64,000 nucleotides of DNA, taken from contig NZ_AP023355.1 in assembly GCF_016865425.1 (NCBI RefSeq), positions 990,198 to 1,054,197 on the forward strand, in the 5' to 3' direction. The stretch's first letter is position 1; each line of letters begins with the position of its first letter. The notes beneath the pieces were generated by a model. The model had not been told where the DNA came from and made no database searches. It was given only the letters and a program-made list of their open reading frames with translations. Shown here piece by piece: positions 1 through 64,000 of the stretch. Position numbers and translations under genes: made by a program. This stretch comes from Actinocatenispora thailandica (lineage in GTDB: Bacteria; Actinomycetota; Actinomycetes; Mycobacteriales; Micromonosporaceae).

Positions 1-394
1 CCGCCAAGCGGGTCCGGTTGATCGCGGCGGCCGGCGACTGGCCGGTGGTGCGGGCCAGCGAGCCGGAGCTGTCCCGGGTGCTGGCGAACCTGCTGCGCAA
101 CGCGATCCGGCACACCCCACCGGACGGTACGGTCTCGGTCAGCGGCGGGCGGGACGGGGCCGATGGCTGGTTCGCCGTCACCGACGCCTGCGGCGGCATT
201 CCGGAGGCAGACCTCCCCGGGTGTTCGACGTGGCGTTCCGTGGCGAGACCGCGCGCACCCCGCGGCCGGCCGGCGGCGGTGGCGGCGGGCTCGGCCTCGC
301 CATCGTGCGTGGCCTGGTCGAGGCGCATGCCGGCAAGGTAGCGGTGTCCAATGTGGACACTGGCTGCCGCTTCCTGGTCCGCCTGCCGGCCTGA
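1..394 (+). CDS. Sensor histidine kinase, C-terminal part (5' end outside window, frame-disrupted)
   Basis: This is the catalytic ATP-binding (HATPase_c) end of a two-component sensor kinase, which would phosphorylate a response regulator; the partner and the sensor part lie upstream of the window. The N box (LANLLRNAIRHT, about positions 78-113) and G1 box (D-x-CGGIPE) are read in frame 3. The F box (VFDVAFRG) and G2 box (GGLGLAIVRGLVEAHAG) are read in frame 2, ending at TGA 392-394. The switch lies at the CCCC run at 215-218; adding one C restores LPRVFDVAFRG. No residue of the ATP-binding fold is otherwise missing. Either an assembly indel or a recent frameshift explains this, and the former is more likely given similar breaks elsewhere. 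Confidence 0.8.
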   Translation, partial: RQAGPVDRGGRRLAGGAGQRAGAVPGAGEPAAQRDPAHPTGRYGLGQRRAGRGRWLVRRHRRLRRHSGGRPPRVFDVAFRGETARTPRPAGGGGGGLGLAIVRGLVEAHAGKVAVSNVDTGCRFLVRLPA

Positions 395-531
395 CCCGGC
401 GAACCCGGTCGCAGCAACCCGGACCCGAGTTGGTCGTCTTGGTGTGGAAGAAGTCACCCCACCCACCCGGGGGCGACCCCGCAACGACCCTACCCCGGAA
501 CTCTCGGAAGCCACCTAGCCATCGGCGCCCC

Positions 532-559
532 TGTGGACAACGGGCACCCCTGTGGACAA
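532..559 (-). promoter_or_regulatory. Pair of DnaA-box-like sites
   Basis: Read on the minus strand, positions 532-540 and 551-559 are both TTGTCCACA, the actinobacterial DnaA-box consensus. They have the same orientation and start 19 bases apart, and the flanking bases are also partly repeated (CACCCCTGTGGACAACG). They lie between two convergent genes just downstream of the epimerase stop. No AT-rich unwinding region or dnaA/dnaN gene is near, so this is not an obvious origin; DnaA titration or chance are the alternatives. Confidence 0.4.
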
Positions 560-571
560 CGCCCGCGGGTC

Positions 572-1720
572 TCACCTGCGTAGCGGCACACCGGCGAATT
601 CGGCCATCCCGTCGGCGAAGTCGACCGAGGCCCGGAAACCGAGTTCGGTGCGGGCCAGGTCCGGCGCGGCGACGACGTGCCGCACGTCGCCCAGCCGGTA
701 CCGGCCCGTCACCACCGGCGCCGGCCCGCCGAACGCGTCGGCGAGCGCGGTGGCCATCTGACCGACCGTGTGCGGCTGCCCGGACGCCACGTTGTACGCC
801 CGGAAGCCGCCGGGTCCGCCGTCCGCGCCCCCGCTGTCTGCACGCCCGCTGTCCGCGCGCCCGCCGTCTGCACGCCCGCGGCCCGCGCGACCGGCGTCTG
901 CGCGGCCGGCGGCGGTCCCGCCGGGACCGCCGGTGGCGGTCACCGCGGCCAGGTTGGCGGCGGCCACGTCGCGCACGTGCACGAAGTCGCGCCGCTGCGC
1001 GCCGTCCTCGTACACCTGGGGCGCCTCGCCCCGTTCCAGCGCCGACCGGAACAGCGCGGCCACCCCCGCGTACGGCGTGTCCCGGGGCATCCGCGGCCCG
1101 TACACGTTGTGGTACCGCAGGGCCACCACCGACCCGCCGGTGTCCCGGGCCCACGCCGCGGCCAGGTGCTCCTGCGCCACCTTCGTCGCCGCGTAGGTGT
1201 TCCGCGGATCCAGCGGCGCGGACTCGGGGACGTTCTCCGGCCGCAGCCAGGCGCCGCAGCGCGGGCACGGCGGCTCGTACCGACCAGCGGCGAGATCCGC
1301 CTCCCGGCGGGGCCCCGGGCGCACCGTGCCGTGCTCGGCGCACGCGTACCTGCCCTCGCCGTACACCACCATCGACGAGGCGAGCACCAGCCGGCGCACC
1401 CCGGCGGCGGCCATCTCGGCCAGCAGCACCGCGGTACCCAGGTCGTTGCAGCCCACGTACTCCGGCAGGTCGGCGGTGTCCACGCCCAGCCCGACCATCG
1501 CCGCTTGGTGCACCACGACGTCCACGTCGGCCAGCGCGGACCGCACCGCGGCGGCGTCCCGCACGTCCGCGCGCAGCCAGCCGTCCGCCAGGTAGGACGG
1601 CACGCCGCGGTGTGCGGCGGGATGCAGGCAGTCCAGCACCCGAACCGGGGCACCGGCAGCCCGCAGCGCGTCGACCACGTGCGAGCCGATGAATCCGGCC
1701 CCGCCGGTCACCAGGATCAC
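572..1720 (-). CDS. NAD-dependent epimerase/dehydratase (nucleotide-sugar type, extended SDR)
   Basis: A cytoplasmic extended SDR of the UDP-sugar epimerase/dehydratase group; its exact sugar substrate cannot be read from sequence. The N-terminal Rossmann motif is GGAGFIG (residues 6-12), and the catalytic YAATK (176-180) with SS at 115-116 is intact. Two insertions are unusual. One carries Cys127, His130, Cys152 and Cys155 (CAEH...CPRC), which resembles a zinc knuckle. The other is a low-complexity stretch of five-residue GRADS/GRADG repeats (about residues 270-301) just before the C-terminal substrate domain. The start overlaps the stop of the upstream phosphorylase gene by 4 bases, so the two are probably one operon with coupled translation. 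Confidence 0.85.
   Translation of the reverse strand: MILVTGGAGFIGSHVVDALRAAGAPVRVLDCLHPAAHRGVPSYLADGWLRADVRDAAAVRSALADVDVVVHQAAMVGLGVDTADLPEYVGCNDLGTAVLLAEMAAAGVRRLVLASSMVVYGEGRYACAEHGTVRPGPRREADLAAGRYEPPCPRCGAWLRPENVPESAPLDPRNTYAATKVAQEHLAAAWARDTGGSVVALRYHNVYGPRMPRDTPYAGVAALFRSALERGEAPQVYEDGAQRRDFVHVRDVAAANLAAVTATGGPGGTAAGRADAGRAGRGRADGGRADSGRADSGGADGGPGGFRAYNVASGQPHTVGQMATALADAFGGPAPVVTGRYRLGDVRHVVAAPDLARTELGFRASVDFADGMAEFAGVPLRR
818..913 (-). repeat. 15-bp coding tandem repeat (GRADS/GRADG) in epimerase
   Basis: Roughly six imperfect copies of a 15-base unit encode Gly-Arg-Ala-Asp-Ser/Gly inside the epimerase reading frame. The reading frame is kept throughout. Such a linker would be flexible and is expected to vary in copy number between strains. 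Confidence 0.6.
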
Positions 1721-2535
1721 GGCACCGTCACCCCGGCCTCCTCGTACGACTCGCCGCAGGCGCAGTCGCGCTCGACCGGCAGGGCGGCCGCGGCGCTCAG
1801 CAGCAGCGTGCGCATCCGTTCGGTGTTGGCGGCGAACACCGCGAACACCTCCTCCTGGCTGACCCCGGCGCCCGCCTCGATCCCCGCGTCCAGGTCAGTG
1901 ACCAGTGCGATCGGCGTGTAGCACAGCCCGAGTTCGCGGGCCAGCACCGCTTCCGGATGGCCGGTCATGTTCACCACCGACCAACCCTGCGCGGCGAACC
2001 ACTGCGACTCCGCCCGGGTGGAGAACCGGGGCCCCTCCACCACGACCATCGTGCCGTGCTCGACCACGTCGGTCCCGGCGCTCGCGGCGGTGCGCGCCAC
2101 CCGGTCCCGCCCGACCGGGCAGTACGGGTCGGCGAACGAGACGTGCACCGCGCCGTGGTCGTGGTAGGTCTGCACGCGGCCGCTGGTCCGGTCGACCAAC
2201 TGGTCCGGTAGTACGAAGGTGCCCGGCCCGAACTCCGGCCGCAGCGAGCCGACCGCGCACGGCGCCAGCACCTGCCGCACTCCGAGCGAACGCAGCGCCC
2301 ACAGGTTGGCCCGGTACGGGATGCGGTGCGGCGGGAACCGGTGGTCGCGACCGTGCCGGGGTACGAACGCCACCCGGCGTCCGCCAGGCAGCAGACCGAC
2401 CATCAGCGGGTCGCTGGGCGGCCCGTACGGCGTGTCGACGGCGTGCTCGACGACGTCGGGCAGCAACTCGTACAACCCGGACCCGCCGATCACCCCGACG
2501 TCGGCCACCGGCCCGCCCGTGCCTGCCTCGGCCAC
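1717..2535 (-). CDS. mtnP: S-methyl-5'-thioadenosine phosphorylase (MTAP/PNP family)
   Basis: Phosphorolytic cleavage of 5'-methylthioadenosine (or a related 6-oxo/6-amino purine nucleoside) to the base and a pentose 1-phosphate, in the cytoplasm, as part of methionine salvage. The 272-residue chain has the usual family length. It shows the phosphate-binding GGSGLY near the N-terminus, RHGRDHRFPPHRIPYRAN, and the substrate-pocket motif NMTGHPEAVLARE. Discriminating MTA from methylthioinosine phosphorylase is not safe by eye. The GTG start at 2535 is preceded by GAGGAGGTG. It is the first gene of a two-gene unit with the downstream sugar epimerase (4-base overlap), an unexpected partner. Confidence 0.85.
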   Translation of the reverse strand: MAEAGTGGPVADVGVIGGSGLYELLPDVVEHAVDTPYGPPSDPLMVGLLPGGRRVAFVPRHGRDHRFPPHRIPYRANLWALRSLGVRQVLAPCAVGSLRPEFGPGTFVLPDQLVDRTSGRVQTYHDHGAVHVSFADPYCPVGRDRVARTAASAGTDVVEHGTMVVVEGPRFSTRAESQWFAAQGWSVVNMTGHPEAVLARELGLCYTPIALVTDLDAGIEAGAGVSQEEVFAVFAANTERMRTLLLSAAAALPVERDCACGESYEEAGVTVP

Positions 2536-2917
2536 CGGACCACACCTCCTCGTGCCCGTAGCCCGTCGCGTACGGTGCGCCCCACCATTCTCTTGGGCGT
2601 ACCGCCGGGTGCGTCGCCCGGCCCCGATTACCGATCGGTGACGGTTGCCCGGAATCCGCGGTCACCGAGCGTCGCGGTACCGCGGGGTACGCCCACCTGC
2701 GGCTGGTCCCCGCCGACGAGGGCGGGCGTCCGCCGAAGGGCGGGTTTCCGACACTGTTCGTGACCGCAATCTCAACAATCTTGTTAGCTGGCGTTGCGCT
2801 CTTCGACTTCCGCGCGAGGGGTGCACGTCGATAGCGTGCGGGGACAGCGGTGGACGGCGGGCCACCGGCACAGCAGGGGAGGCGGGCGTGCGGCACGAGC
2901 CAGGAAGGATCGGGGAC
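2536..2917. other. 382-bp divergent intergenic region
   Basis: This separates the leftward mtnP and the rightward YqgE gene, so it should hold both promoters. The only clear element I see is the 12-base perfect palindrome AACAATCTTGTT at 2774-2785, in a locally AT-richer stretch (about 2760-2800). No coding potential was convincing. Confidence 0.5.
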
Positions 2918-3481
2918 ATGGCGGTCGAGTCGCTCACCGGGCGACTCCTCGTCGCCACCCCCGCCCTGCGGGACCCCAACTTCGAACGCACCGTCGTCCT
3001 GCTGCTCGCGCACGAACGCGGCGGCGCGCTCGGCGTCGTCCTCAACCGCGCGACGGAGATGCCGGTCAGCGACATCGAGGCGCTCGGCGGCTGGGCCGAG
3101 CGCGCGAGCGACCCCGGCGTGGTGTTCGAGGGCGGGCCGGTACAGCCCGAGGCGGCGATCTGCCTCGCCCGGGTCCGCCCGGAGCGCGACATTCGCGGCG
3201 TCACCCGGGTCGCCGGCCCGGTCTGCTCGGTCAACCTGCCCGCCGGCCCGGACGACGTGGACGAGGGCATCGAAGGGGTGCGGGTCTTCTCCGGCTACGC
3301 CGGCTGGGAGGCCGGCCAGTTGGAGTCCGAGATCGACACCGGCTCCTGGCTGGTGTTCGACGGACTGCCCGGCGACGCCTTCTTCCCCCGCCCGGACGAT
3401 CTGTGGTCGATGGTGCTGCGCCGGCAGGGCGGGCTGCTCGCCGCCATTGCCCTGTTCCCGTCCGATCCGTCGCTGAACTGA
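2918..3481 (+). CDS. YqgE/AlgH family protein (DUF179)
   Basis: A 187-residue member of the YqgE/AlgH family, a conserved cytoplasmic protein without a firmly established biochemical role (AlgH was first linked to alginate regulation). Family signatures are visible: SLTGRLLVATPAL near the N-terminus, VVLLLAHERGGALGVVLNR (residues about 26-44), FEGGPVQPEAAICLAR, and FSGYAGWEAGQLESEI followed by WLVF. The ATG at 2918 was chosen because the family begins a few residues before SLTGRLL and a purine-rich AGGAAGG lies about 9 bases upstream; an in-frame GTG a little further upstream is possible. It precedes the tRNA-Ala gene. Confidence 0.88.
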   Translation: MAVESLTGRLLVATPALRDPNFERTVVLLLAHERGGALGVVLNRATEMPVSDIEALGGWAERASDPGVVFEGGPVQPEAAICLARVRPERDIRGVTRVAGPVCSVNLPAGPDDVDEGIEGVRVFSGYAGWEAGQLESEIDTGSWLVFDGLPGDAFFPRPDDLWSMVLRRQGGLLAAIALFPSDPSLN

Positions 3482-3558
3482 CCGGAGGGGGTACCCGACT
3501 GGCCCGCCCGACCCGGCTGTGTACACTTGCCCACGCACGTCGCTGAGGCGGCGAGCAC

Positions 3559-3631
3559 GGGGCTGTGGCGCAGCTGGTAGCGCACCACACTGGCAGTGTG
3601 GGGGTCAGGGGTTCGAGTCCCCTCAGCTCCA
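3559..3631 (+). tRNA. tRNA-Ala (anticodon GGC)
   Basis: A 73-base cloverleaf with acceptor stem GGGGCTG paired to CAGCTCC and discriminator A at 3631. The third pair is G-U, the classic alanine identity G3:U70. The anticodon stem CCACA/TGTGG encloses loop CTGGCAG, giving anticodon GGC. The T-loop is GTTCGAG. The CCA end is not encoded (ACCC follows). A possible -10 (TACACT) lies at 3522-3527. Confidence 0.95.
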
Positions 3632-3642
3632 CCCGTACGAAG

Positions 3643-3683
3643 ACCCGTTGGCCGATGCGTTCTCGCAGGTCAGCGGGTTTTTT
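3643..3683 (+). terminator. Rho-independent terminator after tRNA-Ala
   Basis: ACCCGTTGGCC (3643-3653) can pair with GGTCAGCGGGT (3668-3678) as an 11-bp stem with two G-U pairs and a 14-base loop, followed by a run of six T. It sits 12 bases after the tRNA and is the clearest intrinsic terminator of the window. Confidence 0.75.
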
Positions 3684-3871
3684 CATTGCCATGGGTCGAT
3701 CAGGTGATCTAGCTCGAATCCATGATCATCAATGCCGGTGACGGCGGATGCGCCTCTTTCCGCATTGCACGTTCCGCGACGTTGCAGGCAAGGGGACTGG
3801 CCAGGGTTTGGTTGACGCTCGGTGTCACTCGGGCGTCTTCCTTTCTCGCGCGAGTGAGGGGGCGCGGGCGG

Positions 3872-5176
3872 TCAGAACGGGATGGGGTAGTTGCTGCGGA
3901 TCGTGTGGTGCGGATCAAAACGGTGCTTGATGGCGCGCAGCCGAGCCAGGGTGTCGGGTGCGAAGGCGTCGGCTGCGGTCTCGCTCGGCGTCAGGTAGGT
4001 GTACGGCTTGTGCCCACTGATCCAGGGCGCGAGGTCTCGGACGAGGTCTCGCTGCCGGGCCCGCACGGCCGCGGCGGACTCCGGTGAGGTCGGCACACCG
4101 AACAGGTAGAGGGCGTACGGCTCCTCGAGGGGGCCGTGCGGGCTGTCGGAGGGGCGGGCGAGTGCGCCGCCGAGGTGCCGGAGCTGCACGCTGAGCAGTG
4201 GGTCGATCGGCTCCGCCAGGAGGGTCTTGGCCGCGCGGTCGTCCAGCGCGGTGAGCAACTCCCCCCGCGACAGCCCCGGCCCCGGTTCGGTCGGCTCGGC
4301 CGTGATGGAACCGAGATCGGCGGTGGAAAGGGGGCCGCGGCCGTCGGACAGGAGCCCGTCGAGGTTCGCCAGCGGGCGGAGCAGGTCCCGGCCCTCGGCC
4401 GGCTCGCCCAGATAGGTTGCGTCCACGGCGACCAGCGGCGCGCTCCCGGGGAAGTTCAGCAGGTCGAGCCAGAGGGTGAGGGTCTCCGGTGCCGCTGCGG
4501 TGACTGTCCGGTAGGTGTCCAGGACCTCGGCCGCCCGTTCGGCGGGCCACAGCATCCGCCCACCGTAGAGCCGCGGTGCGGGGTGCAGGGTGAACTCCAA
4601 CGCGGTGACCAGCGCGTAGTCGCCACCTCCGCCGCGCAGGGCCCAGAACAGGTCGTCGCCGGCCATCACCCGGAACGGTGTGCCGTCGGCGCCGACGCCT
4701 TCGATGGCGGTGACGCTGTCGGCGGCCCAGCCGTATGCGCGGGAGAACCAGCTGAGGCCGCCGCCGAGGGTGTAGCCGGTCACGCTCACCACGGGGGAGC
4801 TTCCCGGAAGCCCGGTCAGACCGTGCTCTGCGGCGATCCCTTGGACCTGGCCCCAGCGCACACCCGCGCCGACCCGGGCGGTGCGACCGGCGGCGTCGAT
4901 CGCGACCTCGTCCAGGAGCCGGGTGCGCAGCAGGATCGCGCCGTCCAGGTCGCCCGTGGCGCCGTGCCCGCTGGGCTGGGCCGACACCCGCAGCCCGTGG
5001 GCCGCGGTGTAACGGGCCAGCGCGGCGACATCGGCGGCGTCCGCCGCCTCGACCACCGCGGCGACGTCCTGTTCGACGGCCAGATTCCAGGGTCGGCGGG
5101 CGGAGTCGAACCCGGTGTCCTCGGGAAGCAGCACCCGGCCGCGAACGCGGTCGCGCAATTCGGTCAGAGCGTTCAT
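3872..5176 (-). CDS. FAD-linked oxidase, berberine-bridge-enzyme-like (PCMH fold)
   Basis: A 434-residue flavoprotein oxidase with an N-terminal PCMH-type FAD-binding domain (about residues 30-205) and the C-terminal BBE segment (YPIPF end; R-x-x-x-KHRFDP-x-x). Members oxidise alcohols, sugars or secondary-metabolite intermediates using O2. His71 in PSGHGA is the usual 8-alpha-histidyl FAD attachment site. The second, 6-S-cysteinyl site is absent: the family Gly-x-Cys-Pro is here Gly-Ser-Ser-Pro (Ser127), so attachment should be through one bond only. No signal peptide. The start overlaps the stop of the upstream MFS gene by 4 bases, placing it last in an exporter/SnoaL operon. Confidence 0.85.
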   Translation of the reverse strand: MNALTELRDRVRGRVLLPEDTGFDSARRPWNLAVEQDVAAVVEAADAADVAALARYTAAHGLRVSAQPSGHGATGDLDGAILLRTRLLDEVAIDAAGRTARVGAGVRWGQVQGIAAEHGLTGLPGSSPVVSVTGYTLGGGLSWFSRAYGWAADSVTAIEGVGADGTPFRVMAGDDLFWALRGGGGDYALVTALEFTLHPAPRLYGGRMLWPAERAAEVLDTYRTVTAAAPETLTLWLDLLNFPGSAPLVAVDATYLGEPAEGRDLLRPLANLDGLLSDGRGPLSTADLGSITAEPTEPGPGLSRGELLTALDDRAAKTLLAEPIDPLLSVQLRHLGGALARPSDSPHGPLEEPYALYLFGVPTSPESAAAVRARQRDLVRDLAPWISGHKPYTYLTPSETAADAFAPDTLARLRAIKHRFDPHHTIRSNYPIPF

Positions 5177-6633
5177 CGTTGGCTCTCCTCAAGGATCATC
5201 CGGTCATCGGTGGACACGGCACGGGGAATGGATCGGGGCTTGCGGGCGCGGGAGAATCCGAGCGCGGCCAGTGCGGTCAGTGCGATGCCCGCCGCTGCGA
5301 CGAGCATCGCCGTCCGCAGGCCGTGGACGGTGGCCGCGCGCAACGCCGCGCCGGTGAGCCCGCTGGTACCGGAGTTGGCGATGGCCACCAGGACGGCCAG
5401 GCCGATCGCACCGCCGATCTGCTGGGTGGTGGAGACCACCCCGGATGCGACGCCCTGTTGTTCGGCGGGGGTCGCGGAGGTCGCCGCGCCGAACATCAGG
5501 GTGTAACCCGCGCCCTGACCGACCCCGAGGACCAACAGCCCCGGGACGAGGGCGAGGTAGGACGATCCGACGGCCAGGGTCGTCGCGAGGACGAGCGTCC
5601 CGGCCAGCCCGACGAGCAGGGCGCCGACGATGGTGGTTCGTACGCCGCGCGCGGTCGCGAGGTGTCCGGCCAGCTGCGATCCCGCAACGATCGCGGCCAT
5701 CGGGACCAGAAACGCCAGGCCGGTGCGCAGGGCGCCGTAGCCGAGTACGGCCTGGAAGTAGACGGTCAGGAAGTACAGCAGAGAGCCGAAGGTGCCCATG
5801 TAGAAGAAGGTGACCAGCGCACCCGAACCCAGGTCCCGGCCACGCAGCAGGCCGAGCGGCAGCAGCGGGTGGCTCCCGCGCCGTTCGATGGTGACGAACG
5901 CGGCCAGCAGCAGCATCCCGGCCACGGCCGCCCCAACGACCGGTGCGGACGCCCATCCCGACTCGGGGCCCTGCACCAGCGCGACCACCAGCAGGGTGGT
6001 TCCGGCAGTCCCGGTCAGCGCTCCGGCGACGTCGAATCGGCGTCGCGTCGTTCTCTCCGGCCGGGGCTGGCCAGGGATCAGCGGCAGGGCGGCCAGCGCG
6101 GCCACACCGGCGAGCGGCACGTTGACCAAGAACACCGCTGTCCAGCCGAACGCCTCGGTAAGCATCCCGCCCAGCAGCGAGCCCAGGATCATCCCGCCGC
6201 CGCCGGCGGTGCCCCATAGCGCGAAGGCGCGGTTGCGATCCCGGCCCGGCGCGAATCCGGTGCTGATCAGCATGAGGGTCGCGGGGAACAGCAGCGCCCC
6301 GCCCAGCCCCTGGACAGCCCTCGCCGCCACCAGCGGCCAGGGCGAGTGGGTCATCCCGCCGGCCAGCGAGGCCACCGCGTACAGCACCAGTCCGGTCACG
6401 AACATCCGACGCGGGCCGAACAAGTCGCTGGCGCGGCCACCGAGGAGCAGGAACCCGCCGAAGGCCACCGCGTAGGCGCTGACCACCCACTGGAGGGTCT
6501 GGGAGGAGAAACCGAGGCCATCCCCGATCTCTGGCAGCGCCACGTAGACGATGTTGTAGTCGAGGGAAATGATCAGTTGGGCGAACGCCAACAGGGCCAG
6601 GGCGAGCCCCGAGCGCGGGAAGATGGTCTTCAT
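5173..6633 (-). CDS. MFS drug exporter, DHA2 (14-TM) family
   Basis: A 486-residue integral membrane antiporter of the DHA2 type, expected to export drugs or small metabolites using the proton gradient. Helix 1 carries LDYNIVYVALPEIG, the DHA2 version of the LD-x-TIVNVALP motif, followed by many further hydrophobic helices consistent with 14 spans. I start at the ATG at 6633 (MKTIFPRSG...), which directly precedes helix 1; a further upstream in-frame ATG at 6699 would add a basic tail and overlap the upstream gene. The operon context, next to an FAD oxidase and a SnoaL-like protein, suggests export of a product these enzymes modify. Confidence 0.87.
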   Translation of the reverse strand: MKTIFPRSGLALALLAFAQLIISLDYNIVYVALPEIGDGLGFSSQTLQWVVSAYAVAFGGFLLLGGRASDLFGPRRMFVTGLVLYAVASLAGGMTHSPWPLVAARAVQGLGGALLFPATLMLISTGFAPGRDRNRAFALWGTAGGGGMILGSLLGGMLTEAFGWTAVFLVNVPLAGVAALAALPLIPGQPRPERTTRRRFDVAGALTGTAGTTLLVVALVQGPESGWASAPVVGAAVAGMLLLAAFVTIERRGSHPLLPLGLLRGRDLGSGALVTFFYMGTFGSLLYFLTVYFQAVLGYGALRTGLAFLVPMAAIVAGSQLAGHLATARGVRTTIVGALLVGLAGTLVLATTLAVGSSYLALVPGLLVLGVGQGAGYTLMFGAATSATPAEQQGVASGVVSTTQQIGGAIGLAVLVAIANSGTSGLTGAALRAATVHGLRTAMLVAAAGIALTALAALGFSRARKPRSIPRAVSTDDRMILEESQR

Positions 6634-6659
6634 GAGCTTCGTTCTCTTTCGGAGGGTCG

Positions 6660-7169
6660 TCAGGCGGTGAAGATCGCGGCGGGGTCGCCGGTGTGCCATG
6701 CGTTGTCGATACGCATCCGGCGGACCACCCAGCGGTCGCCGTCGCGGACCAGATCCACGGCGTAGGGGTTCTTCAACAACGCGAAGGTGCCGCGGTCCGC
6801 GATGAGCAGATGCTGGGCCTCGACCAGCGCGGTGAGGCGCGCGGTGTCACCGTCGACGGCGACGCGCGGGTTGGTGACCTGATGGGTGGTGTCCACCCGG
6901 CCGTCGAACAGGCCGAGGATGGTGCTGACGATCATGTCCCGGCCGACCATCAGCGGCGCCTTTCCGCCCCACTTGGCCGCTGCCGGGCTGAAGTCCAGTT
7001 CGGCGTCGGCGGCGAATGCCGAGGCGAACAACGCGGCGTCCTTCAGGTCCTGTCCGAGGCCGAACCGGTACAGCGCGTCGATGATCTCCACCCGGTCGCG
7101 CAGCTGCGCCGCGACGTTGGCGGGCTCGGTGGCCGGAGCGGACAGGGCGAAGGCGTCGGTGACGTACAT
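6660..7169 (-). CDS. SnoaL-like / NTF2-fold protein
   Basis: A 169-residue protein of the SnoaL-like NTF2 superfamily, with the helix DRVEIIDALYRFGLGQDLKDAALFASAF followed by alternating strands (TTHQVTNPRVAVDGDTARLTA). Family members act as polyketide cyclases, hydroxylases, dehydratases or ligand-binding proteins, so the reaction is not assigned. It is the first gene of the three-gene unit with the MFS exporter (27 bases downstream) and the FAD oxidase, and is transcribed away from the LysR gene. Confidence 0.8.
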   Translation of the reverse strand: MYVTDAFALSAPATEPANVAAQLRDRVEIIDALYRFGLGQDLKDAALFASAFAADAELDFSPAAAKWGGKAPLMVGRDMIVSTILGLFDGRVDTTHQVTNPRVAVDGDTARLTALVEAQHLLIADRGTFALLKNPYAVDLVRDGDRWVVRRMRIDNAWHTGDPAAIFTA

Positions 7170-7262
7170 CGTGGGCTCCTCTGCAGGTCAGATGGGGTGC
7201 TGAGCTGCTCCAACCCTCGCCGGTGCCGCAGCCCTCATCAACGCCGACCTGTGCAATGATCG

Positions 7263-7277
7263 TGAAGCCTGGGTTCA
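7263..7277. promoter_or_regulatory. Candidate LysR operator
   Basis: TGAAGCCTGGGTTCA is a 15-base imperfect palindrome (12 of 15 positions symmetrical) with the T-N13-A layout close to the T-N11-A rule of LysR boxes. It lies 15 bases before the LysR start codon, in the region shared with the divergent SnoaL-like operon, where autoregulation would be expected. Confidence 0.5.
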
Positions 7278-7292
7278 TGATGGGGAGGCGCG

Positions 7293-8183
7293 ATGCTGGA
7301 ACGACACGAGGTGGACGCCTTCCTCACCCTGGCCGAGGAGCTCCATTTCGGCCGCACCGCCGAACGCCTGCACCTGTCCACCGCCCGTGTCAGCCAGACC
7401 ATCGCCAAGCTGGAACGGCGCATCGGCGTCCCGCTGTTCAACCGCACCAGCCGCCGGGTGGCGCTCACCGCGGTCGGCCGGCAACTGGACGAGGAGATCC
7501 GGCCCGCCTGGAACCAGATCACCGCCGCCGTCGAGCGGGCGGTCGACAACGGACGCGGCCTCACCGGCACGCTGCGCGTCGCCTTCGTCGGCGCTGCCGG
7601 CGGTCAGCTCATGGCCGGAGTAGCCGAACTGTTCCGCGAACGCGAGCCCGGCTGTCAAGTACTGCTGCACGAGGCGCAGATGTCAGAGGTCTTCCCCTGG
7701 ATCCGCGACCAAGTGGTCGATCTCGCGCTGGCCCCTCGCCCCGTGCACGAACCCGGTCTCGTCTCCGGCCCGGTGCTGGTGCGCGAGGCGCGCATGCTGG
7801 CAGTTCCCGTGGGGCATCCCTTCGCCCGCCGCGAGTCGGTGTCCCTGCAGGATCTGAGCCGGGTGCGTCTCTTCCGGCTGCCTGAGAGCGTGCCCGGCTC
7901 CCTGCAGGACCATTACGCACCCAGCGTCACTCCCGCTGGACACCCGATCGAGCATGGCCCCGCGACCAAGACCTTCAACGAGACCCTCACTCTCATCGGC
8001 GCCGGCCAAGGCGGCTTCATCGTCGGTGCGCACTTCCGGCGCTACTACGCCCGCCCTGACGTCACCTACATCCCCTTCGACGATGCCTCGCCGCTGGAGT
8101 GGTCCATGCACTGGTCCGCCGACGCCGCCACTGCCCGTGTCCGTGCCTTCGCCGAGGCCGCTGTCAAGCTGGTAGGCGGTTGA
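7293..8183 (+). CDS. LysR family transcriptional regulator
   Basis: A 296-residue LysR regulator: N-terminal winged HTH (residues about 1-60: FLTLAEELHFGRTAERLHLSTARVSQTIAKLE, PLFNRTSRRVALT) followed by a periplasmic-binding-protein-like effector domain starting at LRVAFVGAAGG. The HTH and the helical linker are intact. The ATG at 7293 follows GGGGAGG. Divergent to the SnoaL-like/MFS/FAD-oxidase operon, which is its most probable target; the effector could be the compound exported or oxidised by that operon. Confidence 0.9.
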   Translation: MLERHEVDAFLTLAEELHFGRTAERLHLSTARVSQTIAKLERRIGVPLFNRTSRRVALTAVGRQLDEEIRPAWNQITAAVERAVDNGRGLTGTLRVAFVGAAGGQLMAGVAELFREREPGCQVLLHEAQMSEVFPWIRDQVVDLALAPRPVHEPGLVSGPVLVREARMLAVPVGHPFARRESVSLQDLSRVRLFRLPESVPGSLQDHYAPSVTPAGHPIEHGPATKTFNETLTLIGAGQGGFIVGAHFRRYYARPDVTYIPFDDASPLEWSMHWSADAATARVRAFAEAAVKLVGG

Positions 8184-8493
8184 TCGCGGGCTGTTCGACA
8201 TCCGGCCCGGCCCCGGCCGTCCTCCCGGCCCCAACCACAGCCACGCCGCCCGCTACGGCGCCGGCGAACGGCGAACCAGTCTGCCGAAAACAGCCGTCGG
8301 GACCCAAGATCACTTTTGTTGGGACCTCCTAGCGGCGCCGGTGCCGGCGGTCCGTCGCGTCGGTACGCGGTGTGGCGGTGCCCTGGCGGGTGTGTCGGTC
8401 GGTGATCTCGTCGGTCGTCGTTTCGTCGTGGTCCAGTTTGCCGGTACGGCTTCGTTCGAGAGGCGGTGGAAAGGGGTTCATACACTGCATGGA
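8184..8493. other. 310-bp intergenic region
   Basis: Between the LysR gene and a small membrane-protein gene. The only pattern I see is an inverted repeat CCCAA (8303-8307) / TTGGG (8319-8323) around an AT-rich core, also flanked by a direct repeat GGGACC. No convincing reading frame. Confidence 0.4.
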
Positions 8494-8727
8494 ATGGTGA
8501 CGGCACTGGTCGGACTTGCGGCTCTGATCGCTGCCGCGATCGCCGGCGTGGCGGTGGTCCTCGCGGTTCGCCGCCGTCATCGCCGCCCCCTCGACCGGTA
8601 CCAGGCTGCTCGGCTGGCGGCGCGCCGGGGGCGCCGGACCGCGGATCGCACCGCAAGGAACCCGGCCGACCCGACCGGCACCACCGTCGCCGATCACGGC
8701 TACGGTGGCGCCGGCTACGACCGGTAG
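8494..8727 (+). CDS. Small single-span membrane protein, unknown
   Basis: A 77-residue reading frame starting MVTALVGLAALIAAAIAG, with one hydrophobic helix (residues about 3-24), then a strongly basic stretch (RRRHRRPLDRYQAARLAARRGRR) and a polar tail ending YGGAGYDR. The pattern fits an N-out/C-in membrane anchor with a cytoplasmic basic tail. I recognise no family. The ribosome site is weak (AAAGGGG about 18 bases upstream). It stands alone between the LysR gene and the NmrA-like gene, so context gives no role. Confidence 0.45.
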   Translation: MVTALVGLAALIAAAIAGVAVVLAVRRRHRRPLDRYQAARLAARRGRRTADRTARNPADPTGTTVADHGYGGAGYDR

Positions 8728-8875
8728 CGGCGACCGCCGCCAGTCGCACCCCGGATCGCCCGGCGCCAGCCGCGCCGCCCCGAACCGCCGCCGCGAGCCG
8801 CGCCGTTCGGAACCGCCCGCCCCCGGATCGGCCGGGCCCCGCTAAGGGCCGCGCCCCGCTACGGCAGCGCCACGG

Positions 8876-9730
8876 TCACTGCTGGAAGTCGGCCGTGTGG
8901 TCGGCGGCCCAGGCCGCGAAGTCGAGTCCGGGACGTCCGAGGATCCGGTCGACCTCTCCGGTGACGAGGCCGGCCTGCCCGTACGAGTCGGCCTGCATCG
9001 CCATGAAGCCGTCCGCGAGCGCCGCCGGGATGCCGGAGGCGACCATGCCCCGCTTGGCCACCTCGACCGGGACCTCCTCGAAGCGCAGCGGCCGGCCGAT
9101 GGCCGCACCGATCGTCTCGACCATCTCGGTCTGGGTGAGGGCGCGGGGGCCGGTGAGGACCGGGCAACCGGGCGAGAGTTCGTCGGCGAGCAGGGCGTGC
9201 GCGCCGACCGCGGCGATGTCCCGCTCGTGCAGCGGTGCCCAGGACGTGTCGGCGTACGGGCCGCGCACCACGTCGCCGGCGCGGATCTGGCCGGCCCACA
9301 TCCCGATGGTGTTGACTGCGTAGAAGCCGGACCGCAGCGCGAACCACTCCAGGCCGGACGCGGCGACGGCGGCCTCGACCTCCTTGTTGTACTCGCCACG
9401 CAGCCGGGACGGCTGCCGGTCCAGGTCGAAGTCGACGTTCAGGGCGGACATCGACACGACCCGGCGTACCCCGGCGTCCCGGGCGCGGTCCAGCAACTCC
9501 GCCGCGGCGGTACCGACCGTCCGGGGGTTGACGAACATCGCGGTGACGCCGTGCAGCGCCCCGTCCAGGGTGGTGGGCCGGGACGGATCGGCGCGAACGA
9601 CCTCGACGCCGGCGGGAAGGTTGGCGGCCTCCGGGTCACGGCTGACCGCGCGGACTTCGGCGCCCGCCGAGACGAGCAGTTCGACCAGTGGGTGGCCAAC
9701 CACCCCGGTCGCTCCTGTCACCAGAATCAT
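8876..9730 (-). CDS. NmrA-like NAD(P)-binding oxidoreductase/sensor
   Basis: A 284-residue atypical SDR of the NmrA/NAD(P)H-binding type. GATGVVG (residues 6-12) is the dinucleotide motif. The segment RRVVSMSALNVDFD followed by EWFALRSGFYAVN resembles NmrA-like quinone reductases/redox sensors (QOR2-type) that bind NAD(P)H and may act without the full SDR catalytic tetrad. The third leftward gene after the SDR and the DoxX-like gene; the 106-base gap to DoxX allows its own promoter. Function as a quinone or aldehyde reductase is inferred from family and neighbours only. Confidence 0.8.
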   Translation of the reverse strand: MILVTGATGVVGHPLVELLVSAGAEVRAVSRDPEAANLPAGVEVVRADPSRPTTLDGALHGVTAMFVNPRTVGTAAAELLDRARDAGVRRVVSMSALNVDFDLDRQPSRLRGEYNKEVEAAVAASGLEWFALRSGFYAVNTIGMWAGQIRAGDVVRGPYADTSWAPLHERDIAAVGAHALLADELSPGCPVLTGPRALTQTEMVETIGAAIGRPLRFEEVPVEVAKRGMVASGIPAALADGFMAMQADSYGQAGLVTGEVDRILGRPGLDFAAWAADHTADFQQ

Positions 9731-9836
9731 GACTGGTCCTTTCCGTACGGCGGGCGCTCCGGGCGAGCGTGCCCGCGTGGTGTGTCGACGGTTTCGGTGT
9801 TGGTCCCGCTCGGACCGGAGCGGGTTGCCCGGCGGG

Positions 9837-10208
9837 TCACCGGGCGAGGCCGAGGGCCAAGCTGGCCGCGGCCAGCGGGAGGAAGAAGCAACTGCCGAGA
9901 AAGAAGGTGGGGGAGAAGTCGGCCACGCGGATGTGCGTGTAGGCCGCGCAGACGAAGAACAGGACGAGGCCGATCGCGGCGGCGGTGCCGACCAGCGGCA
10001 CGCCGACGAGGCCGAGGAGCACGCCGAGGGCGCCGGCAGTCTTGAGCGTGCCGATGGGAAAGGTGAGCCAGGACTCGGGAATGTCGGCGGTCGCGAGTGC
10101 CGGCCGGAGGGTCTTCATGACCGGGCCGAAGCGGGTGATGGCGCAGGCGCCGGAGAACAGGTTGGCGGCCACGGTCACGATGCCGATGACGAGGTAGGCG
10201 GTGTACAT
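9837..10208 (-). CDS. DoxX-like small integral membrane protein
   Basis: A 123-residue protein with four hydrophobic helices (about residues 3-22, 48-70, 72-92, 100-120), matching the DoxX/DoxX-like family in length and layout. Homologues accompany thiol/oxidative-stress or quinone-related enzymes, but the biochemical role is not settled. It sits between an NmrA-like protein and an SDR with MarR control, the usual neighbourhood of such stress cassettes. Its upstream region (10209-10352) is AT-rich and carries an ATATGAG half-site at 10270-10276 like those near the MarR gene. Confidence 0.75.
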   Translation of the reverse strand: MYTAYLVIGIVTVAANLFSGACAITRFGPVMKTLRPALATADIPESWLTFPIGTLKTAGALGVLLGLVGVPLVGTAAAIGLVLFFVCAAYTHIRVADFSPTFFLGSCFFLPLAAASLALGLAR

Positions 10209-10352
10209 GGCGGTACCGATCTTCCTTCGGCTCAGGTGATGAGCCTCTATGTCAGATGAGAAGCATACTATATGAGTTAGATATTTAATGGCACGGCCCG
10301 GCGGGCGGACGGGTTCGCGGCGCTGCGCGATGCCTGCCGCCCCGCCGGCCGC

Positions 10353-11075
10353 TCAGGTCAGTCCGCCGTCGACGGCGATCCGCTGGCCGGTCACCCAGCG
10401 GGCGCCCGCGGAGGCGAGGAACCCGACGACCTCGGCGACGTCGTCGGGTCGGCCGAGCCGGCCCATCGGCATCCGTTGGGCGATCTGCTCGACCGGAATG
10501 CCCGCGGTCTTCAGGCCGTCGGTCTCGGTGAACCCGGCAAGCACGCTGTTGACGGTGATCCGTCGCGCGGCGACCTCGCGGGCGAAGGCCCGCACCAACT
10601 GCTCGCCGGCAGCCTTGCTGGCCGCGTACAGGCCGGGCGGGTTGCCGGTGCGGGTGATCGACGACGAGATGAACACGATCCTGCCGTCGTCTCGCATTCG
10701 GGTCGCCGCTTCCCGCAGCGCCACGAAGGTGGCCCGCGCGTTCCCGTCGAAGGCCCGGTCGAAGTCCTCGTCGCGTGCCTCGGCGATGGCCCCGTAGGCG
10801 GCGCCGTAGGCGTTGTGTACGAACACGTCCAGCCCGCCGTAGTGCTGTTCCGCCGCGTCGAACAGGCCGCGCAGCTGGGCCGGGTCGGTCACGTCGGCCG
10901 GGACGGCCGTCGCCTGCCCGCCGGACCTCTCGATGGCCGTCACGGCCTCCTCGGCGGCGTCCGCGTTGCTCCGGTAGTTGATGATCACGCGCATCCCGTC
11001 GGTGGCGAGCCGGGCCGCGATGGCGCGGCCTATCCCGCGGGAGCTTCCGGTGACGACTGCGACTTTGCCGGTCAT
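10353..11075 (-). CDS. Short-chain dehydrogenase/reductase (classical SDR)
   Basis: A 240-residue classical SDR, cytoplasmic, NAD(P)-dependent. The cofactor motif is TGSSRGIG (residues 9-16); the catalytic Ser and YAASK (Y-x-x-x-K) are present after SSSITRTGNPPGL. The NNAG structural motif is replaced by HNAYG, and the chain ends with the family WVTGQRIAVDGGLT. The sequence is close to 3-oxoacyl-ACP-reductase/glucose-dehydrogenase type SDRs, so the substrate is open. Divergent to the MarR gene, with palindromic ATATGA sites between them. Confidence 0.87.
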   Translation of the reverse strand: MTGKVAVVTGSSRGIGRAIAARLATDGMRVIINYRSNADAAEEAVTAIERSGGQATAVPADVTDPAQLRGLFDAAEQHYGGLDVFVHNAYGAAYGAIAEARDEDFDRAFDGNARATFVALREAATRMRDDGRIVFISSSITRTGNPPGLYAASKAAGEQLVRAFAREVAARRITVNSVLAGFTETDGLKTAGIPVEQIAQRMPMGRLGRPDDVAEVVGFLASAGARWVTGQRIAVDGGLT

Positions 11076-11102
11076 GGCACCCTCTCGATCGGTGGGAAAT
11101 AG

Positions 11103-11218
11103 ATATGAGCTTCATATCATTCGACTCTCATACTATGCCACGCGGGGGCGCCGCCGCGCCTGCCGCAGCCTCGGCAGCCTGCAGCGAGGGCCGATATCAT
11201 ATGAAGGACGTTTCATAT
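11103..11218. promoter_or_regulatory. Two MarR-type operators between SDR and MarR genes
   Basis: ATATGA-N3-TCATAT at 11103-11117 overlaps the 5' region of the leftward SDR, and ATATGAA-N6-TTCATAT at 11199-11218 lies 20 bases before the MarR start. Both are perfect dyads in an otherwise GC-rich background and share the same half-site, the expected arrangement for a self-regulating MarR repressor that also controls the divergent gene. Confidence 0.7.
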
Positions 11219-11237
11219 CGTCCCGAGAGGTGATCTC

Positions 11238-11735
11238 ATGCCGTCCACGCCTGCCGCCGATGCCCGGTCGAGACGAGGCCGACGGCGCGTGATGACCGAG
11301 ATCAAGGAGTCGCTGCGCGGGCTCAGCATCCAGCTGTCGCTGCTCAACCACCAGATCGGCGCGCACGTCGATCTCAAGGACGTCGACTTCTACTGCCTGG
11401 ACCTGGTCAACCGGTACGGTCCGCTCAGCCCGAGCGCGCTGTCCCGGCGGGCGGGACTGCATCCGGCCACGATGACCGGCATCCTCGACCGGCTGCAACG
11501 CGGTGGCTGGGTGGTGCGCGATCGCGACCCGGAGGCGACCGACCGGCGTGCCGTGACGGTTCGCGCCCTCCGCGACCGCAACAGCGAACTGTTCGCGCTG
11601 TACGCGGGCATGAACGCGTCGATGGACGAGCTCTGCGCCGACTACGACGACGACGAACTCCGGATCATCGCCGACTTCCTGCGGCGTACCACCGACGCCG
11701 GCGGCCGCGCGACCGACGAACTCGTCGACGAGTGA
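11238..11735 (+). CDS. MarR family transcriptional regulator
   Basis: A 165-residue winged-helix regulator: LSPSALSRRAGLHPATMTGILDRLQRGGWVVRDRDPEATDRRAVTVR is the recognition helix and wing, flanked by dimerisation helices. The ATG at 11238 has GAGAGGTG upstream; an internal ATG at 11292 (MTEIKESL) is an alternative that would drop a basic tail. It probably represses itself and the divergent SDR, and perhaps the DoxX-like gene, through the ATATGA palindromes. The ligand is unknown; phenolics or oxidants are typical for the family. Confidence 0.88.
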   Translation: MPSTPAADARSRRGRRRVMTEIKESLRGLSIQLSLLNHQIGAHVDLKDVDFYCLDLVNRYGPLSPSALSRRAGLHPATMTGILDRLQRGGWVVRDRDPEATDRRAVTVRALRDRNSELFALYAGMNASMDELCADYDDDELRIIADFLRRTTDAGGRATDELVDE

Positions 11736-11784
11736 CGCGAGCGCCGGCAGCGCCGGTCGGCCAGCCGCGGCGCCGCCACGCCGC

Positions 11785-12525
11785 TCACTCCCCGCCGCTG
11801 TTCGCCAGCCGGAGCTGGGTGCAGGTGTAGTGCCGCAGGGCGGCCAGGTCGACCGGGCGTAGCACGTCGCAGACCCAGTTCCAGTGCATCGCCACCGATC
11901 GGCCCGGCCGGATCCCCGGGACCAGCCGGTAGCCGCGACGGCCCACCCGCACGGCCGCCACGTGCGGCGCCCCCAGCGCGAGACGGCCGGCGTGCCAGAC
12001 GAGCGGACGCTGCCGTACCAGGGCGGTGTCGCCGGACACCGACTCGACCGTGCCCCACCGGATGCGGCAGCCGTCGAGAACCCGCAGCGGCTCCTCGACC
12101 CAACCCGCGCGGAGCTGCCCGACCCACGGGTACACGGTGAAGACGTGGAAGTTGTGGTGTGCCCGCCCCGCCGCCGCGATCGCCGTGCCCAACTCCGGTT
12201 GGTGCCGGCCGAGACGGGAGGCGAAGCGGTCGACGACGTCGGTGGCGAGCAGCCGCGGCGAGACCCGCTCCAGCAGCGGGCTGCCGATCCAGTACGCGCG
12301 AACCACCGGAGCGGAGAGCGGGTCGTGGGCGCCGACCGCGGCGGCGATCAGCGTCAGGTACGGCCATGCCCCGTCGAACTGCCGGTCGAGCACCATCAGG
12401 CCGCGATCGCCGCGGCCCCGGTCGACCCGTTCGAGCAGCTCGCCCGCGTCGTCCGGTCCGCAGTAGCCCAGCGCGTTGGGCGGGTAGGCGTACCGGGCGA
12501 ACAGTACGGGGCCGGGGGCTGTCAT
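11785..12525 (-). CDS. DUF6390-type hydrogenase-associated protein
   Basis: A 246-residue soluble protein at the end of the hydrogenase operon, starting MTAPGPVLFARYAYPPNALGYCGP. It resembles the uncharacterised actinobacterial family found next to [NiFe] hydrogenase genes (DUF6390, by memory). Features include the N-terminal RYAYPPNALGYCGPDD, a Trp/His-rich centre (AHHNFHVFTVYPWVGQLRAG) and a C-terminal HWNWVCD. No cofactor motif I can name. The 4-base overlap with the EamA gene supports co-translation. A role in hydrogenase maturation or assembly is inferred from position only. Confidence 0.65.
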   Translation of the reverse strand: MTAPGPVLFARYAYPPNALGYCGPDDAGELLERVDRGRGDRGLMVLDRQFDGAWPYLTLIAAAVGAHDPLSAPVVRAYWIGSPLLERVSPRLLATDVVDRFASRLGRHQPELGTAIAAAGRAHHNFHVFTVYPWVGQLRAGWVEEPLRVLDGCRIRWGTVESVSGDTALVRQRPLVWHAGRLALGAPHVAAVRVGRRGYRLVPGIRPGRSVAMHWNWVCDVLRPVDLAALRHYTCTQLRLANSGGE

Positions 12526-13433
12526 GGCACCGGCCTCGCGGGGCGACGGCTGCCGGCGACGACGATCGCTGCCCCGGCGGCCAGCAGCGCCATGCCGGCG
12601 ACGGCGGCGGGAGCCGGTACGGCCAGGGTGGTGAGGGCCGACAGCCCGGCGGTGAGCAGCGCCGCGCTGGACAGCGCCGCCGTGGCATCGATCGCCGGCG
12701 CCCGGGACAGCGCGGCGAACCAGGTCGTCACGTACGCCGCGAGCAGCGTGCCGGTCACGCCGGCCCACGCCCACCCGGCCGGCCCGAGATGCAGCATGGC
12801 CGGCCAGCGCCCGGTCACGGCGATCCAGCCGAGCAAGGCCAGCACACCGATGCCCATCCGGTACAGCGCGAGCGGGAGCGCGCCGAGGTCGGCCAGCAGC
12901 AGCTTGACCACGATCACCTCGCCGGACCACAGCAGCGTGGCGGCCGCCACCATCAGCTCGCCGCGGTCGGCGACCATCCCGGCCAGCCCACCCTCCAGTA
13001 CGACCAGGCCCGTCACGATCGCCGCGACGGCCAGCACGTGCCGTGCCTTCAGCCGTTCGTGCAGGAGCAGGACGGCCAGCACCGCCACCCAGATCACCAG
13101 GGTCTTCTGCAGGAACCCGGCGTGCGTCGACGAGGTGCGGGACAGCCCCTCGAAGAACAGGACGAAGGCCGCGGCCCCACCTACGAGTCCGACGGCCGCG
13201 ACGCCCAGCACCTGCCGGGCGCCACGTGGCCGCCACCGGGCGCCTCCCGGCCGGCGTACCGCCGCGACCGCCACGGCGGCGAGCAGCGCGGTCGCGACGA
13301 GGTTCTTGGCGGTGGTGTAGACGGTGGGGTCGGGCGCGGTGGACACGCCCTGGGCGTTGACGAAGACCGCCACGCCGCTGATGGCGGCGGCCACGAACGC
13401 CAGCGCGACGCCCCGGCGGGCACGGCTGCTCAT
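12522..13433 (-). CDS. EamA/DMT-superfamily transporter
   Basis: A 303-residue protein with ten predicted helices and the two-fold EamA repeat (LVATALLAAVAVAAV... and TAGLSALTTLAVPAPAAVAGMALLAAG). Family members export amino acids, nucleosides or other metabolites; the substrate is unknown here. It overlaps both neighbours by 4 bases (HypC upstream, DUF6390 downstream), so it is translated as part of the hydrogenase unit. A transporter within a maturation block is unusual; nickel import is not a known EamA function, so no metal role is claimed. Confidence 0.8.
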   Translation of the reverse strand: MSSRARRGVALAFVAAAISGVAVFVNAQGVSTAPDPTVYTTAKNLVATALLAAVAVAAVRRPGGARWRPRGARQVLGVAAVGLVGGAAAFVLFFEGLSRTSSTHAGFLQKTLVIWVAVLAVLLLHERLKARHVLAVAAIVTGLVVLEGGLAGMVADRGELMVAAATLLWSGEVIVVKLLLADLGALPLALYRMGIGVLALLGWIAVTGRWPAMLHLGPAGWAWAGVTGTLLAAYVTTWFAALSRAPAIDATAALSSAALLTAGLSALTTLAVPAPAAVAGMALLAAGAAIVVAGSRRPARPVP

Positions 13434-13654
13434 CTCGACTCCCCGGCCGCGCGGGCGGCCCTGGCCAGCTGGTCCGCCTCCGGCGGCGAGATCCGGGCCA
13501 CCGCCAGCCCGCACTGGATCAGCAGCTGGTCGCCGACCCGTACCGGATCGTCCACGGCAGTCAGCGGGACCACCCGGACCTGTCCGCCGAGTTCGACTTC
13601 GGCGCGCTCGTCGTCCAGGACGTCGACGACCTGGCCGATCTGGGTCAGACACAT
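13430..13654 (-). CDS. hypC: HypC/HupF/HybG-type hydrogenase maturation chaperone
   Basis: A 74-residue HypC-family chaperone that, in characterised systems, binds HypD and the immature large subunit while the Fe(CN)2CO group is delivered. The essential Cys2 is present (MCLTQIGQV), followed by the beta-barrel VELGGQVRVVPLTAV...VRVGDQLLIQCGLAVARIS. Length fits. It lies between the maturation protease (1-base overlap) and the EamA gene (4-base overlap). The other hyp genes (A, B, D, E, F) are not in this window and must be elsewhere. Confidence 0.9.
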   Translation of the reverse strand: MCLTQIGQVVDVLDDERAEVELGGQVRVVPLTAVDDPVRVGDQLLIQCGLAVARISPPEADQLARAARAAGESR

Positions 13655-14106
13655 CAGGCACGCTCCAGGTGGCTGCGGATCCGGTTGGCGAGCACCGACA
13701 CGGCGCGCCGCACCGCGGGATCGAGGCCGACGCCCAGGCTGGTGTCGGCGGGTTCGATGCTGTACAGCACCAGGTGGCGGGGGAGCCGCCGCAGCACGCG
13801 GGCAAGCTCGATCGCCTCACCCAGCCCGATGCCGTGGCTGCTCGCGTTCCCTTCCTGGTACAGCCGATCGCGGGCCAGGTCGATGCGGTGGATCGTGCCG
13901 GGCGCCGACCGTGCGTGCCGGGCCGCGTCGATCACGATCGCCTCGCGCGCGGCCTGCCACGCGTTGATCAGCCCGGCGGGTTCCCCGTCGCTGTCGACCA
14001 CCGCGACGCCGTCGGTGGGCCGGTCGCGCAGCGCGGCGGCCACCGCGGTCCCGGCCCCGTCGTCGTGCCGGTACGGGTTGCCCACGCCGATCACCACCGT
14101 CCTCAT
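13654..14106 (-). CDS. [NiFe]-hydrogenase maturation protease (HyaD/HycI, peptidase M52)
   Basis: A 150-residue endopeptidase that removes the C-terminal tail of the hydrogenase large subunit after nickel insertion. The family fold is evident: GVGNPYRHDDGAGTAVA at the N-terminus with the first nickel-binding acidic residue, VIDAARHA with the second, and SSHGIGLGEAIELA with the His ligand. Directly downstream of the large-subunit gene with a 4-base overlap, so the protease and its substrate are co-expressed. Confidence 0.9.
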   Translation of the reverse strand: MRTVVIGVGNPYRHDDGAGTAVAAALRDRPTDGVAVVDSDGEPAGLINAWQAAREAIVIDAARHARSAPGTIHRIDLARDRLYQEGNASSHGIGLGEAIELARVLRRLPRHLVLYSIEPADTSLGVGLDPAVRRAVSVLANRIRSHLERA

Positions 14107-15398
14107 GCCCGGTCCACGGTCAGGTCCAGGAAGTGCGTGGCGCACGAGATGCACGGGTCGTAGTTGCGGATCGCGCGCTCGCAGGCGGCGGTCAGCTCGG
14201 TGTCGGGCTCGCCGATCCGGTCCTGCACCAGCCGGCGCAGGTCCTCCTCGATGGCCGCCTGGTTCTGCGCGGTCGGCGGCACGATCAGCGCGGCGGTGAT
14301 CCGGCCGGCGGAGTCCAGCGTGTACCGGTGGAACAGGCTGCCCCGCGGCGCCTCGCTGGCGCCGTAGCCGACGCCGGCGCGCGGCGGCACCGGCACGTAC
14401 GGCGGGTCGGGCGGCTGGTACCCGTCCAGGATGGTGAGCGCTTCGACGATCGCGTGCACCACCTCGACGGCGCGCACGATGATCGACCGGAACGGGTTGC
14501 GGCACACCGGTTCCAGCCCGACCCGGTCGGCGACGCGCAACGCCGGCGCGGACAGTTGCGGACGGTTGAGGGCGTAGCGGGCGAGCGGGCCGGTGAGGTA
14601 CCGGCGTCCGTCGAGCGTGGCGTGCAACGCCGTGGAGTACGGCACCTGGTGCTCGACGACGTGCCGGTCGAGGTCGGCGACCGGGAACGTGACGCCGGTC
14701 GACACGCGCGGTCGCCCGTCCTCGATCGCGTACCGGTCCGGGTCGGACAGGGCGAGGAAGTCGTGGTCGATCGTGAGGTCCGGGAAGTCGAACCCGGCCA
14801 CCCACTCCACGGTGGCGATCGCGTCCCGCAGCGCGCGGTGCAGCGGGGCCCGCAGCGCCGCGAGCGTGGCGACCGTCGGGGCGCGGTAGAAGCCGCCGAC
14901 GCGGACGTTGACCGGATGGATCGACCGTCCGCCGACGCGTTCGATCAGCAGGTTGCCGACCTTCTTCAGGGCCAGTCCCCGCTCGACGACCTGCCGGTGG
15001 TCGCGGGCGAGTTCCACCACGCCCGGGTAGCCGAGGAAGTCCGGCGCGTGCAGCAGGTAGATGTGCAGGGCGTGGCTCTCGATCCATTCCCCGCAGTACA
15101 GCAGGCGCCGCAGTTGCCGGACCGGTTCGGGCACCCGGACGCCGCAGGCGTCCTCGATCGCGTGGCAGGCGCTGATCTGGTACGCCACCGGGCAAATCCC
15201 GCAGATGCGCGCGGTGATGTCCGGCGGCTCGGTGTGGGCCCGACCGCGCAGCAGCGCCTCGAAGAAGCGGGGCGGCTCGTAGATCTGCAGCGCCACGTCG
15301 CCGACCCGGCCGTCGTCGACGGTCACCCGCATGGCGCCCTCGCCCTCCACCCGGGCGAGCGCGGAGACCTGCAGGGAACGGGTGTTGCGGTGGGTCAT
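14103..15398 (-). CDS. hyhL: [NiFe] hydrogenase large (alpha) subunit, group 3b-like
   Basis: The catalytic subunit carrying the Ni-Fe(CN)2CO site, 431 residues. The L1 motif RICGIC (Cys66, Cys69) and the L2 motif DPCISCATH (Cys416, Cys419, His422) supply the four cysteine ligands. The nine residues after His422 (FLDLTVDRA) are the expected tail for removal by the protease encoded next. With the 4Fe-4S, FAD/NAD(P) and small subunits of the operon this matches the cytoplasmic NADP-coupled group 3b (sulfhydrogenase/Hyh) class known from Pyrococcus and mycobacteria, which couples H2 and NAD(P)H in either direction. Subgroup assignment rests on operon composition rather than a tree. Confidence 0.93.
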
Positions 15399-16165
15399 GG
15401 CCGGCGCTCCGCGGCCCGGGCGAACGCGTCCGCGGCGGCGTTGAAGGTGCGGTACAACCGTCGGCGGGTGCCGTCGGGCATCCCGGAGGCGGCGAGCTGC
15501 CTGCTCAGCGCGTCGGTGTTCGGGGTGTTCATCGGGCCGAAGCAGCCGTAGCAGCCGCGTCCCAGCGACGGGCACAGGGCGCCGCAACCGGCGTGCGTGA
15601 CGGGGCCCAGGCACGGGGTGCCCTGAGTGACCATCACGCACGGGGTGCCCCGTTGCTTGCACTCGAAACACACGCTGTGCGCCGGCACGTCGGGTTCGCG
15701 CCCCGCCAGGTAGGCGGTGATGACCTCGATGAGCTGGCCCTTGTCGATCGGGCAGCCGCGCAGCTCGAAGTCGACCGGCACGTGCGCCGAGATCGGCGTG
15801 GAGGCGTCCAGGCTGTCGATGTAGCCGGGTTCGGCGTACACCACGGCGGCGTACTGCTCGACGCCGGAGAGGTTGCGCAGCGCCTGGATGCCGCCGGCGG
15901 TGGCGCAGGCGCCGATGGTGACCAGCGTGCTGGACTGCTCCCGGATCCGGTGTATCCGCTCCAGGTCGTCCGGCGTGGTGATCGACCCCTCGACCAGCGA
16001 CAGGTCGTACGGGCCGGCCACCGTCGCGCTGGAGGCCTCGGTGAAGTGCGCGATGCGTACCCGGTCGGCCAGCGGCAGCAGCTCGTCCTCGCAGTCGAGC
16101 AGGGTGAGCTGGCAGCCGTCGCAGGAGGCGAACTTCCAGACCGCCAGGGTGGGTGTTCGGTTCAC
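15395..16165 (-). CDS. hyhS: [NiFe] hydrogenase small (delta) subunit
   Basis: A 256-residue electron-transfer subunit with the proximal-cluster motif CDGCQ (Cys15, Cys18) near the N-terminus and more Cys-rich motifs for further 4Fe-4S clusters: [12 protein letters not shown], and [19 protein letters not shown]. There is no Tat signal or membrane anchor, as expected for a cytoplasmic group 3 enzyme. The GTG at 16165 is the start that overlaps the upstream gamma-subunit stop by 4 bases; the 3' end overlaps the large subunit likewise. Confidence 0.92.
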
Positions 16166-16974
16166 AGCTGAGCCACCTCCAGCAGCGGCGCGGCGACCGG
16201 GTAGCCGACGACCGGCCCGTCCCGGCACAGCAGCAGCGGTCCGAGCTGGCAGTGCCCGCAATGCCCGACGCCGCAGCGCATGGTGCGTTCCATGGAAAGC
16301 CGGATCGACCCGGGTGGCACCCCGCGGGCCAGCAGGGCGCGGATGGTGAAGCGCATCATCACCTCCGGCCCGCACACCAGGGCCAGGCAGTGCCGCGGAT
16401 CGAAGTCGGCGGTGTCCACCAGGCCCGGTACCACCCCGACGCGCCCGGCCCAGCCGGCGTCGGCGTGGTCGACCGTGACCTGGAGGTCCAGCCCGGCCCG
16501 GCGCAGCCGGCGATAGCTGCCGGCATAGAGCAGGTCGGCCGGGGTACGGGCGCCGATCAGCACCGTGACGTGGCGGTAGCGGGAGCGGTCGGCGAGGGCG
16601 TGCGCCACCACCGGCCACAGCGGCGCCGTACCGATGCCGCCGCCGACCAGCACCAGGTCGGTGCCGGCCGGTGCCGGTACGCCCCAGTCGGTGCCGAACG
16701 GGCCGCGCAGCCCGACGAGGTCTCCGTCGCGCAGGGCGTGCAACGCCCTGGTGACGGCGCCGACTCCGCGCACGGTGTGCCGGAACGTACCGTCGCTGCC
16801 GCCGGCGACGGAGAGCGGCACCTCACCGACCCCGAATGCGTACATCATGGTGAACTGGCCGGGCCGGTAGTCCGGCAGCCGCTCGCGGTGCGGGGCGAGG
16901 TCCAGCGTCACCGTGTCGGTGGTCTCGGCGCGCCTGCCGACGACCCGGTAGGCGACCGGCGTCATCTCGTCCAT
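16162..16974 (-). CDS. hyhG: Hydrogenase gamma subunit, FAD/NAD(P)-binding with 2Fe-2S
   Basis: A 270-residue ferredoxin-NADP-reductase-like (HydG/sulfhydrogenase gamma) subunit that links the electron chain to NAD(P)(H). The FAD-binding domain shows RPGQFTMMY; the nucleotide-binding part shows [16 protein letters not shown], and the FNR-type C-terminal CGPEVMMR. The end carries a 2Fe-2S-type motif C-x4-C-x2-C-x8-C ([17 protein letters not shown]). The ATG at 16974 was taken; a second ATG at 16965 is possible. It overlaps the preceding cyclic-nucleotide-domain gene by 13 bases. Confidence 0.92.
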
Positions 16975-17435
16975 GCCGGGCTCCGGTACAGGTCGAGCAG
17001 CCGCATCCGGGTGTGCTGCAACCGGTCCAGCAGTACCGGCAGGAACCGCGACATGATCGCGTACCCGAGGTCGGGATCGTCGTCGCACAGCCGCCGCAGC
17101 TGCCCGCCGTCGATCTCGCTGGTGTGCGTCGTCTCGGTCGCCTCGGCGCCGAAGTGCCACCGGTAGGGCGGGCACAGCCACGACCAGCCCAGCACGGTGC
17201 CGGCACCGAGCGTCTCGACGGTCACGTGTCCCCGGCCGGGGACCAGCGTGTCGAGACGTACCAGTCCGGTGTGGATGAGCCAGCAGCGTGCGGCGGGTTC
17301 CCCCTCCCGGAACACCCTGCTGCCGGGCGGCAGCCGCAGCGGCCGGGTCACGGTGGCGACCGCCGCCAGCTGGTCGTCGGGTATGCCGGCCAGGAACGGG
17401 TGCGTGGCCAGCTCGGCCACCGGCCCGGCGGTCAT
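16962..17435 (-). CDS. Cyclic-nucleotide-binding-domain protein of the hydrogenase operon
   Basis: A 157-residue protein that is almost entirely a Crp-type cNMP-binding beta-roll ([24 protein letters not shown] to [11 protein letters not shown]) plus a C-helix. No HTH follows, so it is not a DNA-binding Crp. Comparable stand-alone cNMP-domain genes sit in mycobacterial group 3b hydrogenase operons. It may tune the enzyme in response to a ligand or act as an assembly subunit; the bound nucleotide cannot be read, and the usual RSA-type cAMP phosphate-binding motif is not evident ([10 protein letters not shown] instead). Confidence 0.82.
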
Positions 17436-18522
17436 CCCGGCCTCCGGCCGCCGACCGGATCGACCAGTGCCGCGGCCTCCTCGGTGATGTCGATACCGAC
17501 CGGGCACCAGACGATGCAGCGCCCGCAGCCCACGCAGCCCGACTCGCCGAACTGGTCGTTCCAGCTGGACAGCTTGTGACTGAGCCACTGCCGGTACCGG
17601 CTGGCGCCGGAGCTGCGCACCGGCCCCCCGTGCAGCCGGCTGAAGTCCAGGTCGAAGCAGGAATCCCAGCGCTGCCAGCGTTCGGCGTGCTCGCCGGTCA
17701 GATCGGTGCTGTCCACGATGTCGGTACAGAAGCAGGTGGGGCACACCATGGTGCAGTTGCCGCAGGTCAGGCAGCGGGACGCGACGTCGTCCCACCGGCC
17801 GGACTCGCGCGCGGCGGCGATGGCGCCGGCCAGGTCGCCGGACGGTAGTGTCCGGCCCATCCGGTCCGCGGCGGCGTCGACCGCCGCGGCGGCGCCCGCG
17901 GCGACCGGCTGCTCCAGCGGTCGCGCCGGGATCCGCGTCAACAGCCGGGCACCGGGCTCGCTGCCGCTCTCGGCCACGTACCGGCCGTCGGGCAGCTCGG
18001 TGAGTACCACGTCGTAGCCGGACTCGGCGCGCGGGCCGCCGCCGGCCGAGACGCAGAAGCAGGTCGCCCCCGGCTCGGTGCAGTTGACGGCGACGATGAA
18101 CACCCCGTCGCGCCGTTGCGCGTACCGGCGGCCGTCGCCGAGTACCCGGTCCAGCACGCCGATCGCCCGCAGGTCGCAGGACCGGACGCCGAGGAACGCG
18201 AAGGCGGGTGGGGATCGGCGGGCTCGACCGCGCCGGCGACACCCGCGTCGGTGGACCACAGCATCTCCCGGGCCGGATGCAGGAACGTCTTCCAGGACTG
18301 CGGGCCGGCCGCGTGGCCGAACGCCAGCTGGTCCTCGCGGCGCCGCAGCCGGTACCTGCCCGCCTCCAGCTCCACGCCCCAGCCGTACGGGAGTTGGCTG
18401 GCGTCGGTGAGTTCGTCGAGGACGATGGCGTGGTCGCGCACGGTGGGGCCGATGACGCGCCGGCCGTCCGCGCGCAGCTGGTCGACCAGCCGCGCGAGGT
18501 CATCGAGTAGAACCGAGGTCAC
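17432..18522 (-). CDS. hyhB: Hydrogenase beta subunit, 4Fe-4S ferredoxin-type (frame-disrupted)
   Basis: The first gene of the hydrogenase operon, an electron-transfer subunit of about 363 residues when read across a one-base break. The N-terminal part ([16 protein letters not shown] to ...[18 protein letters not shown]) is read from GTG 18522. The rest ([22 protein letters not shown] ... [11 protein letters not shown] ... [16 protein letters not shown] ... [16 protein letters not shown]) is in the next frame. Adding one C at the GGGG run 18210-18213 (plus strand) gives [12 protein letters not shown]. Two 4Fe-4S motifs and the SCDLRA segment match sulfhydrogenase beta subunits. AGGAGG lies before the GTG start. 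Confidence 0.87.
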
Positions 18523-18659
18523 GGTGCCAGCCTCCTGTCGGCAGATCGACGGTACGGGCGAATCGTCCCGCTTCGCGAAAGTGCGGACCCTCCCCGCTCA
18601 GCAGACCGCGACGACCGGCCGGGTCCCAGAGCTGATCGGCCCCCTCCCGAGGTGCCCTG

Positions 18660-18733
18660 TGGCTCGGGCACGCCGCCCGGCACCGGGCCCCCGAGCGGGT
18701 GGCCCGTGGCTCGGACGCGCCGCCCGGCAGCGG
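18660..18733. repeat. 27-bp direct repeat upstream of hydrogenase operon
   Basis: Positions 18660-18686 and 18707-18733 are identical at 24 of 27 bases, 47 bases apart, in the non-coding gap between the flavodoxin stop and the hydrogenase start. An inverted repeat GTGCCC (18652-18657) / GGGCAC (18666-18671) overlaps the first copy, and a TTCGCGAA palindrome lies at 18572-18579. This gap must contain the hydrogenase promoter on the minus strand; the repeats are possible activator sites. Confidence 0.5.
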
Positions 18734-18759
18734 CTGCCGAACGGGCGGACCCGGCCGGC

Positions 18760-19281
18760 TCAGCCGGCCCGTCCCGGGACGGCCGCGGCCAGCTCGGCGA
18801 GGTCGACGCCCCACCGCAACGCCCGGTCGCGTTCGCCGCTGTCCAGCGGGCCCTGCATGCCGGTGACGTAGAAACTGTGCGCGGGCGCGACGATCCGTGC
18901 ACCGAGATGCCGCAGCCGGCGGTCGATCGCGCCGGCCGCCGACCCCGGCAGGCGGGTCCGGGCGTGGGTGTCGAACGCGGCGGCAAGCCGGCCGTGCAGC
19001 GGGCCCGCCGCGGCCAACCACTCGCGTACTCCACGGTCGGTGCCGCCGGCCGCCCTCTCGTCCTGCCGGGCCGCCGAACTCCGGGTGTTCGGCCGGCTCA
19101 TCCCGAACGCGTGCGTCGGCCCGCCCACCACCACCAGATCCACCGTGTCGGGTACCGGGGTCGGCGCGCCGTCGACCGAGACCACTCGCACCACGGCCCG
19201 GGTACTCAACCCCTCGGCGATCGCGCGCGCGACCTGCTCGGTGTCACCGAACATCGACTCGTACACCACCAGGGCATGCAT
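18760..19281 (-). CDS. Flavodoxin domain protein
   Basis: A 173-residue flavodoxin-like FMN protein: MHALVVYESMFGDTEQVARAIAEGL is the strand, phosphate loop and helix for FMN, and VVGGPTHAFGMSRPNTR the second FMN loop. An electron-carrier or FMN-dependent redox role is inferred. ATG 19281 follows GGGAGGAACG. It lies between the ATPase operon and the hydrogenase operon on the same strand, so it may carry low-potential electrons within this energy island, but it also has a 237-base gap to the hydrogenase and is probably a separate unit or the ATPase operon's last gene. Confidence 0.82.
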   Translation of the reverse strand: MHALVVYESMFGDTEQVARAIAEGLSTRAVVRVVSVDGAPTPVPDTVDLVVVGGPTHAFGMSRPNTRSSAARQDERAAGGTDRGVREWLAAAGPLHGRLAAAFDTHARTRLPGSAAGAIDRRLRHLGARIVAPAHSFYVTGMQGPLDSGERDRALRWGVDLAELAAAVPGRAG

Positions 19282-19406
19282 CGTTCCTCCCCCGTGCCGG
19301 TGTGCCATCCCTGCCGCCAGTGCAAACCCGGCAGCGGTCGCGCCGACAGGGCCGGACGACAGGTGGTCGCGGGCTGGACGGACCGGCACCGGCCGCGGTG
19401 CCGGGG

Positions 19407-20054
19407 TCACCGTCGCGTACCGGAGCGGCCGGGCGCCGGCGGCTCACCGGGCGGACCCACCGGGCGGCCCGGCCGGCGTGCCAGCCGCCGGCGGGTCGCC
19501 TCGTCGCGGTCGCGCTCGTCGAGTTCGACGAGCCGCCGCGACAGGGCGTCGGTCAGCAGCGGGAGCCACCCGTGCCGGAGCGCCCGCTCCCGCCGCGCGG
19601 TCGCGGCGATCTCCGCGTCCAGCACCGCCAGCGCGCGGGCGGCGGCGGCGTGCCGGCCGGCGGCGACCAGCGCGGTACGGACCGCGCGCCGGGCCTCGAC
19701 GGCCGTGGCCGCCGCGGGCTCGGGAGGCAGCGTGACGGTGACGGCCGCCGGGTAGCGCACCCCGAGGGCGGTCGCGGTGTCCACCGCCACCGACGCCGCA
19801 GCGTCCGGGGTCGCCGCCTCCAGCCTGGCCTGGCCGCCCGCGAGGCCGGTACGCAGCAGCCAGGCCTCGCTGTCGTGGACCCGGTCGGTCCAGTCGCGGG
19901 CCGCGTCGGCCGCGTCGGCGGCGAGCCGGCGCCGGACGCCGCGCAGCATCCGCAGCTTGCGCTCCAGCAGGTCCGCGCCGCGTTCCGCGGTGGCCGCCCG
20001 GTGCCGCAGCCAGGCCAGCCCGGCTCGCCCCGGAGGTACCCGCAGTCGTGCCAT
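19407..20054 (-). CDS. ntpD: V-type ATPase subunit D (central stalk)
   Basis: A 215-residue rotor-axle subunit of a V/A-type ATPase. The paired long helices at both ends are visible (LAWLRHRAATAERGADLLERKLRMLRGVRRRL and RRERALRHGWLPLLTDALSRRLVELDERDRDEATRRRL), separated by the small beta region, as in the family. The C-terminal tail is rich in Pro/Arg/Gly. Gene position after B is the usual one. 12 bases separate it from the B gene. Confidence 0.87.
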   Translation of the reverse strand: MARLRVPPGRAGLAWLRHRAATAERGADLLERKLRMLRGVRRRLAADAADAARDWTDRVHDSEAWLLRTGLAGGQARLEAATPDAAASVAVDTATALGVRYPAAVTVTLPPEPAAATAVEARRAVRTALVAAGRHAAAARALAVLDAEIAATARRERALRHGWLPLLTDALSRRLVELDERDRDEATRRRLARRPGRPVGPPGEPPAPGRSGTRR

Positions 20055-20066
20055 CCGATGCCCCGC

Positions 20067-21427
20067 TCAGCCGATACCGTGCGCGTCGAGGGCGCTGTCG
20101 GGCAGCAGGGTCAGTTCGGCGCGCGGCAGCCGGCCCAGCACCTGCCAGGCCCGATCCAGCGTGTCGTCGAGGGCACGGTCGTCCGTGCTGCCCTGCCCGG
20201 CCAGCCCGGTGCGGAACGCGGTCGCGAAGTCCAGGTACCGGTGGTCGGCTTCGCCGAGCGCCGACTCGCCGACGATCTCGGCGAGTTCCCGCACCTGCCG
20301 TACCCGGGCGAGGGCGGCGAGCAGCTGCCCGGCCAGGTCGAGGTGGTCGGCGCGGGTCCGGCCGGGGCCGACGCCGTGTCGCATCAGCCGGGACAGCGAG
20401 GACAGCGGATCGATCGGCGGGTAGCCGGGCGTCTCGGCCGACAGCACGATCTGCCCCTCGGTGATGTACCCGGTCAGGTCCGGTACCGGGTGGGTGATGT
20501 CGCCGGCGGGCATGGTCAGTACCGGCAGCAGCGTCACCGACCCGGGCCGGCCGCGCAGCCGGCCGCACCGCTCGTACAGCGAGGCGAGGTCGCTGTAGAG
20601 GTACCCGGGGTAGGCGCGGCGGGCCGGGATCTCGCCGCGCGCCGCGGACACCTCCCGCAGCGCCTCCGCATAGCTCGTCATGTCGCACAGCACCACCAGC
20701 ACGTGCCGCCCCGCCCGGTACCCGAGGTCCTCGGCGACGGTCAGCGCGATGCGGGGGTGAGCACCCGTTCGACGGCCGGGTCGTCGGCGGTGTTGAGCAG
20801 CAGCGTCAGTTCGCCGGCGGCGGTGCGCTTGTCCAGCGCCGCGCGGACCGCGTGCGCGTCGGCGTGGCTGAGCCCGAGGCCGGCGAACACCACGCAGAAC
20901 GGCTCGCCTCCCGCGGTCGCCTGCGCCGCGATCTGCGTCGCCAGTTCCAGGTGCGGCAGGCCGGGGACGGAGAAGATCGGCAGCTTCTGCCCGCGTACCA
21001 GGGTGGTCATCGCGTCGATCACCGAGACACCGGTCGGCACCGGGTCGCTCGGCGGTTCCCGGCGGGTCGGGTTCATCGGCGCTCCGGCGACCGGCACCTC
21101 GCGCGCCCCGGTCACCGGCGGGCCGCCGTCGGCCGGTTCGCCACGCCCGGTGCACACCCGGCCCAGCCACCCGTCGCCGACCGGGACGGTCATCGGGCGG
21201 CCGGCGAACCGTACCGTCGTGTCGTCCGGCCGCATCCCGTCGGTGCCCTCCATGATCTGCACGACCGCCAGGTCGCCGGCCACCTCCAGCACCACGCCGT
21301 GCCGCGTACCGCCGGCGCCCAGGCGTACCGTGACCGACTCGTCCCAGCCGACGCCGCCGACCCCGGTCACCACCAGCAGCGGCCCGCGCAGCTCGCGTAC
21401 CTCGGTGTACTCGACCCAGCCCGTCAC
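20067..21427 (-). CDS. ntpB: V-type ATPase subunit B (frame-disrupted)
   Basis: The non-catalytic nucleotide-binding subunit of the V1/A1 head, about 453 residues when read across one break. The N-terminal part ([20 protein letters not shown] ... PTGVSVIDAMTTLVRGQKLPIFS ... ELTLLLNTADDPAVERVLTP) runs from GTG 21427. The C-terminal part (RIALTVAEDLGYRAGRHVLV ... SYAEALREVSAARGEIPARR) is in the next frame. One missing C at the GGGGG run 20753-20757 (plus strand) explains the switch and restores ERVLTPRIALTVAEDLGY. No Walker A lysine, as expected for B. The start overlaps the A stop by 4 bases. Confidence 0.9.
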
Positions 21428-23129
21428 GGCGCGGCCCCCCGGACGGCGGCCAGCACGGTGGCCACCCGGCCGGCGACACCGTCGGTGTCGGGGTCCTCCC
21501 GGGCCCGGACCAGCGGCCCGAAGTCGACGCGCTCGACGTCGGCGGCGTCGGCGCCGCCGGCCACGGCCGCCCGTACCGCGTCGCACACCGTGCGGACCGC
21601 CTCGGCGAGGGCCGCACCGCGCCGCTCGTCGCAGTACGCGTCGACGGCGGACAGGGCGCTCTGCCGCAGCAGCGCGTCCCGGGCCAGCCGCCCGCACAGC
21701 AGGGCCGCACGCTCGGCCGGGGGAGGGCGTCCACCCCGACCAGCTCGGCGACGGTGGTCAACCGGTCCGCCTCGGCGAGTACCGCGAGGATCCGGTCCCG
21801 GCGGTCCGGCCAGCCGGCGTCGCCCGCCGCGCGGTGCGCCGCGGCCGCCGCCCCGAGGTCCCGGCAGAACGACTCCGACCAGGACACCGCCGGATAGTGC
21901 CGGGAGTAGGCGAGGTCGCGGTCGAGTGTCCAGCGGCACCGGACGAACCGCTCCGTGTAGGTGGTGACCGGCTCGGTCAGATCGCCGCCGGGCGGGGACA
22001 CCGCCCCGATGATGGTGACCGAACCGGTGTCCCCGCCGAGGGTGCGGACCGCGCCGGCCCGCTCGTAGAACGCGGCCAGCGCGGACGGCAGCCCCGCCGG
22101 GTACCCCTCCTCGGCCGGCAGCTCACCGGTACGCGCGGCGAACTCGCGCAGCGCCTCGGCCCACCGGGACGTGGAGTCGGCGATGACGACGGCGTCCAGG
22201 CCCATGTCCCGGAAGTGCTCGGCGACGGTGACCCCGGTGTACACGCTGGCCTCGCGGGCCATCATCGGCATGTTGGACGTGTTGGCGATGATCACCGTCC
22301 GGTCGGCGAGCCGCCCACCGGTTCGCGGATCGGTCAGCCCGGTGAGGTCGGCGACGACCTCGGCCATCTCGTTGCCGCGCTCGCCGCACCCCACGTACAC
22401 CACGACGTCGGCGTCGCACCACTTCGCGATCTGTTGCAGCAGCAGGGTCTTGCCCGTGCCGAAGCCACCGGGTACCCCGGCGGTGCCGCCCACCGGCAGC
22501 GGGAAGAACTGGTCGACGACCCGCTGCCCGGTCCGCAGCAACCGGCCGGTGCCGAGCCGGCCGGCGTGCGGGCGGGGCCGGCGTACCGGCCAGGCCGACC
22601 GCTGGCGGACGTCCGCGTCGCCGACCCGGGCCAGCACCGCGTCCGGCGGCAGCAGCCCGGCCGCGGCGACCATCTGCACGGTGCCGCCACCGCCGGGCGG
22701 AACGAGTACCCGGTACTCGACGGGGCCGGTGTCCAGCACCCCGAGCACCGCCCCGGCGGCGAGCACGTCGCCGGCACGGACCCGCGGGGTGAACCGGCGC
22801 GGCACCGTGTCGACCGCGGTGCCGGCGCCGGGTTCCAGGAAGTCGGGCGCACCCGACAGGGGCCGCAGCAGCCCGTCGAACACGCCGCCCAGCAGGTGCG
22901 GGCCGAGCGCAGCGGACAGCGGTGCGCCCCGCGGCCGCGCCGGTTGCCCCGGCGCCAGCCCACCGGTGTACTCGTACGCCTGGGTGGTCGCGCGGCCGGC
23001 GGCGATCGACACCACCTCGCCCGGGACGCCGGCGGCGCCGAGGCTCACCAGGTCACCGACCGCCGTGCCGGCGTCGGCGACGTCGAAGTCGACCAGCGGG
23101 CCGGCGACACGCCGGATCACGCCTGCCAT
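21424..23129 (-). CDS. ntpA: V-type ATPase catalytic subunit A (frame-disrupted)
   Basis: The catalytic head subunit, about 568 residues across one break. It has the A-type non-homologous insert ([12 protein letters not shown] region), Walker A GGFGTGKT (residues 221-228), the GCGERGNEM segment (247-255) with the catalytic Glu/Arg environment, and the Walker B-like [16 protein letters not shown]. The reading frame breaks at the GGGGG run 21719-21723 (plus strand); adding one C gives [13 protein letters not shown] and continues to the C-terminal helical domain. It uses ATP hydrolysis (or synthesis) to turn the D/F stalk. The 5' end overlaps subunit E by 13 bases. Confidence 0.92.
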
Positions 23130-23604
23130 GGGTCCTCCATCGCGCGGGTGAGGTCCATCGCCCGGTCGGTGAGGGCGGTGACCGACAGGTCGAGCCGGCG
23201 GCCGCCCGCGGTACCCAGCATCCCGCCGCCCGGCGCGTCGCCGGTCCGGGCCGGTTCCCCCAGCACCGACCGGATCGTCGCCGCCATGCGCTCCCGTACC
23301 GCCGGGTCGCTGCAGCGCAGCCGGAGCGTCTCGCGCACCCGCTCGCGCAGCCGCCGGTGCGCCTCGGCCCGTGCCGTCAGCCGGGCGCGGGTGAGCCGCC
23401 GGTCGGCGTCGGCGGCGTCGGCGCGCGCGGCGAGCCGGGCCGCCTCGGCGACCTCGGTACGGGCCGCGGCGACGGCCGCGGTGGCCCGGCGCCGTGCCTC
23501 GGCGAGCGCCGTACGGGCCCAGGACTCCGCGTCGGCCACCTCCGCCCGGGCCGCGGCGCGGGCCTGCGCGGTCAGCGCCAGCCGGACCGGTTCGAGCAGG
23601 TCGG

Positions 23605-23608
<4 letters not shown>
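23117..23608 (-). CDS. ntpE: V-type ATPase subunit E (peripheral stalk)
   Basis: A 163-residue Ala/Arg/Glu-rich protein with a long helix (residues about 10-105, heptad-like [26 protein letters not shown]) followed by a small globular end ([21 protein letters not shown]). This layout fits the E subunit of the peripheral stalk. Primary sequence conservation is low, and the assignment relies on order (K-F-E-A-B-D) and helix pattern. Overlaps F by 4 bases and A by 13 bases. Confidence 0.75.
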
Positions 23609-25529
<1,921 letters not shown>

Positions 25530-25543
<14 letters not shown>

Positions 25544-26435
25544 CGAACGCCTCCAGCGGCCGGCCGCCCCGCGCGGCGAGCTCCAGCGCGGCGGTCACCC
25601 GGCGGGCGTCCGCCGCGAGCAGCGCCACGGTGCCGACCAGCGCGTCGGGGCCGGGCCGGCCGCGCCGGGCCAGGCTCGCGGCATCGAGTTCCACCCGCCG
25701 CCACCAGGCCGGCTCGGCGCGCCACAGGTCGGCCGGACCGGCCACGCCCGCGACCGCCCACCCCGCGCGGGGCGGCAGCGAGGCGGTGAACGCCGGCCAC
25801 GAGGACAGGTCCGGCCGGTGGCCGGCGAGCAGCTCGGCGGGGATCCACGCCGCGGTACCGGCCAGGAACCGTTGGCGGGCCAGCACCACGGCGGCGGCAC
25901 CGGCGGCCCACGCGTCGGTCTCGGCGGCGGTCGCCGCGACCCGGCGCGCCCACACCAGCCGCAGCCTCGTGTCCAGTTCGGCGTCGGGCCTACCCGGATC
26001 GCCCCAGGCCGAGCCGGCGAGCGCCGCCCGCATGGTCGCCGGGCCGGTGGTGACCGCGACCCGCGACCACGCGGTGTCCAGGGCACCCAGTTCGTACGGC
26101 GGTGCGGCGGGCGCGCCGTCGAGGCGGCGGGCGTGGCCGACGATGTTGTCCACCTCGTACCAGCCGGCGACGCACCGGATGATCCGGGCGCCGGCCGCGG
26201 GTTGCCAGCCGGCGAGGATCCGCAGCTGCCACAGCAGTTCGGCGGCGACGGCCCGCTGCGCGGCGGTGAGGTCGGTGCCGGGCCGGATCCGCTCGCGGTA
26301 CGCGGTGTCGCCCAACGCGGTGACGGCGGCGGTCAGCGACGCCGACGCCGCCAGCCGGCGGGCCCGGTCCCGGCCGAGCCGGCGGCTCAGCAGGCCGCGG
26401 GACCGTACCGCGCCTGCCGCCCAGCGCGCACTCAC
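25530..26435 (-). CDS. ntpC: V-type ATPase subunit C (AC39/NtpC-like)
   Basis: A 301-residue mostly helical protein with the V-ATPase AC39/C-subunit pattern (ARLAASASLTAAVTALGDTAYRERI ... WYEVDNIVGHARRLDGAPAAPPYELGALDTAW; Trp-rich middle). In the complex it links the D/F stalk to the K ring as a socket. The N(x)VG-R segment after WYEVDN resembles the conserved R-N motif of the family. Overlaps I by 14 bases and the upstream stalk gene by 4 bases. Assignment is supported mainly by length, helix content and order. Confidence 0.78.
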
Positions 26436-26872
26436 GGTTCCGGCTCCGCCGGGAGGTCCGTGACGATCCGCTCGGTGAGCAGTTCGGCCAGCGCGGGGAT
26501 CCGCGAGTCGAGCCGGGAGGACAGCTCCGCCGCGGCGCGGGCGCTGTCCTGTTCCGCCCGGACGGTGCTGGCCGCCGATTCGCGGCGCCGGCGCTCGGCG
26601 GCGGCAGCACGGATCGCGTCGACCGCCGCCGCGGCGGCCGCGGCGATCCGGTCCGCTTCCTGCTGCGCCATCCGCCGGTGTGCCGCGGCGACCGTGCGAG
26701 CGTCCGCCCGGATCCGGTCGGCCTGGCGCCCGGCGCCGGCGAGGGCGTCGAACACCGGCGCCAGCTCCTGCTCGGCGGCTCGGGTCCGGTGGGTCGCGGG
26801 CCCGGCCGGCAGCACGCCACCGGGTACGCCGACCGGTCGGAACCGGTCCAGGAACCGTCGCGCGGAGACCAT
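26432..26872 (-). CDS. V-type ATPase stalk-like coiled-coil protein (subunit G/H-like)
   Basis: A 146-residue protein beginning MVSARRFLDRFRPVG; residues about 27-125 form one long Ala/Arg/Glu-rich helix (ELAPVFDALAGAGRQADRIRADARTVAAAHRRMAQQEADRIAAAAAAAVDAIRAAAAERRRR). This fits the small peripheral-stalk partner (G/H) of subunit E. It is the first gene of the nine-gene ATPase operon (26872 to 19407). No enzymatic motif. The operon promoter must lie in 26873-27175. Confidence 0.72.
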   Translation of the reverse strand: MVSARRFLDRFRPVGVPGGVLPAGPATHRTRAAEQELAPVFDALAGAGRQADRIRADARTVAAAHRRMAQQEADRIAAAAAAAVDAIRAAAAERRRRESAASTVRAEQDSARAAAELSSRLDSRIPALAELLTERIVTDLPAEPEP

Positions 26873-27175
26873 GCTTCCCCCTCGGGGCACCGTTTCACCG
26901 CCAGATTGGGTGCGGCCGGCATCCCTTGCCAGGGCCGAACGGGCCTGCCATCCGGGCCGTTCGGGGCGCGTACCGGACCGCTGCGCGGGGGTGGGCCGGC
27001 CGTCGGCCCTCGGCGCCGGGGCCGCACGGCCCTGTACCGCGACGGCGGCGGGTGCTTGCGTGGTCGGAACGGACGGGGCCCGCGCGCCGAATCGGTCGAT
27101 CGATGCCCGAGCGCTCGAACGGGCCGAAACGACGCCTTCGAGGCCTCGCCGCCGAACCGGCCTGAGGAGGTCACC
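26873..27175. other. 303-bp divergent region between ATPase operon and CBS-BON gene
   Basis: This should hold both promoters. Two inverted copies of a GGCC-type motif are present: AGGGCCGAACGGGCCT (about 26931-26946) and CCGGGCCGTTCGGGGC (about 26952-26967), each itself a partial dyad. They are candidates for a DevR/DosR-like response regulator by position, but they do not match the mycobacterial consensus, so the call is open. No ORF is convincing. Confidence 0.4.
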
Positions 27176-27877
27176 GTGACAACGACCACGGTCCGGGACG
27201 TGATGAGCGCGCCGGTGGTCACCGCGAACGAGGACACGACGTACAAGCAGGCGACGGAACTGTTGCTGGCCAACAGGGTCGGCGCCCTGCCGGTGCTCGA
27301 CGGGCAGGGCCACGTGGTCGGCGTGGTCTCCGAGTCCGACCTGCTGGCCAAGGTGGCGCTCGTCGAGGACGCGGTGCGGCCCGGCCTGCTCACCCGCCGC
27401 AAGCGACGACACGCCCAGGTGAAGGCGGCCAGCGATCGCGTCACCGGACTGATGTCGGCACCGGCGCGCGCCGTGTCGGCCGGCGCCACCGTGCCGCAGG
27501 CGGCACGACTGATGCGAGACGGCAAGGTCAAGCACCTGCCGGTACTCGACGATGCGGGCCTGCTGGTCGGCATCGTCGCACGCAACGACCTGCTCCGTGA
27601 CTTCCTGCGCAGCGATCGGCAGATCCGGGCCGAGGTGCTGCGCGACGTCGTCCGGGGCGCGCTCGCCACCGACCCGTCGGAGGTGTCGGTCGAGGTCTCG
27701 GACGGGGTCGTCACCCTGTCCGGCCAACTCGAACGGGCTGCCGGCATCCCCATCGCCGTGCATCTGACCTGGATGATCAGTGGTGTGGTCGACGTCGTCG
27801 ACAAGCTGGTGGCTGCTCGGCCCGAAGCGCGCCCCGTCCCCGGTCCGACCCCGCCGTACGGCCCGCTTCGCGCCTGA
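27176..27877 (+). CDS. CBS domain pair with C-terminal BON domain
   Basis: A 233-residue cytoplasmic protein with two CBS motifs (VRDVMSAPVVTANEDTTYKQA ... GVVSESDLL; VTGLMSAPARAVSAGATVPQAARLM ... GIVARNDLLRDFL) forming an adenine-nucleotide-sensing module, followed by a BON domain (IRAEVLRDVVRGALATDPSEVSVEVSDGVVTLSGQL). The GTG at 27176 follows TGAGGAGGTCACC, an optimal ribosome site. CBS-BON proteins are frequent in actinobacterial dormancy/hypoxia loci next to universal stress proteins, as here. The ligand (AMP, ATP, NAD) is not known. Confidence 0.88.
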   Translation: MTTTTVRDVMSAPVVTANEDTTYKQATELLLANRVGALPVLDGQGHVVGVVSESDLLAKVALVEDAVRPGLLTRRKRRHAQVKAASDRVTGLMSAPARAVSAGATVPQAARLMRDGKVKHLPVLDDAGLLVGIVARNDLLRDFLRSDRQIRAEVLRDVVRGALATDPSEVSVEVSDGVVTLSGQLERAAGIPIAVHLTWMISGVVDVVDKLVAARPEARPVPGPTPPYGPLRA

Positions 27878-27908
27878 CGACCGATGCGGGCCGGCGCCGG
27901 GCTCACCG

Positions 27909-28556
27909 TCAGGTGCGGTGGTCCCGGCGCGGCCGGCGGCTCCAGATCGGTTCGACGCGCTGCCAGCCCCGATCCCAGTCACGAAGCCGGCGCCGGTCCA
28001 GCAGCAGTCGGGTACCGAAGACGAGCAGCGCGCCGGCGGTGGCGGTGCCCACGGACACCGACAGGCCGGAACCGATGCCGTCCAGGACGGTACCCAGGCG
28101 CGATTCGGGGCGGGTGGTCTGGTGGCCGCGCGCGTCGAACCAGACGGTCACCCGGGCGCCGGCGGGCGTGCCGGCGGCGACCTGGACGGTACCGGTCCGG
28201 GTGCCGGCCGGGGTGCGCCACCGCGCCGGGGCGGACGTCCGGTCGCCGACGGTACTGGTTTGGCCCGACACGGGCGCCGCGGCGGGTGCGGTGCGCAGCA
28301 GGACGACGCGATACGGATGGGTACCGGCGCTGGCCTGCCGGGCGGCGCGTTCGGCACGTGCCGCCGACTGCGCGCCGACCAGGACGCCGATCGCGACGCC
28401 CACCAGCAACGCGACGCCCGCGACGCGCAGTACGGCGGCCTCGATCCGGTCCGATCGCCGGCACAGCGGGTTCCGGCCTGGCCGGAGCTGGCGGATGGTG
28501 CGCCGCGGCCAGGTCGGTGGCCGTCCACCCCGGCGGTTCCGGTGTCTGGTCGACAT
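27909..28556 (-). CDS. Rv1733c-family membrane protein
   Basis: A 215-residue protein with two membrane spans (about residues 41-62 and 170-190) around an extracytoplasmic region that contains a GTVQVAAGTPAGARVTVWFDARG beta segment. Length, topology and the RTAPA...PARWRTPAGT pattern match the Rv1733c family, a DosR-regulon membrane protein of M. tuberculosis. Function is unknown. ATG 28556 is chosen as the first Met before the basic N-terminus (MSTRHRNRRGG). It converges on the CBS-BON gene (31-base gap) and diverges from the universal stress protein gene. Confidence 0.75.
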   Translation of the reverse strand: MSTRHRNRRGGRPPTWPRRTIRQLRPGRNPLCRRSDRIEAAVLRVAGVALLVGVAIGVLVGAQSAARAERAARQASAGTHPYRVVLLRTAPAAAPVSGQTSTVGDRTSAPARWRTPAGTRTGTVQVAAGTPAGARVTVWFDARGHQTTRPESRLGTVLDGIGSGLSVSVGTATAGALLVFGTRLLLDRRRLRDWDRGWQRVEPIWSRRPRRDHRT

Positions 28557-29187
28557 GGCAACTCCCACTGGTCTGGTCCCACCGGTCCGGTCCACGCTTC
28601 GATGCTCGGGTCGCGGCACCGGCTCGGGAACGACGATCCCGCGGCACATCACCATCGTCAGTGCGGCGCCGGTGCCACCCCAGGGATGTCCGGCCCCTCT
28701 CGGACGGCCCGTCGCCCTGGCCGGACCGGGCTTGTCGGCCCGCCGCGGGTGGTGCCCGGCGTCCCCGCCCGGCGATGGTCCCGGCCGGCCCGAACCGTTC
28801 GGCACTGCTCGCCGCGCCCCACCGCATCGTGGCCGCGGGCCGGGCACCGGTGGGTGCCGCGTTCTCGACCGGAAGCGAAGCATCCGACATGTACGACTCC
28901 GCTGTGGACAACGACACCGGCCCGGCCGGCGCGGCGGACCGCCGGACCGCCGGGCCGGTCCGCCGGGCTGGTCCGCCGGGCCGGTCCGTCCGGCCGGTCC
29001 GGCGAGCCGGTCCGCCGGGCCCGCTGGCGGCCCGGACGGGTGCCCGACCCGGGTACGGATGGCCCGAGTTCACCGGGCTGTTCGGTACTGCCCGCGCCCG
29101 GCCGCCGTTGCCACCCTGATAGCAGGAGACCGTCCGGCCGGTGCCTCGCCTCGCGGTGGGTCCGGCGCAAACAGCAGGGGGTGCACG
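28557..29187. other. 631-bp divergent non-coding region before the usp operon
   Basis: The longest non-coding stretch of the window, between the Rv1733c-like gene and the universal stress protein operon. It holds a 13-bp tandem array (28947-29021) and a single DnaA-box-like TGTGGACAA at 28903-28911. I find no protein-coding frame with recognisable features. Its length suggests a complex promoter or a small RNA, neither of which I can prove. Confidence 0.45.
28947..29021. repeat. 13-bp tandem array (about 5.8 copies)
   Basis: Consecutive units of consensus CCGCCGGGCCGGT start at 28947, 28960, 28973, 28986, 28999 and 29012. Copies one and three are identical; the others differ by one to four bases. 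The period of 13 is not a multiple of three, in line with non-coding DNA. Confidence 0.85.
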
Positions 29188-30036
29188 ATGCGCAACGCGC
29201 CGATCGTGGTCGGGGTGGACGGATCGAGTTGGAGCGAGGCGGCACTGGACTGGGCGGCGGCGGAGGCGGTGCGCCGGGACACCGCGCTGAGCGTGCTGTA
29301 CGCGTTCGAGTGGCCGATCATGGGCATCCCGTTCAGCGGGGTACCGGCCGGCTACGACCCGCGGCAGCAGGCCCGGCAGATGGTGCTGCGGATGGCCGAC
29401 CGGGCCCGAGAGCAGGCCGGCTCGGTGCAGGTCACCAGCCGGCTGGACAACGGCCCGGCGGCTCGGCGGCTGCTGCTCGCCGCCGAACAGGCGTCCCTGG
29501 TGGTGGTCGGCAGCCGCGGCCTCGGCGGGTTCTCCGGGCTGCTGGCCGGCTCGGTGAGCATGCAGCTGGCCGAGCACTGTTCCCGACCGGTCGTGGTGGT
29601 GCCCTCCGGTGACGGCGGGCACGCCGACGGCCCGATCGTGCTGGGGGTGGACGGGCCGGCCAGCGACCCGGCGATCGGCTGGGCGTTCGAGGAGGCCGCC
29701 GCGCACCGCGCGCCGCTGGTCGCGGTACGGGTGTGGCCCGAACGGCCGGCGCACGCGCCGGATCTGGCCGACCCGGACGAGGAGGACGCTGCCGTCGCCA
29801 GCTACGAGCAGCTGGAACGCTGGCACCAGAAGTACCCGAAGGTGACCTTGGAGGTACGGGACCTGCGCGGCCACCCGGCCGCCCTGCTGGTGGAGCAGTC
29901 GAGCACCGCGCGGCTCGCGGTGGTCGGGGCCCGCGGGCGCGGCGGGTTCTCCGGGCTCCTGCTCGGTTCGGTCAGCCAGGGGCTGCTCCGGCACACCCAC
30001 TGCCCGGTGGCCGTGGTCCGCAACTCGGCCGAGTGA
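29188..30036 (+). CDS. Universal stress protein, tandem UspA domains
   Basis: A 282-residue protein with two UspA domains: IVVGVDGSSWSEAALDWAAAEA ... VVVGSRGLGGFSGLLAGSVS, and IVLGVDGPASDPAIGWAFEEAAA ... VVGARGRGGFSGLLLGSVSQ. Both keep the ATP-binding G-x2-G-x9-G-(S/T) pattern (GSRGLGGFSGLLAGS; GARGRGGFSGLLLGS). Proteins of this type bind ATP and support non-growing or oxygen-starved cells in mycobacteria. It is the first gene of a rightward run that continues through acetyl-CoA synthetase, dehydrogenase, ACP and aldolase genes; the ATG at 29188 follows AGCAGGGGG. Confidence 0.92.
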   Translation: MRNAPIVVGVDGSSWSEAALDWAAAEAVRRDTALSVLYAFEWPIMGIPFSGVPAGYDPRQQARQMVLRMADRAREQAGSVQVTSRLDNGPAARRLLLAAEQASLVVVGSRGLGGFSGLLAGSVSMQLAEHCSRPVVVVPSGDGGHADGPIVLGVDGPASDPAIGWAFEEAAAHRAPLVAVRVWPERPAHAPDLADPDEEDAAVASYEQLERWHQKYPKVTLEVRDLRGHPAALLVEQSSTARLAVVGARGRGGFSGLLLGSVSQGLLRHTHCPVAVVRNSAE

Positions 30037-30064
30037 GCGCCGGGCTGGGCGAAGGAGGCTTCCG

Positions 30065-31818
30065 ATGGTGCAGCCGTTCGTGCGGCCGGGCACGCCGAAC
30101 CTGGCCGACTACCGGGCCGCCCGCCGTGACTTCACCTGGTCACAGGCACGCGGCTGGCTCGACGGGCTGCCCGGCGGGCGGGGCTTGAACCTCGCGTACG
30201 AGGCGGTCGACCGGCATGCGGCACCGTTGCGGGACAAGGCGGCGATCCGGTTCGTCCGGTCCGACACCGAGATCAGCGAGCTGACCTACGGTGAGCTGGC
30301 CGAGGCGACGAGCCGGTTCGCGAACCTGCTCGCCGAGCTGGGGGTCGGCGCCGGCGAGCGGGTCTGCACGTACCTGACGCCGCGGCCGGCCCTCTACGTC
30401 GCCGCGCTCGGCACGATGAAGCGCGGCGCCGTCTACACCCCGCTGTTCCCGCGTTCGGGCCCGAACCGGTCGCGCAGCGCCTGTCGTTGAGCCGGGCGCG
30501 GGTGCTGGTGACCACGGCGCAGCTGTACGCCCGCAGGATCGCCCCGCTGCGCGACCGGCTACCCGAGCTGCGCCACGTGCTGATCGCCGACGCGGACACC
30601 GCCCCGCCCGGTACGGTCGCCCTCGATGCGGCGTTGCGCTCCGCCCGGGGCCGGTACGAGATCCCGGCGACAGATCCGGAGCAGCCGGCACTGCTGCACT
30701 TCACCAGCGGAACCACCGGCCGGCCGAAGGGCGCCGTGCACGTGCACGACGCGGCCGTCGCGCACTACGCCAGCGCCCGGTTCGCCCTGGACCTGCGGCC
30801 CGACGACGTGTTCTGGTGCACCGCCGATCCCGGCTGGGTGACCGGAACGTCCTACGGCATCCTCGCACCGCTGATGCACGGGGTGACCGTGGTCAGCGTC
30901 GCCGCCGACTTCGAGGCGCGCCGGTGGTACCGCATTCTCGACCGGATGCGGGTCACCGTCTGGTACACCGCGCCGACCGCGATCCGGATGCTGATGCGGT
31001 ACGGCGACGAGTTGCCGGGCGACTACGACCTCTCGCGGCTGCGCCACGCCGCCAGCGTCGGCGAGCCGCTCGACGCCGCAGCGGTGCGGTGGAGCACGGC
31101 GACGCTGCGGCATCCGTTCCACGACACCTGGTGGCAGACCGAGACCGGCTCGATCATGATCAGCAACTTCCCGGCGGTCGACATCCGCCCCGGTTCGATG
31201 GGCCTGCCGATGCCGGGGATCGAGGTGGCGCTGCTGGCCCGCGGCCCGGACGGCCGGGCGCGGGTGACCGGCGGGGCGGTCACCCCGATCGTCGAGCCGG
31301 AGGTGGAGGGCGAGATCGCGTTGCGGCGCGGGTGGCCGTCGATGTTTCGCGACTACCTCGATCAGCCGGAACGCTACGCGGGCTGCTTCGCCGACGACTG
31401 GTACCTGACCGGGGACATCGCCCGCCGCGACGCCGACGGCTACTACTGGTTCGCCGGTCGCGCCGACGACGTGATCAAGTCGGCCGGACACCTGATCGGC
31501 CCGTTCGAGGTCGAGTCGGTACTGATGGATCATCCGGCGGTGCTGGAGGCCGGCGTGATCGGCCGGCCGGATCCGGTGGCCGGGGAGCGGGTCAAGGCGT
31601 TCGTCACGCTGCGGCCGGGCGAGCGGCCGACCGAGCCGCTCCGGCAGGAACTGCTGGCGTTCGCCCGCCTCCGGCTGGGTGGCATCGCCCCGCGCGAGAT
31701 CGCGTTCGAGCCGAACCTGCCGCACACCCGGAGCGGGAAGGTGCTGCGCCGGCTGCTCCGGGCGCGTGACCTCGGGCTGGACGCCGGCGACCTGTCCACC
31801 CTGGAGAGCCAGCCATGA
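30065..31818 (+). CDS. acsA: Acetyl-CoA synthetase-like AMP-forming ligase (frame-disrupted)
   Basis: An ANL-superfamily ligase of about 584 residues, best fitting acetate-CoA ligase. Motifs: [21 protein letters not shown] (P-loop A3), [10 protein letters not shown] (A5, the YG/W-WQTETG typical of acetyl-CoA synthetases), [25 protein letters not shown] (A8) and [12 protein letters not shown] with the catalytic, acetylatable Lys (A10). The frame breaks near 30450-30452; one missing G restores [22 protein letters not shown]. Reaction: acetate + ATP + CoA to acetyl-CoA + AMP + PPi, in the cytoplasm. It overlaps the E1-alpha gene by 4 bases. Confidence 0.87.
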
Positions 31819-32783
31819 ACGCGCGCGGTCGCGACCTGTTCGCCTCGATGCTGCGCATCCGGCGCTTCGAGGAACGCTGCGTCGAGCTGTACAGCGCGCG
31901 GAAGATCCGCGGCTTCATGCACCTGTACATCGGGGAGGAGGCCGTGGCCGCCGGCGTGTTCGACGCGCTCGGCGCGGACGACAACGTCGTGTCCACCTAC
32001 CGCGAGCACGGCCACGCGCTCGCCCGCGGGGTGCCGATGACCGCCGTGCTCGCGGAGATGTACGGGAAGGCCACCGGATGCAGCCGCGGACGGGGAGGTT
32101 CGATGCACCTGTTCGACGTGTCCCGGCGCTTCTACGGCGGGAACGCGATCGTCGGTGGCGGCCTGCCGATCGCCGTCGGACTCGCGCTGGCGGACCGGAT
32201 GCGCGGCGCCGACCGGGTCACCGCATGCTTCTTCGGCGACGGTGCGGTCGCCGAGGGCGAGTTCCACGAATGCCTGAACCTGGCGGCACTCTGGCGGCTG
32301 CCGGTCCTGTTCTGCTGCGAGAACAACCGGTACGCGATGGGCACCGCGCTGCATCGCGCGCAGGCACAGACCGACCTCGCGCTGCGTGCCGCGTCGTACG
32401 GAATGGTGGCCTGGCCGGTCGACGGGATGGACGTGTCGGCCGTGGCGGCGGCGGCCCACCGGGCCCGGGCGCAGGTCGCCGCCACCGGGGAACCGTGCTT
32501 CCTCGAGCTGCGCACCTACCGGTTCCGGGCGCACAGCATGTACGACTCGGACCGGTACCGGGACGCGGCCGAGATCGACCGGTGGAAGCAGCGCGACCCG
32601 ATCGACACGTACGCCGCCGAGCTGCTCGGGTCGGGCGAGCTGACCGAGCAGGACCGGACCGAGCTGGAGGCCTCGGTCGGGCGCGAGATCGATGCCGCGG
32701 TCGGCGCGGCCGAGTCCGCTCCGCGGGAACCGGTCTCCGACCTGACCCGGTTCGTGCTCACCGAACCCGAGGTGCCGTCATGA
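31815..32783 (+). CDS. pdhA: 2-oxoacid (pyruvate) dehydrogenase E1 alpha
   Basis: The 322-residue alpha chain of the TPP-dependent heterotetrameric E1, which decarboxylates a 2-oxoacid, most likely pyruvate. The TPP/Mg2+ motif GDG...NN is clear ([33 protein letters not shown]), as are [11 protein letters not shown] and the phosphorylation-loop-like [11 protein letters not shown]. Fits PDH/acetoin-dehydrogenase alpha; distinguishing the two needs a tree. Four-base overlaps with both neighbours place it within one operon. Confidence 0.9.
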
Positions 32784-33775
32784 CCAACCCGCCCGCCGCG
32801 CCCGCGGCCGGCCACCCGACGTACCGGGAAGCCATCCGGGCCGCCATCCGCGACGCGCTCGACGCCGACGACCGGGTGTTCCTGATGGGCGAGGACGTCG
32901 GGCGCTACGGCGGCTGCTTCGGCGTCAGCCTGGGGCTGCTGGAGGAGTACGGCCCGGACCGGATCCGGGACACCCCGCTGTCGGAGTCCGCGTTCGTCGG
33001 GGCCGGGATCGGGGCCGCGCTGGCCGGGATGCGACCGATCGTGGAGATCATGACGGTCAACTTCAGCCTGCTGTCGCTGGACCAGATCCTCAACAACGCC
33101 GCGACCTTCTCGTACATGTCCGGCGGGCAGCTGAGCGTGCCGCTGGTCATCCGGATGACCACCGGTGCCGGGCGGCAACTCGCCGCGCAGCACTCGCACA
33201 GCCTGGAAGGCTGGTACGCCCACATTCCCGGCATCCGGGTACTGGCGCCGGCCACCGTCACCGACGCCCGCCGGATGCTGGCCCCCGCGCTCGCCGATCC
33301 GGACCCGGTGCTGATCTTCGAACACGGCACCCTCTACAACGTCGCCGGTTCCGACGATCTCGACGAGGTCGACATCGACTCGGCCGCGGTGCGCCGGGAC
33401 GGCGACGACGTGACGCTGATCGGCTACGGCGGCACCCTCGGCGTCGCACTCGCGGCGGCGGAAACCCTGGCCGGCCAAGGTATCTCGGCCGAGGTACTGG
33501 ACCTGCGGGTGCTCCGGCCGCTGGACGAGGACGCGATCGTCGGCTCGGTACGCCGTACCCACCGCGCGGTGGTCGTGGACGAGGGCTGGCGCAGCGGCAG
33601 CCTCGCCGCCGAGATCGCCGCCCGGATCACCGAGCGGGTGTTCTACGAGTTGGACGCGCCGGTGGAACGGGTGTGCGCGGCGGAGGTGCCGATGCCCTAC
33701 GCCGGTCACCTGGAACAGGCCGCGCTGCCCGGCCCGGACGACGTGGTCGCGGCGGCCCGACGAGCGGTGGGCTGA
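32780..33775 (+). CDS. pdhB: 2-oxoacid (pyruvate) dehydrogenase E1 beta
   Basis: The 331-residue beta chain of E1. The N-terminal region ([55 protein letters not shown]) forms the TPP pyrimidine-binding side, with the Glu of SESAF positioned for cofactor activation. The C-terminal transketolase domain ([39 protein letters not shown]) is complete. An N-terminal extension of about 10 residues rich in Pro/Ala precedes the domain. ATG at 32780 overlaps the alpha stop by 4 bases. Confidence 0.92.
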
Positions 33776-33778
33776 GCG

Positions 33779-35227
33779 ATGGCAGAGTTCCGGATGCCCT
33801 CCCTCGGCGCCGACATGGACGAGGGAACGCTGCTGCAGTGGCTGGTGCGTCCCGGCGACCGCGTCCGGCGGGGGGACCTGGTCGCCGTGGTCGACACGGA
33901 CAAGGCGGCGATCGACGTCGAGTGCTTCACCTCGGGCACGGTGCAGACCCTGCTCGTCGACGAGGGCACCCGGGTACCGGTCGGCACCCCGCTCGCCGTC
34001 ATCGACGACGCAGCCGAACCGGCCGCACCGGAGCCCGTGGTGCCGACAGCGGCGGTGGCCCCGGGGTCGGTCGAGCCGGCACCGGTCGAGCCGGGGCCCG
34101 CATCCGAGGTGGCGCCGGCCGAGCCGGCACGAGCGGCGCCGGCATCCGAGGTGGCGCCGGCGTCGGTCGAGCCGGCATCCGTAGAGCCGGCACCCGCAGC
34201 GGCGCCGGAGCCGGCCGCACCGGTCGCCGAGGAGGCGCCGGTCTCGCACCCGACGAGATCGGCGCGCCCCGCCTCGCCGCTGGCCCGCAGGGTCGCCGCC
34301 GATCTCGGCGTCGACCTGGCGCAGGTCACCGGTTCCGGTGCGGCGGGCGAGATTCGGGCCGTGGACGTGCGTTCGGCCGTGGCGGCCGGTACCGCTCCCG
34401 CCGCAGCCGGCGCCGAGTCGGCACCGGCCCCCGCCGCCGCTGCCGAGCCCGCCGCGGCCGGTGCGACACCGATCGCCGCCAGCGCCGCACCGACCGCGCC
34501 CGATGCGGCCACCGGGGCCCGACCCGGCGCCGGCCCGGGGCGCCGGCCCGCACCGGTACCGGACCGGCACGAGGCCCGGCGGGCGGCCACCGCGGCGCTG
34601 ATGGCGCGGGCCAAGCGGGAGATCCCGCACTACTACCTGAGCACCACGGTGGACCTCGGCACCGCCCTGGACTGGCTGCACCGGCAAAACCGGCAACTGC
34701 CGGTGGATCGGCGGATCCTGCCCGCCGCGCTGCTGGCGAAGGCCGCGGCACGGGCAGTCCGCGAAGTACCGCAGCTCAACGGCCACTTCGTCGAGGGAAA
34801 GTTCCGGGCGGCGAACCGGGTTCGGCTCGGGCTCGCGACATCGTTGCCCGAAGGCCTGCTCGTGCCCGGTATCGACGATGCCGACGAACTTCCGCTGACG
34901 GAGTTGATGACCCGGCTCAAGGACCTGGTGTCCCGAGCGCGGCTGGGTCGGCTGCGCAACGCCGAACTGGCCGAGCCGTCGATCACCGTGTCGAACCTGG
35001 GTGACCAGGGTGTCGAAGCGCTGTTCGGCGTCATCTACCCACCGCAGGTTGCCCTGGTCGGCTTCGGCACCGTGGTCGAACGGCCCTGGGCCCTCGACGG
35101 CCTGATCGGGGTGCGGCCCGTCGTCACGGTGAGCCTGTCCGCGGATCACCGGGTGACCGACGGCGCGGTGGGAGCACGGTACCTGCGCCGGATCGACCGG
35201 CACCTCAACCACCCGGAGGAGCTGTGA
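33779..35227 (+). CDS. pdhC: 2-oxoacid dehydrogenase E2, dihydrolipoamide acyltransferase
   Basis: A 482-residue E2: one N-terminal lipoyl domain with the modified Lys in DTDKAAIDVE (residue about 42); a long Ala/Pro/Glu linker (about 80-155) with near-repeats of EPASVEPAP; the peripheral-subunit-binding domain (SPLARRVAADLGVDLAQVTGSGAAGEIRAVDV); a second Ala/Pro linker; and the catalytic domain ending DHRVTDG with the active-site His/Asp. It transfers the acyl group to CoA. No E3 (lipoamide dehydrogenase) gene accompanies it; E3 must come from elsewhere. Its stop overlaps the ACP start. Confidence 0.93.
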   Translation: MAEFRMPSLGADMDEGTLLQWLVRPGDRVRRGDLVAVVDTDKAAIDVECFTSGTVQTLLVDEGTRVPVGTPLAVIDDAAEPAAPEPVVPTAAVAPGSVEPAPVEPGPASEVAPAEPARAAPASEVAPASVEPASVEPAPAAAPEPAAPVAEEAPVSHPTRSARPASPLARRVAADLGVDLAQVTGSGAAGEIRAVDVRSAVAAGTAPAAAGAESAPAPAAAAEPAAAGATPIAASAAPTAPDAATGARPGAGPGRRPAPVPDRHEARRAATAALMARAKREIPHYYLSTTVDLGTALDWLHRQNRQLPVDRRILPAALLAKAAARAVREVPQLNGHFVEGKFRAANRVRLGLATSLPEGLLVPGIDDADELPLTELMTRLKDLVSRARLGRLRNAELAEPSITVSNLGDQGVEALFGVIYPPQVALVGFGTVVERPWALDGLIGVRPVVTVSLSADHRVTDGAVGARYLRRIDRHLNHPEEL

Positions 35228-35466
35228 ACACGCACGATGCACGCCAGGCGGTCCTCGACTCGTTGCTGATGATCGCGCCCGAGGCCGACCCGCAGCGGAT
35301 CGATCCCGACGATCCGCTGCGGGAGGCCGCCGGGCTCGACTCGCTGGACTTCCTGTCCTTCGTCGAGAACCTCAGTACCCGCACCGGAACCAGGATCGAG
35401 GAGTCCGACTATGACGACCTTGCGACCATCGCCGACGCGACCGCCTTCGTCCAGCGCGCCGCCTGA
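35224..35466 (+). CDS. Acyl carrier protein (PP-binding)
   Basis: An 80-residue acyl carrier protein: GLDSLDFLSFVENL carries the DSL serine (residue about 40) for phosphopantetheine, followed by an acidic helix (RIEESDYDDLATIADATAFV). It starts with GTG at 35224, overlapping the E2 stop by 3 bases, so it is co-translated with the dehydrogenase genes. A dedicated ACP in a 2-oxoacid dehydrogenase operon is unusual. It might accept acyl groups from E2 or the ligase, or carry lipoic-acid precursors; these are inferences. Confidence 0.87.
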   Translation: MNTHDARQAVLDSLLMIAPEADPQRIDPDDPLREAAGLDSLDFLSFVENLSTRTGTRIEESDYDDLATIADATAFVQRAA

Positions 35467-36348
35467 GCCGGCCGGCCGCCTCGCCGGGCGCGGGCTCGGC
35501 CCCGGGCAGACGACGCGGCTGAACCGGATCCTCTACCAACACGGCCAGCGCAACGGCAGGGCGCTGTTCCTGCCGTACGACCAGGGATTCGAGCACGGAT
35601 GAGGGACTTCGCGGCCAACCCGGCCGCGGGCGACCCGCGCTACGTGCTCAAGCTCGCGGTCGAGGGTGGCTTCAACGGCATCGTGCTGCAGATCGGCCTG
35701 GCCGAGAAGTTCCACTGGGAGTACGCGGGCGAGATCCCGCTGATCCTCAAGCTCAACGGCAAGACCGACATCCCGTCCGATGCCGAGGCGCTGTCCCCGC
35801 TGCACGCCTCGGTCGCCGAGGCGGTGCGGCTGGGTGCCGACGCCGTCGGCTACACGATGTACGTCGGGACGCCCGCGGCCGGTGCCGACTTCGCGCAGTA
35901 CCGGGAGGTCCGCGAACAGGCGCGGCTGCTCGGCATGCCGCTGGTGGTGTGGGCGTACCCGCGCGGGGCGGCGATCGAGGGCAAGGGCGGGCGCGACTCG
36001 TTCTACGCGGTCGACTACGCGGCGCGGGTGGCCAGCGAGCTCGGCGCCGACGTGGTGAAGGTCAACTTTCCGCACCCGGAGAAGCAGGACCAGGTGCCGG
36101 CCGCGTACCGGCGGCCGATCGACAGCCAGGACGCCATCGCCGCGGTGGTACGGTCCGCCAACCGGACGCTGCTGCTGGTGTCCGGTGGCGCCCGGGCGGG
36201 TGATGCGGAGATGCTCGACAAGGCGCGGCAGTCCATCCGGGCGGGCGCGACCGGGCTGATCTTCGGACGGAACGTCTGGCAGCGGGAGCACGAGGAGTCG
36301 TTGCGGTTGGTCGGGCAGCTACAGCGGATCCTGGCCGGGGCCGGCTGA
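35411..36348 (+). CDS. Class I fructose-bisphosphate aldolase, DeoC/FbaB-type (frame-disrupted)
   Basis: A TIM-barrel aldolase of about 312 residues across one break; it makes or cleaves fructose 1,6-bisphosphate through a lysine Schiff base. The first part (RLNRILYQHGQRNGRALFLPYDQGFEHG) ends at TGA 35600-35602. The remainder (RDFAANPAAGDPRYVLKLAVEGGFNGIVLQIGLAEKF ... LILKLNGKTDIPS ... DVVKVNFPHPEKQ ... LLLVSGGARAGD) is in the next frame. Adding one base near 35597-35602 gives a continuous EHG-x-RDF. The Schiff-base Lys is expected in VVKVNF. The start ATG 35411 has GAGGAG seven bases before it, but lies within the ACP gene (56-base overlap). Confidence 0.83.
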
Positions 36349-36366
36349 GAGCTGGTGGCCGCCGGT

Positions 36367-36945
36367 TCAGCCCAGCGACGTGGTGGCGGCGTGCAGCTCC
36401 CGCAGGGCGGTCAGCGCGTGGTGCGCGAAGCCGCGGTCGTCGCTGCGGTCGCCGTCGATCCACTGGGTGAAGCCCCGTTTGAAGGCGAGAACACCCAGCT
36501 CGGCGGCGAGGTGCGCGGTCGGATCGGGTACGCCGCGGGCGAGCAGGGCGGCGGCCATCGCGGCGGCGAGCCCGACGCTCTTGAGGGCGTCTCGTTCCTG
36601 GAGTTCGGTGCTGGCCTCGACCGCGGCCTTCAGCCGGGGGCCGAGTTCGCGGTTGGTCGGCCCCATGGCGCCGGAGGCGCGTTCGAGCCCGGCGGCGACG
36701 GCCTGCAGCGGGCTGGCGTTCGCTGGCGCGTCGGCGATCCCCTCGGCGAGCAGCCGGCTCAGCGTCTCCTGGCCGGCGACCAGCAGTTCCCGCTTGTCGG
36801 AGAAGTGCCGGAAGAAGGTGCTCTTGGTGACGCCGGCCCGCTCGGCGATCTGCGCGACCGTGGTGGCGTCGTACCCCTGCTCGCCGAACAGGTCGACCGC
36901 CGCGACGATCAACCGCTCGGTCGTCTCCGGTTGCCATCGGGCCAT
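36367..36945 (-). CDS. TetR family repressor
   Basis: A 192-residue TetR regulator: HTH (TTERLIVAAVDLFGEQGYDATTVAQIAERAGVTKSTFFRHFSDKRELL, residues about 8-55) and an all-helical ligand domain. Divergent to the epimerase gene at 37029, with a large palindrome between them that carries two GGGACAATGGTCCC-type operators, so it almost certainly represses itself and that gene. The inducer is unknown. It converges on the aldolase gene, 18 bases away. Confidence 0.9.
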   Translation of the reverse strand: MARWQPETTERLIVAAVDLFGEQGYDATTVAQIAERAGVTKSTFFRHFSDKRELLVAGQETLSRLLAEGIADAPANASPLQAVAAGLERASGAMGPTNRELGPRLKAAVEASTELQERDALKSVGLAAAMAAALLARGVPDPTAHLAAELGVLAFKRGFTQWIDGDRSDDRGFAHHALTALRELHAATTSLG

Positions 36946-36959
36946 GCCGACATCATAGG

Positions 36960-37013
36960 TGACGGGACAATGGTCCCATCACCGTGTATGGTGATGGGAC
37001 CATTGTCCCGTCA
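36960..37013. promoter_or_regulatory. Large perfect palindrome with two TetR operators
   Basis: Positions 36960-36983 and 36990-37013 are 24-base arms that are exact reverse complements around a 6-base centre (GTGTAT). Each arm contains the nested dyad GGGACAATGGTCCC (or its complement GGGACCATTGTCCC), so two operator copies face each other. The palindrome covers the region between the divergent TetR (start 36945) and epimerase (start 37029) genes and would block both promoters. Confidence 0.85.
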
Positions 37014-37028
37014 CTGTGGGGGAACTTC

Positions 37029-37910
37029 ATGCATGTCTTCGTCACCGGCGGTACCGGCACCGTCGGCAGCGCCGTCGTCCCCGAGTTGCTCGCCGCCGGG
37101 CACACCGTTCTCGCGCTGGCTCGCTCCGACAAGTCCGCCCGGGCGCTCACCGACGCGGGCGCCCGGGTGCTGCGCGGCGAGCTGGCCGACCTCGACGTGC
37201 TGCGGGCCGGCGCCGCGCAGTGCGACGGCGCGATCAACCTGGCGTTCGGCACCGACTACAGCACCGAGGAGGCGCTCGCGCGCTCGGTCGCCGAGGAGAG
37301 CGCGGCGCTCGCCGCGCTGGGGGAGGAGCTGCTCGGCAGCGATCGTCCGATCGTCACCGTCTCGGGCACCCCGTGGGTACCCGGGCGCGTCGCCACCGAG
37401 GGTGACCCGCTGCCCATCGAGGGGCCGGTGGGCGGCCGCGGTCGTTCGGTCGCCGCGCTGCTGGAGCTGGCGTCCCATGGCGTGCGCAGCGCGGCGGTCC
37501 GGTTGCCGCGCACCGTGCACGACCAGGGCAAGGGTGGCTTCGCCGGGCTGCTGACCGACCAGGCGCGGCGGACCGGAGTGGCCGGCTACCCGGGCGACGG
37601 CACGCAGCGGTGGCCGGCGGTGCACGCCCGTGACGCGGCGGTGCTGTTCCGGTTGGTGCTGGAGTCCGCGCCGGCCGGCACCGCCTGGCACGCGGTCGCC
37701 GACGAGGGTGACCGGGTACGGGACATCGCGGCGGTGATCGGCCGGCGGCTCGGCCTGCCGGTCGATTCGGTACCGCCGGAGAGCTTCGGACCGTTCGGTC
37801 CGATCTTCGCCCTGGACCAGCCGGCCACCAGTGCCCACACCCGGGAGGTGCTCGGGTGGCGGCCCACCCGCCCGAGCCTGATCGAGGACCTGGAGAACCT
37901 CCGCCCCTGA
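37029..37910 (+). CDS. NAD(P)-binding epimerase/dehydratase-like SDR
   Basis: A 293-residue extended-SDR-like protein: GGTGTVGSAVV (residues 7-17) is the cofactor motif, and strands/helices follow the Rossmann pattern to about residue 160. The usual Tyr-x-x-x-Lys is not obvious (SGTPWVPGRVATEG and GRSVAALLELASHG occupy that region), as in the subgroup of SDRs annotated as NAD-dependent epimerases without proven activity. ATG 37029 follows GGGGGAA. Controlled by the divergent TetR through the palindrome. Probably a stress or detoxification enzyme. Confidence 0.8.
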   Translation: MHVFVTGGTGTVGSAVVPELLAAGHTVLALARSDKSARALTDAGARVLRGELADLDVLRAGAAQCDGAINLAFGTDYSTEEALARSVAEESAALAALGEELLGSDRPIVTVSGTPWVPGRVATEGDPLPIEGPVGGRGRSVAALLELASHGVRSAAVRLPRTVHDQGKGGFAGLLTDQARRTGVAGYPGDGTQRWPAVHARDAAVLFRLVLESAPAGTAWHAVADEGDRVRDIAAVIGRRLGLPVDSVPPESFGPFGPIFALDQPATSAHTREVLGWRPTRPSLIEDLENLRP

Positions 37911-37932
37911 GGTCGCGGGGCCGGATTGCATC

Positions 37933-37972
37933 CGGAACGCTGTTCCGATACTGTTTCCGGAACAGCGTTCCG
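37933..37972. promoter_or_regulatory. Pair of GGAAC-N3-GTTCC operators
   Basis: CGGAACGCTGTTCCG (37933-37947) and CGGAACAGCGTTCCG (37958-37972) are each dyads (GGAAC-N3-GTTCC) and exact reverse complements of each other, spaced by 10 bases. They lie 41 bases before the alpha/beta-hydrolase start, typical of TetR-family operators. The half-site differs from that of the neighbouring TetR gene, so another repressor must bind here. Confidence 0.7.
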
Positions 37973-38013
37973 CTAACTCTGGCGGGGCGCGCCGACCGAA
38001 AGCAGCCTCCGCC

Positions 38014-38919
38014 ATGCCGCCCAGCCAGCTCGAACCCCAGCTGATCGCCATCAAGCCCATCGCCGTCCCGACCACCGGCCGCGGCCCCGAACTGCGGGTC
38101 AAGGTCACCGCCCCGGCCGGCGGCGGGCAACTCCCGGTGATCGTGTTCTCGCACGGCAACGGATGGTCCATGGACGGCTACGAGCCGCTCGTCGACCGCT
38201 GGGCCGCTGCCGGGTTCGCCGTCGTCCAGCCCACCCACCTCGACTCCCGGCGCAACGGCATCGGGTTCGACGATCCGCGGTTCGGCACCATCTGGCGGAG
38301 CCGGATCGCGGATCTGCACGCGATCCTCGACAACCTCGACCCGATCCTCGCCGGTGCCGGCGGGCTGGATGCCCGGCCCGACCGCGACCGGGTCGCCGTC
38401 GTCGGGCACTCCTGGGGAGCCCAGACGGCCGGCGCCGTGCTCGGCGCCCGGGTGCTCGACGCCGACGGCATCCCCGGCGAGGACTTCACCCACCCCGCCG
38501 CGAAGGCCGGGGTGCTCCTCGCGGCGGCCGGCACCGGCGACACGCTCACCGCGTTCGCGGCCGAGCATCTGCCGTTCATGCGGCCGGACTACGCCACCAT
38601 GCGCGCGCCGGCGCTGATCGTCGCCGGCGACCGGGACCGGTCGGCGCTGTCCACCCGCGGGCCGGACTGGTTCACCGACGCGTACCACCTGAGCCCGGCG
38701 CCGAAGCGCCTGCTCACCGTCGTCGACGGGGAGCACACCCTCGGCGGTATCGCCGGCGAGAGCGTGGCCGAGACCACCGACGAGGACCCGGCCCGCGTCG
38801 CCCTGGTGGCGGTCGCGACCGCCACCTACCTGCGCGACGTGTTCGCGATCGACCGCGGCGGCTGGACGAACCTGCGGCACGGTGTCGGCGACGGCAGCTA
38901 CCGCATCGACGCGAAGTGA
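38014..38919 (+). CDS. Alpha/beta-hydrolase (chlorophyllase/dienelactone-hydrolase-like)
   Basis: A 301-residue cytoplasmic alpha/beta-hydrolase. The oxyanion region is VIVFSHGNGWSMDGYEPL; the nucleophile elbow is VVGHSWGAQT (Ser at about residue 132); the acid is probably in LIVAGDRDRSA and the base in VVDGEHTLGG. The N-terminal PVIVFSHG and long loop after strand 4 are like those of PAF-acetylhydrolase/chlorophyllase-type enzymes. The substrate is unknown. Its start follows a pair of strong inverted operators, so expression is likely induced by a specific ligand. Confidence 0.82.
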   Translation: MPPSQLEPQLIAIKPIAVPTTGRGPELRVKVTAPAGGGQLPVIVFSHGNGWSMDGYEPLVDRWAAAGFAVVQPTHLDSRRNGIGFDDPRFGTIWRSRIADLHAILDNLDPILAGAGGLDARPDRDRVAVVGHSWGAQTAGAVLGARVLDADGIPGEDFTHPAAKAGVLLAAAGTGDTLTAFAAEHLPFMRPDYATMRAPALIVAGDRDRSALSTRGPDWFTDAYHLSPAPKRLLTVVDGEHTLGGIAGESVAETTDEDPARVALVAVATATYLRDVFAIDRGGWTNLRHGVGDGSYRIDAK

Positions 38920-38958
38920 CCTCGCGGCCGCCACGGGCGGGCGGCAGCCGGCTGGCCG

Positions 38959-39082
38959 GCACCGCCCACCCGTGCCATCGCCTGGCTCAGCACCGCCCGG
39001 CCGTGCCATGACCGGGCTCAGCACCGCCCGGACGCGGCACGACCTGGCTCGGTGCCGCCCGGCCGTGCCGGGGCTTGCCCGG
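38959..39082. repeat. 31-bp tandem repeat (4 units)
   Basis: Units start at 38959, 38990, 39021 and 39052. Units one and two differ at only a few positions; three and four are more diverged. All begin GCACCGCCC or GTGCCGCCC and contain a GTGCC or GGCAC segment. Function unknown; it may work as a transcription stop for the hydrolase gene. Confidence 0.75.
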
Positions 39083-39222
39083 CGCGCGCCGGGTGACCGC
39101 AGGCCGGTGCCGGCGGGCAGCAGCGTGCGCGCCCGAGTTGGCGTGCTGGCCGGAGAGGGCGACGTCTGTCACGATGTCCGCAGCGATGGCCCTCGATCTG
39201 TTGCAAAGAGCAGTTCGGCTGA

Positions 39223-39241
39223 TTAGGTTAGCCTTCCTGAA
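39223..39241. promoter_or_regulatory. IdeR/DmdR-like iron box
   Basis: TTAGGTTAGCCTTCCTGAA matches the actinobacterial iron-box consensus (TTAGGTTAG-S-CTAACCTAA) perfectly over the left nine bases and at five of nine in the right half. It is in an AT-rich pocket 38 bases before the GTG start of the ferritin-like pair, the right distance for an iron-dependent repressor to block the promoter. Confidence 0.55.
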
Positions 39242-39279
39242 GGTTCAAGTGCGGTGGTGGTGGCCGCCGGGGGTGGCCG

Positions 39280-40313
39280 GTGACTGGAGCAATCGAGACC
39301 GACGATGCGTCGCGTGCGCTGGACGCCCGGCTGCGGGCGCACGCCGCCGGCGCCGACGAGAGCCACGACCCGATCGAGTACCCCGAGCCCCCCGCACCGA
39401 ACCCGGACTTCGCCGCCGGCGTTCGCGCCGTGGCCCGGCTGGAGCGGTCGACGATTCCGCGGCTGCGCCGGATGCTCGTCTCGCCGACCCACCTCGACGC
39501 CCGGCTGACCGCGTTCTTCTCCACCTGGGCGTACGAGCGCTACTGGATCGCCGATCGGCTCGACCAGCTCGGCGCCGCGTACGCGTCCGGCGGTACCGGG
39601 ACGTCCGGGGACGCGGCGCCGGAGGCCGCCGCCGGGCGGTCCGGCACTGCGGCGCCGCCGGGCCGCGCTTCGCGTACCGCCGCCGGTTCCGATGGCAGCT
39701 CCGGCGTCGAGGCTGACCCGGCCGGCGAGCCCGAGGAGGCCGGCGAGCCCGAGGAGGCCGGCGAGCTGGCGTCCGCCGGCGAGCCGGGCGCTGCCGACGA
39801 GGCGGCGGACGGGGTCGACGACCGGGCGGCGCTGCGCCGGGACCGGCGCGAGCGGGTGTGGCTGCTCGGTGCGTCGATCGCCACCAACCTGGTCGGCGCG
39901 CCGATGGTCGCCGCGCACGTACTGCAGTGCCTCGTCGACGAGTGGGTGCTGGCCGAGGTGTACGCGGCGCTCGCCGACGAGGCGCCGGACGCGCGGTCGG
40001 CCGAGGTCGTGGACGACATCCGGCGGGTCAAGGCCGAACACGCCGAGATCCTGCGACTGGCCTTCGCGCTCCGGCTGCCGGCGGCGGGGCCGGGCGGCGG
40101 CTGGTCGGCTGGGCGTTGCGGCGGATCGGCTGGCCGGCGGACGCCGCGGTGCGGCCGGCGCAGACCCGGGCGCTGCGGCGGCTGGTGCGCAGCCCCGCGG
40201 CGAGCCTGGACCGCATCGCCGAGCGGATCGGCGCGCTGGGGCTCGGCGAGCACCGGCCCGCGTTGCTGGCACCGAGGCGTACCACCGTGCTGCGCATTCG
40301 AAGGGTGAGATGA
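39280..40313 (+). CDS. Ferritin-like protein, degenerate paralogue (frame-disrupted)
   Basis: A protein of about 344 residues read across one break near 40081-40100 (one missing base, probably C). Its helices parallel those of the next gene: SPTHLDARLTAFFSTWAYERYWIADRLDQLG here against TPSQVDGEVSTFMTMWNREEYWHGEALAAVLG there, and VKAEHAEILRLAFALR against KQETRHVAFYASQARR. The EYWHGE iron ligands are replaced (ERYWIADR), so it should not bind a di-iron site. A low-complexity insert (residues about 108-185; Gly/Ala/Glu with EEAGEP repeats) interrupts the fold. The C-terminus (LVGWALRRIGWPADAAV...) is in the shifted frame. GTG start at 39280; its stop overlaps the next start. Confidence 0.68.
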
Positions 40314-41119
40314 CCATGGCGTTCGACACCACGAAGTTTGCCCGGGACTCCAGACGGTTGGCGTGGCAGGATCTCGACTTCGCCAGCTTCCGCACCGATC
40401 CGCTGTCCCCCGAGACGCTGCGCAGCCTGCGCTACATGTGCGACATCGAGTTCCACACCGTCTGCTACATGCGTGACATGTTGATGACCCCGTCCCAGGT
40501 GGACGGCGAGGTCAGCACGTTCATGACGATGTGGAACCGGGAGGAGTACTGGCACGGCGAGGCGCTCGCCGCGGTGCTCGGCGAGCACGGCATCACCGTC
40601 GACTACGACGAGCTGAAGGCGACGCGGTTGCGGGCCGGCTGGAAGGACAAGCTTGCCCCGGTCCGGCAGGCGCTGGCCGGGATGCTGGTCGGTGCCGACT
40701 TCATCGCCGTACACATGAGCTGGGGTGCGGCGAACGAGTGGTCGGCGACGGCGGCGTACCAGCGGCTCGCGGCGATGGAGTCGCATCCCGCGCTGAGCCC
40801 GCTGCTGCGCCGCATCGCGAAGCAGGAGACCCGGCACGTGGCGTTCTACGCCTCGCAGGCGCGCCGCCGGCTCGAACGCAGCCGCAAGGCGCAGCTGCTC
40901 ACCCGGTACGCGCTGCGCAAGTTCTGGGGCCCGGTCGGTTCCGGGGTGACGCCCGATGCGGAGGTCGCGCACGTGATGGGGCACCTGTTCGCCGGGCCCG
41001 ACGGTGCCGGGCAGATCGACCGGATCGACGGGCACATCGCGAACCTGCCGGGCATGGCGGGGCTGTCGATCGTCCGGGACGCCTTCGCCTCCCGCCGGAT
41101 CCCGCTGGGAGCGCACTGA
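40310..41119 (+). CDS. Ferritin-like di-iron protein, acyl-ACP-desaturase-type
   Basis: A 269-residue helical protein with the di-iron ligands of the ferritin-like/type-2 acyl-ACP-desaturase superfamily: EFHTVCYMRD (first Glu), EEYWHGE (E-x-x-H), and KQETRHVAFYASQ (E-x-x-H). It probably binds two irons and activates O2, perhaps for acyl-chain desaturation or oxidation; it is shorter than plant and mycobacterial desaturases, so substrate and reaction are uncertain. ATG 40310 overlaps the stop of the degenerate paralogue by 4 bases, suggesting a heteromer. Both follow an iron box. Confidence 0.78.
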   Translation: MTMAFDTTKFARDSRRLAWQDLDFASFRTDPLSPETLRSLRYMCDIEFHTVCYMRDMLMTPSQVDGEVSTFMTMWNREEYWHGEALAAVLGEHGITVDYDELKATRLRAGWKDKLAPVRQALAGMLVGADFIAVHMSWGAANEWSATAAYQRLAAMESHPALSPLLRRIAKQETRHVAFYASQARRRLERSRKAQLLTRYALRKFWGPVGSGVTPDAEVAHVMGHLFAGPDGAGQIDRIDGHIANLPGMAGLSIVRDAFASRRIPLGAH

Positions 41120-41128
41120 CCCGGTGTC

Positions 41129-41149
41129 GCCGCGGGGCGGCCCCGCGGC
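41129..41149. terminator. GC-rich hairpin between convergent genes
   Basis: GCCGCGGGG (41129-41137) pairs perfectly with CCCCGCGGC (41141-41149) around a 3-base loop, giving a 9-bp all-GC stem just after the ferritin-like stop and before the aldo/keto-reductase stop. It has no T run, as common for actinomycete terminators, and could serve both strands. Confidence 0.6.
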
Positions 41150-41157
41150 CAGGCCGA

Positions 41158-42162
41158 TCATCCACCGTGGCTGGCCGGGGCCTGCCGTTCGGCGCCTGCC
41201 TCGTCCGGCCAGTTGTCCTCGTCGACGGCGATGTCGGTGGAGTGGGTCGGCACCGCGTCGAGCGCGGCGAGGGCGTCGTCGGGGATCTCGACGTCACCGG
41301 CGGCGATGTTGGCCGCGAGGTGTTCGGCGCTCGCGGTACCGGGGATGAGCAGGACGTTCGGTGCGTGCCGGAGCAGCCAGGCGAGCCCGACCTGCGCGGC
41401 GGTGACGCCGAGCGACTCGGCGACCGCCACGACCTCCGGTACGTCCTGGACGTGGGTCATGCCCGGGAACGCGCCACCCAGCGGGAAGAACGGCATCCAG
41501 GCGATCTGCTCGGTCTGGCAGAGCCGCAGGGTCGGCTCGTCGTCCCGGGCGACGAGGCTGTACGCGTTCTGCACGCAGACGATGCCGGCCGGAACCGCCC
41601 GGCGCACCTCGTCCGCGGTGACGCCGCTGAGCCCGATCGCGCCGATCTTGCCCTCGTCCCGCAGTGCGGTCATGACGGCGAGCTGGTCGTCGAGGTCGAC
41701 GATCTGGTCGCCGGTGGGGCGTAGCCCGGGGCCGCTGCCGAGCCGGCGCAGGTTCACCACCGGAATCTGGTCGAGGCCGAGGCTGCGCAGGTTGTCCTCG
41801 ACGCTGGCGCGCAGCTGTTCGGGGCGTTGGGCGGAGCGCAGCGGGATGCGGGCGCCCAGGTCCGGGTCGGCGCCGACCTTGCTGACCACCACGACCCCGT
41901 CGTCCGGCCGGTACGCGTCGCGGATCAGCTCGTTGACGAAGCCGTTGCCGTAGAACTGCGCGGTGTCGACGTGGTCGGCGCCCAGCTCGACGGCCCGGCG
42001 CAGGACGGCGAGGGCCGCGGCACGGTCGTCGTGCAACCGCTCCAGCTGCATCGCTCCGTAGCCGATGCGGGAGACGGTGTGCCGGCCGAGCGGGCCGGTG
42101 CCGCCGGCGTGGACGGTGCCGACGGCGGGCTGCGGCGTTGCGGGCGAATGGCTCGTGGGCAT
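41158..42162 (-). CDS. Aldo/keto reductase
   Basis: A 334-residue NADPH-dependent aldo/keto reductase (TIM barrel). GADHVDTAQFYGNGFVNELI contains the catalytic Asp and Tyr, VVVVSKVG the Lys, and LGLDQIPVVNLRRLG replaces the usual His with Asn (as in the oxidoreductase YdbC/Tas-like subgroup). The NADP loop is LLIPGTASAEHLAANI. Its substrate is unknown (carbonyl compounds). The upstream gene is a divergent TetR with operators between them, the standard pair of an inducible detoxifying enzyme and its repressor. Confidence 0.9.
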   Translation of the reverse strand: MPTSHSPATPQPAVGTVHAGGTGPLGRHTVSRIGYGAMQLERLHDDRAAALAVLRRAVELGADHVDTAQFYGNGFVNELIRDAYRPDDGVVVVSKVGADPDLGARIPLRSAQRPEQLRASVEDNLRSLGLDQIPVVNLRRLGSGPGLRPTGDQIVDLDDQLAVMTALRDEGKIGAIGLSGVTADEVRRAVPAGIVCVQNAYSLVARDDEPTLRLCQTEQIAWMPFFPLGGAFPGMTHVQDVPEVVAVAESLGVTAAQVGLAWLLRHAPNVLLIPGTASAEHLAANIAAGDVEIPDDALAALDAVPTHSTDIAVDEDNWPDEAGAERQAPASHGG

Positions 42163-42191
42163 GGCGGCCTCCGGTGTGCGACGATGGATTT

Positions 42192-42248
42192 AAGCGGAAC
42201 TACCTCCGCTTCATCGACTGTAGCACTGTTCTGGAGGTGCCTCCGCTT
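42192..42248. promoter_or_regulatory. TetR operators between aldo/keto reductase and TetR genes
   Basis: AAGCGGA-N6-TCCGCTT is a perfect inverted repeat at 42192-42211. The half-site CCTCCGCTT recurs at 42240-42248, overlapping the TetR start, where GGAGGTGCCTCC (42233-42244) forms a further dyad that includes the ribosome-binding site. Binding at both would repress the divergent reductase and the regulator itself. Confidence 0.65.
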
Positions 42249-42826
42249 TGGTTGGGGAGAAGGCCGCCCGAGCGCCGCGGGCCGACGCGCTGCGCAACCG
42301 GGACAAGCTCGTCCGGGCCGCCAAGGCGGCCTTCGCCGACGCCGACGGACCGGTGCCGCTGGAGGACATCGCCCGCGACGCCGGCGTCGGGGTCGGCACC
42401 CTGTACCGCAACTTCCCGACCCGGGAGGCGCTGGTCGAGGCGGTCTACGCGAGCGAGCTGGCGGCGCTCACCGACAGTGCCGCCGAGCTGCTGGAACGGC
42501 ACCCGCCGGACGTGGCGCTGCGTGCCTGGATGGGCGGGTACGCGCGGTTCTTCGCCGCGAAGCGGGGGATGGCCGACACGCTCCGCGCCGGCTGGGCCAG
42601 CGGCCGCATCGCCACCCCCAACACCCGGGAACGGCTCAGCGTCGCCGTCGGGCGCATCCTCGCGGCCGGTGCCGCGGCCGGCGTGCTGCGCGCCGACGCC
42701 GACCCGTACGACGTGACCACGATGCTGCTGGGCAGCTTCCTCGCCACCGCCTCCGGCGACAACGCCGACCGCATCGACGCGATGCTGGACCTGCTCGTCG
42801 ACGCGCTGCGCCCGACCCGGACCTGA
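42248..42826 (+). CDS. TetR family repressor
   Basis: A 192-residue TetR regulator with HTH LEDIARDAGVGVGTLYRNFPTREALVEAVY (residues about 38-67) and a helical effector domain. The start is the TTG at 42248 (MVGEKAARAPRADALRNRDK), 10 bases after GGAGG; no better start lies downstream before the HTH. Close to the repressors that control aldo/keto reductases in actinomycetes. Likely autoregulated through the AAGCGGA dyad. Confidence 0.87.
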   Translation: MVGEKAARAPRADALRNRDKLVRAAKAAFADADGPVPLEDIARDAGVGVGTLYRNFPTREALVEAVYASELAALTDSAAELLERHPPDVALRAWMGGYARFFAAKRGMADTLRAGWASGRIATPNTRERLSVAVGRILAAGAAAGVLRADADPYDVTTMLLGSFLATASGDNADRIDAMLDLLVDALRPTRT

Positions 42827-42844
42827 CCGGGGCGCGGGACGCGG

Positions 42845-43324
42845 TCAGGGCAGCAGCGGGAGCCTGCGCACCAGCTTGTCGACCCGGTTGCGCGGGCCGA
42901 CGATCCCGACCGCGAGGTACCCGAGCTCGCTGCCCGGCACGTCGCGCAGCCGGGCCAGGTACTCGTCGTAGACCCGGGTCTGCTGGGCCAGCCCGGGCAT
43001 GTCCGCCACGTACGTGCCGAGGGTGCCGCTCGCCTTGTCCCGCAACGTACGCAACTGCTCGGTCGAGGCGGCGAGCACGGTGCAGCCGGCCCACGGCAGG
43101 CCCGGATGGACGGTACCGCCGCGGTCGGCGCCGTCCGGGCCGAGCAGGCCGGGCACCGCCCGCGCGGTGGCGGCGGCGACGCAGATCGCCGCGTTGACCG
43201 CCAGCCCGGCCGGCAGCGCGTCGTCGACGGCGACGACCCACTTGAGCCGGGCCGCTCGGGTCGGGGCGGCGGTGTCGATCTCGTCGGGCGCGAACCCGAC
43301 GGTGCTCTCGGCGATGGATGTCAC
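42845..43324 (-). CDS. DUF2000 family protein
   Basis: A 159-residue protein of the DUF2000 type (peptidyl-tRNA-hydrolase-II-like fold): LKWVVAVDDALPAGLAVNAAICVAAATARAVPGLLG, AGCTVLAASTEQLRTLRDKA and GYLAVGIVGPRNRVDKLVRRLPLLP. The N-terminal part FAPDEIDTAAPTRAARLKWV and the core Gly/Ala strands match. Biochemical function unknown. GTG start at 43324, divergent from the Lrp-type gene with a shared inverted repeat; such pairs are common, suggesting Lrp controls it. Confidence 0.78.
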   Translation of the reverse strand: MTSIAESTVGFAPDEIDTAAPTRAARLKWVVAVDDALPAGLAVNAAICVAAATARAVPGLLGPDGADRGGTVHPGLPWAGCTVLAASTEQLRTLRDKASGTLGTYVADMPGLAQQTRVYDEYLARLRDVPGSELGYLAVGIVGPRNRVDKLVRRLPLLP

Positions 43325-43339
43325 GAGCGCCTCACTGTC

Positions 43340-43408
43340 ACGAAGTACGGACGATGTGCAATACGCTAGGCATTGCTGCGAGACAGCGTCAACAGATCCG
43401 TATTTCGT
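43340..43408. promoter_or_regulatory. Lrp-type inverted operator pair
   Basis: ACGAAGTACGGA (43340-43351) and TCCGTATTTCGT (43397-43408) are inverted repeats agreeing at 11 of 12 positions, 45 bases apart, in the divergent region of the DUF2000 and Lrp genes. Two well separated sites on about five helical turns are typical for DNA-wrapping Lrp/AsnC octamers. Confidence 0.6.
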
Positions 43409-43428
43409 ACGGCAAAGGCGGGTAGACG

Positions 43429-43971
43429 GTGGACCTGGACGAACTTGATACGGCGATCCTGCGGGAACTGCAGGCGAATGCACGGCGCACCAACCGGGAC
43501 GTGGCCGCCGCGGTCGGCGTGTCGCCCACCACCGCGCTGGACCGTACCCGGGCGCTGCAGGAGCGCGGGGTGATCCGCGGCGCGCTGCTCGACGTGGACC
43601 TGGCCGCGGTCGGCCGGCCGGTGCAGGCGCTGATCGCGGTCCGGATCCGGCCGCCGTCGCGGGCGGTGATCGAGGCGTTCCGGGAGTGGGTCTCGGCGCT
43701 GCCCGAGACGCTCGCCGTGTTCGTCACCTCGGGGACCGAGGACTTCCTGATCCACGTCGCGGTCGCCGACAACGAGAGCCTGTACGCGTTCGTGATCGAC
43801 CGGCTGACCCAGCGCGCCGAGATCGCCGACGTCCGGACCTCCGTCGTCTACGAGCACCTGCGCAACCGGGCGGTCGTGCCGACCGGTACCGGGGCCGCGG
43901 TGCGAGCCGGCCGGGCCGATCCATCCGGGGCCGCCGGTCATCGGGCGCCGGCCCGGCGTCAGCGGCGCTGA
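43429..43971 (+). CDS. Lrp/AsnC family regulator
   Basis: A 180-residue feast/famine regulator: HTH LDTAILRELQANARRTNRDVAAAVGVSPTTALDRTRALQERGVIRG (residues about 5-52) and the RAM ligand-binding domain (LIAVRIRPPSRAVIEAFREWVSALPETLAVFVTSGTEDFLIHVAV). The C-terminal basic tail (about 25 residues) is longer than usual. GTG start at 43429. Likely regulates the divergent DUF2000 gene. Confidence 0.9.
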   Translation: MDLDELDTAILRELQANARRTNRDVAAAVGVSPTTALDRTRALQERGVIRGALLDVDLAAVGRPVQALIAVRIRPPSRAVIEAFREWVSALPETLAVFVTSGTEDFLIHVAVADNESLYAFVIDRLTQRAEIADVRTSVVYEHLRNRAVVPTGTGAAVRAGRADPSGAAGHRAPARRQRR

Positions 43972-44178
43972 CCGCCCGCGACGGGCTGGCGGCCCGTGCC
44001 CGATGCCCGATCGGGGGGTCGCAGTTGTCGGTCGAACGGGCAGTGTTTCCCGGCGGCACGGCCCATGGCCGCGACCGAAGCGTTCTCGCGACCATGGCAC
44101 CGGCCGCGAAAGTCGAACCTGCGCGGCCGCACCGCGTCGCCGACGGCGCAGCCGGAGTTCGGAAGGGACGTCCATCGA

Positions 44179-45114
44179 GTGATCGACAAGGCGCGACGCG
44201 CACTGCGCCGAATCGTGACGCCGTTGCAGGGGATCGAACGCAACACCGCGCGGCTGCCCAAGGCCATCGCGGACCAGCACGCCAGGGACCGCAAGGTGCT
44301 GCAGAAGATCCTGACCGAGTTGCAGGAGCAGCGCCAGTACCTGGAGATCTTCCGGCTGGCGATGACGGGACCGATCCTGGACGACGTCGAGTCGGTCGTC
44401 GAGCCCCGGCAGCTGGGCTTCCTGGAAACGCTGGCGGAGATCCGGAAGAACCGGCTCAGCTTCGCCCGGTTCGGCGACGGCGAGCTGCGGATGATGCTGC
44501 GGCCGGACTACACGCTGCGGTTCCAGCGCAACTCGCCCGAGCTGCGGCAGGCGCTGCGGGCACTGCTGACCGAGCCGCGGTACCGGGACGAGCCGAACCT
44601 GCTGCTCGGCCTGCCCTTCCCGTACGGGGTGCGGCACTGGTCCGGGGTCTGGGCCGACATCTGGCCGCAGCTGCGACCGCTGGTGGCCGACCTCGACCGG
44701 TTCGGTACCACGCACGTGAGCCGGCCGGTGTTCTTCAGCTACACGCGCGACGCGGGGGTCGCGGCGTGGCGGTCGGTCTGGGCCGACCGCCGGATCTGCG
44801 TGATCACCGGCGAGAACTCGCGGTTCACCCTGCTGCCGGCGCTGTTCGACAACGTGGCGGACGCGACGTTCCTGCACTCGACGCCGCGGGACGCGTTCGA
44901 CGACGTACCCCGGCTGGTGGCCGAGGCGATGGACCACGACGCCGAGCTGTTCCTCATCGCGCTCGGCCCGGCCGGCAGCGTGCTCGCCGCCGAACTGGCG
45001 CTTCGCGGCCGGTGGGCGCTGGACGTGGGGCACATCAGCGACAGCTACCAGGTGGAGTACGAGGACGGCGACTGGCCGGAGCGCAAGGCGATCGTCTCGG
45101 CTTCCCCGCAGTGA
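44179..45114 (+). CDS. GT-D-type glycosyltransferase (DUF1792-like)
   Basis: A 311-residue protein that matches the DUF1792/GT-D fold family, known from streptococcal serine-rich-adhesin glycosylation. The signature is RLSFARFGDGELRMMLR (D-G-E metal-binding motif) followed by LRQALRALLTEPRY, an RRICVITGENSRFTLLPALFDN helix-strand, and AELFLIALGPAGSVLAAELALRGRWALDVGHI. A helical N-terminus (about 60 residues) precedes the domain. GTG 44179 follows GGAAGGGA with 10 bases spacing. Donor and acceptor are unknown; it begins the cell-surface polysaccharide region. Confidence 0.75.
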   Translation: MIDKARRALRRIVTPLQGIERNTARLPKAIADQHARDRKVLQKILTELQEQRQYLEIFRLAMTGPILDDVESVVEPRQLGFLETLAEIRKNRLSFARFGDGELRMMLRPDYTLRFQRNSPELRQALRALLTEPRYRDEPNLLLGLPFPYGVRHWSGVWADIWPQLRPLVADLDRFGTTHVSRPVFFSYTRDAGVAAWRSVWADRRICVITGENSRFTLLPALFDNVADATFLHSTPRDAFDDVPRLVAEAMDHDAELFLIALGPAGSVLAAELALRGRWALDVGHISDSYQVEYEDGDWPERKAIVSASPQ

Positions 45115-45182
45115 GGTGAGCGAGCCGGTCGCGCGGGATACGGTGAGCCGGTAGCGGCCGGTGGCGCCGCGACGGTACGGGG

Positions 45183-46340
45183 GTGGCGGTGTTCGGCCTC
45201 GGCGCGGTTCGCACGGGCGCCGTCGGTGGCCGCCGGCGGCCGCTTCCGGTGCGGCGGCTGGCGGCCTCCGCGGCGGGTGCGGTGATGTTGCTGCTGGTGG
45301 CGGCCGGCTGCGGCGACCAGCCGGCGGCGGGTGGCCGGCCCGGCGCCGCGCCGCGCACCGCGGTGTCCGGTCATCGCGCGCCGGAGGACACCTCCGTGCG
45401 CCCGACGCCGTCCGGCTCGCAGCGCTGCGGTGTCGACGCGAACCTCGCCCCGCGCTGCGGGGCGTGGCTGGGGATCTGGCCGCGGACCACCGCGTCCGGC
45501 ACGAAGAGCACCGACCTGCGCGGCAACCTGGCCGGCATCGAGCGGCGGCTGGGCCAGCCGATCACGCTGGTCAGCCGGTACTACGGGTGGAACCAGCTGC
45601 CGGCGGACGCCACCGACCAGGCGTGGCGCGACTCCGACCACCTGGTCCTGATGGACCTGCGCGCCCGCGACTTCGGCACCGACCGGTACGTGTCGTGGGC
45701 CTCGATCGCGGCCGGTGACCACGACGCGTACCTGCGACGGGTGGGTGAGCGGCTGGCCGGCTACCGCGCGCCGGTGCTGTTCTCGTTCAACCAGGAGCCG
45801 GAGCAGGAGCTGGAGCGGGGTACCTCGGTGGCGGGGACCGCGCGCGAGTTCGCCGCCGCGTACCGGCACGTGCACGACGTGGTGGTCGCGGCGGGCGCGC
45901 GCAACGTGCGCTGGGTGTGGTGGGTGATGGGGTCGATGGGGCACACCGCCTGGTACCCCGACCTGTACCCGGGCGACCGGTACGTGGACTGGGTCAGCTA
46001 CGACCCGTACGACTTCAACACCTGCCACCACACCGGATACCGGACGCCCGCGCAGGCGGTGCTGCCGTTCCTGCACTGGCTCTCCGGCAGTGGGCTGGGC
46101 GACGGCAAACCGGTCCTGCTGTCGGAGTTCGGCTCGAACGGGGCGGCGCGCGGCGACTGGTACCGCGGGGTCGGCGAACTGGTGCGCAAGACGCCGCGGA
46201 TCCGCGGCCTGGTCGCGTTCGACTCCTCGGTGGCCGGCTGCGACACGCGGGTCACCGCGAGCGACGACAACTGGTCCGGTTTCCGGTCGATCGCGACCGA
46301 CCCGTACTTTCGCCCGTCCTACCACCAGGGTTCCCGCTGA
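45183..46340 (+). CDS. GH26-like glycoside hydrolase lipoprotein
   Basis: A 385-residue secreted lipoprotein. The N-terminal basic region and hydrophobic helix end in the lipobox LLVAAGC (Cys about residue 43), then a Pro/Gly/Arg linker leads to a GH26-type (beta-mannanase-like) TIM barrel: VLFSFNQEPEQELE provides the likely acid/base Glu, and KPVLLSEFGSNG the nucleophile Glu; VRWVWWVMGS and YVDWVSYDPYDF are characteristic. It would cut or modify beta-linked polysaccharide at the cell surface. Next to the polysaccharide genes it may trim the polymer. Confidence 0.82.
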   Translation: MAVFGLGAVRTGAVGGRRRPLPVRRLAASAAGAVMLLLVAAGCGDQPAAGGRPGAAPRTAVSGHRAPEDTSVRPTPSGSQRCGVDANLAPRCGAWLGIWPRTTASGTKSTDLRGNLAGIERRLGQPITLVSRYYGWNQLPADATDQAWRDSDHLVLMDLRARDFGTDRYVSWASIAAGDHDAYLRRVGERLAGYRAPVLFSFNQEPEQELERGTSVAGTAREFAAAYRHVHDVVVAAGARNVRWVWWVMGSMGHTAWYPDLYPGDRYVDWVSYDPYDFNTCHHTGYRTPAQAVLPFLHWLSGSGLGDGKPVLLSEFGSNGAARGDWYRGVGELVRKTPRIRGLVAFDSSVAGCDTRVTASDDNWSGFRSIATDPYFRPSYHQGSR

Positions 46341-46557
46341 CCGCGCCGTACCGGTCCCGGTGGCGGGCCGACAGGTCCGGATCGGTCGTGTCGGATCACC
46401 GACGGTGCGGTCTTCCTGACCGAATGGTGGATTCCGGGGACGCGTCGCGGTTTGCGAAGGTGCGCTGAGCGGCCCGACAGGACCTCTCGTGGCGCGTGCC
46501 CGCCGTGTCATCGGTGGTTCGCGCGCGCCGTTTCACCCGTCGCTGGAGGCGCGTCCC

Positions 46558-48515
46558 GTGAACCTGCCCTCGATCCACCGTCGTGCCCGCGCCTGGGCGG
46601 CCGCTGCCGCCGTCGGCGCCGCGGCCCTGCTCGGCGCCGTACTGGTACCGACCGGCGCGGCGCAGGCCGCTCCGGTGCCGCACTCGGCGCCCGGCACGCT
46701 GGCGTCGACGAACCCGGACGACCGCACGCCGAACGCGCGGGACGGTGAGACGCGCGCCTTCGCCCGGATCGGCTCGACGGTGTACGTGGGCGGTACGTTC
46801 AGCCAGGTCCGCGCCGCGGGCGCGTCGACCTGGACGTCCCGGCCTTACCTGTTCGGCTACGACGCGACCACCGGTGCGGTGTCGACCACGTTCCTGCCGC
46901 AGCTCGACGGCGCGGTGAATGCGCTGGTCGCGAGCCCGGACGGGAAGCTGATCGTCGGCGGCGCGTTCGGCACCGTCAACGGCGTCAGCCGCCGGCAGCT
47001 GGTCGAGCTGGACCCGTCGACCGGCGCCACGGTGGCCGGCTGGTCCGCGCACTCCGACGGCGGCGCGGTGCGAACCCTTGCCCTGCACGGCAACCAGCTG
47101 TACGTGGGCGGTGCGTTCCACTGGCTCGACGGCACCCAGCACTCGCTGCTGGGCCGGCTGGACGCCACCAGCGGCCAGATCGACCCGTCGTTCCAGGTCG
47201 ACGCGAGCGTGCCGCGGTCCGGCTCCGAGTACGTCTGGACGCTGGCGGTCTCGCCGGACGGTGGCACGCTGGTGGTCGGCGGCAACTTCACCCAGGTCGA
47301 CGGGCAGCCGCGCAACCAGCTCGCGATGGTCGACCTGACCGGGACCCCGCAGCTGGCCGACTGGTCCACCCAGCGGTTCGTCGACCCGTGCTACAGCGGC
47401 TCGTTCGACAGCTACGTGACCGGCATCGACTTCTCCGACGACGGCAGCTACTTCGTGGTCAGCGCCAACGGCGGGCGCGGCAGCACCGGTGACTGCGACT
47501 CGGTCAGCCGGTGGGAGACCGCCACCCGCGGCAGCGACATCGAGCACACCTGGGTGGACCGCACCGGCACCGACTCGGTCACCTCGATCCTCGCCGTCGA
47601 CGGCGTCGTCTACGCCGCTGGCCACTTCCGCTGGGTCAACAACGCCAACGGCAACGACGCCGCCGGCGACGGCGCGGTCGACCGGCTCGGCATCGCCGCC
47701 CTCGACCCGGTCAACGGCCTGCCGCTGAACTGGAACCCGCGGCGCAGCGCCGGTAGCAACCTGCCGTCCGGTGCCACCGCCTGGGGCTCCGACGTCCCGG
47801 TGCTGTGGCGCGGCCCGGACGGCGTCTACTTCGGCCAGAACTCCGACGGGATGGGCAACGAGTACCACGGCCGGCTGGGCATGTTCCCGACCGCCGGTGG
47901 GCGGGCCATCAGCACCGACAACGGGCCGACCGGCGACACCGGCTACCTCTACCTGGGCGCCGGCAACGGCGCGCTGACCAAGGTGCCGTACGACGGCGGC
48001 ACCCTCGGCACCCCGGCCAGCACCAGCCAGCCGAACCTGGTCGACGCGCGGGCCGCGTTCTCGGTCGGCAACAAGCTCTACTGGGCCCGCTCCGGCGCGT
48101 CCATCCAGCTGCAGTTCTCCACCTTCAACGGCACCGTCGGCGCGCCCTGGACCAACGGGTACGACGACTGGTTCCAGGCCGCGAACATGACCGGTGCGTT
48201 CCTGCTCGACGGCCGGATGTTCTACACCGTCGGTACCGCCGACACGCTGTACTACCGGTTCCTGGAGCCGGACAGCTACGTCGTCGGCTGCACCTGGTTC
48301 GCGGTGCCGACCACCGGGGTGTCCTGGAGCAAGGTGCGCGGAATGACCTACGTCGACGGCCACCTGGTGTACGGCTACACCGACGGCACGCTGCGCTCGG
48401 TGCCGTTCGACCCGGCCGCCGCGACGGCGGTGGACGGCAGCGCCGCGACCACCCTGGCGACCGCCGGCGGGGGCTGTCCTGGTCGAACCAGACGCTGTTC
48501 TTCGCCACCCGATGA
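46558..48515 (+). CDS. Secreted delta-60 repeat beta-propeller protein (frame-disrupted)
   Basis: A 652-residue exported protein across one break. The signal peptide (AWAAAAAVGAAALLGAVLVPTGAAQA) is followed by several delta-60-type repeats: VYVGGTFSQV, LIVGGAFGTVNG, LYVGGAFHWLDG, LVVGGNFTQVDG and VYAAGHFRWVNN, predicting a beta-propeller. The last residues LSWSNQTLFFATR are in the next frame; one missing G at the run 48469-48473 restores them. GTG 46558 was chosen: GGAGG lies 8 bases upstream and the signal peptide is then of normal length. Function unknown; surface location near polysaccharide genes suggests adhesion or binding. Confidence 0.78.
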
Positions 48516-49108
48516 GGCCGGACACCGGTGCGGCACCGGTCACCGTCAACCCGCCCGAGCGGTTCGCCCTGGCGGCCCGCGCCCCGGGTGCGGTACGCGC
48601 GCTGTACGCCGCCCGCCGCACCTGGTACCGGCTGCGCTACCGGCGCCTGACCCTCGGCGCCGGGGTGCAGATCCGGGGCCGGATCCGGCTGCGCCGCGGG
48701 GTGCGCGTGACGATCGGCGACCGGTGCCGGATCAACAAGCACGTCCGCTTCGCCGGTACCGGGCAGATCACGGTCGGGCCGGACACGCTGCTCAACGACA
48801 GCTGGATCGGCTGCTGGAGCACGGTGACGGTGGGCGCGCGATGCCTGCTGTCCGACTGCCAGATCGTCGACAACGACTTCCACCACGTCGATCCGGCCCG
48901 CCGGCACGATCCGCCGGACGCCTCGACCAGGGCGCCGATCCGGATCGGCGACAACGTGTGGATCGGCAGCAACGCGCTGGTGCTCAAGGGCGTGTCGATC
49001 GCAGCCGACAGCGTCGTCGGCGCGGCGTGCGTGGTCCGCACCGACGTGCCGGCGCGCTGTGTGGTCATCGGAAACCCGCAACAGGTGGTCAAGAGGTTCG
49101 ATGTCTGA
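48512..49108 (+). CDS. Hexapeptide-repeat acyltransferase (LbH family)
   Basis: A 198-residue left-handed beta-helix O-acetyltransferase-like protein: imperfect hexapeptides run from LTLGAGVQIRGRIRLRRGVRVTIGDRCRINKHVRF to APIRIGDNVWIGSNALVLKGVSIAADSVVGAACVV. DNDFHHVDP contains the catalytic-type His. It would acetylate a sugar using acetyl-CoA, in the cytoplasm. ATG 48512 overlaps the delta-60 stop by 4 bases, so it is co-translated with it. Confidence 0.87.
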   Translation: MRPDTGAAPVTVNPPERFALAARAPGAVRALYAARRTWYRLRYRRLTLGAGVQIRGRIRLRRGVRVTIGDRCRINKHVRFAGTGQITVGPDTLLNDSWIGCWSTVTVGARCLLSDCQIVDNDFHHVDPARRHDPPDASTRAPIRIGDNVWIGSNALVLKGVSIAADSVVGAACVVRTDVPARCVVIGNPQQVVKRFDV

Positions 49109-49165
49109 TCGACTGGGTGCCCGCGACACCCCCACGGTGACGGCGGATCCGGCGCCGCACCGACG

Positions 49166-50785
49166 ATGACCCTGACCCAGCTGCTGGCCGTACCGCGGCG
49201 GCGCTGGCGCTGGGTGCTGGCCTGCGCGCTGCTCGGCGTGCTGGCGGTCGCCGGCTACCTCGTCCTGCTGCCGGCCACGTACACCGCGACGGCGGTGGTG
49301 ACGGTGCGCGCCGTGGTCACCGACCCGTTCAGCTATCCCGGTCCCGGCGCCGACCGCGCGGTCAACATGAACGTGGAGACCGGCATCGCGACCGGCAGCC
49401 AGGTCGCCGACGCGGTGGCGAAGGCGACCGGGCGCAGCCGGGCCGCGGTCGACGACGCGCTGACCGTCGAGGTACCCGTCGGCGGCCAGGTGCTGCGCTT
49501 CCAGTACGTGGCGGGCAGCTCGGCCGACGCGATCCGCGGCAGCAACACCGCGGCCAGCGCCTACCTGCGGGTACGCCGGGACGACTACCGGGATCAGCAG
49601 CGGCGCCGGCTCGCCGCGTACGACGCCACGCTCAAGAAGCTGAACAGCAAGCTGGACGCGGCGCAGAAGGCGGCGCGCAAGGACGGCGAGCTCGGCCAGA
49701 ACGGCAGTACCGGCAACGACACGACCCGCGCGCTCAACGACCAGATCAGTACCGTCACCGAGCGGCGCGCGGACGTGGCCGCGATCGACCTGACGCCGGG
49801 CACGCTGACCGGGCCGGCGGCGGCGCCGGTGCCGTCCAACCACGACCGGCCGCTGCTGTACGCGCTGGCCGGGCTGCTCGGTGGTGCGCTGCTCGGCGCG
49901 GCAGCGAGCTTCGTCCGGGAGTCCACCGACCGCCGGGTCCGGGGCGCCGCGGACGCCACGAACGCCGCGGCGGCGCCGCTGCTCGGCGTGGTACGGCGGG
50001 GAAACCGGACGCCGGCCCGCGCCCGGCACGCCGACGTGGACCACGTGGCGCTCGCGGTGGCCCGGCTCGGCGCCGACGGCCGGCCGGTGATGCTGCTGTC
50101 GGCCCGGGACGACGAGGGCCGGGCCGACCTGTCCGCCGACGTCGTGGTGGCACTGGCCGGCTTCGGCCGCGAGGTCTACCTGGGCGACGTGGTCGGCACC
50201 GGCAGCGAGCTGTGCGCCCGGGTGCGCGGCGCGTCCACCAGCCGGCCGCGGGATTCGGTCCGGGTCGACCCGGCCGCCGACGCGAACGCCCCGGCGCGGG
50301 ACCGGCTCTCGGCTTCGCGCGCCGGCCGGGCCGGCGCCCAGCGCACCGGTACCGACGCCGCCGTCGAGGCAGCCGCGGACCTCACGGACACGGTGCAGCT
50401 GCCGGCGATGCGGCTGGCCGAGGGCGGCACCGACCGGGCCGCCGTGCGGGTGCCGGTCAACGGCACCCCGCGACGCATCGTCAGCGTCCGTGCGGACTCC
50501 GACGACGCGCTGAGTGCCCGGCCGATCCCGGTGGTACCGGTCGGCAGGGGCGCGGTGGCCGTCGGCCCGGCCGGCGCCGCACCGCACGACGACGGGCTGG
50601 TGCTGTTCGACGCGCCGCCGCTGGACGACGACGCCCGTGGCGTCCGGATGCTCGAGGACGCGGCGGCCGTGCTGGTGGCCGTGCCGCACCGGACCCGGCT
50701 GGCCGAACTGCGGCGCGCCGCGGACCGGCTGGCCGCGGCCGGCTGCCCGGCGTCCGGCGTGGTGTTGGTGCGGGGTCGGACGTGA
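49166..50785 (+). CDS. Wzz-like polysaccharide co-polymerase with degenerate BY-kinase-like domain
   Basis: A 539-residue inner-membrane protein: a first helix (VLACALLGVLAVAGYLVLL, residues about 16-36), an extracytoplasmic domain with coiled-coil (LAAYDATLKKLNSKLDAAQKAARKD), and a second helix (LLYALAGLLGGALLGAAASFV, about 230-250). The cytoplasmic C-terminal region resembles bacterial tyrosine kinases at VMLLSARDDEGRADLSADVVVALAGFGREVYLGDVV and VLFDAPPLDDDARGVRMLEDAAAVLVAV, but has no Walker A GKT. It probably controls chain length but cannot be an ATP-dependent kinase. The tail also lacks a Tyr cluster. Confidence 0.78.
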   Translation: MTLTQLLAVPRRRWRWVLACALLGVLAVAGYLVLLPATYTATAVVTVRAVVTDPFSYPGPGADRAVNMNVETGIATGSQVADAVAKATGRSRAAVDDALTVEVPVGGQVLRFQYVAGSSADAIRGSNTAASAYLRVRRDDYRDQQRRRLAAYDATLKKLNSKLDAAQKAARKDGELGQNGSTGNDTTRALNDQISTVTERRADVAAIDLTPGTLTGPAAAPVPSNHDRPLLYALAGLLGGALLGAAASFVRESTDRRVRGAADATNAAAAPLLGVVRRGNRTPARARHADVDHVALAVARLGADGRPVMLLSARDDEGRADLSADVVVALAGFGREVYLGDVVGTGSELCARVRGASTSRPRDSVRVDPAADANAPARDRLSASRAGRAGAQRTGTDAAVEAAADLTDTVQLPAMRLAEGGTDRAAVRVPVNGTPRRIVSVRADSDDALSARPIPVVPVGRGAVAVGPAGAAPHDDGLVLFDAPPLDDDARGVRMLEDAAAVLVAVPHRTRLAELRRAADRLAAAGCPASGVVLVRGRT

Positions 50786-51696
50786 CGGCGCACCCGCCGG
50801 TCAGCGTGGTGATCGCCACCTGCGACCGGCCCGGCAAGCTGGAGCGGGCGGTCCGGGCGGTGCTCGACCAGGACTACCCGGGCACCGTGCAGTGCCTCGT
50901 GGTGTACGACGGGGTCGAGGTCCGGCCGCTCGCCGTCGAGGTGCCGCCGGGCCGGGAACTGGTGCACCTGGCCAACGCCCGGACCCCGGGGCTGCCCGGC
51001 GGTCGCAACACCGGCTGCGACCACGCGACCGGTGAGCTGCTGGCGTTCTGCGACGACGACGACCGCTGGGCGCCGGACAAGCTGCGTCGCCAGGTCGAGA
51101 CGCTGCGCGCCGACCCGGCCGGTACCGCGGTCACCTGCGGGGTGCGGCTGGAAGGCCCCGGCATCGACCGGGACCGCCCCGGCCCGACCCGGCCGGTCAC
51201 CCTGGACGACCTGCTCGCCGACCGGATCATGGAGGTGCACCCGTCCACCCTGCTGGTCCCGCGCTCGACCGTCGCCGCGGCCGGTCCGGTCGACGAGGAC
51301 ATCCCCGGCGGGTACGCCGAGGACTACGAGTGGCTGCTGCGGATCGCCGCCCTGGGGCCGATCGCCGTGGTGCCGGCGCCGCTGGTGGTGGTCGAGTGGC
51401 ACGGCGGGTCGTTCTTCTTCGGCCGCTGGACCACGATCGTCGACGCGTTGCGCTACCTGCTCGACCGGCACCCGGAGTTCGCCCGCAGCAAGCACGGCAC
51501 CGCCCGGATCCGGGGCCAGATCGCGTTCGCGCTGGCCGCGTCCGGCCGGCGCCGGGAGGCGCTGCGCGAGCTGCGCATCGTGGCCCGGCTCAACCCGGCG
51601 GAGAAGCGGATCGCCGCGACCATGCCGGTACTGACCGGGCTGGTGTCGGGGGAGCGGGTGCTGGCGCTGGCGCAGTCGCGGGGGCGGGGTGTCTGA
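50782..51696 (+). CDS. Family 2 glycosyltransferase
   Basis: A 304-residue GT-A (GT2) transferase: VSVVIATCDRPGKLERAVRAVLDQDYPG at the N-terminus binds the nucleotide sugar; LLAFCDDDDRWAPDKL is the DxD-type metal motif; GYAEDYEWLLRIAALGP is the acceptor-side ED motif. It is cytoplasmic, with a helical tail. GTG 50782 overlaps the Wzz-like stop by 4 bases. Adds one sugar of the repeat unit; donor unknown. Confidence 0.9.
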   Translation: MTAHPPVSVVIATCDRPGKLERAVRAVLDQDYPGTVQCLVVYDGVEVRPLAVEVPPGRELVHLANARTPGLPGGRNTGCDHATGELLAFCDDDDRWAPDKLRRQVETLRADPAGTAVTCGVRLEGPGIDRDRPGPTRPVTLDDLLADRIMEVHPSTLLVPRSTVAAAGPVDEDIPGGYAEDYEWLLRIAALGPIAVVPAPLVVVEWHGGSFFFGRWTTIVDALRYLLDRHPEFARSKHGTARIRGQIAFALAASGRRREALRELRIVARLNPAEKRIAATMPVLTGLVSGERVLALAQSRGRGV

Positions 51697-53020
51697 GTAC
51701 GCCACCCCGCCGGGTGCCTCGTCGCCGCCTCCCGCCGCGTTCCCGCCCCGCCGCGCGGCGCTGCCCGCCTGGCCGCTGGTGCTGATGTTCGGGCTGGTCC
51801 CGGTGTGGTGGCTGGCCGGCGCGTTCTACCTGCTGTGGCCGGTGTTCGGGCTGCTGCTGGCCGGGCTGCTGGCGGCCCGTGGTGGGGTCCGGCTGCCCGG
51901 CTGGGCGCCGGTCTGGCTGCTGTTCTGCGCGATCGCGGCGCTGAGCCTGGTGGAGGTCGCCCGGGTCACCGAGGCGGAGACCGCGCTGCTGCGGCTGGCG
52001 TTCTACCTGACGGCGCTCGTCGCCGGCGTCTACGCGTACACGCTGGCGCGGGAGCGCGGTACCGGCGTGCTGTGGCTGCCGCTGATGCTGTTCTGGGCGT
52101 CGCTGGTGTCGCTCGGCTGGGTCGGCGTGCTCGCGCCCGGCCTGGCGTTCGCCACGCCGGTCGAGCGGTTGCTGCCGCATGGACTGGCCGCTGCCCCGTA
52201 CGTGCACGACATGGTGCACGCCAGCGGCGCCGAGCTGCGCGCGGACGGGGTGTCGACGCTGCGCCCGTCCGCGCCGTTCCCGTACACGAACCTGTGGGGG
52301 AGCTGCTTCGCGATCCTGCTGCCGGTGGCCCTGGGGTGCGTGGCGTCGATCCGGCCGGGATGGCCGCGGCGGCTGCTGATCCTGTCGGTACCGCTGGCGT
52401 TGCCGCCGGCGTTCCTGACCCTGAACCGGGGCATGTTCGTCAGCCTCGGCATCGGGCTGGTGTTCGTCGCGCTGCGGGCGGTACGGCGGGGCCGGCCGCG
52501 GCTGCTCGCGACCATCGCCGTGCTCGGGGTCGCCGCGGCGGCGCTGACCTGGTTCATCCCGATCGACGCGCTGATCGTGGCGCGCACCGAGACCAGTGAC
52601 AGCACCGCCGACCGGCTCAGCCTGTACGCCGAGGTGCTGCACCGCATCGTCGGCTCGCCGCTGCTCGGCTTCGGCGCGCCCACCACCGTCGACACCACCA
52701 GCGCGCCGGCCCCGGTCGGCACGCAGGGCCAGCTGTGGATGGTGTTGTACAGCAACGGGATCCCGGCGCTGGCGGTGTTCCTCGGCTGGTTCCTGCTGGT
52801 GGTTCGGGCCGGGCTGCGGCTGACCAGCCAGGCCGGGCTGTGGCTGTCCGCGGTGCCGCTGATCGCGCTGGTCCAGCTGCCGTTCTACGGCCTCAACTAC
52901 CAGAACCTGTCGGTACTGTTCCTGGTCGCCGGCGCGATCGCCGCCGCCGCACCGCGGGCCCGTCCCGCCGTCGACCGGCCCGCCGGCCCGCGCACCCTGG
53001 TACCGGCGGGGTCCCGGTGA
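51689..53020 (+). CDS. O-antigen polymerase/ligase-like membrane protein (Wzy-like)
   Basis: A 443-residue multispan protein with about 11-12 helices (WPLVLMFGLVPVWWLAGAFYLLW ... LFLVAGAIAAAA) and a large extracytoplasmic loop (residues about 165-205), the layout of O-antigen ligase/Wzy families. LTLNRGMFVSLGIGLVFVALRAVR contains the Arg of the R-x-x-x-L-type region, and SPLLGFGAPTTVDTT is typical of the conserved loop. Joins repeat units on the outer face of the membrane. GTG 51689 overlaps the GT2 stop by 8 bases. Confidence 0.8.
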   Translation: MSEYATPPGASSPPPAAFPPRRAALPAWPLVLMFGLVPVWWLAGAFYLLWPVFGLLLAGLLAARGGVRLPGWAPVWLLFCAIAALSLVEVARVTEAETALLRLAFYLTALVAGVYAYTLARERGTGVLWLPLMLFWASLVSLGWVGVLAPGLAFATPVERLLPHGLAAAPYVHDMVHASGAELRADGVSTLRPSAPFPYTNLWGSCFAILLPVALGCVASIRPGWPRRLLILSVPLALPPAFLTLNRGMFVSLGIGLVFVALRAVRRGRPRLLATIAVLGVAAAALTWFIPIDALIVARTETSDSTADRLSLYAEVLHRIVGSPLLGFGAPTTVDTTSAPAPVGTQGQLWMVLYSNGIPALAVFLGWFLLVVRAGLRLTSQAGLWLSAVPLIALVQLPFYGLNYQNLSVLFLVAGAIAAAAPRARPAVDRPAGPRTLVPAGSR

Positions 53021-54624
53021 CCGCGCAGACCGGGCGGCACCGCGCCGGCACCGTGCCGGCCGGTGCGCCGGCCGGTACGGATGCGCCGGGCGGCACCGGT
53101 TCCCGGCCGGGCGAGAGCGTCCGGCGCAGCGCGCGCAGCGGTGCGCTCGGCCTGGCCGGCGCGGCGGTGAGCGGGCTGTTCGGGTTCCTGCTGACCGTGG
53201 TGGTCACCCGCGGTTTCGGTACCACCGGCGCCGGGGCGTTCTTCGCGCTGGTCGGTGTCGTCACCGTGGCCGGCGCGCTGTGCTGCCTGGGCGCGGACAC
53301 CGGGCTGATCTGGGCGCTGCCCCGGTGGCGCGAGCGCGGCGTCCGGATCCTGACCGTCGCGCTGGTCCCACCGCTGCTGGCGTCGGCGCTGCTGGCGGCG
53401 GCGCTCGCGGCGGCGGCGGGCGCGCTCGCGCCGCGGCTGCTGCCGGACGCCGGCGGTTCCGGCGTGGTACTGCTGCGCTGGGTGGCCGCCGCGCTGCCGG
53501 TCGCGGTACTGATGACGCTGCTGCTGGCCGCGGTCCGGGCGGCCCGGCCGATCACGCACTACGTCGCGGTCCAGTTCCTGCTGCTGCCGGTGAGCCGGCC
53601 GGTCCTGGTCGGCGCGGTCGCGCTGGCCGGCGCCGGACTCGTCGCCGCGGCGATCGGCTGGCTGCTGCCGGTCGCGCTCGCGGCACTGGTCTGCGCGGCG
53701 ATGCTGGTACCGGCGCTGCGCCGCCCGGGTGACACCGGCGGCGGGCCGGACGGTACGGACTGGCGCCGGTTCTGGGGGTTCGCCGCCGCCCGCGCCGCGT
53801 CCGCGGCGATCGACGCGGCGAGCATGTGGGTCGGCGTGCTGCTCACCGCGGCGCTCGCCGGGCAGTCCGAGGCGGGCGTGTTCGGCGCGGTGGGCCGGTA
53901 CGTGCTGGCCGGGCAGCTCGCCATGCAGGGGCTGCGGGTGGCGGTGGCGCCGCAGCTGTCCGCGCTGCTGGGCGCCGGGCGCCGGGCCGACGCCGCGGCG
54001 GTGCACCGGCAGACGACCACCTGGGTGATCGTGCTGTCCTGGCCGGTCTACCTGCTGCTGGCGTTCTTCGCGCCCGGCTTCCTGCGGCTGTTCGGGTCCG
54101 GGTTCACCGCCGGCGCGGGCGCGCTGACCGTGCTCGCGGTGGCGATGCTGGTCAACGTCGGGCTGGGCAACGTGCAGACGCTGCTGCTGATGAGCGGCGC
54201 GAGCCGGATCCACCTGGCGGCCGCGGCGGCCGGGCTGGCCGTCACGGTGGGCGGCGGCGTCGCGCTGATCCCGCGGTACGGGGCGCTGGGCGCGGCGCTC
54301 GCCTGGTCCGGCGGGATCGTGGTGGAGAACGTCTCAGCGGCGCTGGCCGCCCGCCGCGTGGTCGGTGAGCCGCTGCTGTCCGCCGCGCTGGTACGCACCG
54401 CGCTCGGCGTCGGCGCCGCGGTCTGCGCGGTCGGTACGGCCGTCTCGGTACCGGCCGGCCGCGGGGTGCCGTCGCTGCTGGTCGCGGTCGGACTGCTGGC
54501 GCTCGGTGCCGGCGGCGCGCTGGCGGTGCCGGGAGTTCGCCGCCGGCTCGGGCGGATCGTCGCGACGCTGCGCCCGGCCGGCGCGCGACCCACATCGGTG
54601 TCCAGCAACGGGGAAGGGCGGTAG
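53017..54624 (+). CDS. Polysaccharide flippase, Wzx/MATE-like
   Basis: A 535-residue membrane protein of the oligosaccharide flippase (MOP) type, with about 14 helices after a polar N-terminus of about 45 residues: GALGLAGAAVSGLFGFLLTVVVTRGFGTTGAGAFFALV begins the membrane region. It would move lipid-linked repeat units across the cytoplasmic membrane. GTG 53017 overlaps the Wzy-like stop by 4 bases. With Wzz-like, Wzy-like and the phospho-sugar transferase it completes a Wzx/Wzy-type export set. Confidence 0.85.
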   Translation: MTAQTGRHRAGTVPAGAPAGTDAPGGTGSRPGESVRRSARSGALGLAGAAVSGLFGFLLTVVVTRGFGTTGAGAFFALVGVVTVAGALCCLGADTGLIWALPRWRERGVRILTVALVPPLLASALLAAALAAAAGALAPRLLPDAGGSGVVLLRWVAAALPVAVLMTLLLAAVRAARPITHYVAVQFLLLPVSRPVLVGAVALAGAGLVAAAIGWLLPVALAALVCAAMLVPALRRPGDTGGGPDGTDWRRFWGFAAARAASAAIDAASMWVGVLLTAALAGQSEAGVFGAVGRYVLAGQLAMQGLRVAVAPQLSALLGAGRRADAAAVHRQTTTWVIVLSWPVYLLLAFFAPGFLRLFGSGFTAGAGALTVLAVAMLVNVGLGNVQTLLLMSGASRIHLAAAAAGLAVTVGGGVALIPRYGALGAALAWSGGIVVENVSAALAARRVVGEPLLSAALVRTALGVGAAVCAVGTAVSVPAGRGVPSLLVAVGLLALGAGGALAVPGVRRRLGRIVATLRPAGARPTSVSSNGEGR

Positions 54625-54628
54625 CCAG

Positions 54629-55522
54629 GTGGCGACGATCAAGGACCGGGTCAAGGAACTCACCCCGGCGCCGGTGACCGGCGGGCTCAAGCGAGCCCTG
54701 GTGCGGTACGGGCAGGCCACCGCGTCCCGCCGCCCGCTGCCGGACTTCCTGATCATCGGGACCAAGCGCGGCGGTACCACCTCGCTGTGGAACTACCTGC
54801 TGCGCCATCCCGGGGTACCGCACCTGTTTCCGGCCTGGAACACCAAGACCTCGCACTACTTCGAGGAGAACTGGCCGCGCGGCGTCGACTGGTACCGGTC
54901 GCACTTCCCGACCGAGCGGCAGCGGGCGGCGCAGTCGGACCGCTACGGTGGCCCGGTGCGCGCCGGTGAGGCGGCGCCGCTGTACATGTTCCATCCCCTT
55001 GCGCCGCAACGGGTGCACGAGCTGATGCCGCGGGTACGGCTGATCGTGCTGCTGCGCGATCCGGTGGAACGGGCCTACTCGCACTGGAAGGAGCGGCGCA
55101 CCGAGGGGCACGAGCCGCTCGACTTCGCCGCCGCGCTCGCCGCCGAACCGGCCCGTACCGCGGGGGAGCGGGGCCGGCTGATCGCCGACGAGAACTACTT
55201 CAGCGAGCCGTACGACTGGCACACCTACCGGGCCCGCGGCCGGTACCTGGAGCACCTGGAGCCGTGGCTGGACCGGTTCGAGCGCGGCCAGCTGCTGGTC
55301 CTGCCCAGCGAGTCGCTGTACCGGGAGCCGGCCGCGAGCTACCGCCGGGTGCTGGAGTTCGTCGGCCTGCCGCACTTCGACCCGGGCGAGTTCCGGGTGT
55401 ACAACGACCGCCGCTCGGCGCCGATGGACCCGGCCGTGCGCGCCGAGCTGACCGAGTACTTCCGGCCGTACAACCGGGCGCTGGCCGAGCGGCTCGGGAT
55501 CGACTTCGACTGGGCCAGCTGA
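54629..55522 (+). CDS. PAPS-dependent sulfotransferase
   Basis: A 297-residue sulfotransferase: FLIIGTKRGGTTSLWNYLLRHPG is the PAPS 5'-phosphosulfate-binding loop, and RLIVLLRDPVERAYSHWKER the 3'-phosphate-binding strand-helix. The chain ends with the family FRPYNRALAERLGIDFDW. It would transfer sulfate from PAPS to a carbohydrate hydroxyl in the cytoplasm. GTG 54629 was taken, with GGAAGG upstream. Its place directly after the flippase gene indicates a sulfated polysaccharide or glycolipid. Confidence 0.92.
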   Translation: MATIKDRVKELTPAPVTGGLKRALVRYGQATASRRPLPDFLIIGTKRGGTTSLWNYLLRHPGVPHLFPAWNTKTSHYFEENWPRGVDWYRSHFPTERQRAAQSDRYGGPVRAGEAAPLYMFHPLAPQRVHELMPRVRLIVLLRDPVERAYSHWKERRTEGHEPLDFAAALAAEPARTAGERGRLIADENYFSEPYDWHTYRARGRYLEHLEPWLDRFERGQLLVLPSESLYREPAASYRRVLEFVGLPHFDPGEFRVYNDRRSAPMDPAVRAELTEYFRPYNRALAERLGIDFDWAS

Positions 55523-55524
55523 GC

Positions 55525-55601
55525 GGCCGAGCCCGCTGGACGGCTGAACCGGCCGAGCCGGCTGAACGGCCGAGCCGGTTCGACGGCCGAGCCGGCTGGA
55601 C
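55525..55601. repeat. 17-bp tandem repeat after sulfotransferase gene
   Basis: Three adjacent 17-base copies of consensus GGCCGAGCCGGCTGAAC start at 55551, 55568 and 55585, preceded by another copy at 55525 and a truncated piece. They occupy the gap between convergent sulfotransferase and APH-like genes and may act as a transcription stop or be neutral. Confidence 0.75.
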
Positions 55602-55665
55602 GACCGCGCCGGCCGGGCCCGGCCGGCGGCGCGACCGGGATCGCGCGGGCCGGCCGGGAGCGGCG

Positions 55666-56901
55666 TCACGGGTGGGCCAGCCGGTCCGCCAGCACGTCGA
55701 GGAGGTGGGGATGCAGCAGGGTGTTCCAGCCGGCACCGGCGTCGGCGATGTGCCAGGTCCGCAGCCACAGCTCCAGCAGGTAGCAGTCGAGCACGGCGCG
55801 CTGCGCCCCGGCGTCCAGGCCGAGCATCGGACCGTACCGGGCCAGCGCCGCCGCGGCGGCCTCGGTGGCCGCTGCGGCCGGTACCCCGTCGAGGGTCAGC
55901 GCGCGCTGGAACCCGTGGTGCGCCAGGTCGAACCCGACGGGAACGTCGGCGGCGTGGTGCTCCCAGTCCCACGCCACCAGCCGGCCGTGGTGGGTGCCGA
56001 GGTTCCACGGCACCCAGTCGCCGTGCCAGTGCCCGAACTCCAGGGCCACCTCGCCGTACCGGTCGCGCAGCGCCGCGGCGGCCCGGACCGCCCGCCCGGC
56101 CGGCGCGCAGCCGCCCGCCAGCGCGGTACCGGCGGTGTCGGCGAGCCGGATCAGGAAGTCCGTACCGCGCAACCGGTGGGGCGGCGTGGCCGGGCCGGCG
56201 TTGCGGGCCACCGCGAGCAACTCCGTCGGGTACGGGTCGTCGGCGCGGGGCACCGCGCGCACGTCGGCGGGCAGCGGCTCGATCACCGCGATGCTGCGGT
56301 CCCGCCACTCCCCGGCGTAGCGCAGCCTGGGTACCAGCGGGAAGCCGGCACCGGACGGCAGCGCGGCCAGGGCGGCGGTCTCGGCCCGGACCAGCGCGCG
56401 GGTGGCGCCGTTCCAGCCGATCTTCGCGTACCCGCGGGGCGTGCCGGCCGGGTCGAACAGCTGCACCGTCGGCTTGTGGTGCGGGTCCGGTGGCCGGACC
56501 CCGACCGCGGCGTGCAGCTCGCCGGCGCCGAGGCGGTCGGCGAGATGGTGCACCACGTACCGGTCCCGACTATCCACATCGGACGGTATCGAGACGGTCA
56601 GTGCCGGCAGCGCGCGGGCCGCGCCGGTGCGGGCCGCGGTGCCCAGTGCCCAGCGCAACGCCCGGGTGCGCGGCTCGCGCAACGCGTTGAAGCACAGCAG
56701 CGACGCCGCGGTCACCCGGGCCGAGGCCACCGGCAGCAGGAACCTGGCCCGCGCCGCGTCCGGTACGACCGCGAACCGGCCCACCGTGCGCCAACCGGCG
56801 GCGGGCGGCTCGGCCGGTACCGACACCCGCACGTCGGCACCGGCGAACAGCGCCCGGCACACCCATCCCAACCCGTCCGTTCCGGCGCGCGGATCGCTCA
56901 T
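55666..56901 (-). CDS. Aminoglycoside-phosphotransferase-like kinase
   Basis: A 411-residue protein with an APH/choline-kinase-type domain in its second half: FGHWHGDWVPWNLG is the Brenner motif (HGDW-x-x-x-N) and LVAWDWEHHAADVPVGFDLAHHGFQ corresponds to the DFG/metal site. The N-terminal 110 residues (ALFAGADVRVSVPAEPPAAGWRTVGRF...) are not recognised. ATG 56901 follows GAGAGGGATGG. It would phosphorylate a sugar or amino alcohol; its place in a polysaccharide region favours a sugar-related substrate over drug resistance. Confidence 0.75.
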   Translation of the reverse strand: MSDPRAGTDGLGWVCRALFAGADVRVSVPAEPPAAGWRTVGRFAVVPDAARARFLLPVASARVTAASLLCFNALREPRTRALRWALGTAARTGAARALPALTVSIPSDVDSRDRYVVHHLADRLGAGELHAAVGVRPPDPHHKPTVQLFDPAGTPRGYAKIGWNGATRALVRAETAALAALPSGAGFPLVPRLRYAGEWRDRSIAVIEPLPADVRAVPRADDPYPTELLAVARNAGPATPPHRLRGTDFLIRLADTAGTALAGGCAPAGRAVRAAAALRDRYGEVALEFGHWHGDWVPWNLGTHHGRLVAWDWEHHAADVPVGFDLAHHGFQRALTLDGVPAAAATEAAAAALARYGPMLGLDAGAQRAVLDCYLLELWLRTWHIADAGAGWNTLLHPHLLDVLADRLAHP

Positions 56902-56936
56902 CCATCCATCCCTCTCGTCACCCCTCGGAGCACGCC

Positions 56937-57988
56937 ATGGCAGAACCTGTTGGTGAACCTCGTGATCGGCTGCGCCCGGCCCGTTCTCGGGGCCGCGAGG
57001 TCCGCTGGCCCGCTGGCTGCGGACCGGCCTCGCCACCCCCGCCGCTCACCGGGTCGCCGGTCGGACCGACGAGCCGCCCACCTGGCGGCCGAGCGGCGGC
57101 TCGCGGGTCCGGGCGAGCGCACCCGACACCGGCACGCACTCGCACCTCCGCCCGGCGAGCAGACGAACGGACTCCGGCTCGCCCGATCGAAGGTTCCCCG
57201 ACGGGCTCCCGCCACAGCGCGTCCACGTCGGTGGCACCCCGGTCGACCTGTGCGACACCGACGACCTGGTCGGCCTGACGACCCGGTGGGCGGCCACCGG
57301 GCGCCGGGCGACGGTCGTCGGCGTCAACGCGCACGTCGTCAACCTGTGTGCCCGGCAGCCGGCGTTCGCGTCCGCGATCGCCGCCGCCGACCTGAACTTC
57401 CCGGACGGCCAGTCCATCGTGTGGGCCGCCCGGCTGCTCGGCAACCGGCCGAAGGGACGGGTGCCGCTGACGCACGTGACCGCGCCGCTGTGCGGCGCCT
57501 GGGCCGCGGCCGGGCTGCCGGTCTTCCTGCTCGGCGGCAAGCCCGGCGTCGCCGAACGGGCCGCGGAGCGGCTGCACACCGACCACCGGGTGCGGGTCGT
57601 CGGCGTGGCGCACGGCTACTTCCAGCCGGCCGACGAGCCGGCGCTGATCGCCGCGATCAACGCCAGCGGCGCCCGGATCCTGCTGGTGGGGCTGGGCAAC
57701 CCGCGCCAGGAGCTCTGGCTCGCCGAGCACCGCGACGCGCTCGCACCCCCGGTCGCGATCACCTGCGGCGGCTGGCTGGACTGGACCGCCGGTGAACGCC
57801 GCCCGTGCCCGCCGCTGGTGTACCGGTTCGGCCTGGAGTGGGCGTACCGGCTGGCGCAGGAGCCGCGCCGGCTGTTCGCCCGCTACGTCCTGGGCAACCC
57901 GCGCTTCCTCTACCACGTGCTGCGCCGCGGCTCCCGCCCGCGGACCGCGCCGGTCGCCGAGCATCCGATGGCGCGTCCGGGATTCTGA
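56937..57988 (+). CDS. WecG/TagA/CpsF-type glycosyltransferase (frame-disrupted at 5' end)
   Basis: The core (residues about 95-350) is a WecG/TagA/CpsF GT26 transferase: VHVGGTPVDLCDTDDLVGL, VVGVNAHVVNLC, DLNFPDGQSIVWAARLLG, LPVFLLGGKPGVAERAA, and ILLVGLGNPRQELWLAEH. It transfers a sugar (ManNAc-type) to a lipid-linked acceptor. In this frame there is no usual start codon before 57419, yet homology clearly begins by about 57215. The ATG at 56937 (GGAG upstream) is in another frame; one missing base at the GGGG run 56989-56992 would join it to PLARWLRTGLATPAAHRVAG. The start is therefore provisional. Confidence 0.75.
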
Positions 57989-58011
57989 GACCGGCCGGTG
58001 CCCACCGGCCA

Positions 58012-59532
58012 TCAGTAGGCGCCGGAGCGGCGCAGCACGGCGGTCACGGTGCGCAGCAGGATCACCAGGTCCAGCGACAGCGACCAGTTGTCCACGTACC
58101 GCAGGTCGAGCCGCACGGCGTCGTCGAACGACAGGTCGGCCCGGCCGGACACTTGCCACAGCCCGGTGATGCCGGGCCGGACGACCAGCCGGCGCCCCAT
58201 GTCGGCGGGGTAGCGGGCGACCTCGTCGGGCAGCGGCGGGCGCGGGCCGACCAGCGACATGTGCCCGGCCAGCACGTTGAACAGCTGCGGCAGCTCGTCG
58301 ATCGACAGCGCCCGCAGCAGCCGTCCGGCCCGGGTGACGCGCGGATCGTCGTGCAGCTTGAACAGCACGTTGTCCGGGTCGTCGCCGCGCAGCCCGGCGA
58401 GCCGGCGCTCCGCGTCGAGGTACATGGTGCGCAGCTTGACCATCGTGAAGGGCCGGCCGTCCCGACCCACCCGCACCTGCCGGAACAGCGCCGGGCCCGG
58501 TGAGGTGAGCCGGATCCAGGCGACCGCGGCGGCCAGCAGCGGCAGCGTCAGCACGATCAGCAGTGCGGCGCCGATCCGGTCGGACAGCGCCTTCGCCAGC
58601 CGGCCGGTGCCGCGCAGTCGGGGATGGGTCACCTGCAGCATCGGCAGGCCGTCGACCGGCCGGACGGTGATGCGGTCGCCGGACACGTCCATCAGCGAGT
58701 TGGCGAGGATCAGGTCGGTGTCGTCGTTCTCCACCTGCCAGGCCAGCCGGCGCACCGCCGGGCCGTCCAGCTCCGGGCAGGACAGCACGATCACCGCATC
58801 GGCCTGCGCCGCCTCGACCGCGTACGCGGCGTCGTCGAAACTGCCGTACACCGGCAGGTCGACACCGGGGACGACCAGGTGCCCGTCCAGCTGGTCGAGG
58901 CCGCCGTGCCGGGCCAGGTTCGCCACCGGCACGCAGGCGCCCGCGACGCTCATCCCGTGGTACCGCTCGCGGCGCAGCTGCCGGCACAGGTCGGCGACGG
59001 CCCGAACGTGCCCGAGGACCACCACCCGGCGCAGCCACCGGCCGTGCCGGCGACCGTGGTGCAGCACCCGCCGCATCGCCATCCGGCCCAGCACCGTACC
59101 GGGGACCGTGACGGTGAGGCTGACCACCGTGTACGCCCGGGACAGGCCCAGGTCGCCGAGGTAGGCGGCGAGGGCGACCACCGCGGCGAGCGCCACCCCG
59201 GAACGGAACACCCGGTCGTACTCGGCGCTGCCGACGAACAGCTGCCGCCGGTCGTAGCACTGGTTCGCGGCCAGCACCACCGGCCAGGCGATCGGCAGCG
59301 CGCCCGCCATCAGCAGGTGCACCACGTTGGCGTGCAACGGAACCGCGCCGAACACCACACCCAGCGCGGCCCAGCCCGCGAGCACCGCGATCGCCACGTC
59401 CAGGCCGACCAGCCCGCGCACGTACCGGCCGATCCAGCGCTGCCCGGATCCACGCTTCTCGGGCGTGCCAGGAGAATCCGGTCGGGGTGGGAACGATGCG
59501 GGTCTTGCGGTCAGAGTCTCCGCAGCCACCAC
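58012..59532 (-). CDS. Polyprenyl-phosphate sugar-1-phosphate transferase (WbaP/ExoY-like)
   Basis: A 506-residue membrane enzyme that starts repeat-unit synthesis by moving a sugar-1-phosphate to undecaprenyl phosphate. There are four N-terminal helices (residues about 38-165), a CoA-binding-like Rossmann middle domain (RRVVVLGHVRAVADLCRQL), a fifth helix (IGAALLIVLTLPLLAAAVAWIRL), and the catalytic domain: SPGPALFRQVRVGRDGRPFTMVKLRTM, DELPQLFNVLAGHMSLVGPRPPLPDEV, RPGITGLWQVSGR. GTG 59532 follows GGAGGTGATGC. It is the natural first enzyme of the pathway, on the strand opposite the other polysaccharide genes. Confidence 0.92.
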   Translation of the reverse strand: MVAAETLTARPASFPPRPDSPGTPEKRGSGQRWIGRYVRGLVGLDVAIAVLAGWAALGVVFGAVPLHANVVHLLMAGALPIAWPVVLAANQCYDRRQLFVGSAEYDRVFRSGVALAAVVALAAYLGDLGLSRAYTVVSLTVTVPGTVLGRMAMRRVLHHGRRHGRWLRRVVVLGHVRAVADLCRQLRRERYHGMSVAGACVPVANLARHGGLDQLDGHLVVPGVDLPVYGSFDDAAYAVEAAQADAVIVLSCPELDGPAVRRLAWQVENDDTDLILANSLMDVSGDRITVRPVDGLPMLQVTHPRLRGTGRLAKALSDRIGAALLIVLTLPLLAAAVAWIRLTSPGPALFRQVRVGRDGRPFTMVKLRTMYLDAERRLAGLRGDDPDNVLFKLHDDPRVTRAGRLLRALSIDELPQLFNVLAGHMSLVGPRPPLPDEVARYPADMGRRLVVRPGITGLWQVSGRADLSFDDAVRLDLRYVDNWSLSLDLVILLRTVTAVLRRSGAY

Positions 59533-59994
59533 GCATCACCTCCGCCGCAGCGCCGGCGACGCGCCAGCTCCCACCGGAAACCCTAGGGTGAACCGGGTGT
59601 GAACCCAATGCTTCTGGCGGGGATCTGACCGATCGTCGTCCGTCATCCACCCAAACGCGCCATCCTGTTTCGGCGTCCGCGTTCGTTCGGGGCCGATTCG
59701 GTTGCGGCGCCGGGCGTCCGGCGGCGGGAGGGACCAGCCGCGCTCTGCTTGACGCATGCTCCGCGGAGCCGTCTGAAACCCGGTGTTCCCGCTCTTGTCT
59801 CGCGGCTCGACCGGACGCCCACACCGAGGAGGGCGAGCCTGCCGTCCGGCGACTACCCGCGCGCGGTCGCGGCACACCTTCCCGCGACGGCCCGGGTCCG
59901 ACGGACCGGATGCCGGCGCACCCGACGGGTCGTGCACAGGACCGGTGCCCGGTCGACTCGGTCGTGCACCCGATCCATCCCGGCTCGAACGGTT
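59533..59994. other. 462-bp non-coding region
   Basis: Between the sugar-transferase start and the stop of the membrane-protein gene. It must contain the sugar-transferase promoter (minus strand). A short direct repeat GGGTGAACC / GGGTGTGAACCC at about 59588-59606 is the only pattern I see. Reading frames here have no recognisable protein. Confidence 0.45.
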
Positions 59995-60537
59995 TCAGCC
60001 TCGATGGCGGCCCGCACGGCGGCGGTGGTAGGCCCAGGCCAACGCGAGAAGCGCGGGACCCCAGAGGTTCAACGGCGCATAGCATGCGGTGAAGACGGCC
60101 GCCCAGAAGGGGCTGGCCATCCGGGATGACTGCCCGCCGGACCAGACGTCCCAGAAACCCACGGTCCAGATCAGGATGAGCGCCACCGCCCCGAGCGTCG
60201 CCGGAACAGTCGCCGCTGTGGGCCGCACGGGGCGACCGCCGATGAACGGCAACCACCTCGGAGTCAGCTCCCCCCAGGGTCTGACCAGCGCGAAGCCGCT
60301 CAGCGCGATGACTTCCGACAGCAGGGTGACCGCGACGAGGTAGGCGGCGCCCCAGCCATGGACGACGGCCGGCCTCCCGGCGTCGTCCAGACCGCCCATC
60401 GAGAAGCCCGACGCGACGGCGAGTCGCCAGAGCCCGGAAGGCAACACCATGAAGGGGATGGCATGTGCCAGACGTTCGGCCCATCGCGGCACCCGGCGCT
60501 GCGTCACCGGTTCGAGCCCGGAGGTCGAGATCGTCAT
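59995..60537 (-). CDS. Integral membrane protein of unknown function
   Basis: A 180-residue protein with about four to five hydrophobic helices (AIPFMVLPSGLWRLAVASGF, GAAYLVAVTLLSEVIALSGFAL, PATLGAVALILIWTVGFWDVW, PFWAAVFTACYAPLNLWGPALLALAWAY). I recognise no family or catalytic motif. Residues WAERLAHAIPFMVLPSGLWRLA recur in actinobacterial hypothetical membrane proteins by impression only. It is a single gene, with 115 bases to the hydrolase upstream. Confidence 0.65.
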   Translation of the reverse strand: MTISTSGLEPVTQRRVPRWAERLAHAIPFMVLPSGLWRLAVASGFSMGGLDDAGRPAVVHGWGAAYLVAVTLLSEVIALSGFALVRPWGELTPRWLPFIGGRPVRPTAATVPATLGAVALILIWTVGFWDVWSGGQSSRMASPFWAAVFTACYAPLNLWGPALLALAWAYHRRRAGRHRG

Positions 60538-60652
60538 GCCACCCACACTCGCGGGAACTCCGCCGCCTGGGCGCACTCCGCGGTGCGAGCGGCCTCCCTC
60601 GCCCGGGGGTGGTGCGGCAGCCGGCAACGGCGACCGCGGCACCACCGCCCGG

Positions 60653-61483
60653 TCAGCCGCGGGTCGCCGGCAGCAGGCGCTCGGTGAGGAAGGCGAGGAT
60701 CTGGTCGCGGGCCTCGATCGTGGGGTGGCCGTCCCGGTCGACCAGGTGCGCGGTGACGACGCTGTGCGGGGTACCGACCACGTCGGCGAAGAACGGCGGC
60801 GGCGCCGGGTTCGCGCAGGCGCCGGGCAGCACCCGGCCGTCGAACGCGTCGCCGAGCAGCTTGCGGTACGCGGCGAAGCGCTGCCCGGTGCACCACTTGT
60901 CGTCGTCGAACCGGTAGGCCAGCACCGACAGCCCGTCCCGTTCGACCCGGTCCCGGACCGCCGCCGCGTCCCCGGCACTCAGTTCGATGCCGGCCGGGTC
61001 GTCGATCGGCAGCGACGGGTGGTTCACCACCGGCGCGATCACCGCCGGCTCCAGCGTCATCGCCAGCGCGAAGTTACCGGTGAAGCAGAGCCCGATCGCG
61101 CCGACGCCGGGGCCGCCGCACTCCTCGTGCGCCTGCCGGGCGAGGCCGCGCAGCCAGGACGTCACCGGGCTGGTACCGCCGCCGGCGAAGGCGCGGAACT
61201 CGGCGCTGACGCAGGCGCGCCGGAACACCGCGACGCCGTCCGCGGCGGTCGGACAGGCGCCGTCGACACCGAACAGCGACGGGACGAAGACCGTGCAGCC
61301 GGCGGCCCGGATCCAGCGCGCCAGCCGGAGCACGTCCGGGCTGATGCCAGGCATCTCCGGCAGCAGCACCACGGCCGGCCCGGTGCCCGCGACGTACACG
61401 GTCTTCACCGTGCCGGCCACGTCGACGCGGCGGCGGTCGAAATCGGTGATCGGGTCGTTCTGGTCGCGTTCCGCAGTGGTCAC
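60653..61483 (-). CDS. Dienelactone hydrolase family protein
   Basis: A 276-residue alpha/beta-hydrolase of the dienelactone-hydrolase type. The nucleophile is a Cys (IGLCFTGNFAL, residue about 140), as in DLH, not a Ser; the base is in VDRDGHPTIEARDQ and the oxyanion/strand region in VVLLPEMPGISPDV. GTG 61483 was chosen; no Met lies before the conserved N-terminal strand. It is divergent to a GlxA/AraC regulator, with a strong inverted repeat between them. Confidence 0.83.
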   Translation of the reverse strand: MTTAERDQNDPITDFDRRRVDVAGTVKTVYVAGTGPAVVLLPEMPGISPDVLRLARWIRAAGCTVFVPSLFGVDGACPTAADGVAVFRRACVSAEFRAFAGGGTSPVTSWLRGLARQAHEECGGPGVGAIGLCFTGNFALAMTLEPAVIAPVVNHPSLPIDDPAGIELSAGDAAAVRDRVERDGLSVLAYRFDDDKWCTGQRFAAYRKLLGDAFDGRVLPGACANPAPPPFFADVVGTPHSVVTAHLVDRDGHPTIEARDQILAFLTERLLPATRG

Positions 61484-61519
61484 CCTGGCAGCGTGCCGCG
61501 CCGGGCCGTAGGCTGACAG

Positions 61520-61554
61520 TGGCGGGATCGCCAGGTCTGGCGGCGATCCCGCCA
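61520..61554. promoter_or_regulatory. 13-bp inverted repeat between hydrolase and GlxA-type regulator
   Basis: TGGCGGGATCGCC (61520-61532) and GGCGATCCCGCCA (61542-61554) are perfect inverted repeats spaced by 9 bases, located 36 bases from the hydrolase start and 17 bases from the regulator start. It may be a regulator-binding site for both genes, or a hairpin in the regulator mRNA leader. Confidence 0.6.
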
Positions 61555-61571
61555 TCGTCGGGAGGGGTGGC

Positions 61572-62528
61572 GTGCGCGTCGGTGTCCTTGCGTACCCGGG
61601 CTGTTTCGCCTCCGAGGTCTTCGGGGTGCCCGACCTGCTGACGATGGCGAGCCGGATCGCCGGTCCGGGCCGGCCCGGCGTCGAGGTGTCGGTGCTGTCG
61701 GCGCGGCACCGGGTCGTCGCCGCCGGTGGTGTCCCGCTCGCGGTCGTCCCGCTGCGCGAGGTGGACGTGCTGGTGGTGCCCGGTTTCGAACTCGGGCCGG
61801 ACATCGACACGGCCGCCCGGCTCGCCGCCCTCGGCCCCGAGATCGCGGTGATCCGCGACCGGGTCGCCGCCGGCAGCGCCGTGGTGTCGATCTGCGTCGG
61901 CGCGTTCCTGCTGGCCGAGGCGGGTCTGCTGGACGGCCGGCGGGCCACCACCGCGTGGCTGTTCGCGGCCGAGCTGGCCCGCCGGTACCCGGGCGCCGAG
62001 GTGCTCGCCGACCGGCTCGTCGTCACCGACGCCGGGGTGACCACCACCGCCGCGTTCAGCGCCATGTACGACTTCGCGCTCGGGCTGGTGCGCCGGCATA
62101 GCGGCGCCCGGGTGGCGCGGCGCACCGCCCGGGTCGCGCTGCTCGACGACGTCCGTTCCTCGCAGGCGCCGTACGTGGACGCCCGGCTGCTGCCGAAGCC
62201 GGGCACCGAGTTCTCCCACCGGGCGATGCGCTGGCTCGACCGGCACCTCGCCGACCGGTACGATCTGCCGCGGCTCGCCGCCGCCTGCCATGCCAGCACC
62301 CGGACGCTGCTGCGCCGGTTCGCCGCGGAGACCGGGCAGAGCCCGCTGCAGTACCTGCAGGCGGCCCGGGTGCGGCGGGCCCGGCAGCTGCTGGAGACCA
62401 CCGACCGCACCGTCGCCAGCATCGCCGCGGCGGTCGGCTACCAGGACCCCGGCACGTTCGCCGCACTGTTCGCCCGGCACACCGGCCGGCGCCCGAGCGC
62501 GCACCGGGCCACCTTCCGCCACGCCTGA
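61572..62528 (+). CDS. GlxA-family transcriptional regulator (DJ-1/PfpI + AraC)
   Basis: A 318-residue regulator with an N-terminal DJ-1/PfpI-like domain (VGVLAYPGCFASEVFGVPDLLT; SAVVSICVGAFLLAEAGLLDGRRATTAW, with the Cys elbow) and a C-terminal AraC double HTH (LPRLAAACHASTRTLLRRFAAETGQSPLQYLQAARVRRARQLLETTDRTVASIAAAVGYQDPGTFAALFARHTGRRPS). Such proteins activate catabolic or detoxification genes in response to small metabolites. GTG 61572 has GGAGGGG upstream. The divergent dienelactone hydrolase is the likely target. Confidence 0.92.
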   Translation: MRVGVLAYPGCFASEVFGVPDLLTMASRIAGPGRPGVEVSVLSARHRVVAAGGVPLAVVPLREVDVLVVPGFELGPDIDTAARLAALGPEIAVIRDRVAAGSAVVSICVGAFLLAEAGLLDGRRATTAWLFAAELARRYPGAEVLADRLVVTDAGVTTTAAFSAMYDFALGLVRRHSGARVARRTARVALLDDVRSSQAPYVDARLLPKPGTEFSHRAMRWLDRHLADRYDLPRLAAACHASTRTLLRRFAAETGQSPLQYLQAARVRRARQLLETTDRTVASIAAAVGYQDPGTFAALFARHTGRRPSAHRATFRHA

Positions 62529-62561
62529 TCGTGCCCGGCCGGGCCGCGCCGGCCGCCCGGG

Positions 62562-64000
62562 CTACCCGGCCGGTGGCACGGTACGGGTGCGGTGCAGGGC
62601 CAGCGCGAGCTGCAGTTCCAGCGCGCGGGCCGGCGAGCGCCAGTCGGCGCCGAGCAGTTGGGTGATCCGGTCGAGCCGCTGGTGCACCGTGTTCGGATGG
62701 ACGTGCAGCGCGTGCCGGGCGCGGCTGGGGCTGCGGTCGGCGGCGAAGTACGCGTCGAGCGTCTGCACCAGCCGGGCCCCGCGCGCCGCGTCGTAGTCCA
62801 GCAGCGGGCCGAGCGTGTCGGCCAGGTAGCCGTCCAGGTCGCGGCCCTCACCGAGCACCACGCCGAGGAAGCCCAGGTCGGCGGTGGTCACGCCGTCGCC
62901 GTGCCGGCCCAGCGCCAGCGCCGCGGACAGGCACCGAATCGCCTCCCGGTACGCGGCCGCGACCGCCGCCGGGCCGGCCGCCGGGCCGGCGGCGGCGACG
63001 GTACCGTGCCGGCGCAGTTCGGCGGCGACGTCCCGGGCCGTGCCGGCGGGATCGGTGCCGGGCAGCAGCAGCACGTCGCGCCCCTCGTACCGGGTGGCGA
63101 GCCCGCCGTGCGCCGCCGCCAGCGCCGCCAGCCGGGCCCGGGACCCGGCGGCGCCGTCGCCACGGTGCGCGTGCTCGGCCCAGGCGACGGCGAGCAGCAG
63201 GTGCGGCCGGGTCAGGTCGAGGCCGAGCCGGTGTGCCCGGTCGCGCAGGCCGGCGGGATCGCGGTCCGGTGCGAGCAGCAGGTCGGCGAGCAGGTCGCCG
63301 CCGACCCGGGCGTGCGCGTCGGCCGCGGACCGGCGAAACAGCATGATCAGCGCGGTGACCAGGCCGGCGCGTTCCAGGGTCCGCTGGTCGGCCTCGTCCA
63401 GCGGCGCCGCGGTGTGCAGTACCAGCGCGCCGAGCTGTTCGGTGCCGGCGGTCACCGCGACCACCCAGTACGGCCCGGCGTGCGCGGCCCGCCCGCTCTC
63501 CCGCGCCGCGCCGACCAGCGCCGGCACGTCGCCGCCCGGATCGGTTGCCGCGCCGGCGATCCGGGCGCCGTCGGGGTCGAGCACCGACAGGGTGCCGTCG
63601 AGTACGTCGGTGACGGCGCGGGCGAGGTCGTCCAGGTCCCCGCCGCGCAGCACCAGCGCGGTGAGCCGGTCGTGCGCGGTCGCGGCGCGTTCGGTGGCGG
63701 CGGCGCGGGCCGCGCCCAGCCGGCTCGCCTGGTCCAGTTCGGCGAGGGCCTCCCGGGTCTCGGTGAGCATCCGGGCGCTGTCGATGGCGATCGCGGCGTG
63801 GTCGGCCAGCGAGCCCAGCAGCGCGATCTCGTCCTGGGCGAACCGGCGTTCCCGCCGGTCCGCGGCGAACAGCACGCCGATCACCCGGTGCCCGAGCCGC
63901 AGCGGTACGCCGAGGATCGCCACCAGCCCCTCGTCGCGCACCCCGGTGTCGATGTCGCGGGTGTGCGCGAACTGCGGGTCGGCCAGGTAGCTGGGGCTGC
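62562..64000 (-). CDS. PucR/CdaR-type regulator with GAF domain (5' end outside window)
   Basis: At least 479 residues of a regulator whose start lies beyond 64000. The visible N-terminal part is a GAF domain (LVAILGVPLRLGHRVIGVLFAADRRERRFAQDEIALLGSLADHAAIAIDSARM), followed by a GGDEF-like/PucR middle region, and the PucR C-terminal HTH (LVQTLDAYFAADRSPSRARHALHVHPNTVHQRLDRITQLLG). The family senses metabolites and activates purine, amino-acid or aromatic catabolism. It converges on the GlxA-type gene, with 33 bases between. Confidence 0.88.
   Translation of the reverse strand, partial: SPSYLADPQFAHTRDIDTGVRDEGLVAILGVPLRLGHRVIGVLFAADRRERRFAQDEIALLGSLADHAAIAIDSARMLTETREALAELDQASRLGAARAAATERAATAHDRLTALVLRGGDLDDLARAVTDVLDGTLSVLDPDGARIAGAATDPGGDVPALVGAARESGRAAHAGPYWVVAVTAGTEQLGALVLHTAAPLDEADQRTLERAGLVTALIMLFRRSAADAHARVGGDLLADLLLAPDRDPAGLRDRAHRLGLDLTRPHLLLAVAWAEHAHRGDGAAGSRARLAALAAAHGGLATRYEGRDVLLLPGTDPAGTARDVAAELRRHGTVAAAGPAAGPAAVAAAYREAIRCLSAALALGRHGDGVTTADLGFLGVVLGEGRDLDGYLADTLGPLLDYDAARGARLVQTLDAYFAADRSPSRARHALHVHPNTVHQRLDRITQLLGADWRSPARALELQLALALHRTRTVPPAG

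Follow-up and report, generated by a model that had tools for sequence, protein, structure and literature searches.

An accessory gene island of Actinocatenispora thailandica that may bring a V-type ATPase into the DevR/OsdR dormancy regulon

Within a 64,000-nucleotide stretch of the Actinocatenispora thailandica genome (the window), genes for a hydrogenase, a V-type ATPase, dormancy proteins and acetyl-CoA formation lie side by side in an accessory region that carries putative sites for a dormancy regulator. We propose, with a probability of roughly two in three, that the DevR/OsdR dormancy regulon includes this island as an accessory energy kit, one that would provide fermentation and a proton gradient without oxygen. 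The new part of the proposal is the V-type ATPase; our literature search found no publication placing such an enzyme in the DevR/OsdR regulon.

The original prediction put the island at 11785-36348, with four blocks: hydrogenase, V-type ATPase, CBS-BON/Rv1733c/universal stress protein (USP) and acs-PDH-ACP-aldolase. All four blocks are confirmed at those coordinates, but the start has to be moved, because the accessory region begins at 3634. The region spans 32.7 kb, and between equivalent flanks the same-genus genome G001 holds 3.85 kb of other DNA.

3559-3633, plus: tRNA-Ala (ggc), from ARAGORN; left border of the accessory region
3634-36357: accessory region, missing from G001

Positions 1-3632 align with G001 in three pieces at 86-92% identity, and the alignment ends at the 3′ end of the tRNA-Ala gene. 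The genes of the leftmost part, 3634-11784, are ordinary and unrelated to the four blocks (MFS, LysR, SDR, MarR). An integrative element at the tRNA gene was considered and rejected, since no integrase was present among the genes scanned in the window and the window, searched with a tolerance of 3 mismatches, has no second copy of the tRNA-Ala 3′ end. A search for direct repeats inside each edge separately found none of 15 bases at 3500-3900 and a single imperfect 16-base pair at 36200-36600.

The hydrogenase block (11785-18522) and the adjoining flavodoxin gene comprise:

11785-12519, minus: DUF6390 protein (PF19927), last gene of the hydrogenase operon
12522-13445, minus: EamA-type transporter (PF00892)
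13436-13666, minus: HypC-like chaperone (TIGR00074, 32 bits, under the NCBIfam cut-off of 48)
13654-14115, minus: hydrogenase maturation protease (TIGR00072 above cut-off)
14103-15398, minus: HyhL, [NiFe] hydrogenase large subunit; both CxxC motifs of the Ni site intact
15395-16165, minus: HyhS, small subunit
16162-16983, minus: HyhG, FAD/NAD(P)-binding subunit
16962-17444, minus: cyclic-nucleotide-binding domain protein, ~160 aa (PF00027 above cut-off)
17432-18522, minus: HyhB, the iron-sulphur subunit; reading frame interrupted near 18205
18760-19410, minus: flavodoxin (PF00258); 4-base overlap with the end of the V-ATPase subunit D gene

The HyhBGSL set is present, with the two CxxC Ni sites in HyhL, and the NCBIfam sulfhydrogenase profiles score under their cut-offs. 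The closest structural match of HyhL is sulfhydrogenase 1 of Pyrococcus, and we take the island enzyme to be a group 3b [NiFe] hydrogenase. The two share four subunit types, whereas the island operon differs in having a cNMP-binding gene within it and in closing with EamA and DUF6390 genes.

The V-type ATPase block (19407-26872) comprises:

19407-20054, minus: subunit D (PF01813 above cut-off)
20067-21427, minus: subunit B (Pfam above cut-off); frame break near 20753
21424-23129, minus: catalytic subunit A (Pfam above cut-off); P-loop intact, frame break near 21707, end inferred
23117-23611, minus: probable subunit E, from position and relatives; no Pfam match
23608-23853, minus: probable subunit F, from position and sequence reading; no family match
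23847-24269, minus: rotor subunit K/c (PF00137 above cut-off)
24263-25543, minus: subunit I/a (PF01496 above cut-off)
25530-26435, minus: subunit C (PF01992, 20.9 bits, under the cut-off of 29); same position as the annotated subunit in relatives
26432-26872, minus: probable stalk subunit G/H, from position and relatives; no Pfam match

Subunits A, B, D, I and K of the V type lie in a single operon, all with Pfam matches above cut-off, and the V/A-type operon looks complete. An A-B fusion (one 1020-aa open frame) was rejected, the end of A and the start of B lying in other frames. The host genome also encodes an F-type ATP synthase, which makes the V-type enzyme a second rotary ATPase. Among 78 rotor subunit K/c sequences, none has Gln in helix 1 and all have Gly after the rotor Glu, a pattern that would speak against sodium specificity.

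The remaining two blocks comprise:

27176-27877, plus: CBS-BON protein (two PF00571 and PF04972, both above cut-off)
27909-28556, minus: Rv1733c family membrane protein (NF050032 above cut-off; no Pfam match)
29188-30036, plus: double-domain USP (PF00582)
30065-31818, plus: AMP-forming acetate-CoA ligase, acs (PF00501 in both pieces); frame break near 30450
31815-32783, plus: pyruvate dehydrogenase E1 alpha (TIGR03182 above cut-off)
32783-33775, plus: pyruvate dehydrogenase E1 beta (NF006667 above cut-off)
33779-35227, plus: E2 lipoyl acyltransferase (Pfam domains, HxxxDG motif; NCBIfam matches under cut-offs)
35227-35463, plus: acyl carrier protein (PF00550)
35465-36348, plus: class I aldolase; start uncertain, reading frame interrupted near 35596

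Rv1733c and USP families are members of the mycobacterial DosR/DevR regulon. The C-terminal piece of acs has NF003313 as its best match, at 679 bits (the cut-off for the entire protein is 729). E1 alpha, E1 beta and E2 of the pyruvate dehydrogenase complex stand together in one operon, among whose genes no E3 lipoamide dehydrogenase was found.

A common motif in the promoter regions 18523-18759, 26873-27175 and 28557-29187, as the original prediction had envisaged, was indeed found: a matrix built from 25 published sites of OsdR, the Streptomyces DevR orthologue, locates putative boxes in all three.

18628-18643: putative OsdR/DevR-like box, score 10.5, 106 bp upstream of hyhB
26931-26946: putative OsdR/DevR box AGGGCCGAACGGGCCT, score 18.1 (the window's highest), 59 bp upstream of the V-ATPase operon
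27018-27033: putative OsdR/DevR box GGGGCCGCACGGCCCT, score 13.6, in the gap from which the V-ATPase and CBS genes diverge
28682-28697: putative OsdR/DevR box, score 13.0, lying 126 bp upstream of the Rv1733c-like gene and ~490 bp upstream of the USP gene

These four sites of score at least 10 fall within 1171 bp of promoter sequence, where 0.09 would be expected at the rate seen in 62,625 intergenic bases of this genome (p ~3e-6), and they lend independent support to the originally predicted shared hypoxia control. The boxes give strong support for V-ATPase/CBS and Rv1733c and moderate support for the hydrogenase; for the USP-acs-PDH operon the box is distant, and a closer site scores only 7.0. 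A further site, of score 14.2, lies at 58449, in the window but outside the island.

The mycobacterial DosR box (GGGAC...GTCCC) was rejected as the island's control element, the promoters carrying GGGCC, the Streptomyces form, rather than GGGAC. At three spacings the island has no exact match, single-mismatch matches occur there only at 34920 and 21330, both within genes, and the window totals of 2, 5 and 5 compare with shuffled means of 9.6, 10.3 and 9.7. Just beyond the island, next to a TetR gene, two exact GGGAC-4-GTCCC sites occur at 36964 and 36996; they are read as probable operators of that repressor.

The corresponding regulators are present in the host genome. There are two DevR orthologues (top PDB match DevR 3c3w, E 6e-70 and 1e-80), one of which has boxes of 16.6 and 12.8 upstream of its gene, and near each lies a DevS-like kinase that matches DevS GAF domains (E 5e-49 and 2e-40). 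From a DevS GAF alignment we take a host kinase to have the heme-ligand His and the distal Tyr. Shared hypoxia control is accordingly supported at the level of sequence, by predicted boxes in all three promoter regions and by the orthologues of DevR and DevS that the host encodes.

Relatives of the V-ATPase were represented by the best 80 of 227 loci, a set biased to Streptomyces and mutually related. A palindrome search of the intergenic DNA of these 80 loci returned GGGCCG-2-CGGCCC in 21, against 0.7 in shuffles. The palindrome equals the OsdR consensus AGGGCCGATCGGCCCT given in PMC5069765. With loci assigned manually, by record title, to Streptomycetaceae or others, the V-ATPase promoter has a box of at least 10 in 30/36 Streptomycetaceae loci versus 2/26 others; as a control, 36/960 random 800-bp windows reach that score. 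For the remaining genes in relatives, boxes of at least 12 precede acs in 6/7 cases, and boxes of at least 10 are found in 11/39 USP promoters, in 1/4 HyhB promoters linked to V-ATPase and in 0/3 segments upstream of E1a. The 26 non-Streptomycetaceae V-ATPase promoters yielded no convincing substitute palindrome; AGGG-8-CCCT occurs in 5 of them versus 0.25 expected, a faint hint.

Neighbours were counted in the 60 of the 80 loci that reach at least 21 kb, the 20 shorter loci being dropped. Near the V-ATPase, a CBS match occurs in 35 of the 60 and a USP in 37, at least three of acs_c, E1a, E1b and E2 in 13, and at least two hydrogenase subunits in 6. Forty random 20-kb regions, drawn from two genomes of the window's genus and not from those of the relatives, contained no CBS, USP, E1a, E1b, E2 or hydrogenase subunit, and acs_c and acs_n occurred in 2 and 1. 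The grouping of the blocks exceeds chance. Synteny in relatives, whose complete absence would have counted against the original prediction, is found but loose, and "a single module", as the island was first described, is too strong: in several families the V-ATPase repeatedly has CBS, USP and acs/PDH genes as neighbours, the hydrogenase less often.

Across 383 genomes of the class, this V-ATPase occurs in 12, this hydrogenase in 37 and both in 7 (Fisher p 2.5e-5). The two are close together in the window's own genome, 3.5 Mb apart in one single-contig genome, and on separate contigs, possibly still adjacent, in five. This search supersedes a phylum search by HyhL (48/396 genomes). Subunit D was not found in the three other genomes of the window's genus. 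A phylum search by subunit D gave 93/396 genomes, of which none but the window's own belongs to its class; this search was set aside, as the window's D is divergent (E 1e-19) and its nearest kin may fall short of the 1e-8 cut-off. V-ATPase genes are also found on Streptomyces plasmid records.

The scarcity of hydrogenase genes near the V-ATPase in relatives, the plasmid records, the replacement of the region in G001 and the unrelated genes at its left end would all be in keeping with independent hypoxia-related genes gathered at a variable spot behind a tRNA gene, some of them sharing the dormancy regulator, and with hydrogenase and V-ATPase having no joint function. We regard this as possible but rather doubtful, because CBS, USP and acs/PDH genes recur next to the V-ATPase, all three promoters have predicted boxes, and V-ATPase and hydrogenase co-occur among the class genomes.

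A second alternative concerns the rotary enzyme itself. Subunit A finds its top structural matches in Thermus proteins that bear the name V-type ATP synthase alpha chain, and the island enzyme also has a subunit set similar to that of the Thermus type; it differs in its gene order, in its promoter boxes and in the coexisting F-type enzyme. In a tree of subunit A (82 rows), the window's sequence is sister to Streptomycetaceae on a long branch, with support (87/79) that is not firm. The names of those matches, and the fact that OsdR of Streptomyces coelicolor also touches development (PMC5069765), would suit an ATP synthase, or a developmental or envelope role, instead of a hypoxia pump. Such a role seems distinctly unlikely beside neighbours of the hypoxia/dormancy type and in a cell that already has an F-type synthase.

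Among known systems, the OsdR/OsdK regulon of S. coelicolor (SCO0167-SCO0219 region) resembles the island in its box, USP genes, regulator/kinase type and clustered stress genes, and its predicted regulon table has nitrate reductase, USPs and others (PMC5069765). The main text of that paper has no word beginning with "ATPase", "hydrogenase" or "pyruvate dehydrogenase". The MSMEG_3931-3927 (Hyd3) operon of M. smegmatis is likewise a hydrogenase operon with alpha, beta, gamma and delta subunits and is induced by oxygen limitation, with increases reaching 67-fold when oxygen saturation is 0.6% (PMC2799521). The island departs from this DosR/DevR-Hyd3 system in its GGGCC rather than GGGAC box and in its V-type ATPase, none being mentioned for M. 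smegmatis in the passages on which we draw. Gain of an A/V-type enzyme has been reported in the actinomycete Melissospora conviva, with no regulation, hydrogenase or dormancy-gene link given in the passages concerned (PMC12451618).

Five island genes (hyhB, V-ATPase A and B, acs and aldolase) are frame-broken in the assembly sequence. These breaks look like consensus errors, because the conserved flanks show them too: one-base losses of similar kind occur at ~40090, 48471 and 49129 against both of the relatives G001 and G003, and at 215 against G001. A G or C run of 4-5 lies at all four flank sites and at three of the five island breaks, acs and aldolase being without one; the four island genes whose lengths were calculated leave a remainder of 2 on division by 3, as expected from one-base loss; rpoB is a single open frame; and HyhL, subunit A, E2 and acs all contain the active-site motifs sought. 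Far-stop frame changes number 4 in the 64 kb of the window versus 9 in a 400-kb genome sample, a higher rate per kb in the window. That rate, the breaks themselves and the failure to find subunit D in the three congeners might signal a decaying island with no working hydrogenase, V-ATPase or acetate-CoA ligase, yet the similar flank losses, base runs, lengths and retained motifs make this very improbable.

If the island does belong to the DevR/OsdR regulon, low oxygen would cause the heme-GAF kinase to phosphorylate the DevR/OsdR-type regulator, which would then bind GGGCCGNNCGGCCC boxes. Binding would be weaker at the hydrogenase operon than upstream of the V-ATPase, CBS-BON, Rv1733c-like and USP-acs-PDH genes. 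The operons would be induced in hypoxia and work jointly: pyruvate dehydrogenase would yield acetyl-CoA and NADH, electrons from NAD(P)H would leave as H2 through the group 3b-type hydrogenase, and protons would be pumped with leftover ATP by the V-type rotary ATPase, beside the F-type synthase, so that the membrane stays charged. What the sequence establishes is the genes, the boxes as sequences, the orthologues of regulator and sensor and the accessory nature of the region; binding, hypoxic induction, the metabolic roles, joint action and the direction in which hydrogenase, ATPase and acetate-CoA ligase run are inferred. A bolder extension, which we think unlikely, is that many actinomycetes swap rotary ATPases at oxygen loss. 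A DevR/OsdR-induced V-type enzyme would replace the F-type, fed by ATP from a reversed acetate-CoA ligase acting on PDH-derived acetyl-CoA, with the hydrogenase venting electrons as H2, which would amount to full fermentation in so-called obligate aerobes.

Aerobic actinomycetes, dormant mycobacteria included, must somehow sustain a membrane potential when oxygen is absent. If an additional rotary ATPase is indeed controlled by the dormancy switch, it would offer a concrete and testable candidate for this, and would mean that the regulon reaches beyond stress proteins into core bioenergetics.

Family scans confirmed every gene block that the original prediction had placed in the window, which has a G+C content of 74% and occupies 990198-1054197 of a single 7.43-Mb contig. 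Followed in its direction of transcription, the hydrogenase operon encodes HyhB, a small cNMP-binding protein, HyhG, HyhS, HyhL, a protease, a HypC-like protein, an EamA transporter and a DUF6390 protein. HyhL retains two CxxC motifs that belong to the Ni site, and sulfhydrogenase 1 is its best match among solved structures (E 2e-66). The cyclic-nucleotide-binding protein (about 160 aa, 16962-17444) lies between HyhB and HyhG; a Kutzneria locus (L022) shows the same arrangement. The V-ATPase gene order is that annotated in Streptomyces fungicidicus plasmid p1; in the window the last bases of the subunit D gene are shared with a flavodoxin gene. Pfam cut-offs are exceeded by subunits A, B, D, I and K, subunit C is a weak Pfam match, and E, F and G/H were assigned from their positions; the E-position protein of the p1 record gave no tblastn match. 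The last operon comprises genes for a universal stress protein (USP), acetate-CoA ligase (acs), PDH E1 alpha and E1 beta (each scoring above its cut-off), E2, ACP and a class I aldolase. Because 28 bases separate the USP gene from acs, the layout suggests that the two share one transcript.

A CCGAACGG-like word, noticed by eye, is repeated in the window's promoters. Relatives of subunit A occur in 227 genome stretches, the best 80 of which were fetched, and their intergenic DNA (226,004 bases) was searched for palindromes with no preset motif. The top palindrome, GGGCCG-2-CGGCCC, occurs in 21 of the 80 loci where Markov shuffles give 0.7; the corresponding figures for GGGCC-4-GGCCC are 30 and 3.6. 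This search preceded our reading of the S. coelicolor OsdR consensus, AGGGCCGATCGGCCCT, which is reported with gel shifts on several sites (PMC5069765). With a matrix built from the 25 sites in Table 1 of that paper (training scores 11.4 to 18.7), seven sites in the window score at least 10:

26931, OsdR/DevR-like box, score 18.1
58449, box outside the island, in predicted coding segment 58015-59436, score 14.2
27018, box, score 13.6
28682, box, score 13.0
23505, box within a gene, score 10.9
18628, box, score 10.5
38633, box outside the island, score 10.0

The original prediction had named three promoter regions (18523-18759, 26873-27175 and 28557-29187; 1171 bases) as places to look for a shared motif, and these hold four of the seven. 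An intergenic sample of the same genome (62,625 bases) contains five sites scoring at least 10 and one scoring at least 12, giving expectations of 0.09 against the four observed (p ~3e-6) and, at the higher threshold, of 0.02 against three (p ~1e-6). The top-scoring box begins 59 bases upstream of the V-ATPase operon. Separately, two exact GGGAC-4-GTCCC palindromes, mutual reverse complements at 36964-37009, adjoin a TetR gene and are likely TetR operators.

Among relatives, V-ATPase promoters score at least 10 in 30 of 36 cases in Streptomycetaceae and in 2 of 26 elsewhere; control rates were 36/960 for random windows and 34/496 for windows within V-ATPase genes. At a threshold of 12, 28 of 62 promoters have a box, versus 1.7 on average (sd 2.5, maximum 25) with 200 matrices whose columns had been permuted. 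When promoters were cut by gene models, 28/57 reached 10 and 26/57 reached 12, against 68/425 and 42/425, respectively, of the remaining intergenic segments in those loci. Scores of at least 12 were found for 6 of 7 acs promoters, and of at least 10 for CBS (28/40, often in the same divergent gap as the V-ATPase), USP (11/39), HyhB (1/4) and E1 alpha (0/3). On these counts, conservation of the predicted box looks solid before the V-ATPase, CBS and acs genes within Streptomycetaceae and is weak before the hydrogenase; in other families the box appears to be absent or unrecognised.

Two host regulators have DevR (3c3w) as their best solved relative (E 6e-70 and 1e-80), with VraR next for both (2e-40 and 1e-44). 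Upstream of the first (7364061-7364702) are boxes scoring 16.6 and 12.8. It has a USP gene (PF00582) on one side; on the other, beyond a gene whose nitroreductase match falls below threshold, lies a kinase that matches the GAF domains of DevS (E 5e-49) as well as 2vzw (DosT; E 3e-55). The His and Tyr known as heme ligand and distal residue are conserved in the alignment of this kinase. The second regulator adjoins a USP gene, and a second kinase near it matches DevS GAF at E 2e-40. About 11 kb from the first regulator, a P-type ATPase (2633-7725 of locus L176) appears, by eye, to belong to a KdpABC potassium pump operon.

Neighbours were counted in the 60 of the 80 fetched loci that span at least 21 kb. 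CBS and USP matches occur in 35 and 37 of them, at least three of E1 alpha, E1 beta, E2 and the C-terminal piece of acs in 13, and at least two hydrogenase subunits in six (L018, L022, L050, L063, L069 and L071, from Rhodococcus rhodnii, Kutzneria, Dactylosporangium roseum, Saccharopolyspora shandongensis and two Microtetraspora). None of 40 random 20-kb regions showed any of these four features, the C-terminal piece of acs alone matching in two and the N-terminal piece alone in one. The DUF6390 and EamA genes at the hydrogenase operon's end (11785-13445) had no match in the 60 loci, few of which carry the hydrogenase. A Streptomyces plasmid record (L003) has V-ATPase, CBS, USP and hydrogenase genes inside about 17 kb. 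Across 383 genomes of the class, subunit A (E to 1e-140) was found in 12, HyhL (E to 1e-120) in 37 and both in seven (Fisher p 2.5e-5; 1.5e-4 without the window's own genome). The two are close together in the window's own genome, 3.5 Mb apart in another (G505) and on separate contigs in the other five.

The island is accessory. Contig 133 of a same-genus genome (G001) matches the window at 1-3632 and from 36358 onward; the two matches are separated by 3.85 kb on that contig and by 32.7 kb in the window. In two others of the genus the right-flank match begins at 36363 (G003) and 36367 (G002), and in 40 kb of each no left-side counterpart was found, bar one 65% match in G002. Of the four genomes of the genus, one has V-ATPase subunit D, namely that of the window itself. 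On its left the island is bounded by the 3' end of a tRNA-Ala, and an integrative element was considered; since neither a second copy of the tRNA end in the window nor, among the genes scanned, an integrase was found, we regard the island as a variable spot and not as such an element.

Five of its genes are interrupted: hyhB (~18205), A (~21707), B (~20753), acs (~30450) and the aldolase (~35596). In the four whose length was computed, it leaves a remainder of 2 on division by 3, which fits the loss of a single base. Outside the island, comparison with both G001 and G003 shows single bases missing from the window at ~40090, 48471 and 49129, and comparison with G001 shows one at 215. Runs of 4-5 G or C occur at all four flank losses and at three of the five island breaks, those in acs and the aldolase having none. 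Because conserved flanks also show single-base losses against same-genus genomes, the assembly probably contains residual indels. Far-stop transitions in a frame-change scan number 4 per 64 kb in the window, 9 per 400 kb in the same genome and 2 per 400 kb in G003; the window's excess over the genome average weakly favours a local problem. The host rpoB is one open frame. In our judgement the island's frame breaks reflect errors in the consensus sequence and not gene decay.

Sodium coupling of rotor subunits is recognised by a Gln in the first helix and by the residue after the key Glu. Gly follows that Glu in 78 of 78 rotor subunits and the helix-1 Gln is present in 0 of 78, which favours protons, not sodium, as the probable coupling ion. 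The host genome also encodes an F-type synthase, and the V-type enzyme is therefore additional.

DevR/OsdR islands (PMC5069765), hypoxic Hyd3-type hydrogenases (PMC2799521) and actinomycete A/V-type ATPases (PMC12451618) are each separately in print; searches of open-access papers, judged by title among the matches listed, gave none that places a V-type ATPase in a DevR/OsdR regulon. In M. smegmatis, expression of the Hyd3 operon increases as much as 67-fold when oxygen saturation is 0.6% (PMC2799521), and this hydrogenase has been proposed to link H2 evolution with the re-oxidation of NAD(P)H (PMC4109961). By the working that we propose, PDH would supply acetyl-CoA and NADH, the acetate-CoA ligase could run in either direction, electrons would be vented through the hydrogenase, and the V-ATPase would hold the proton gradient at the cost of ATP.
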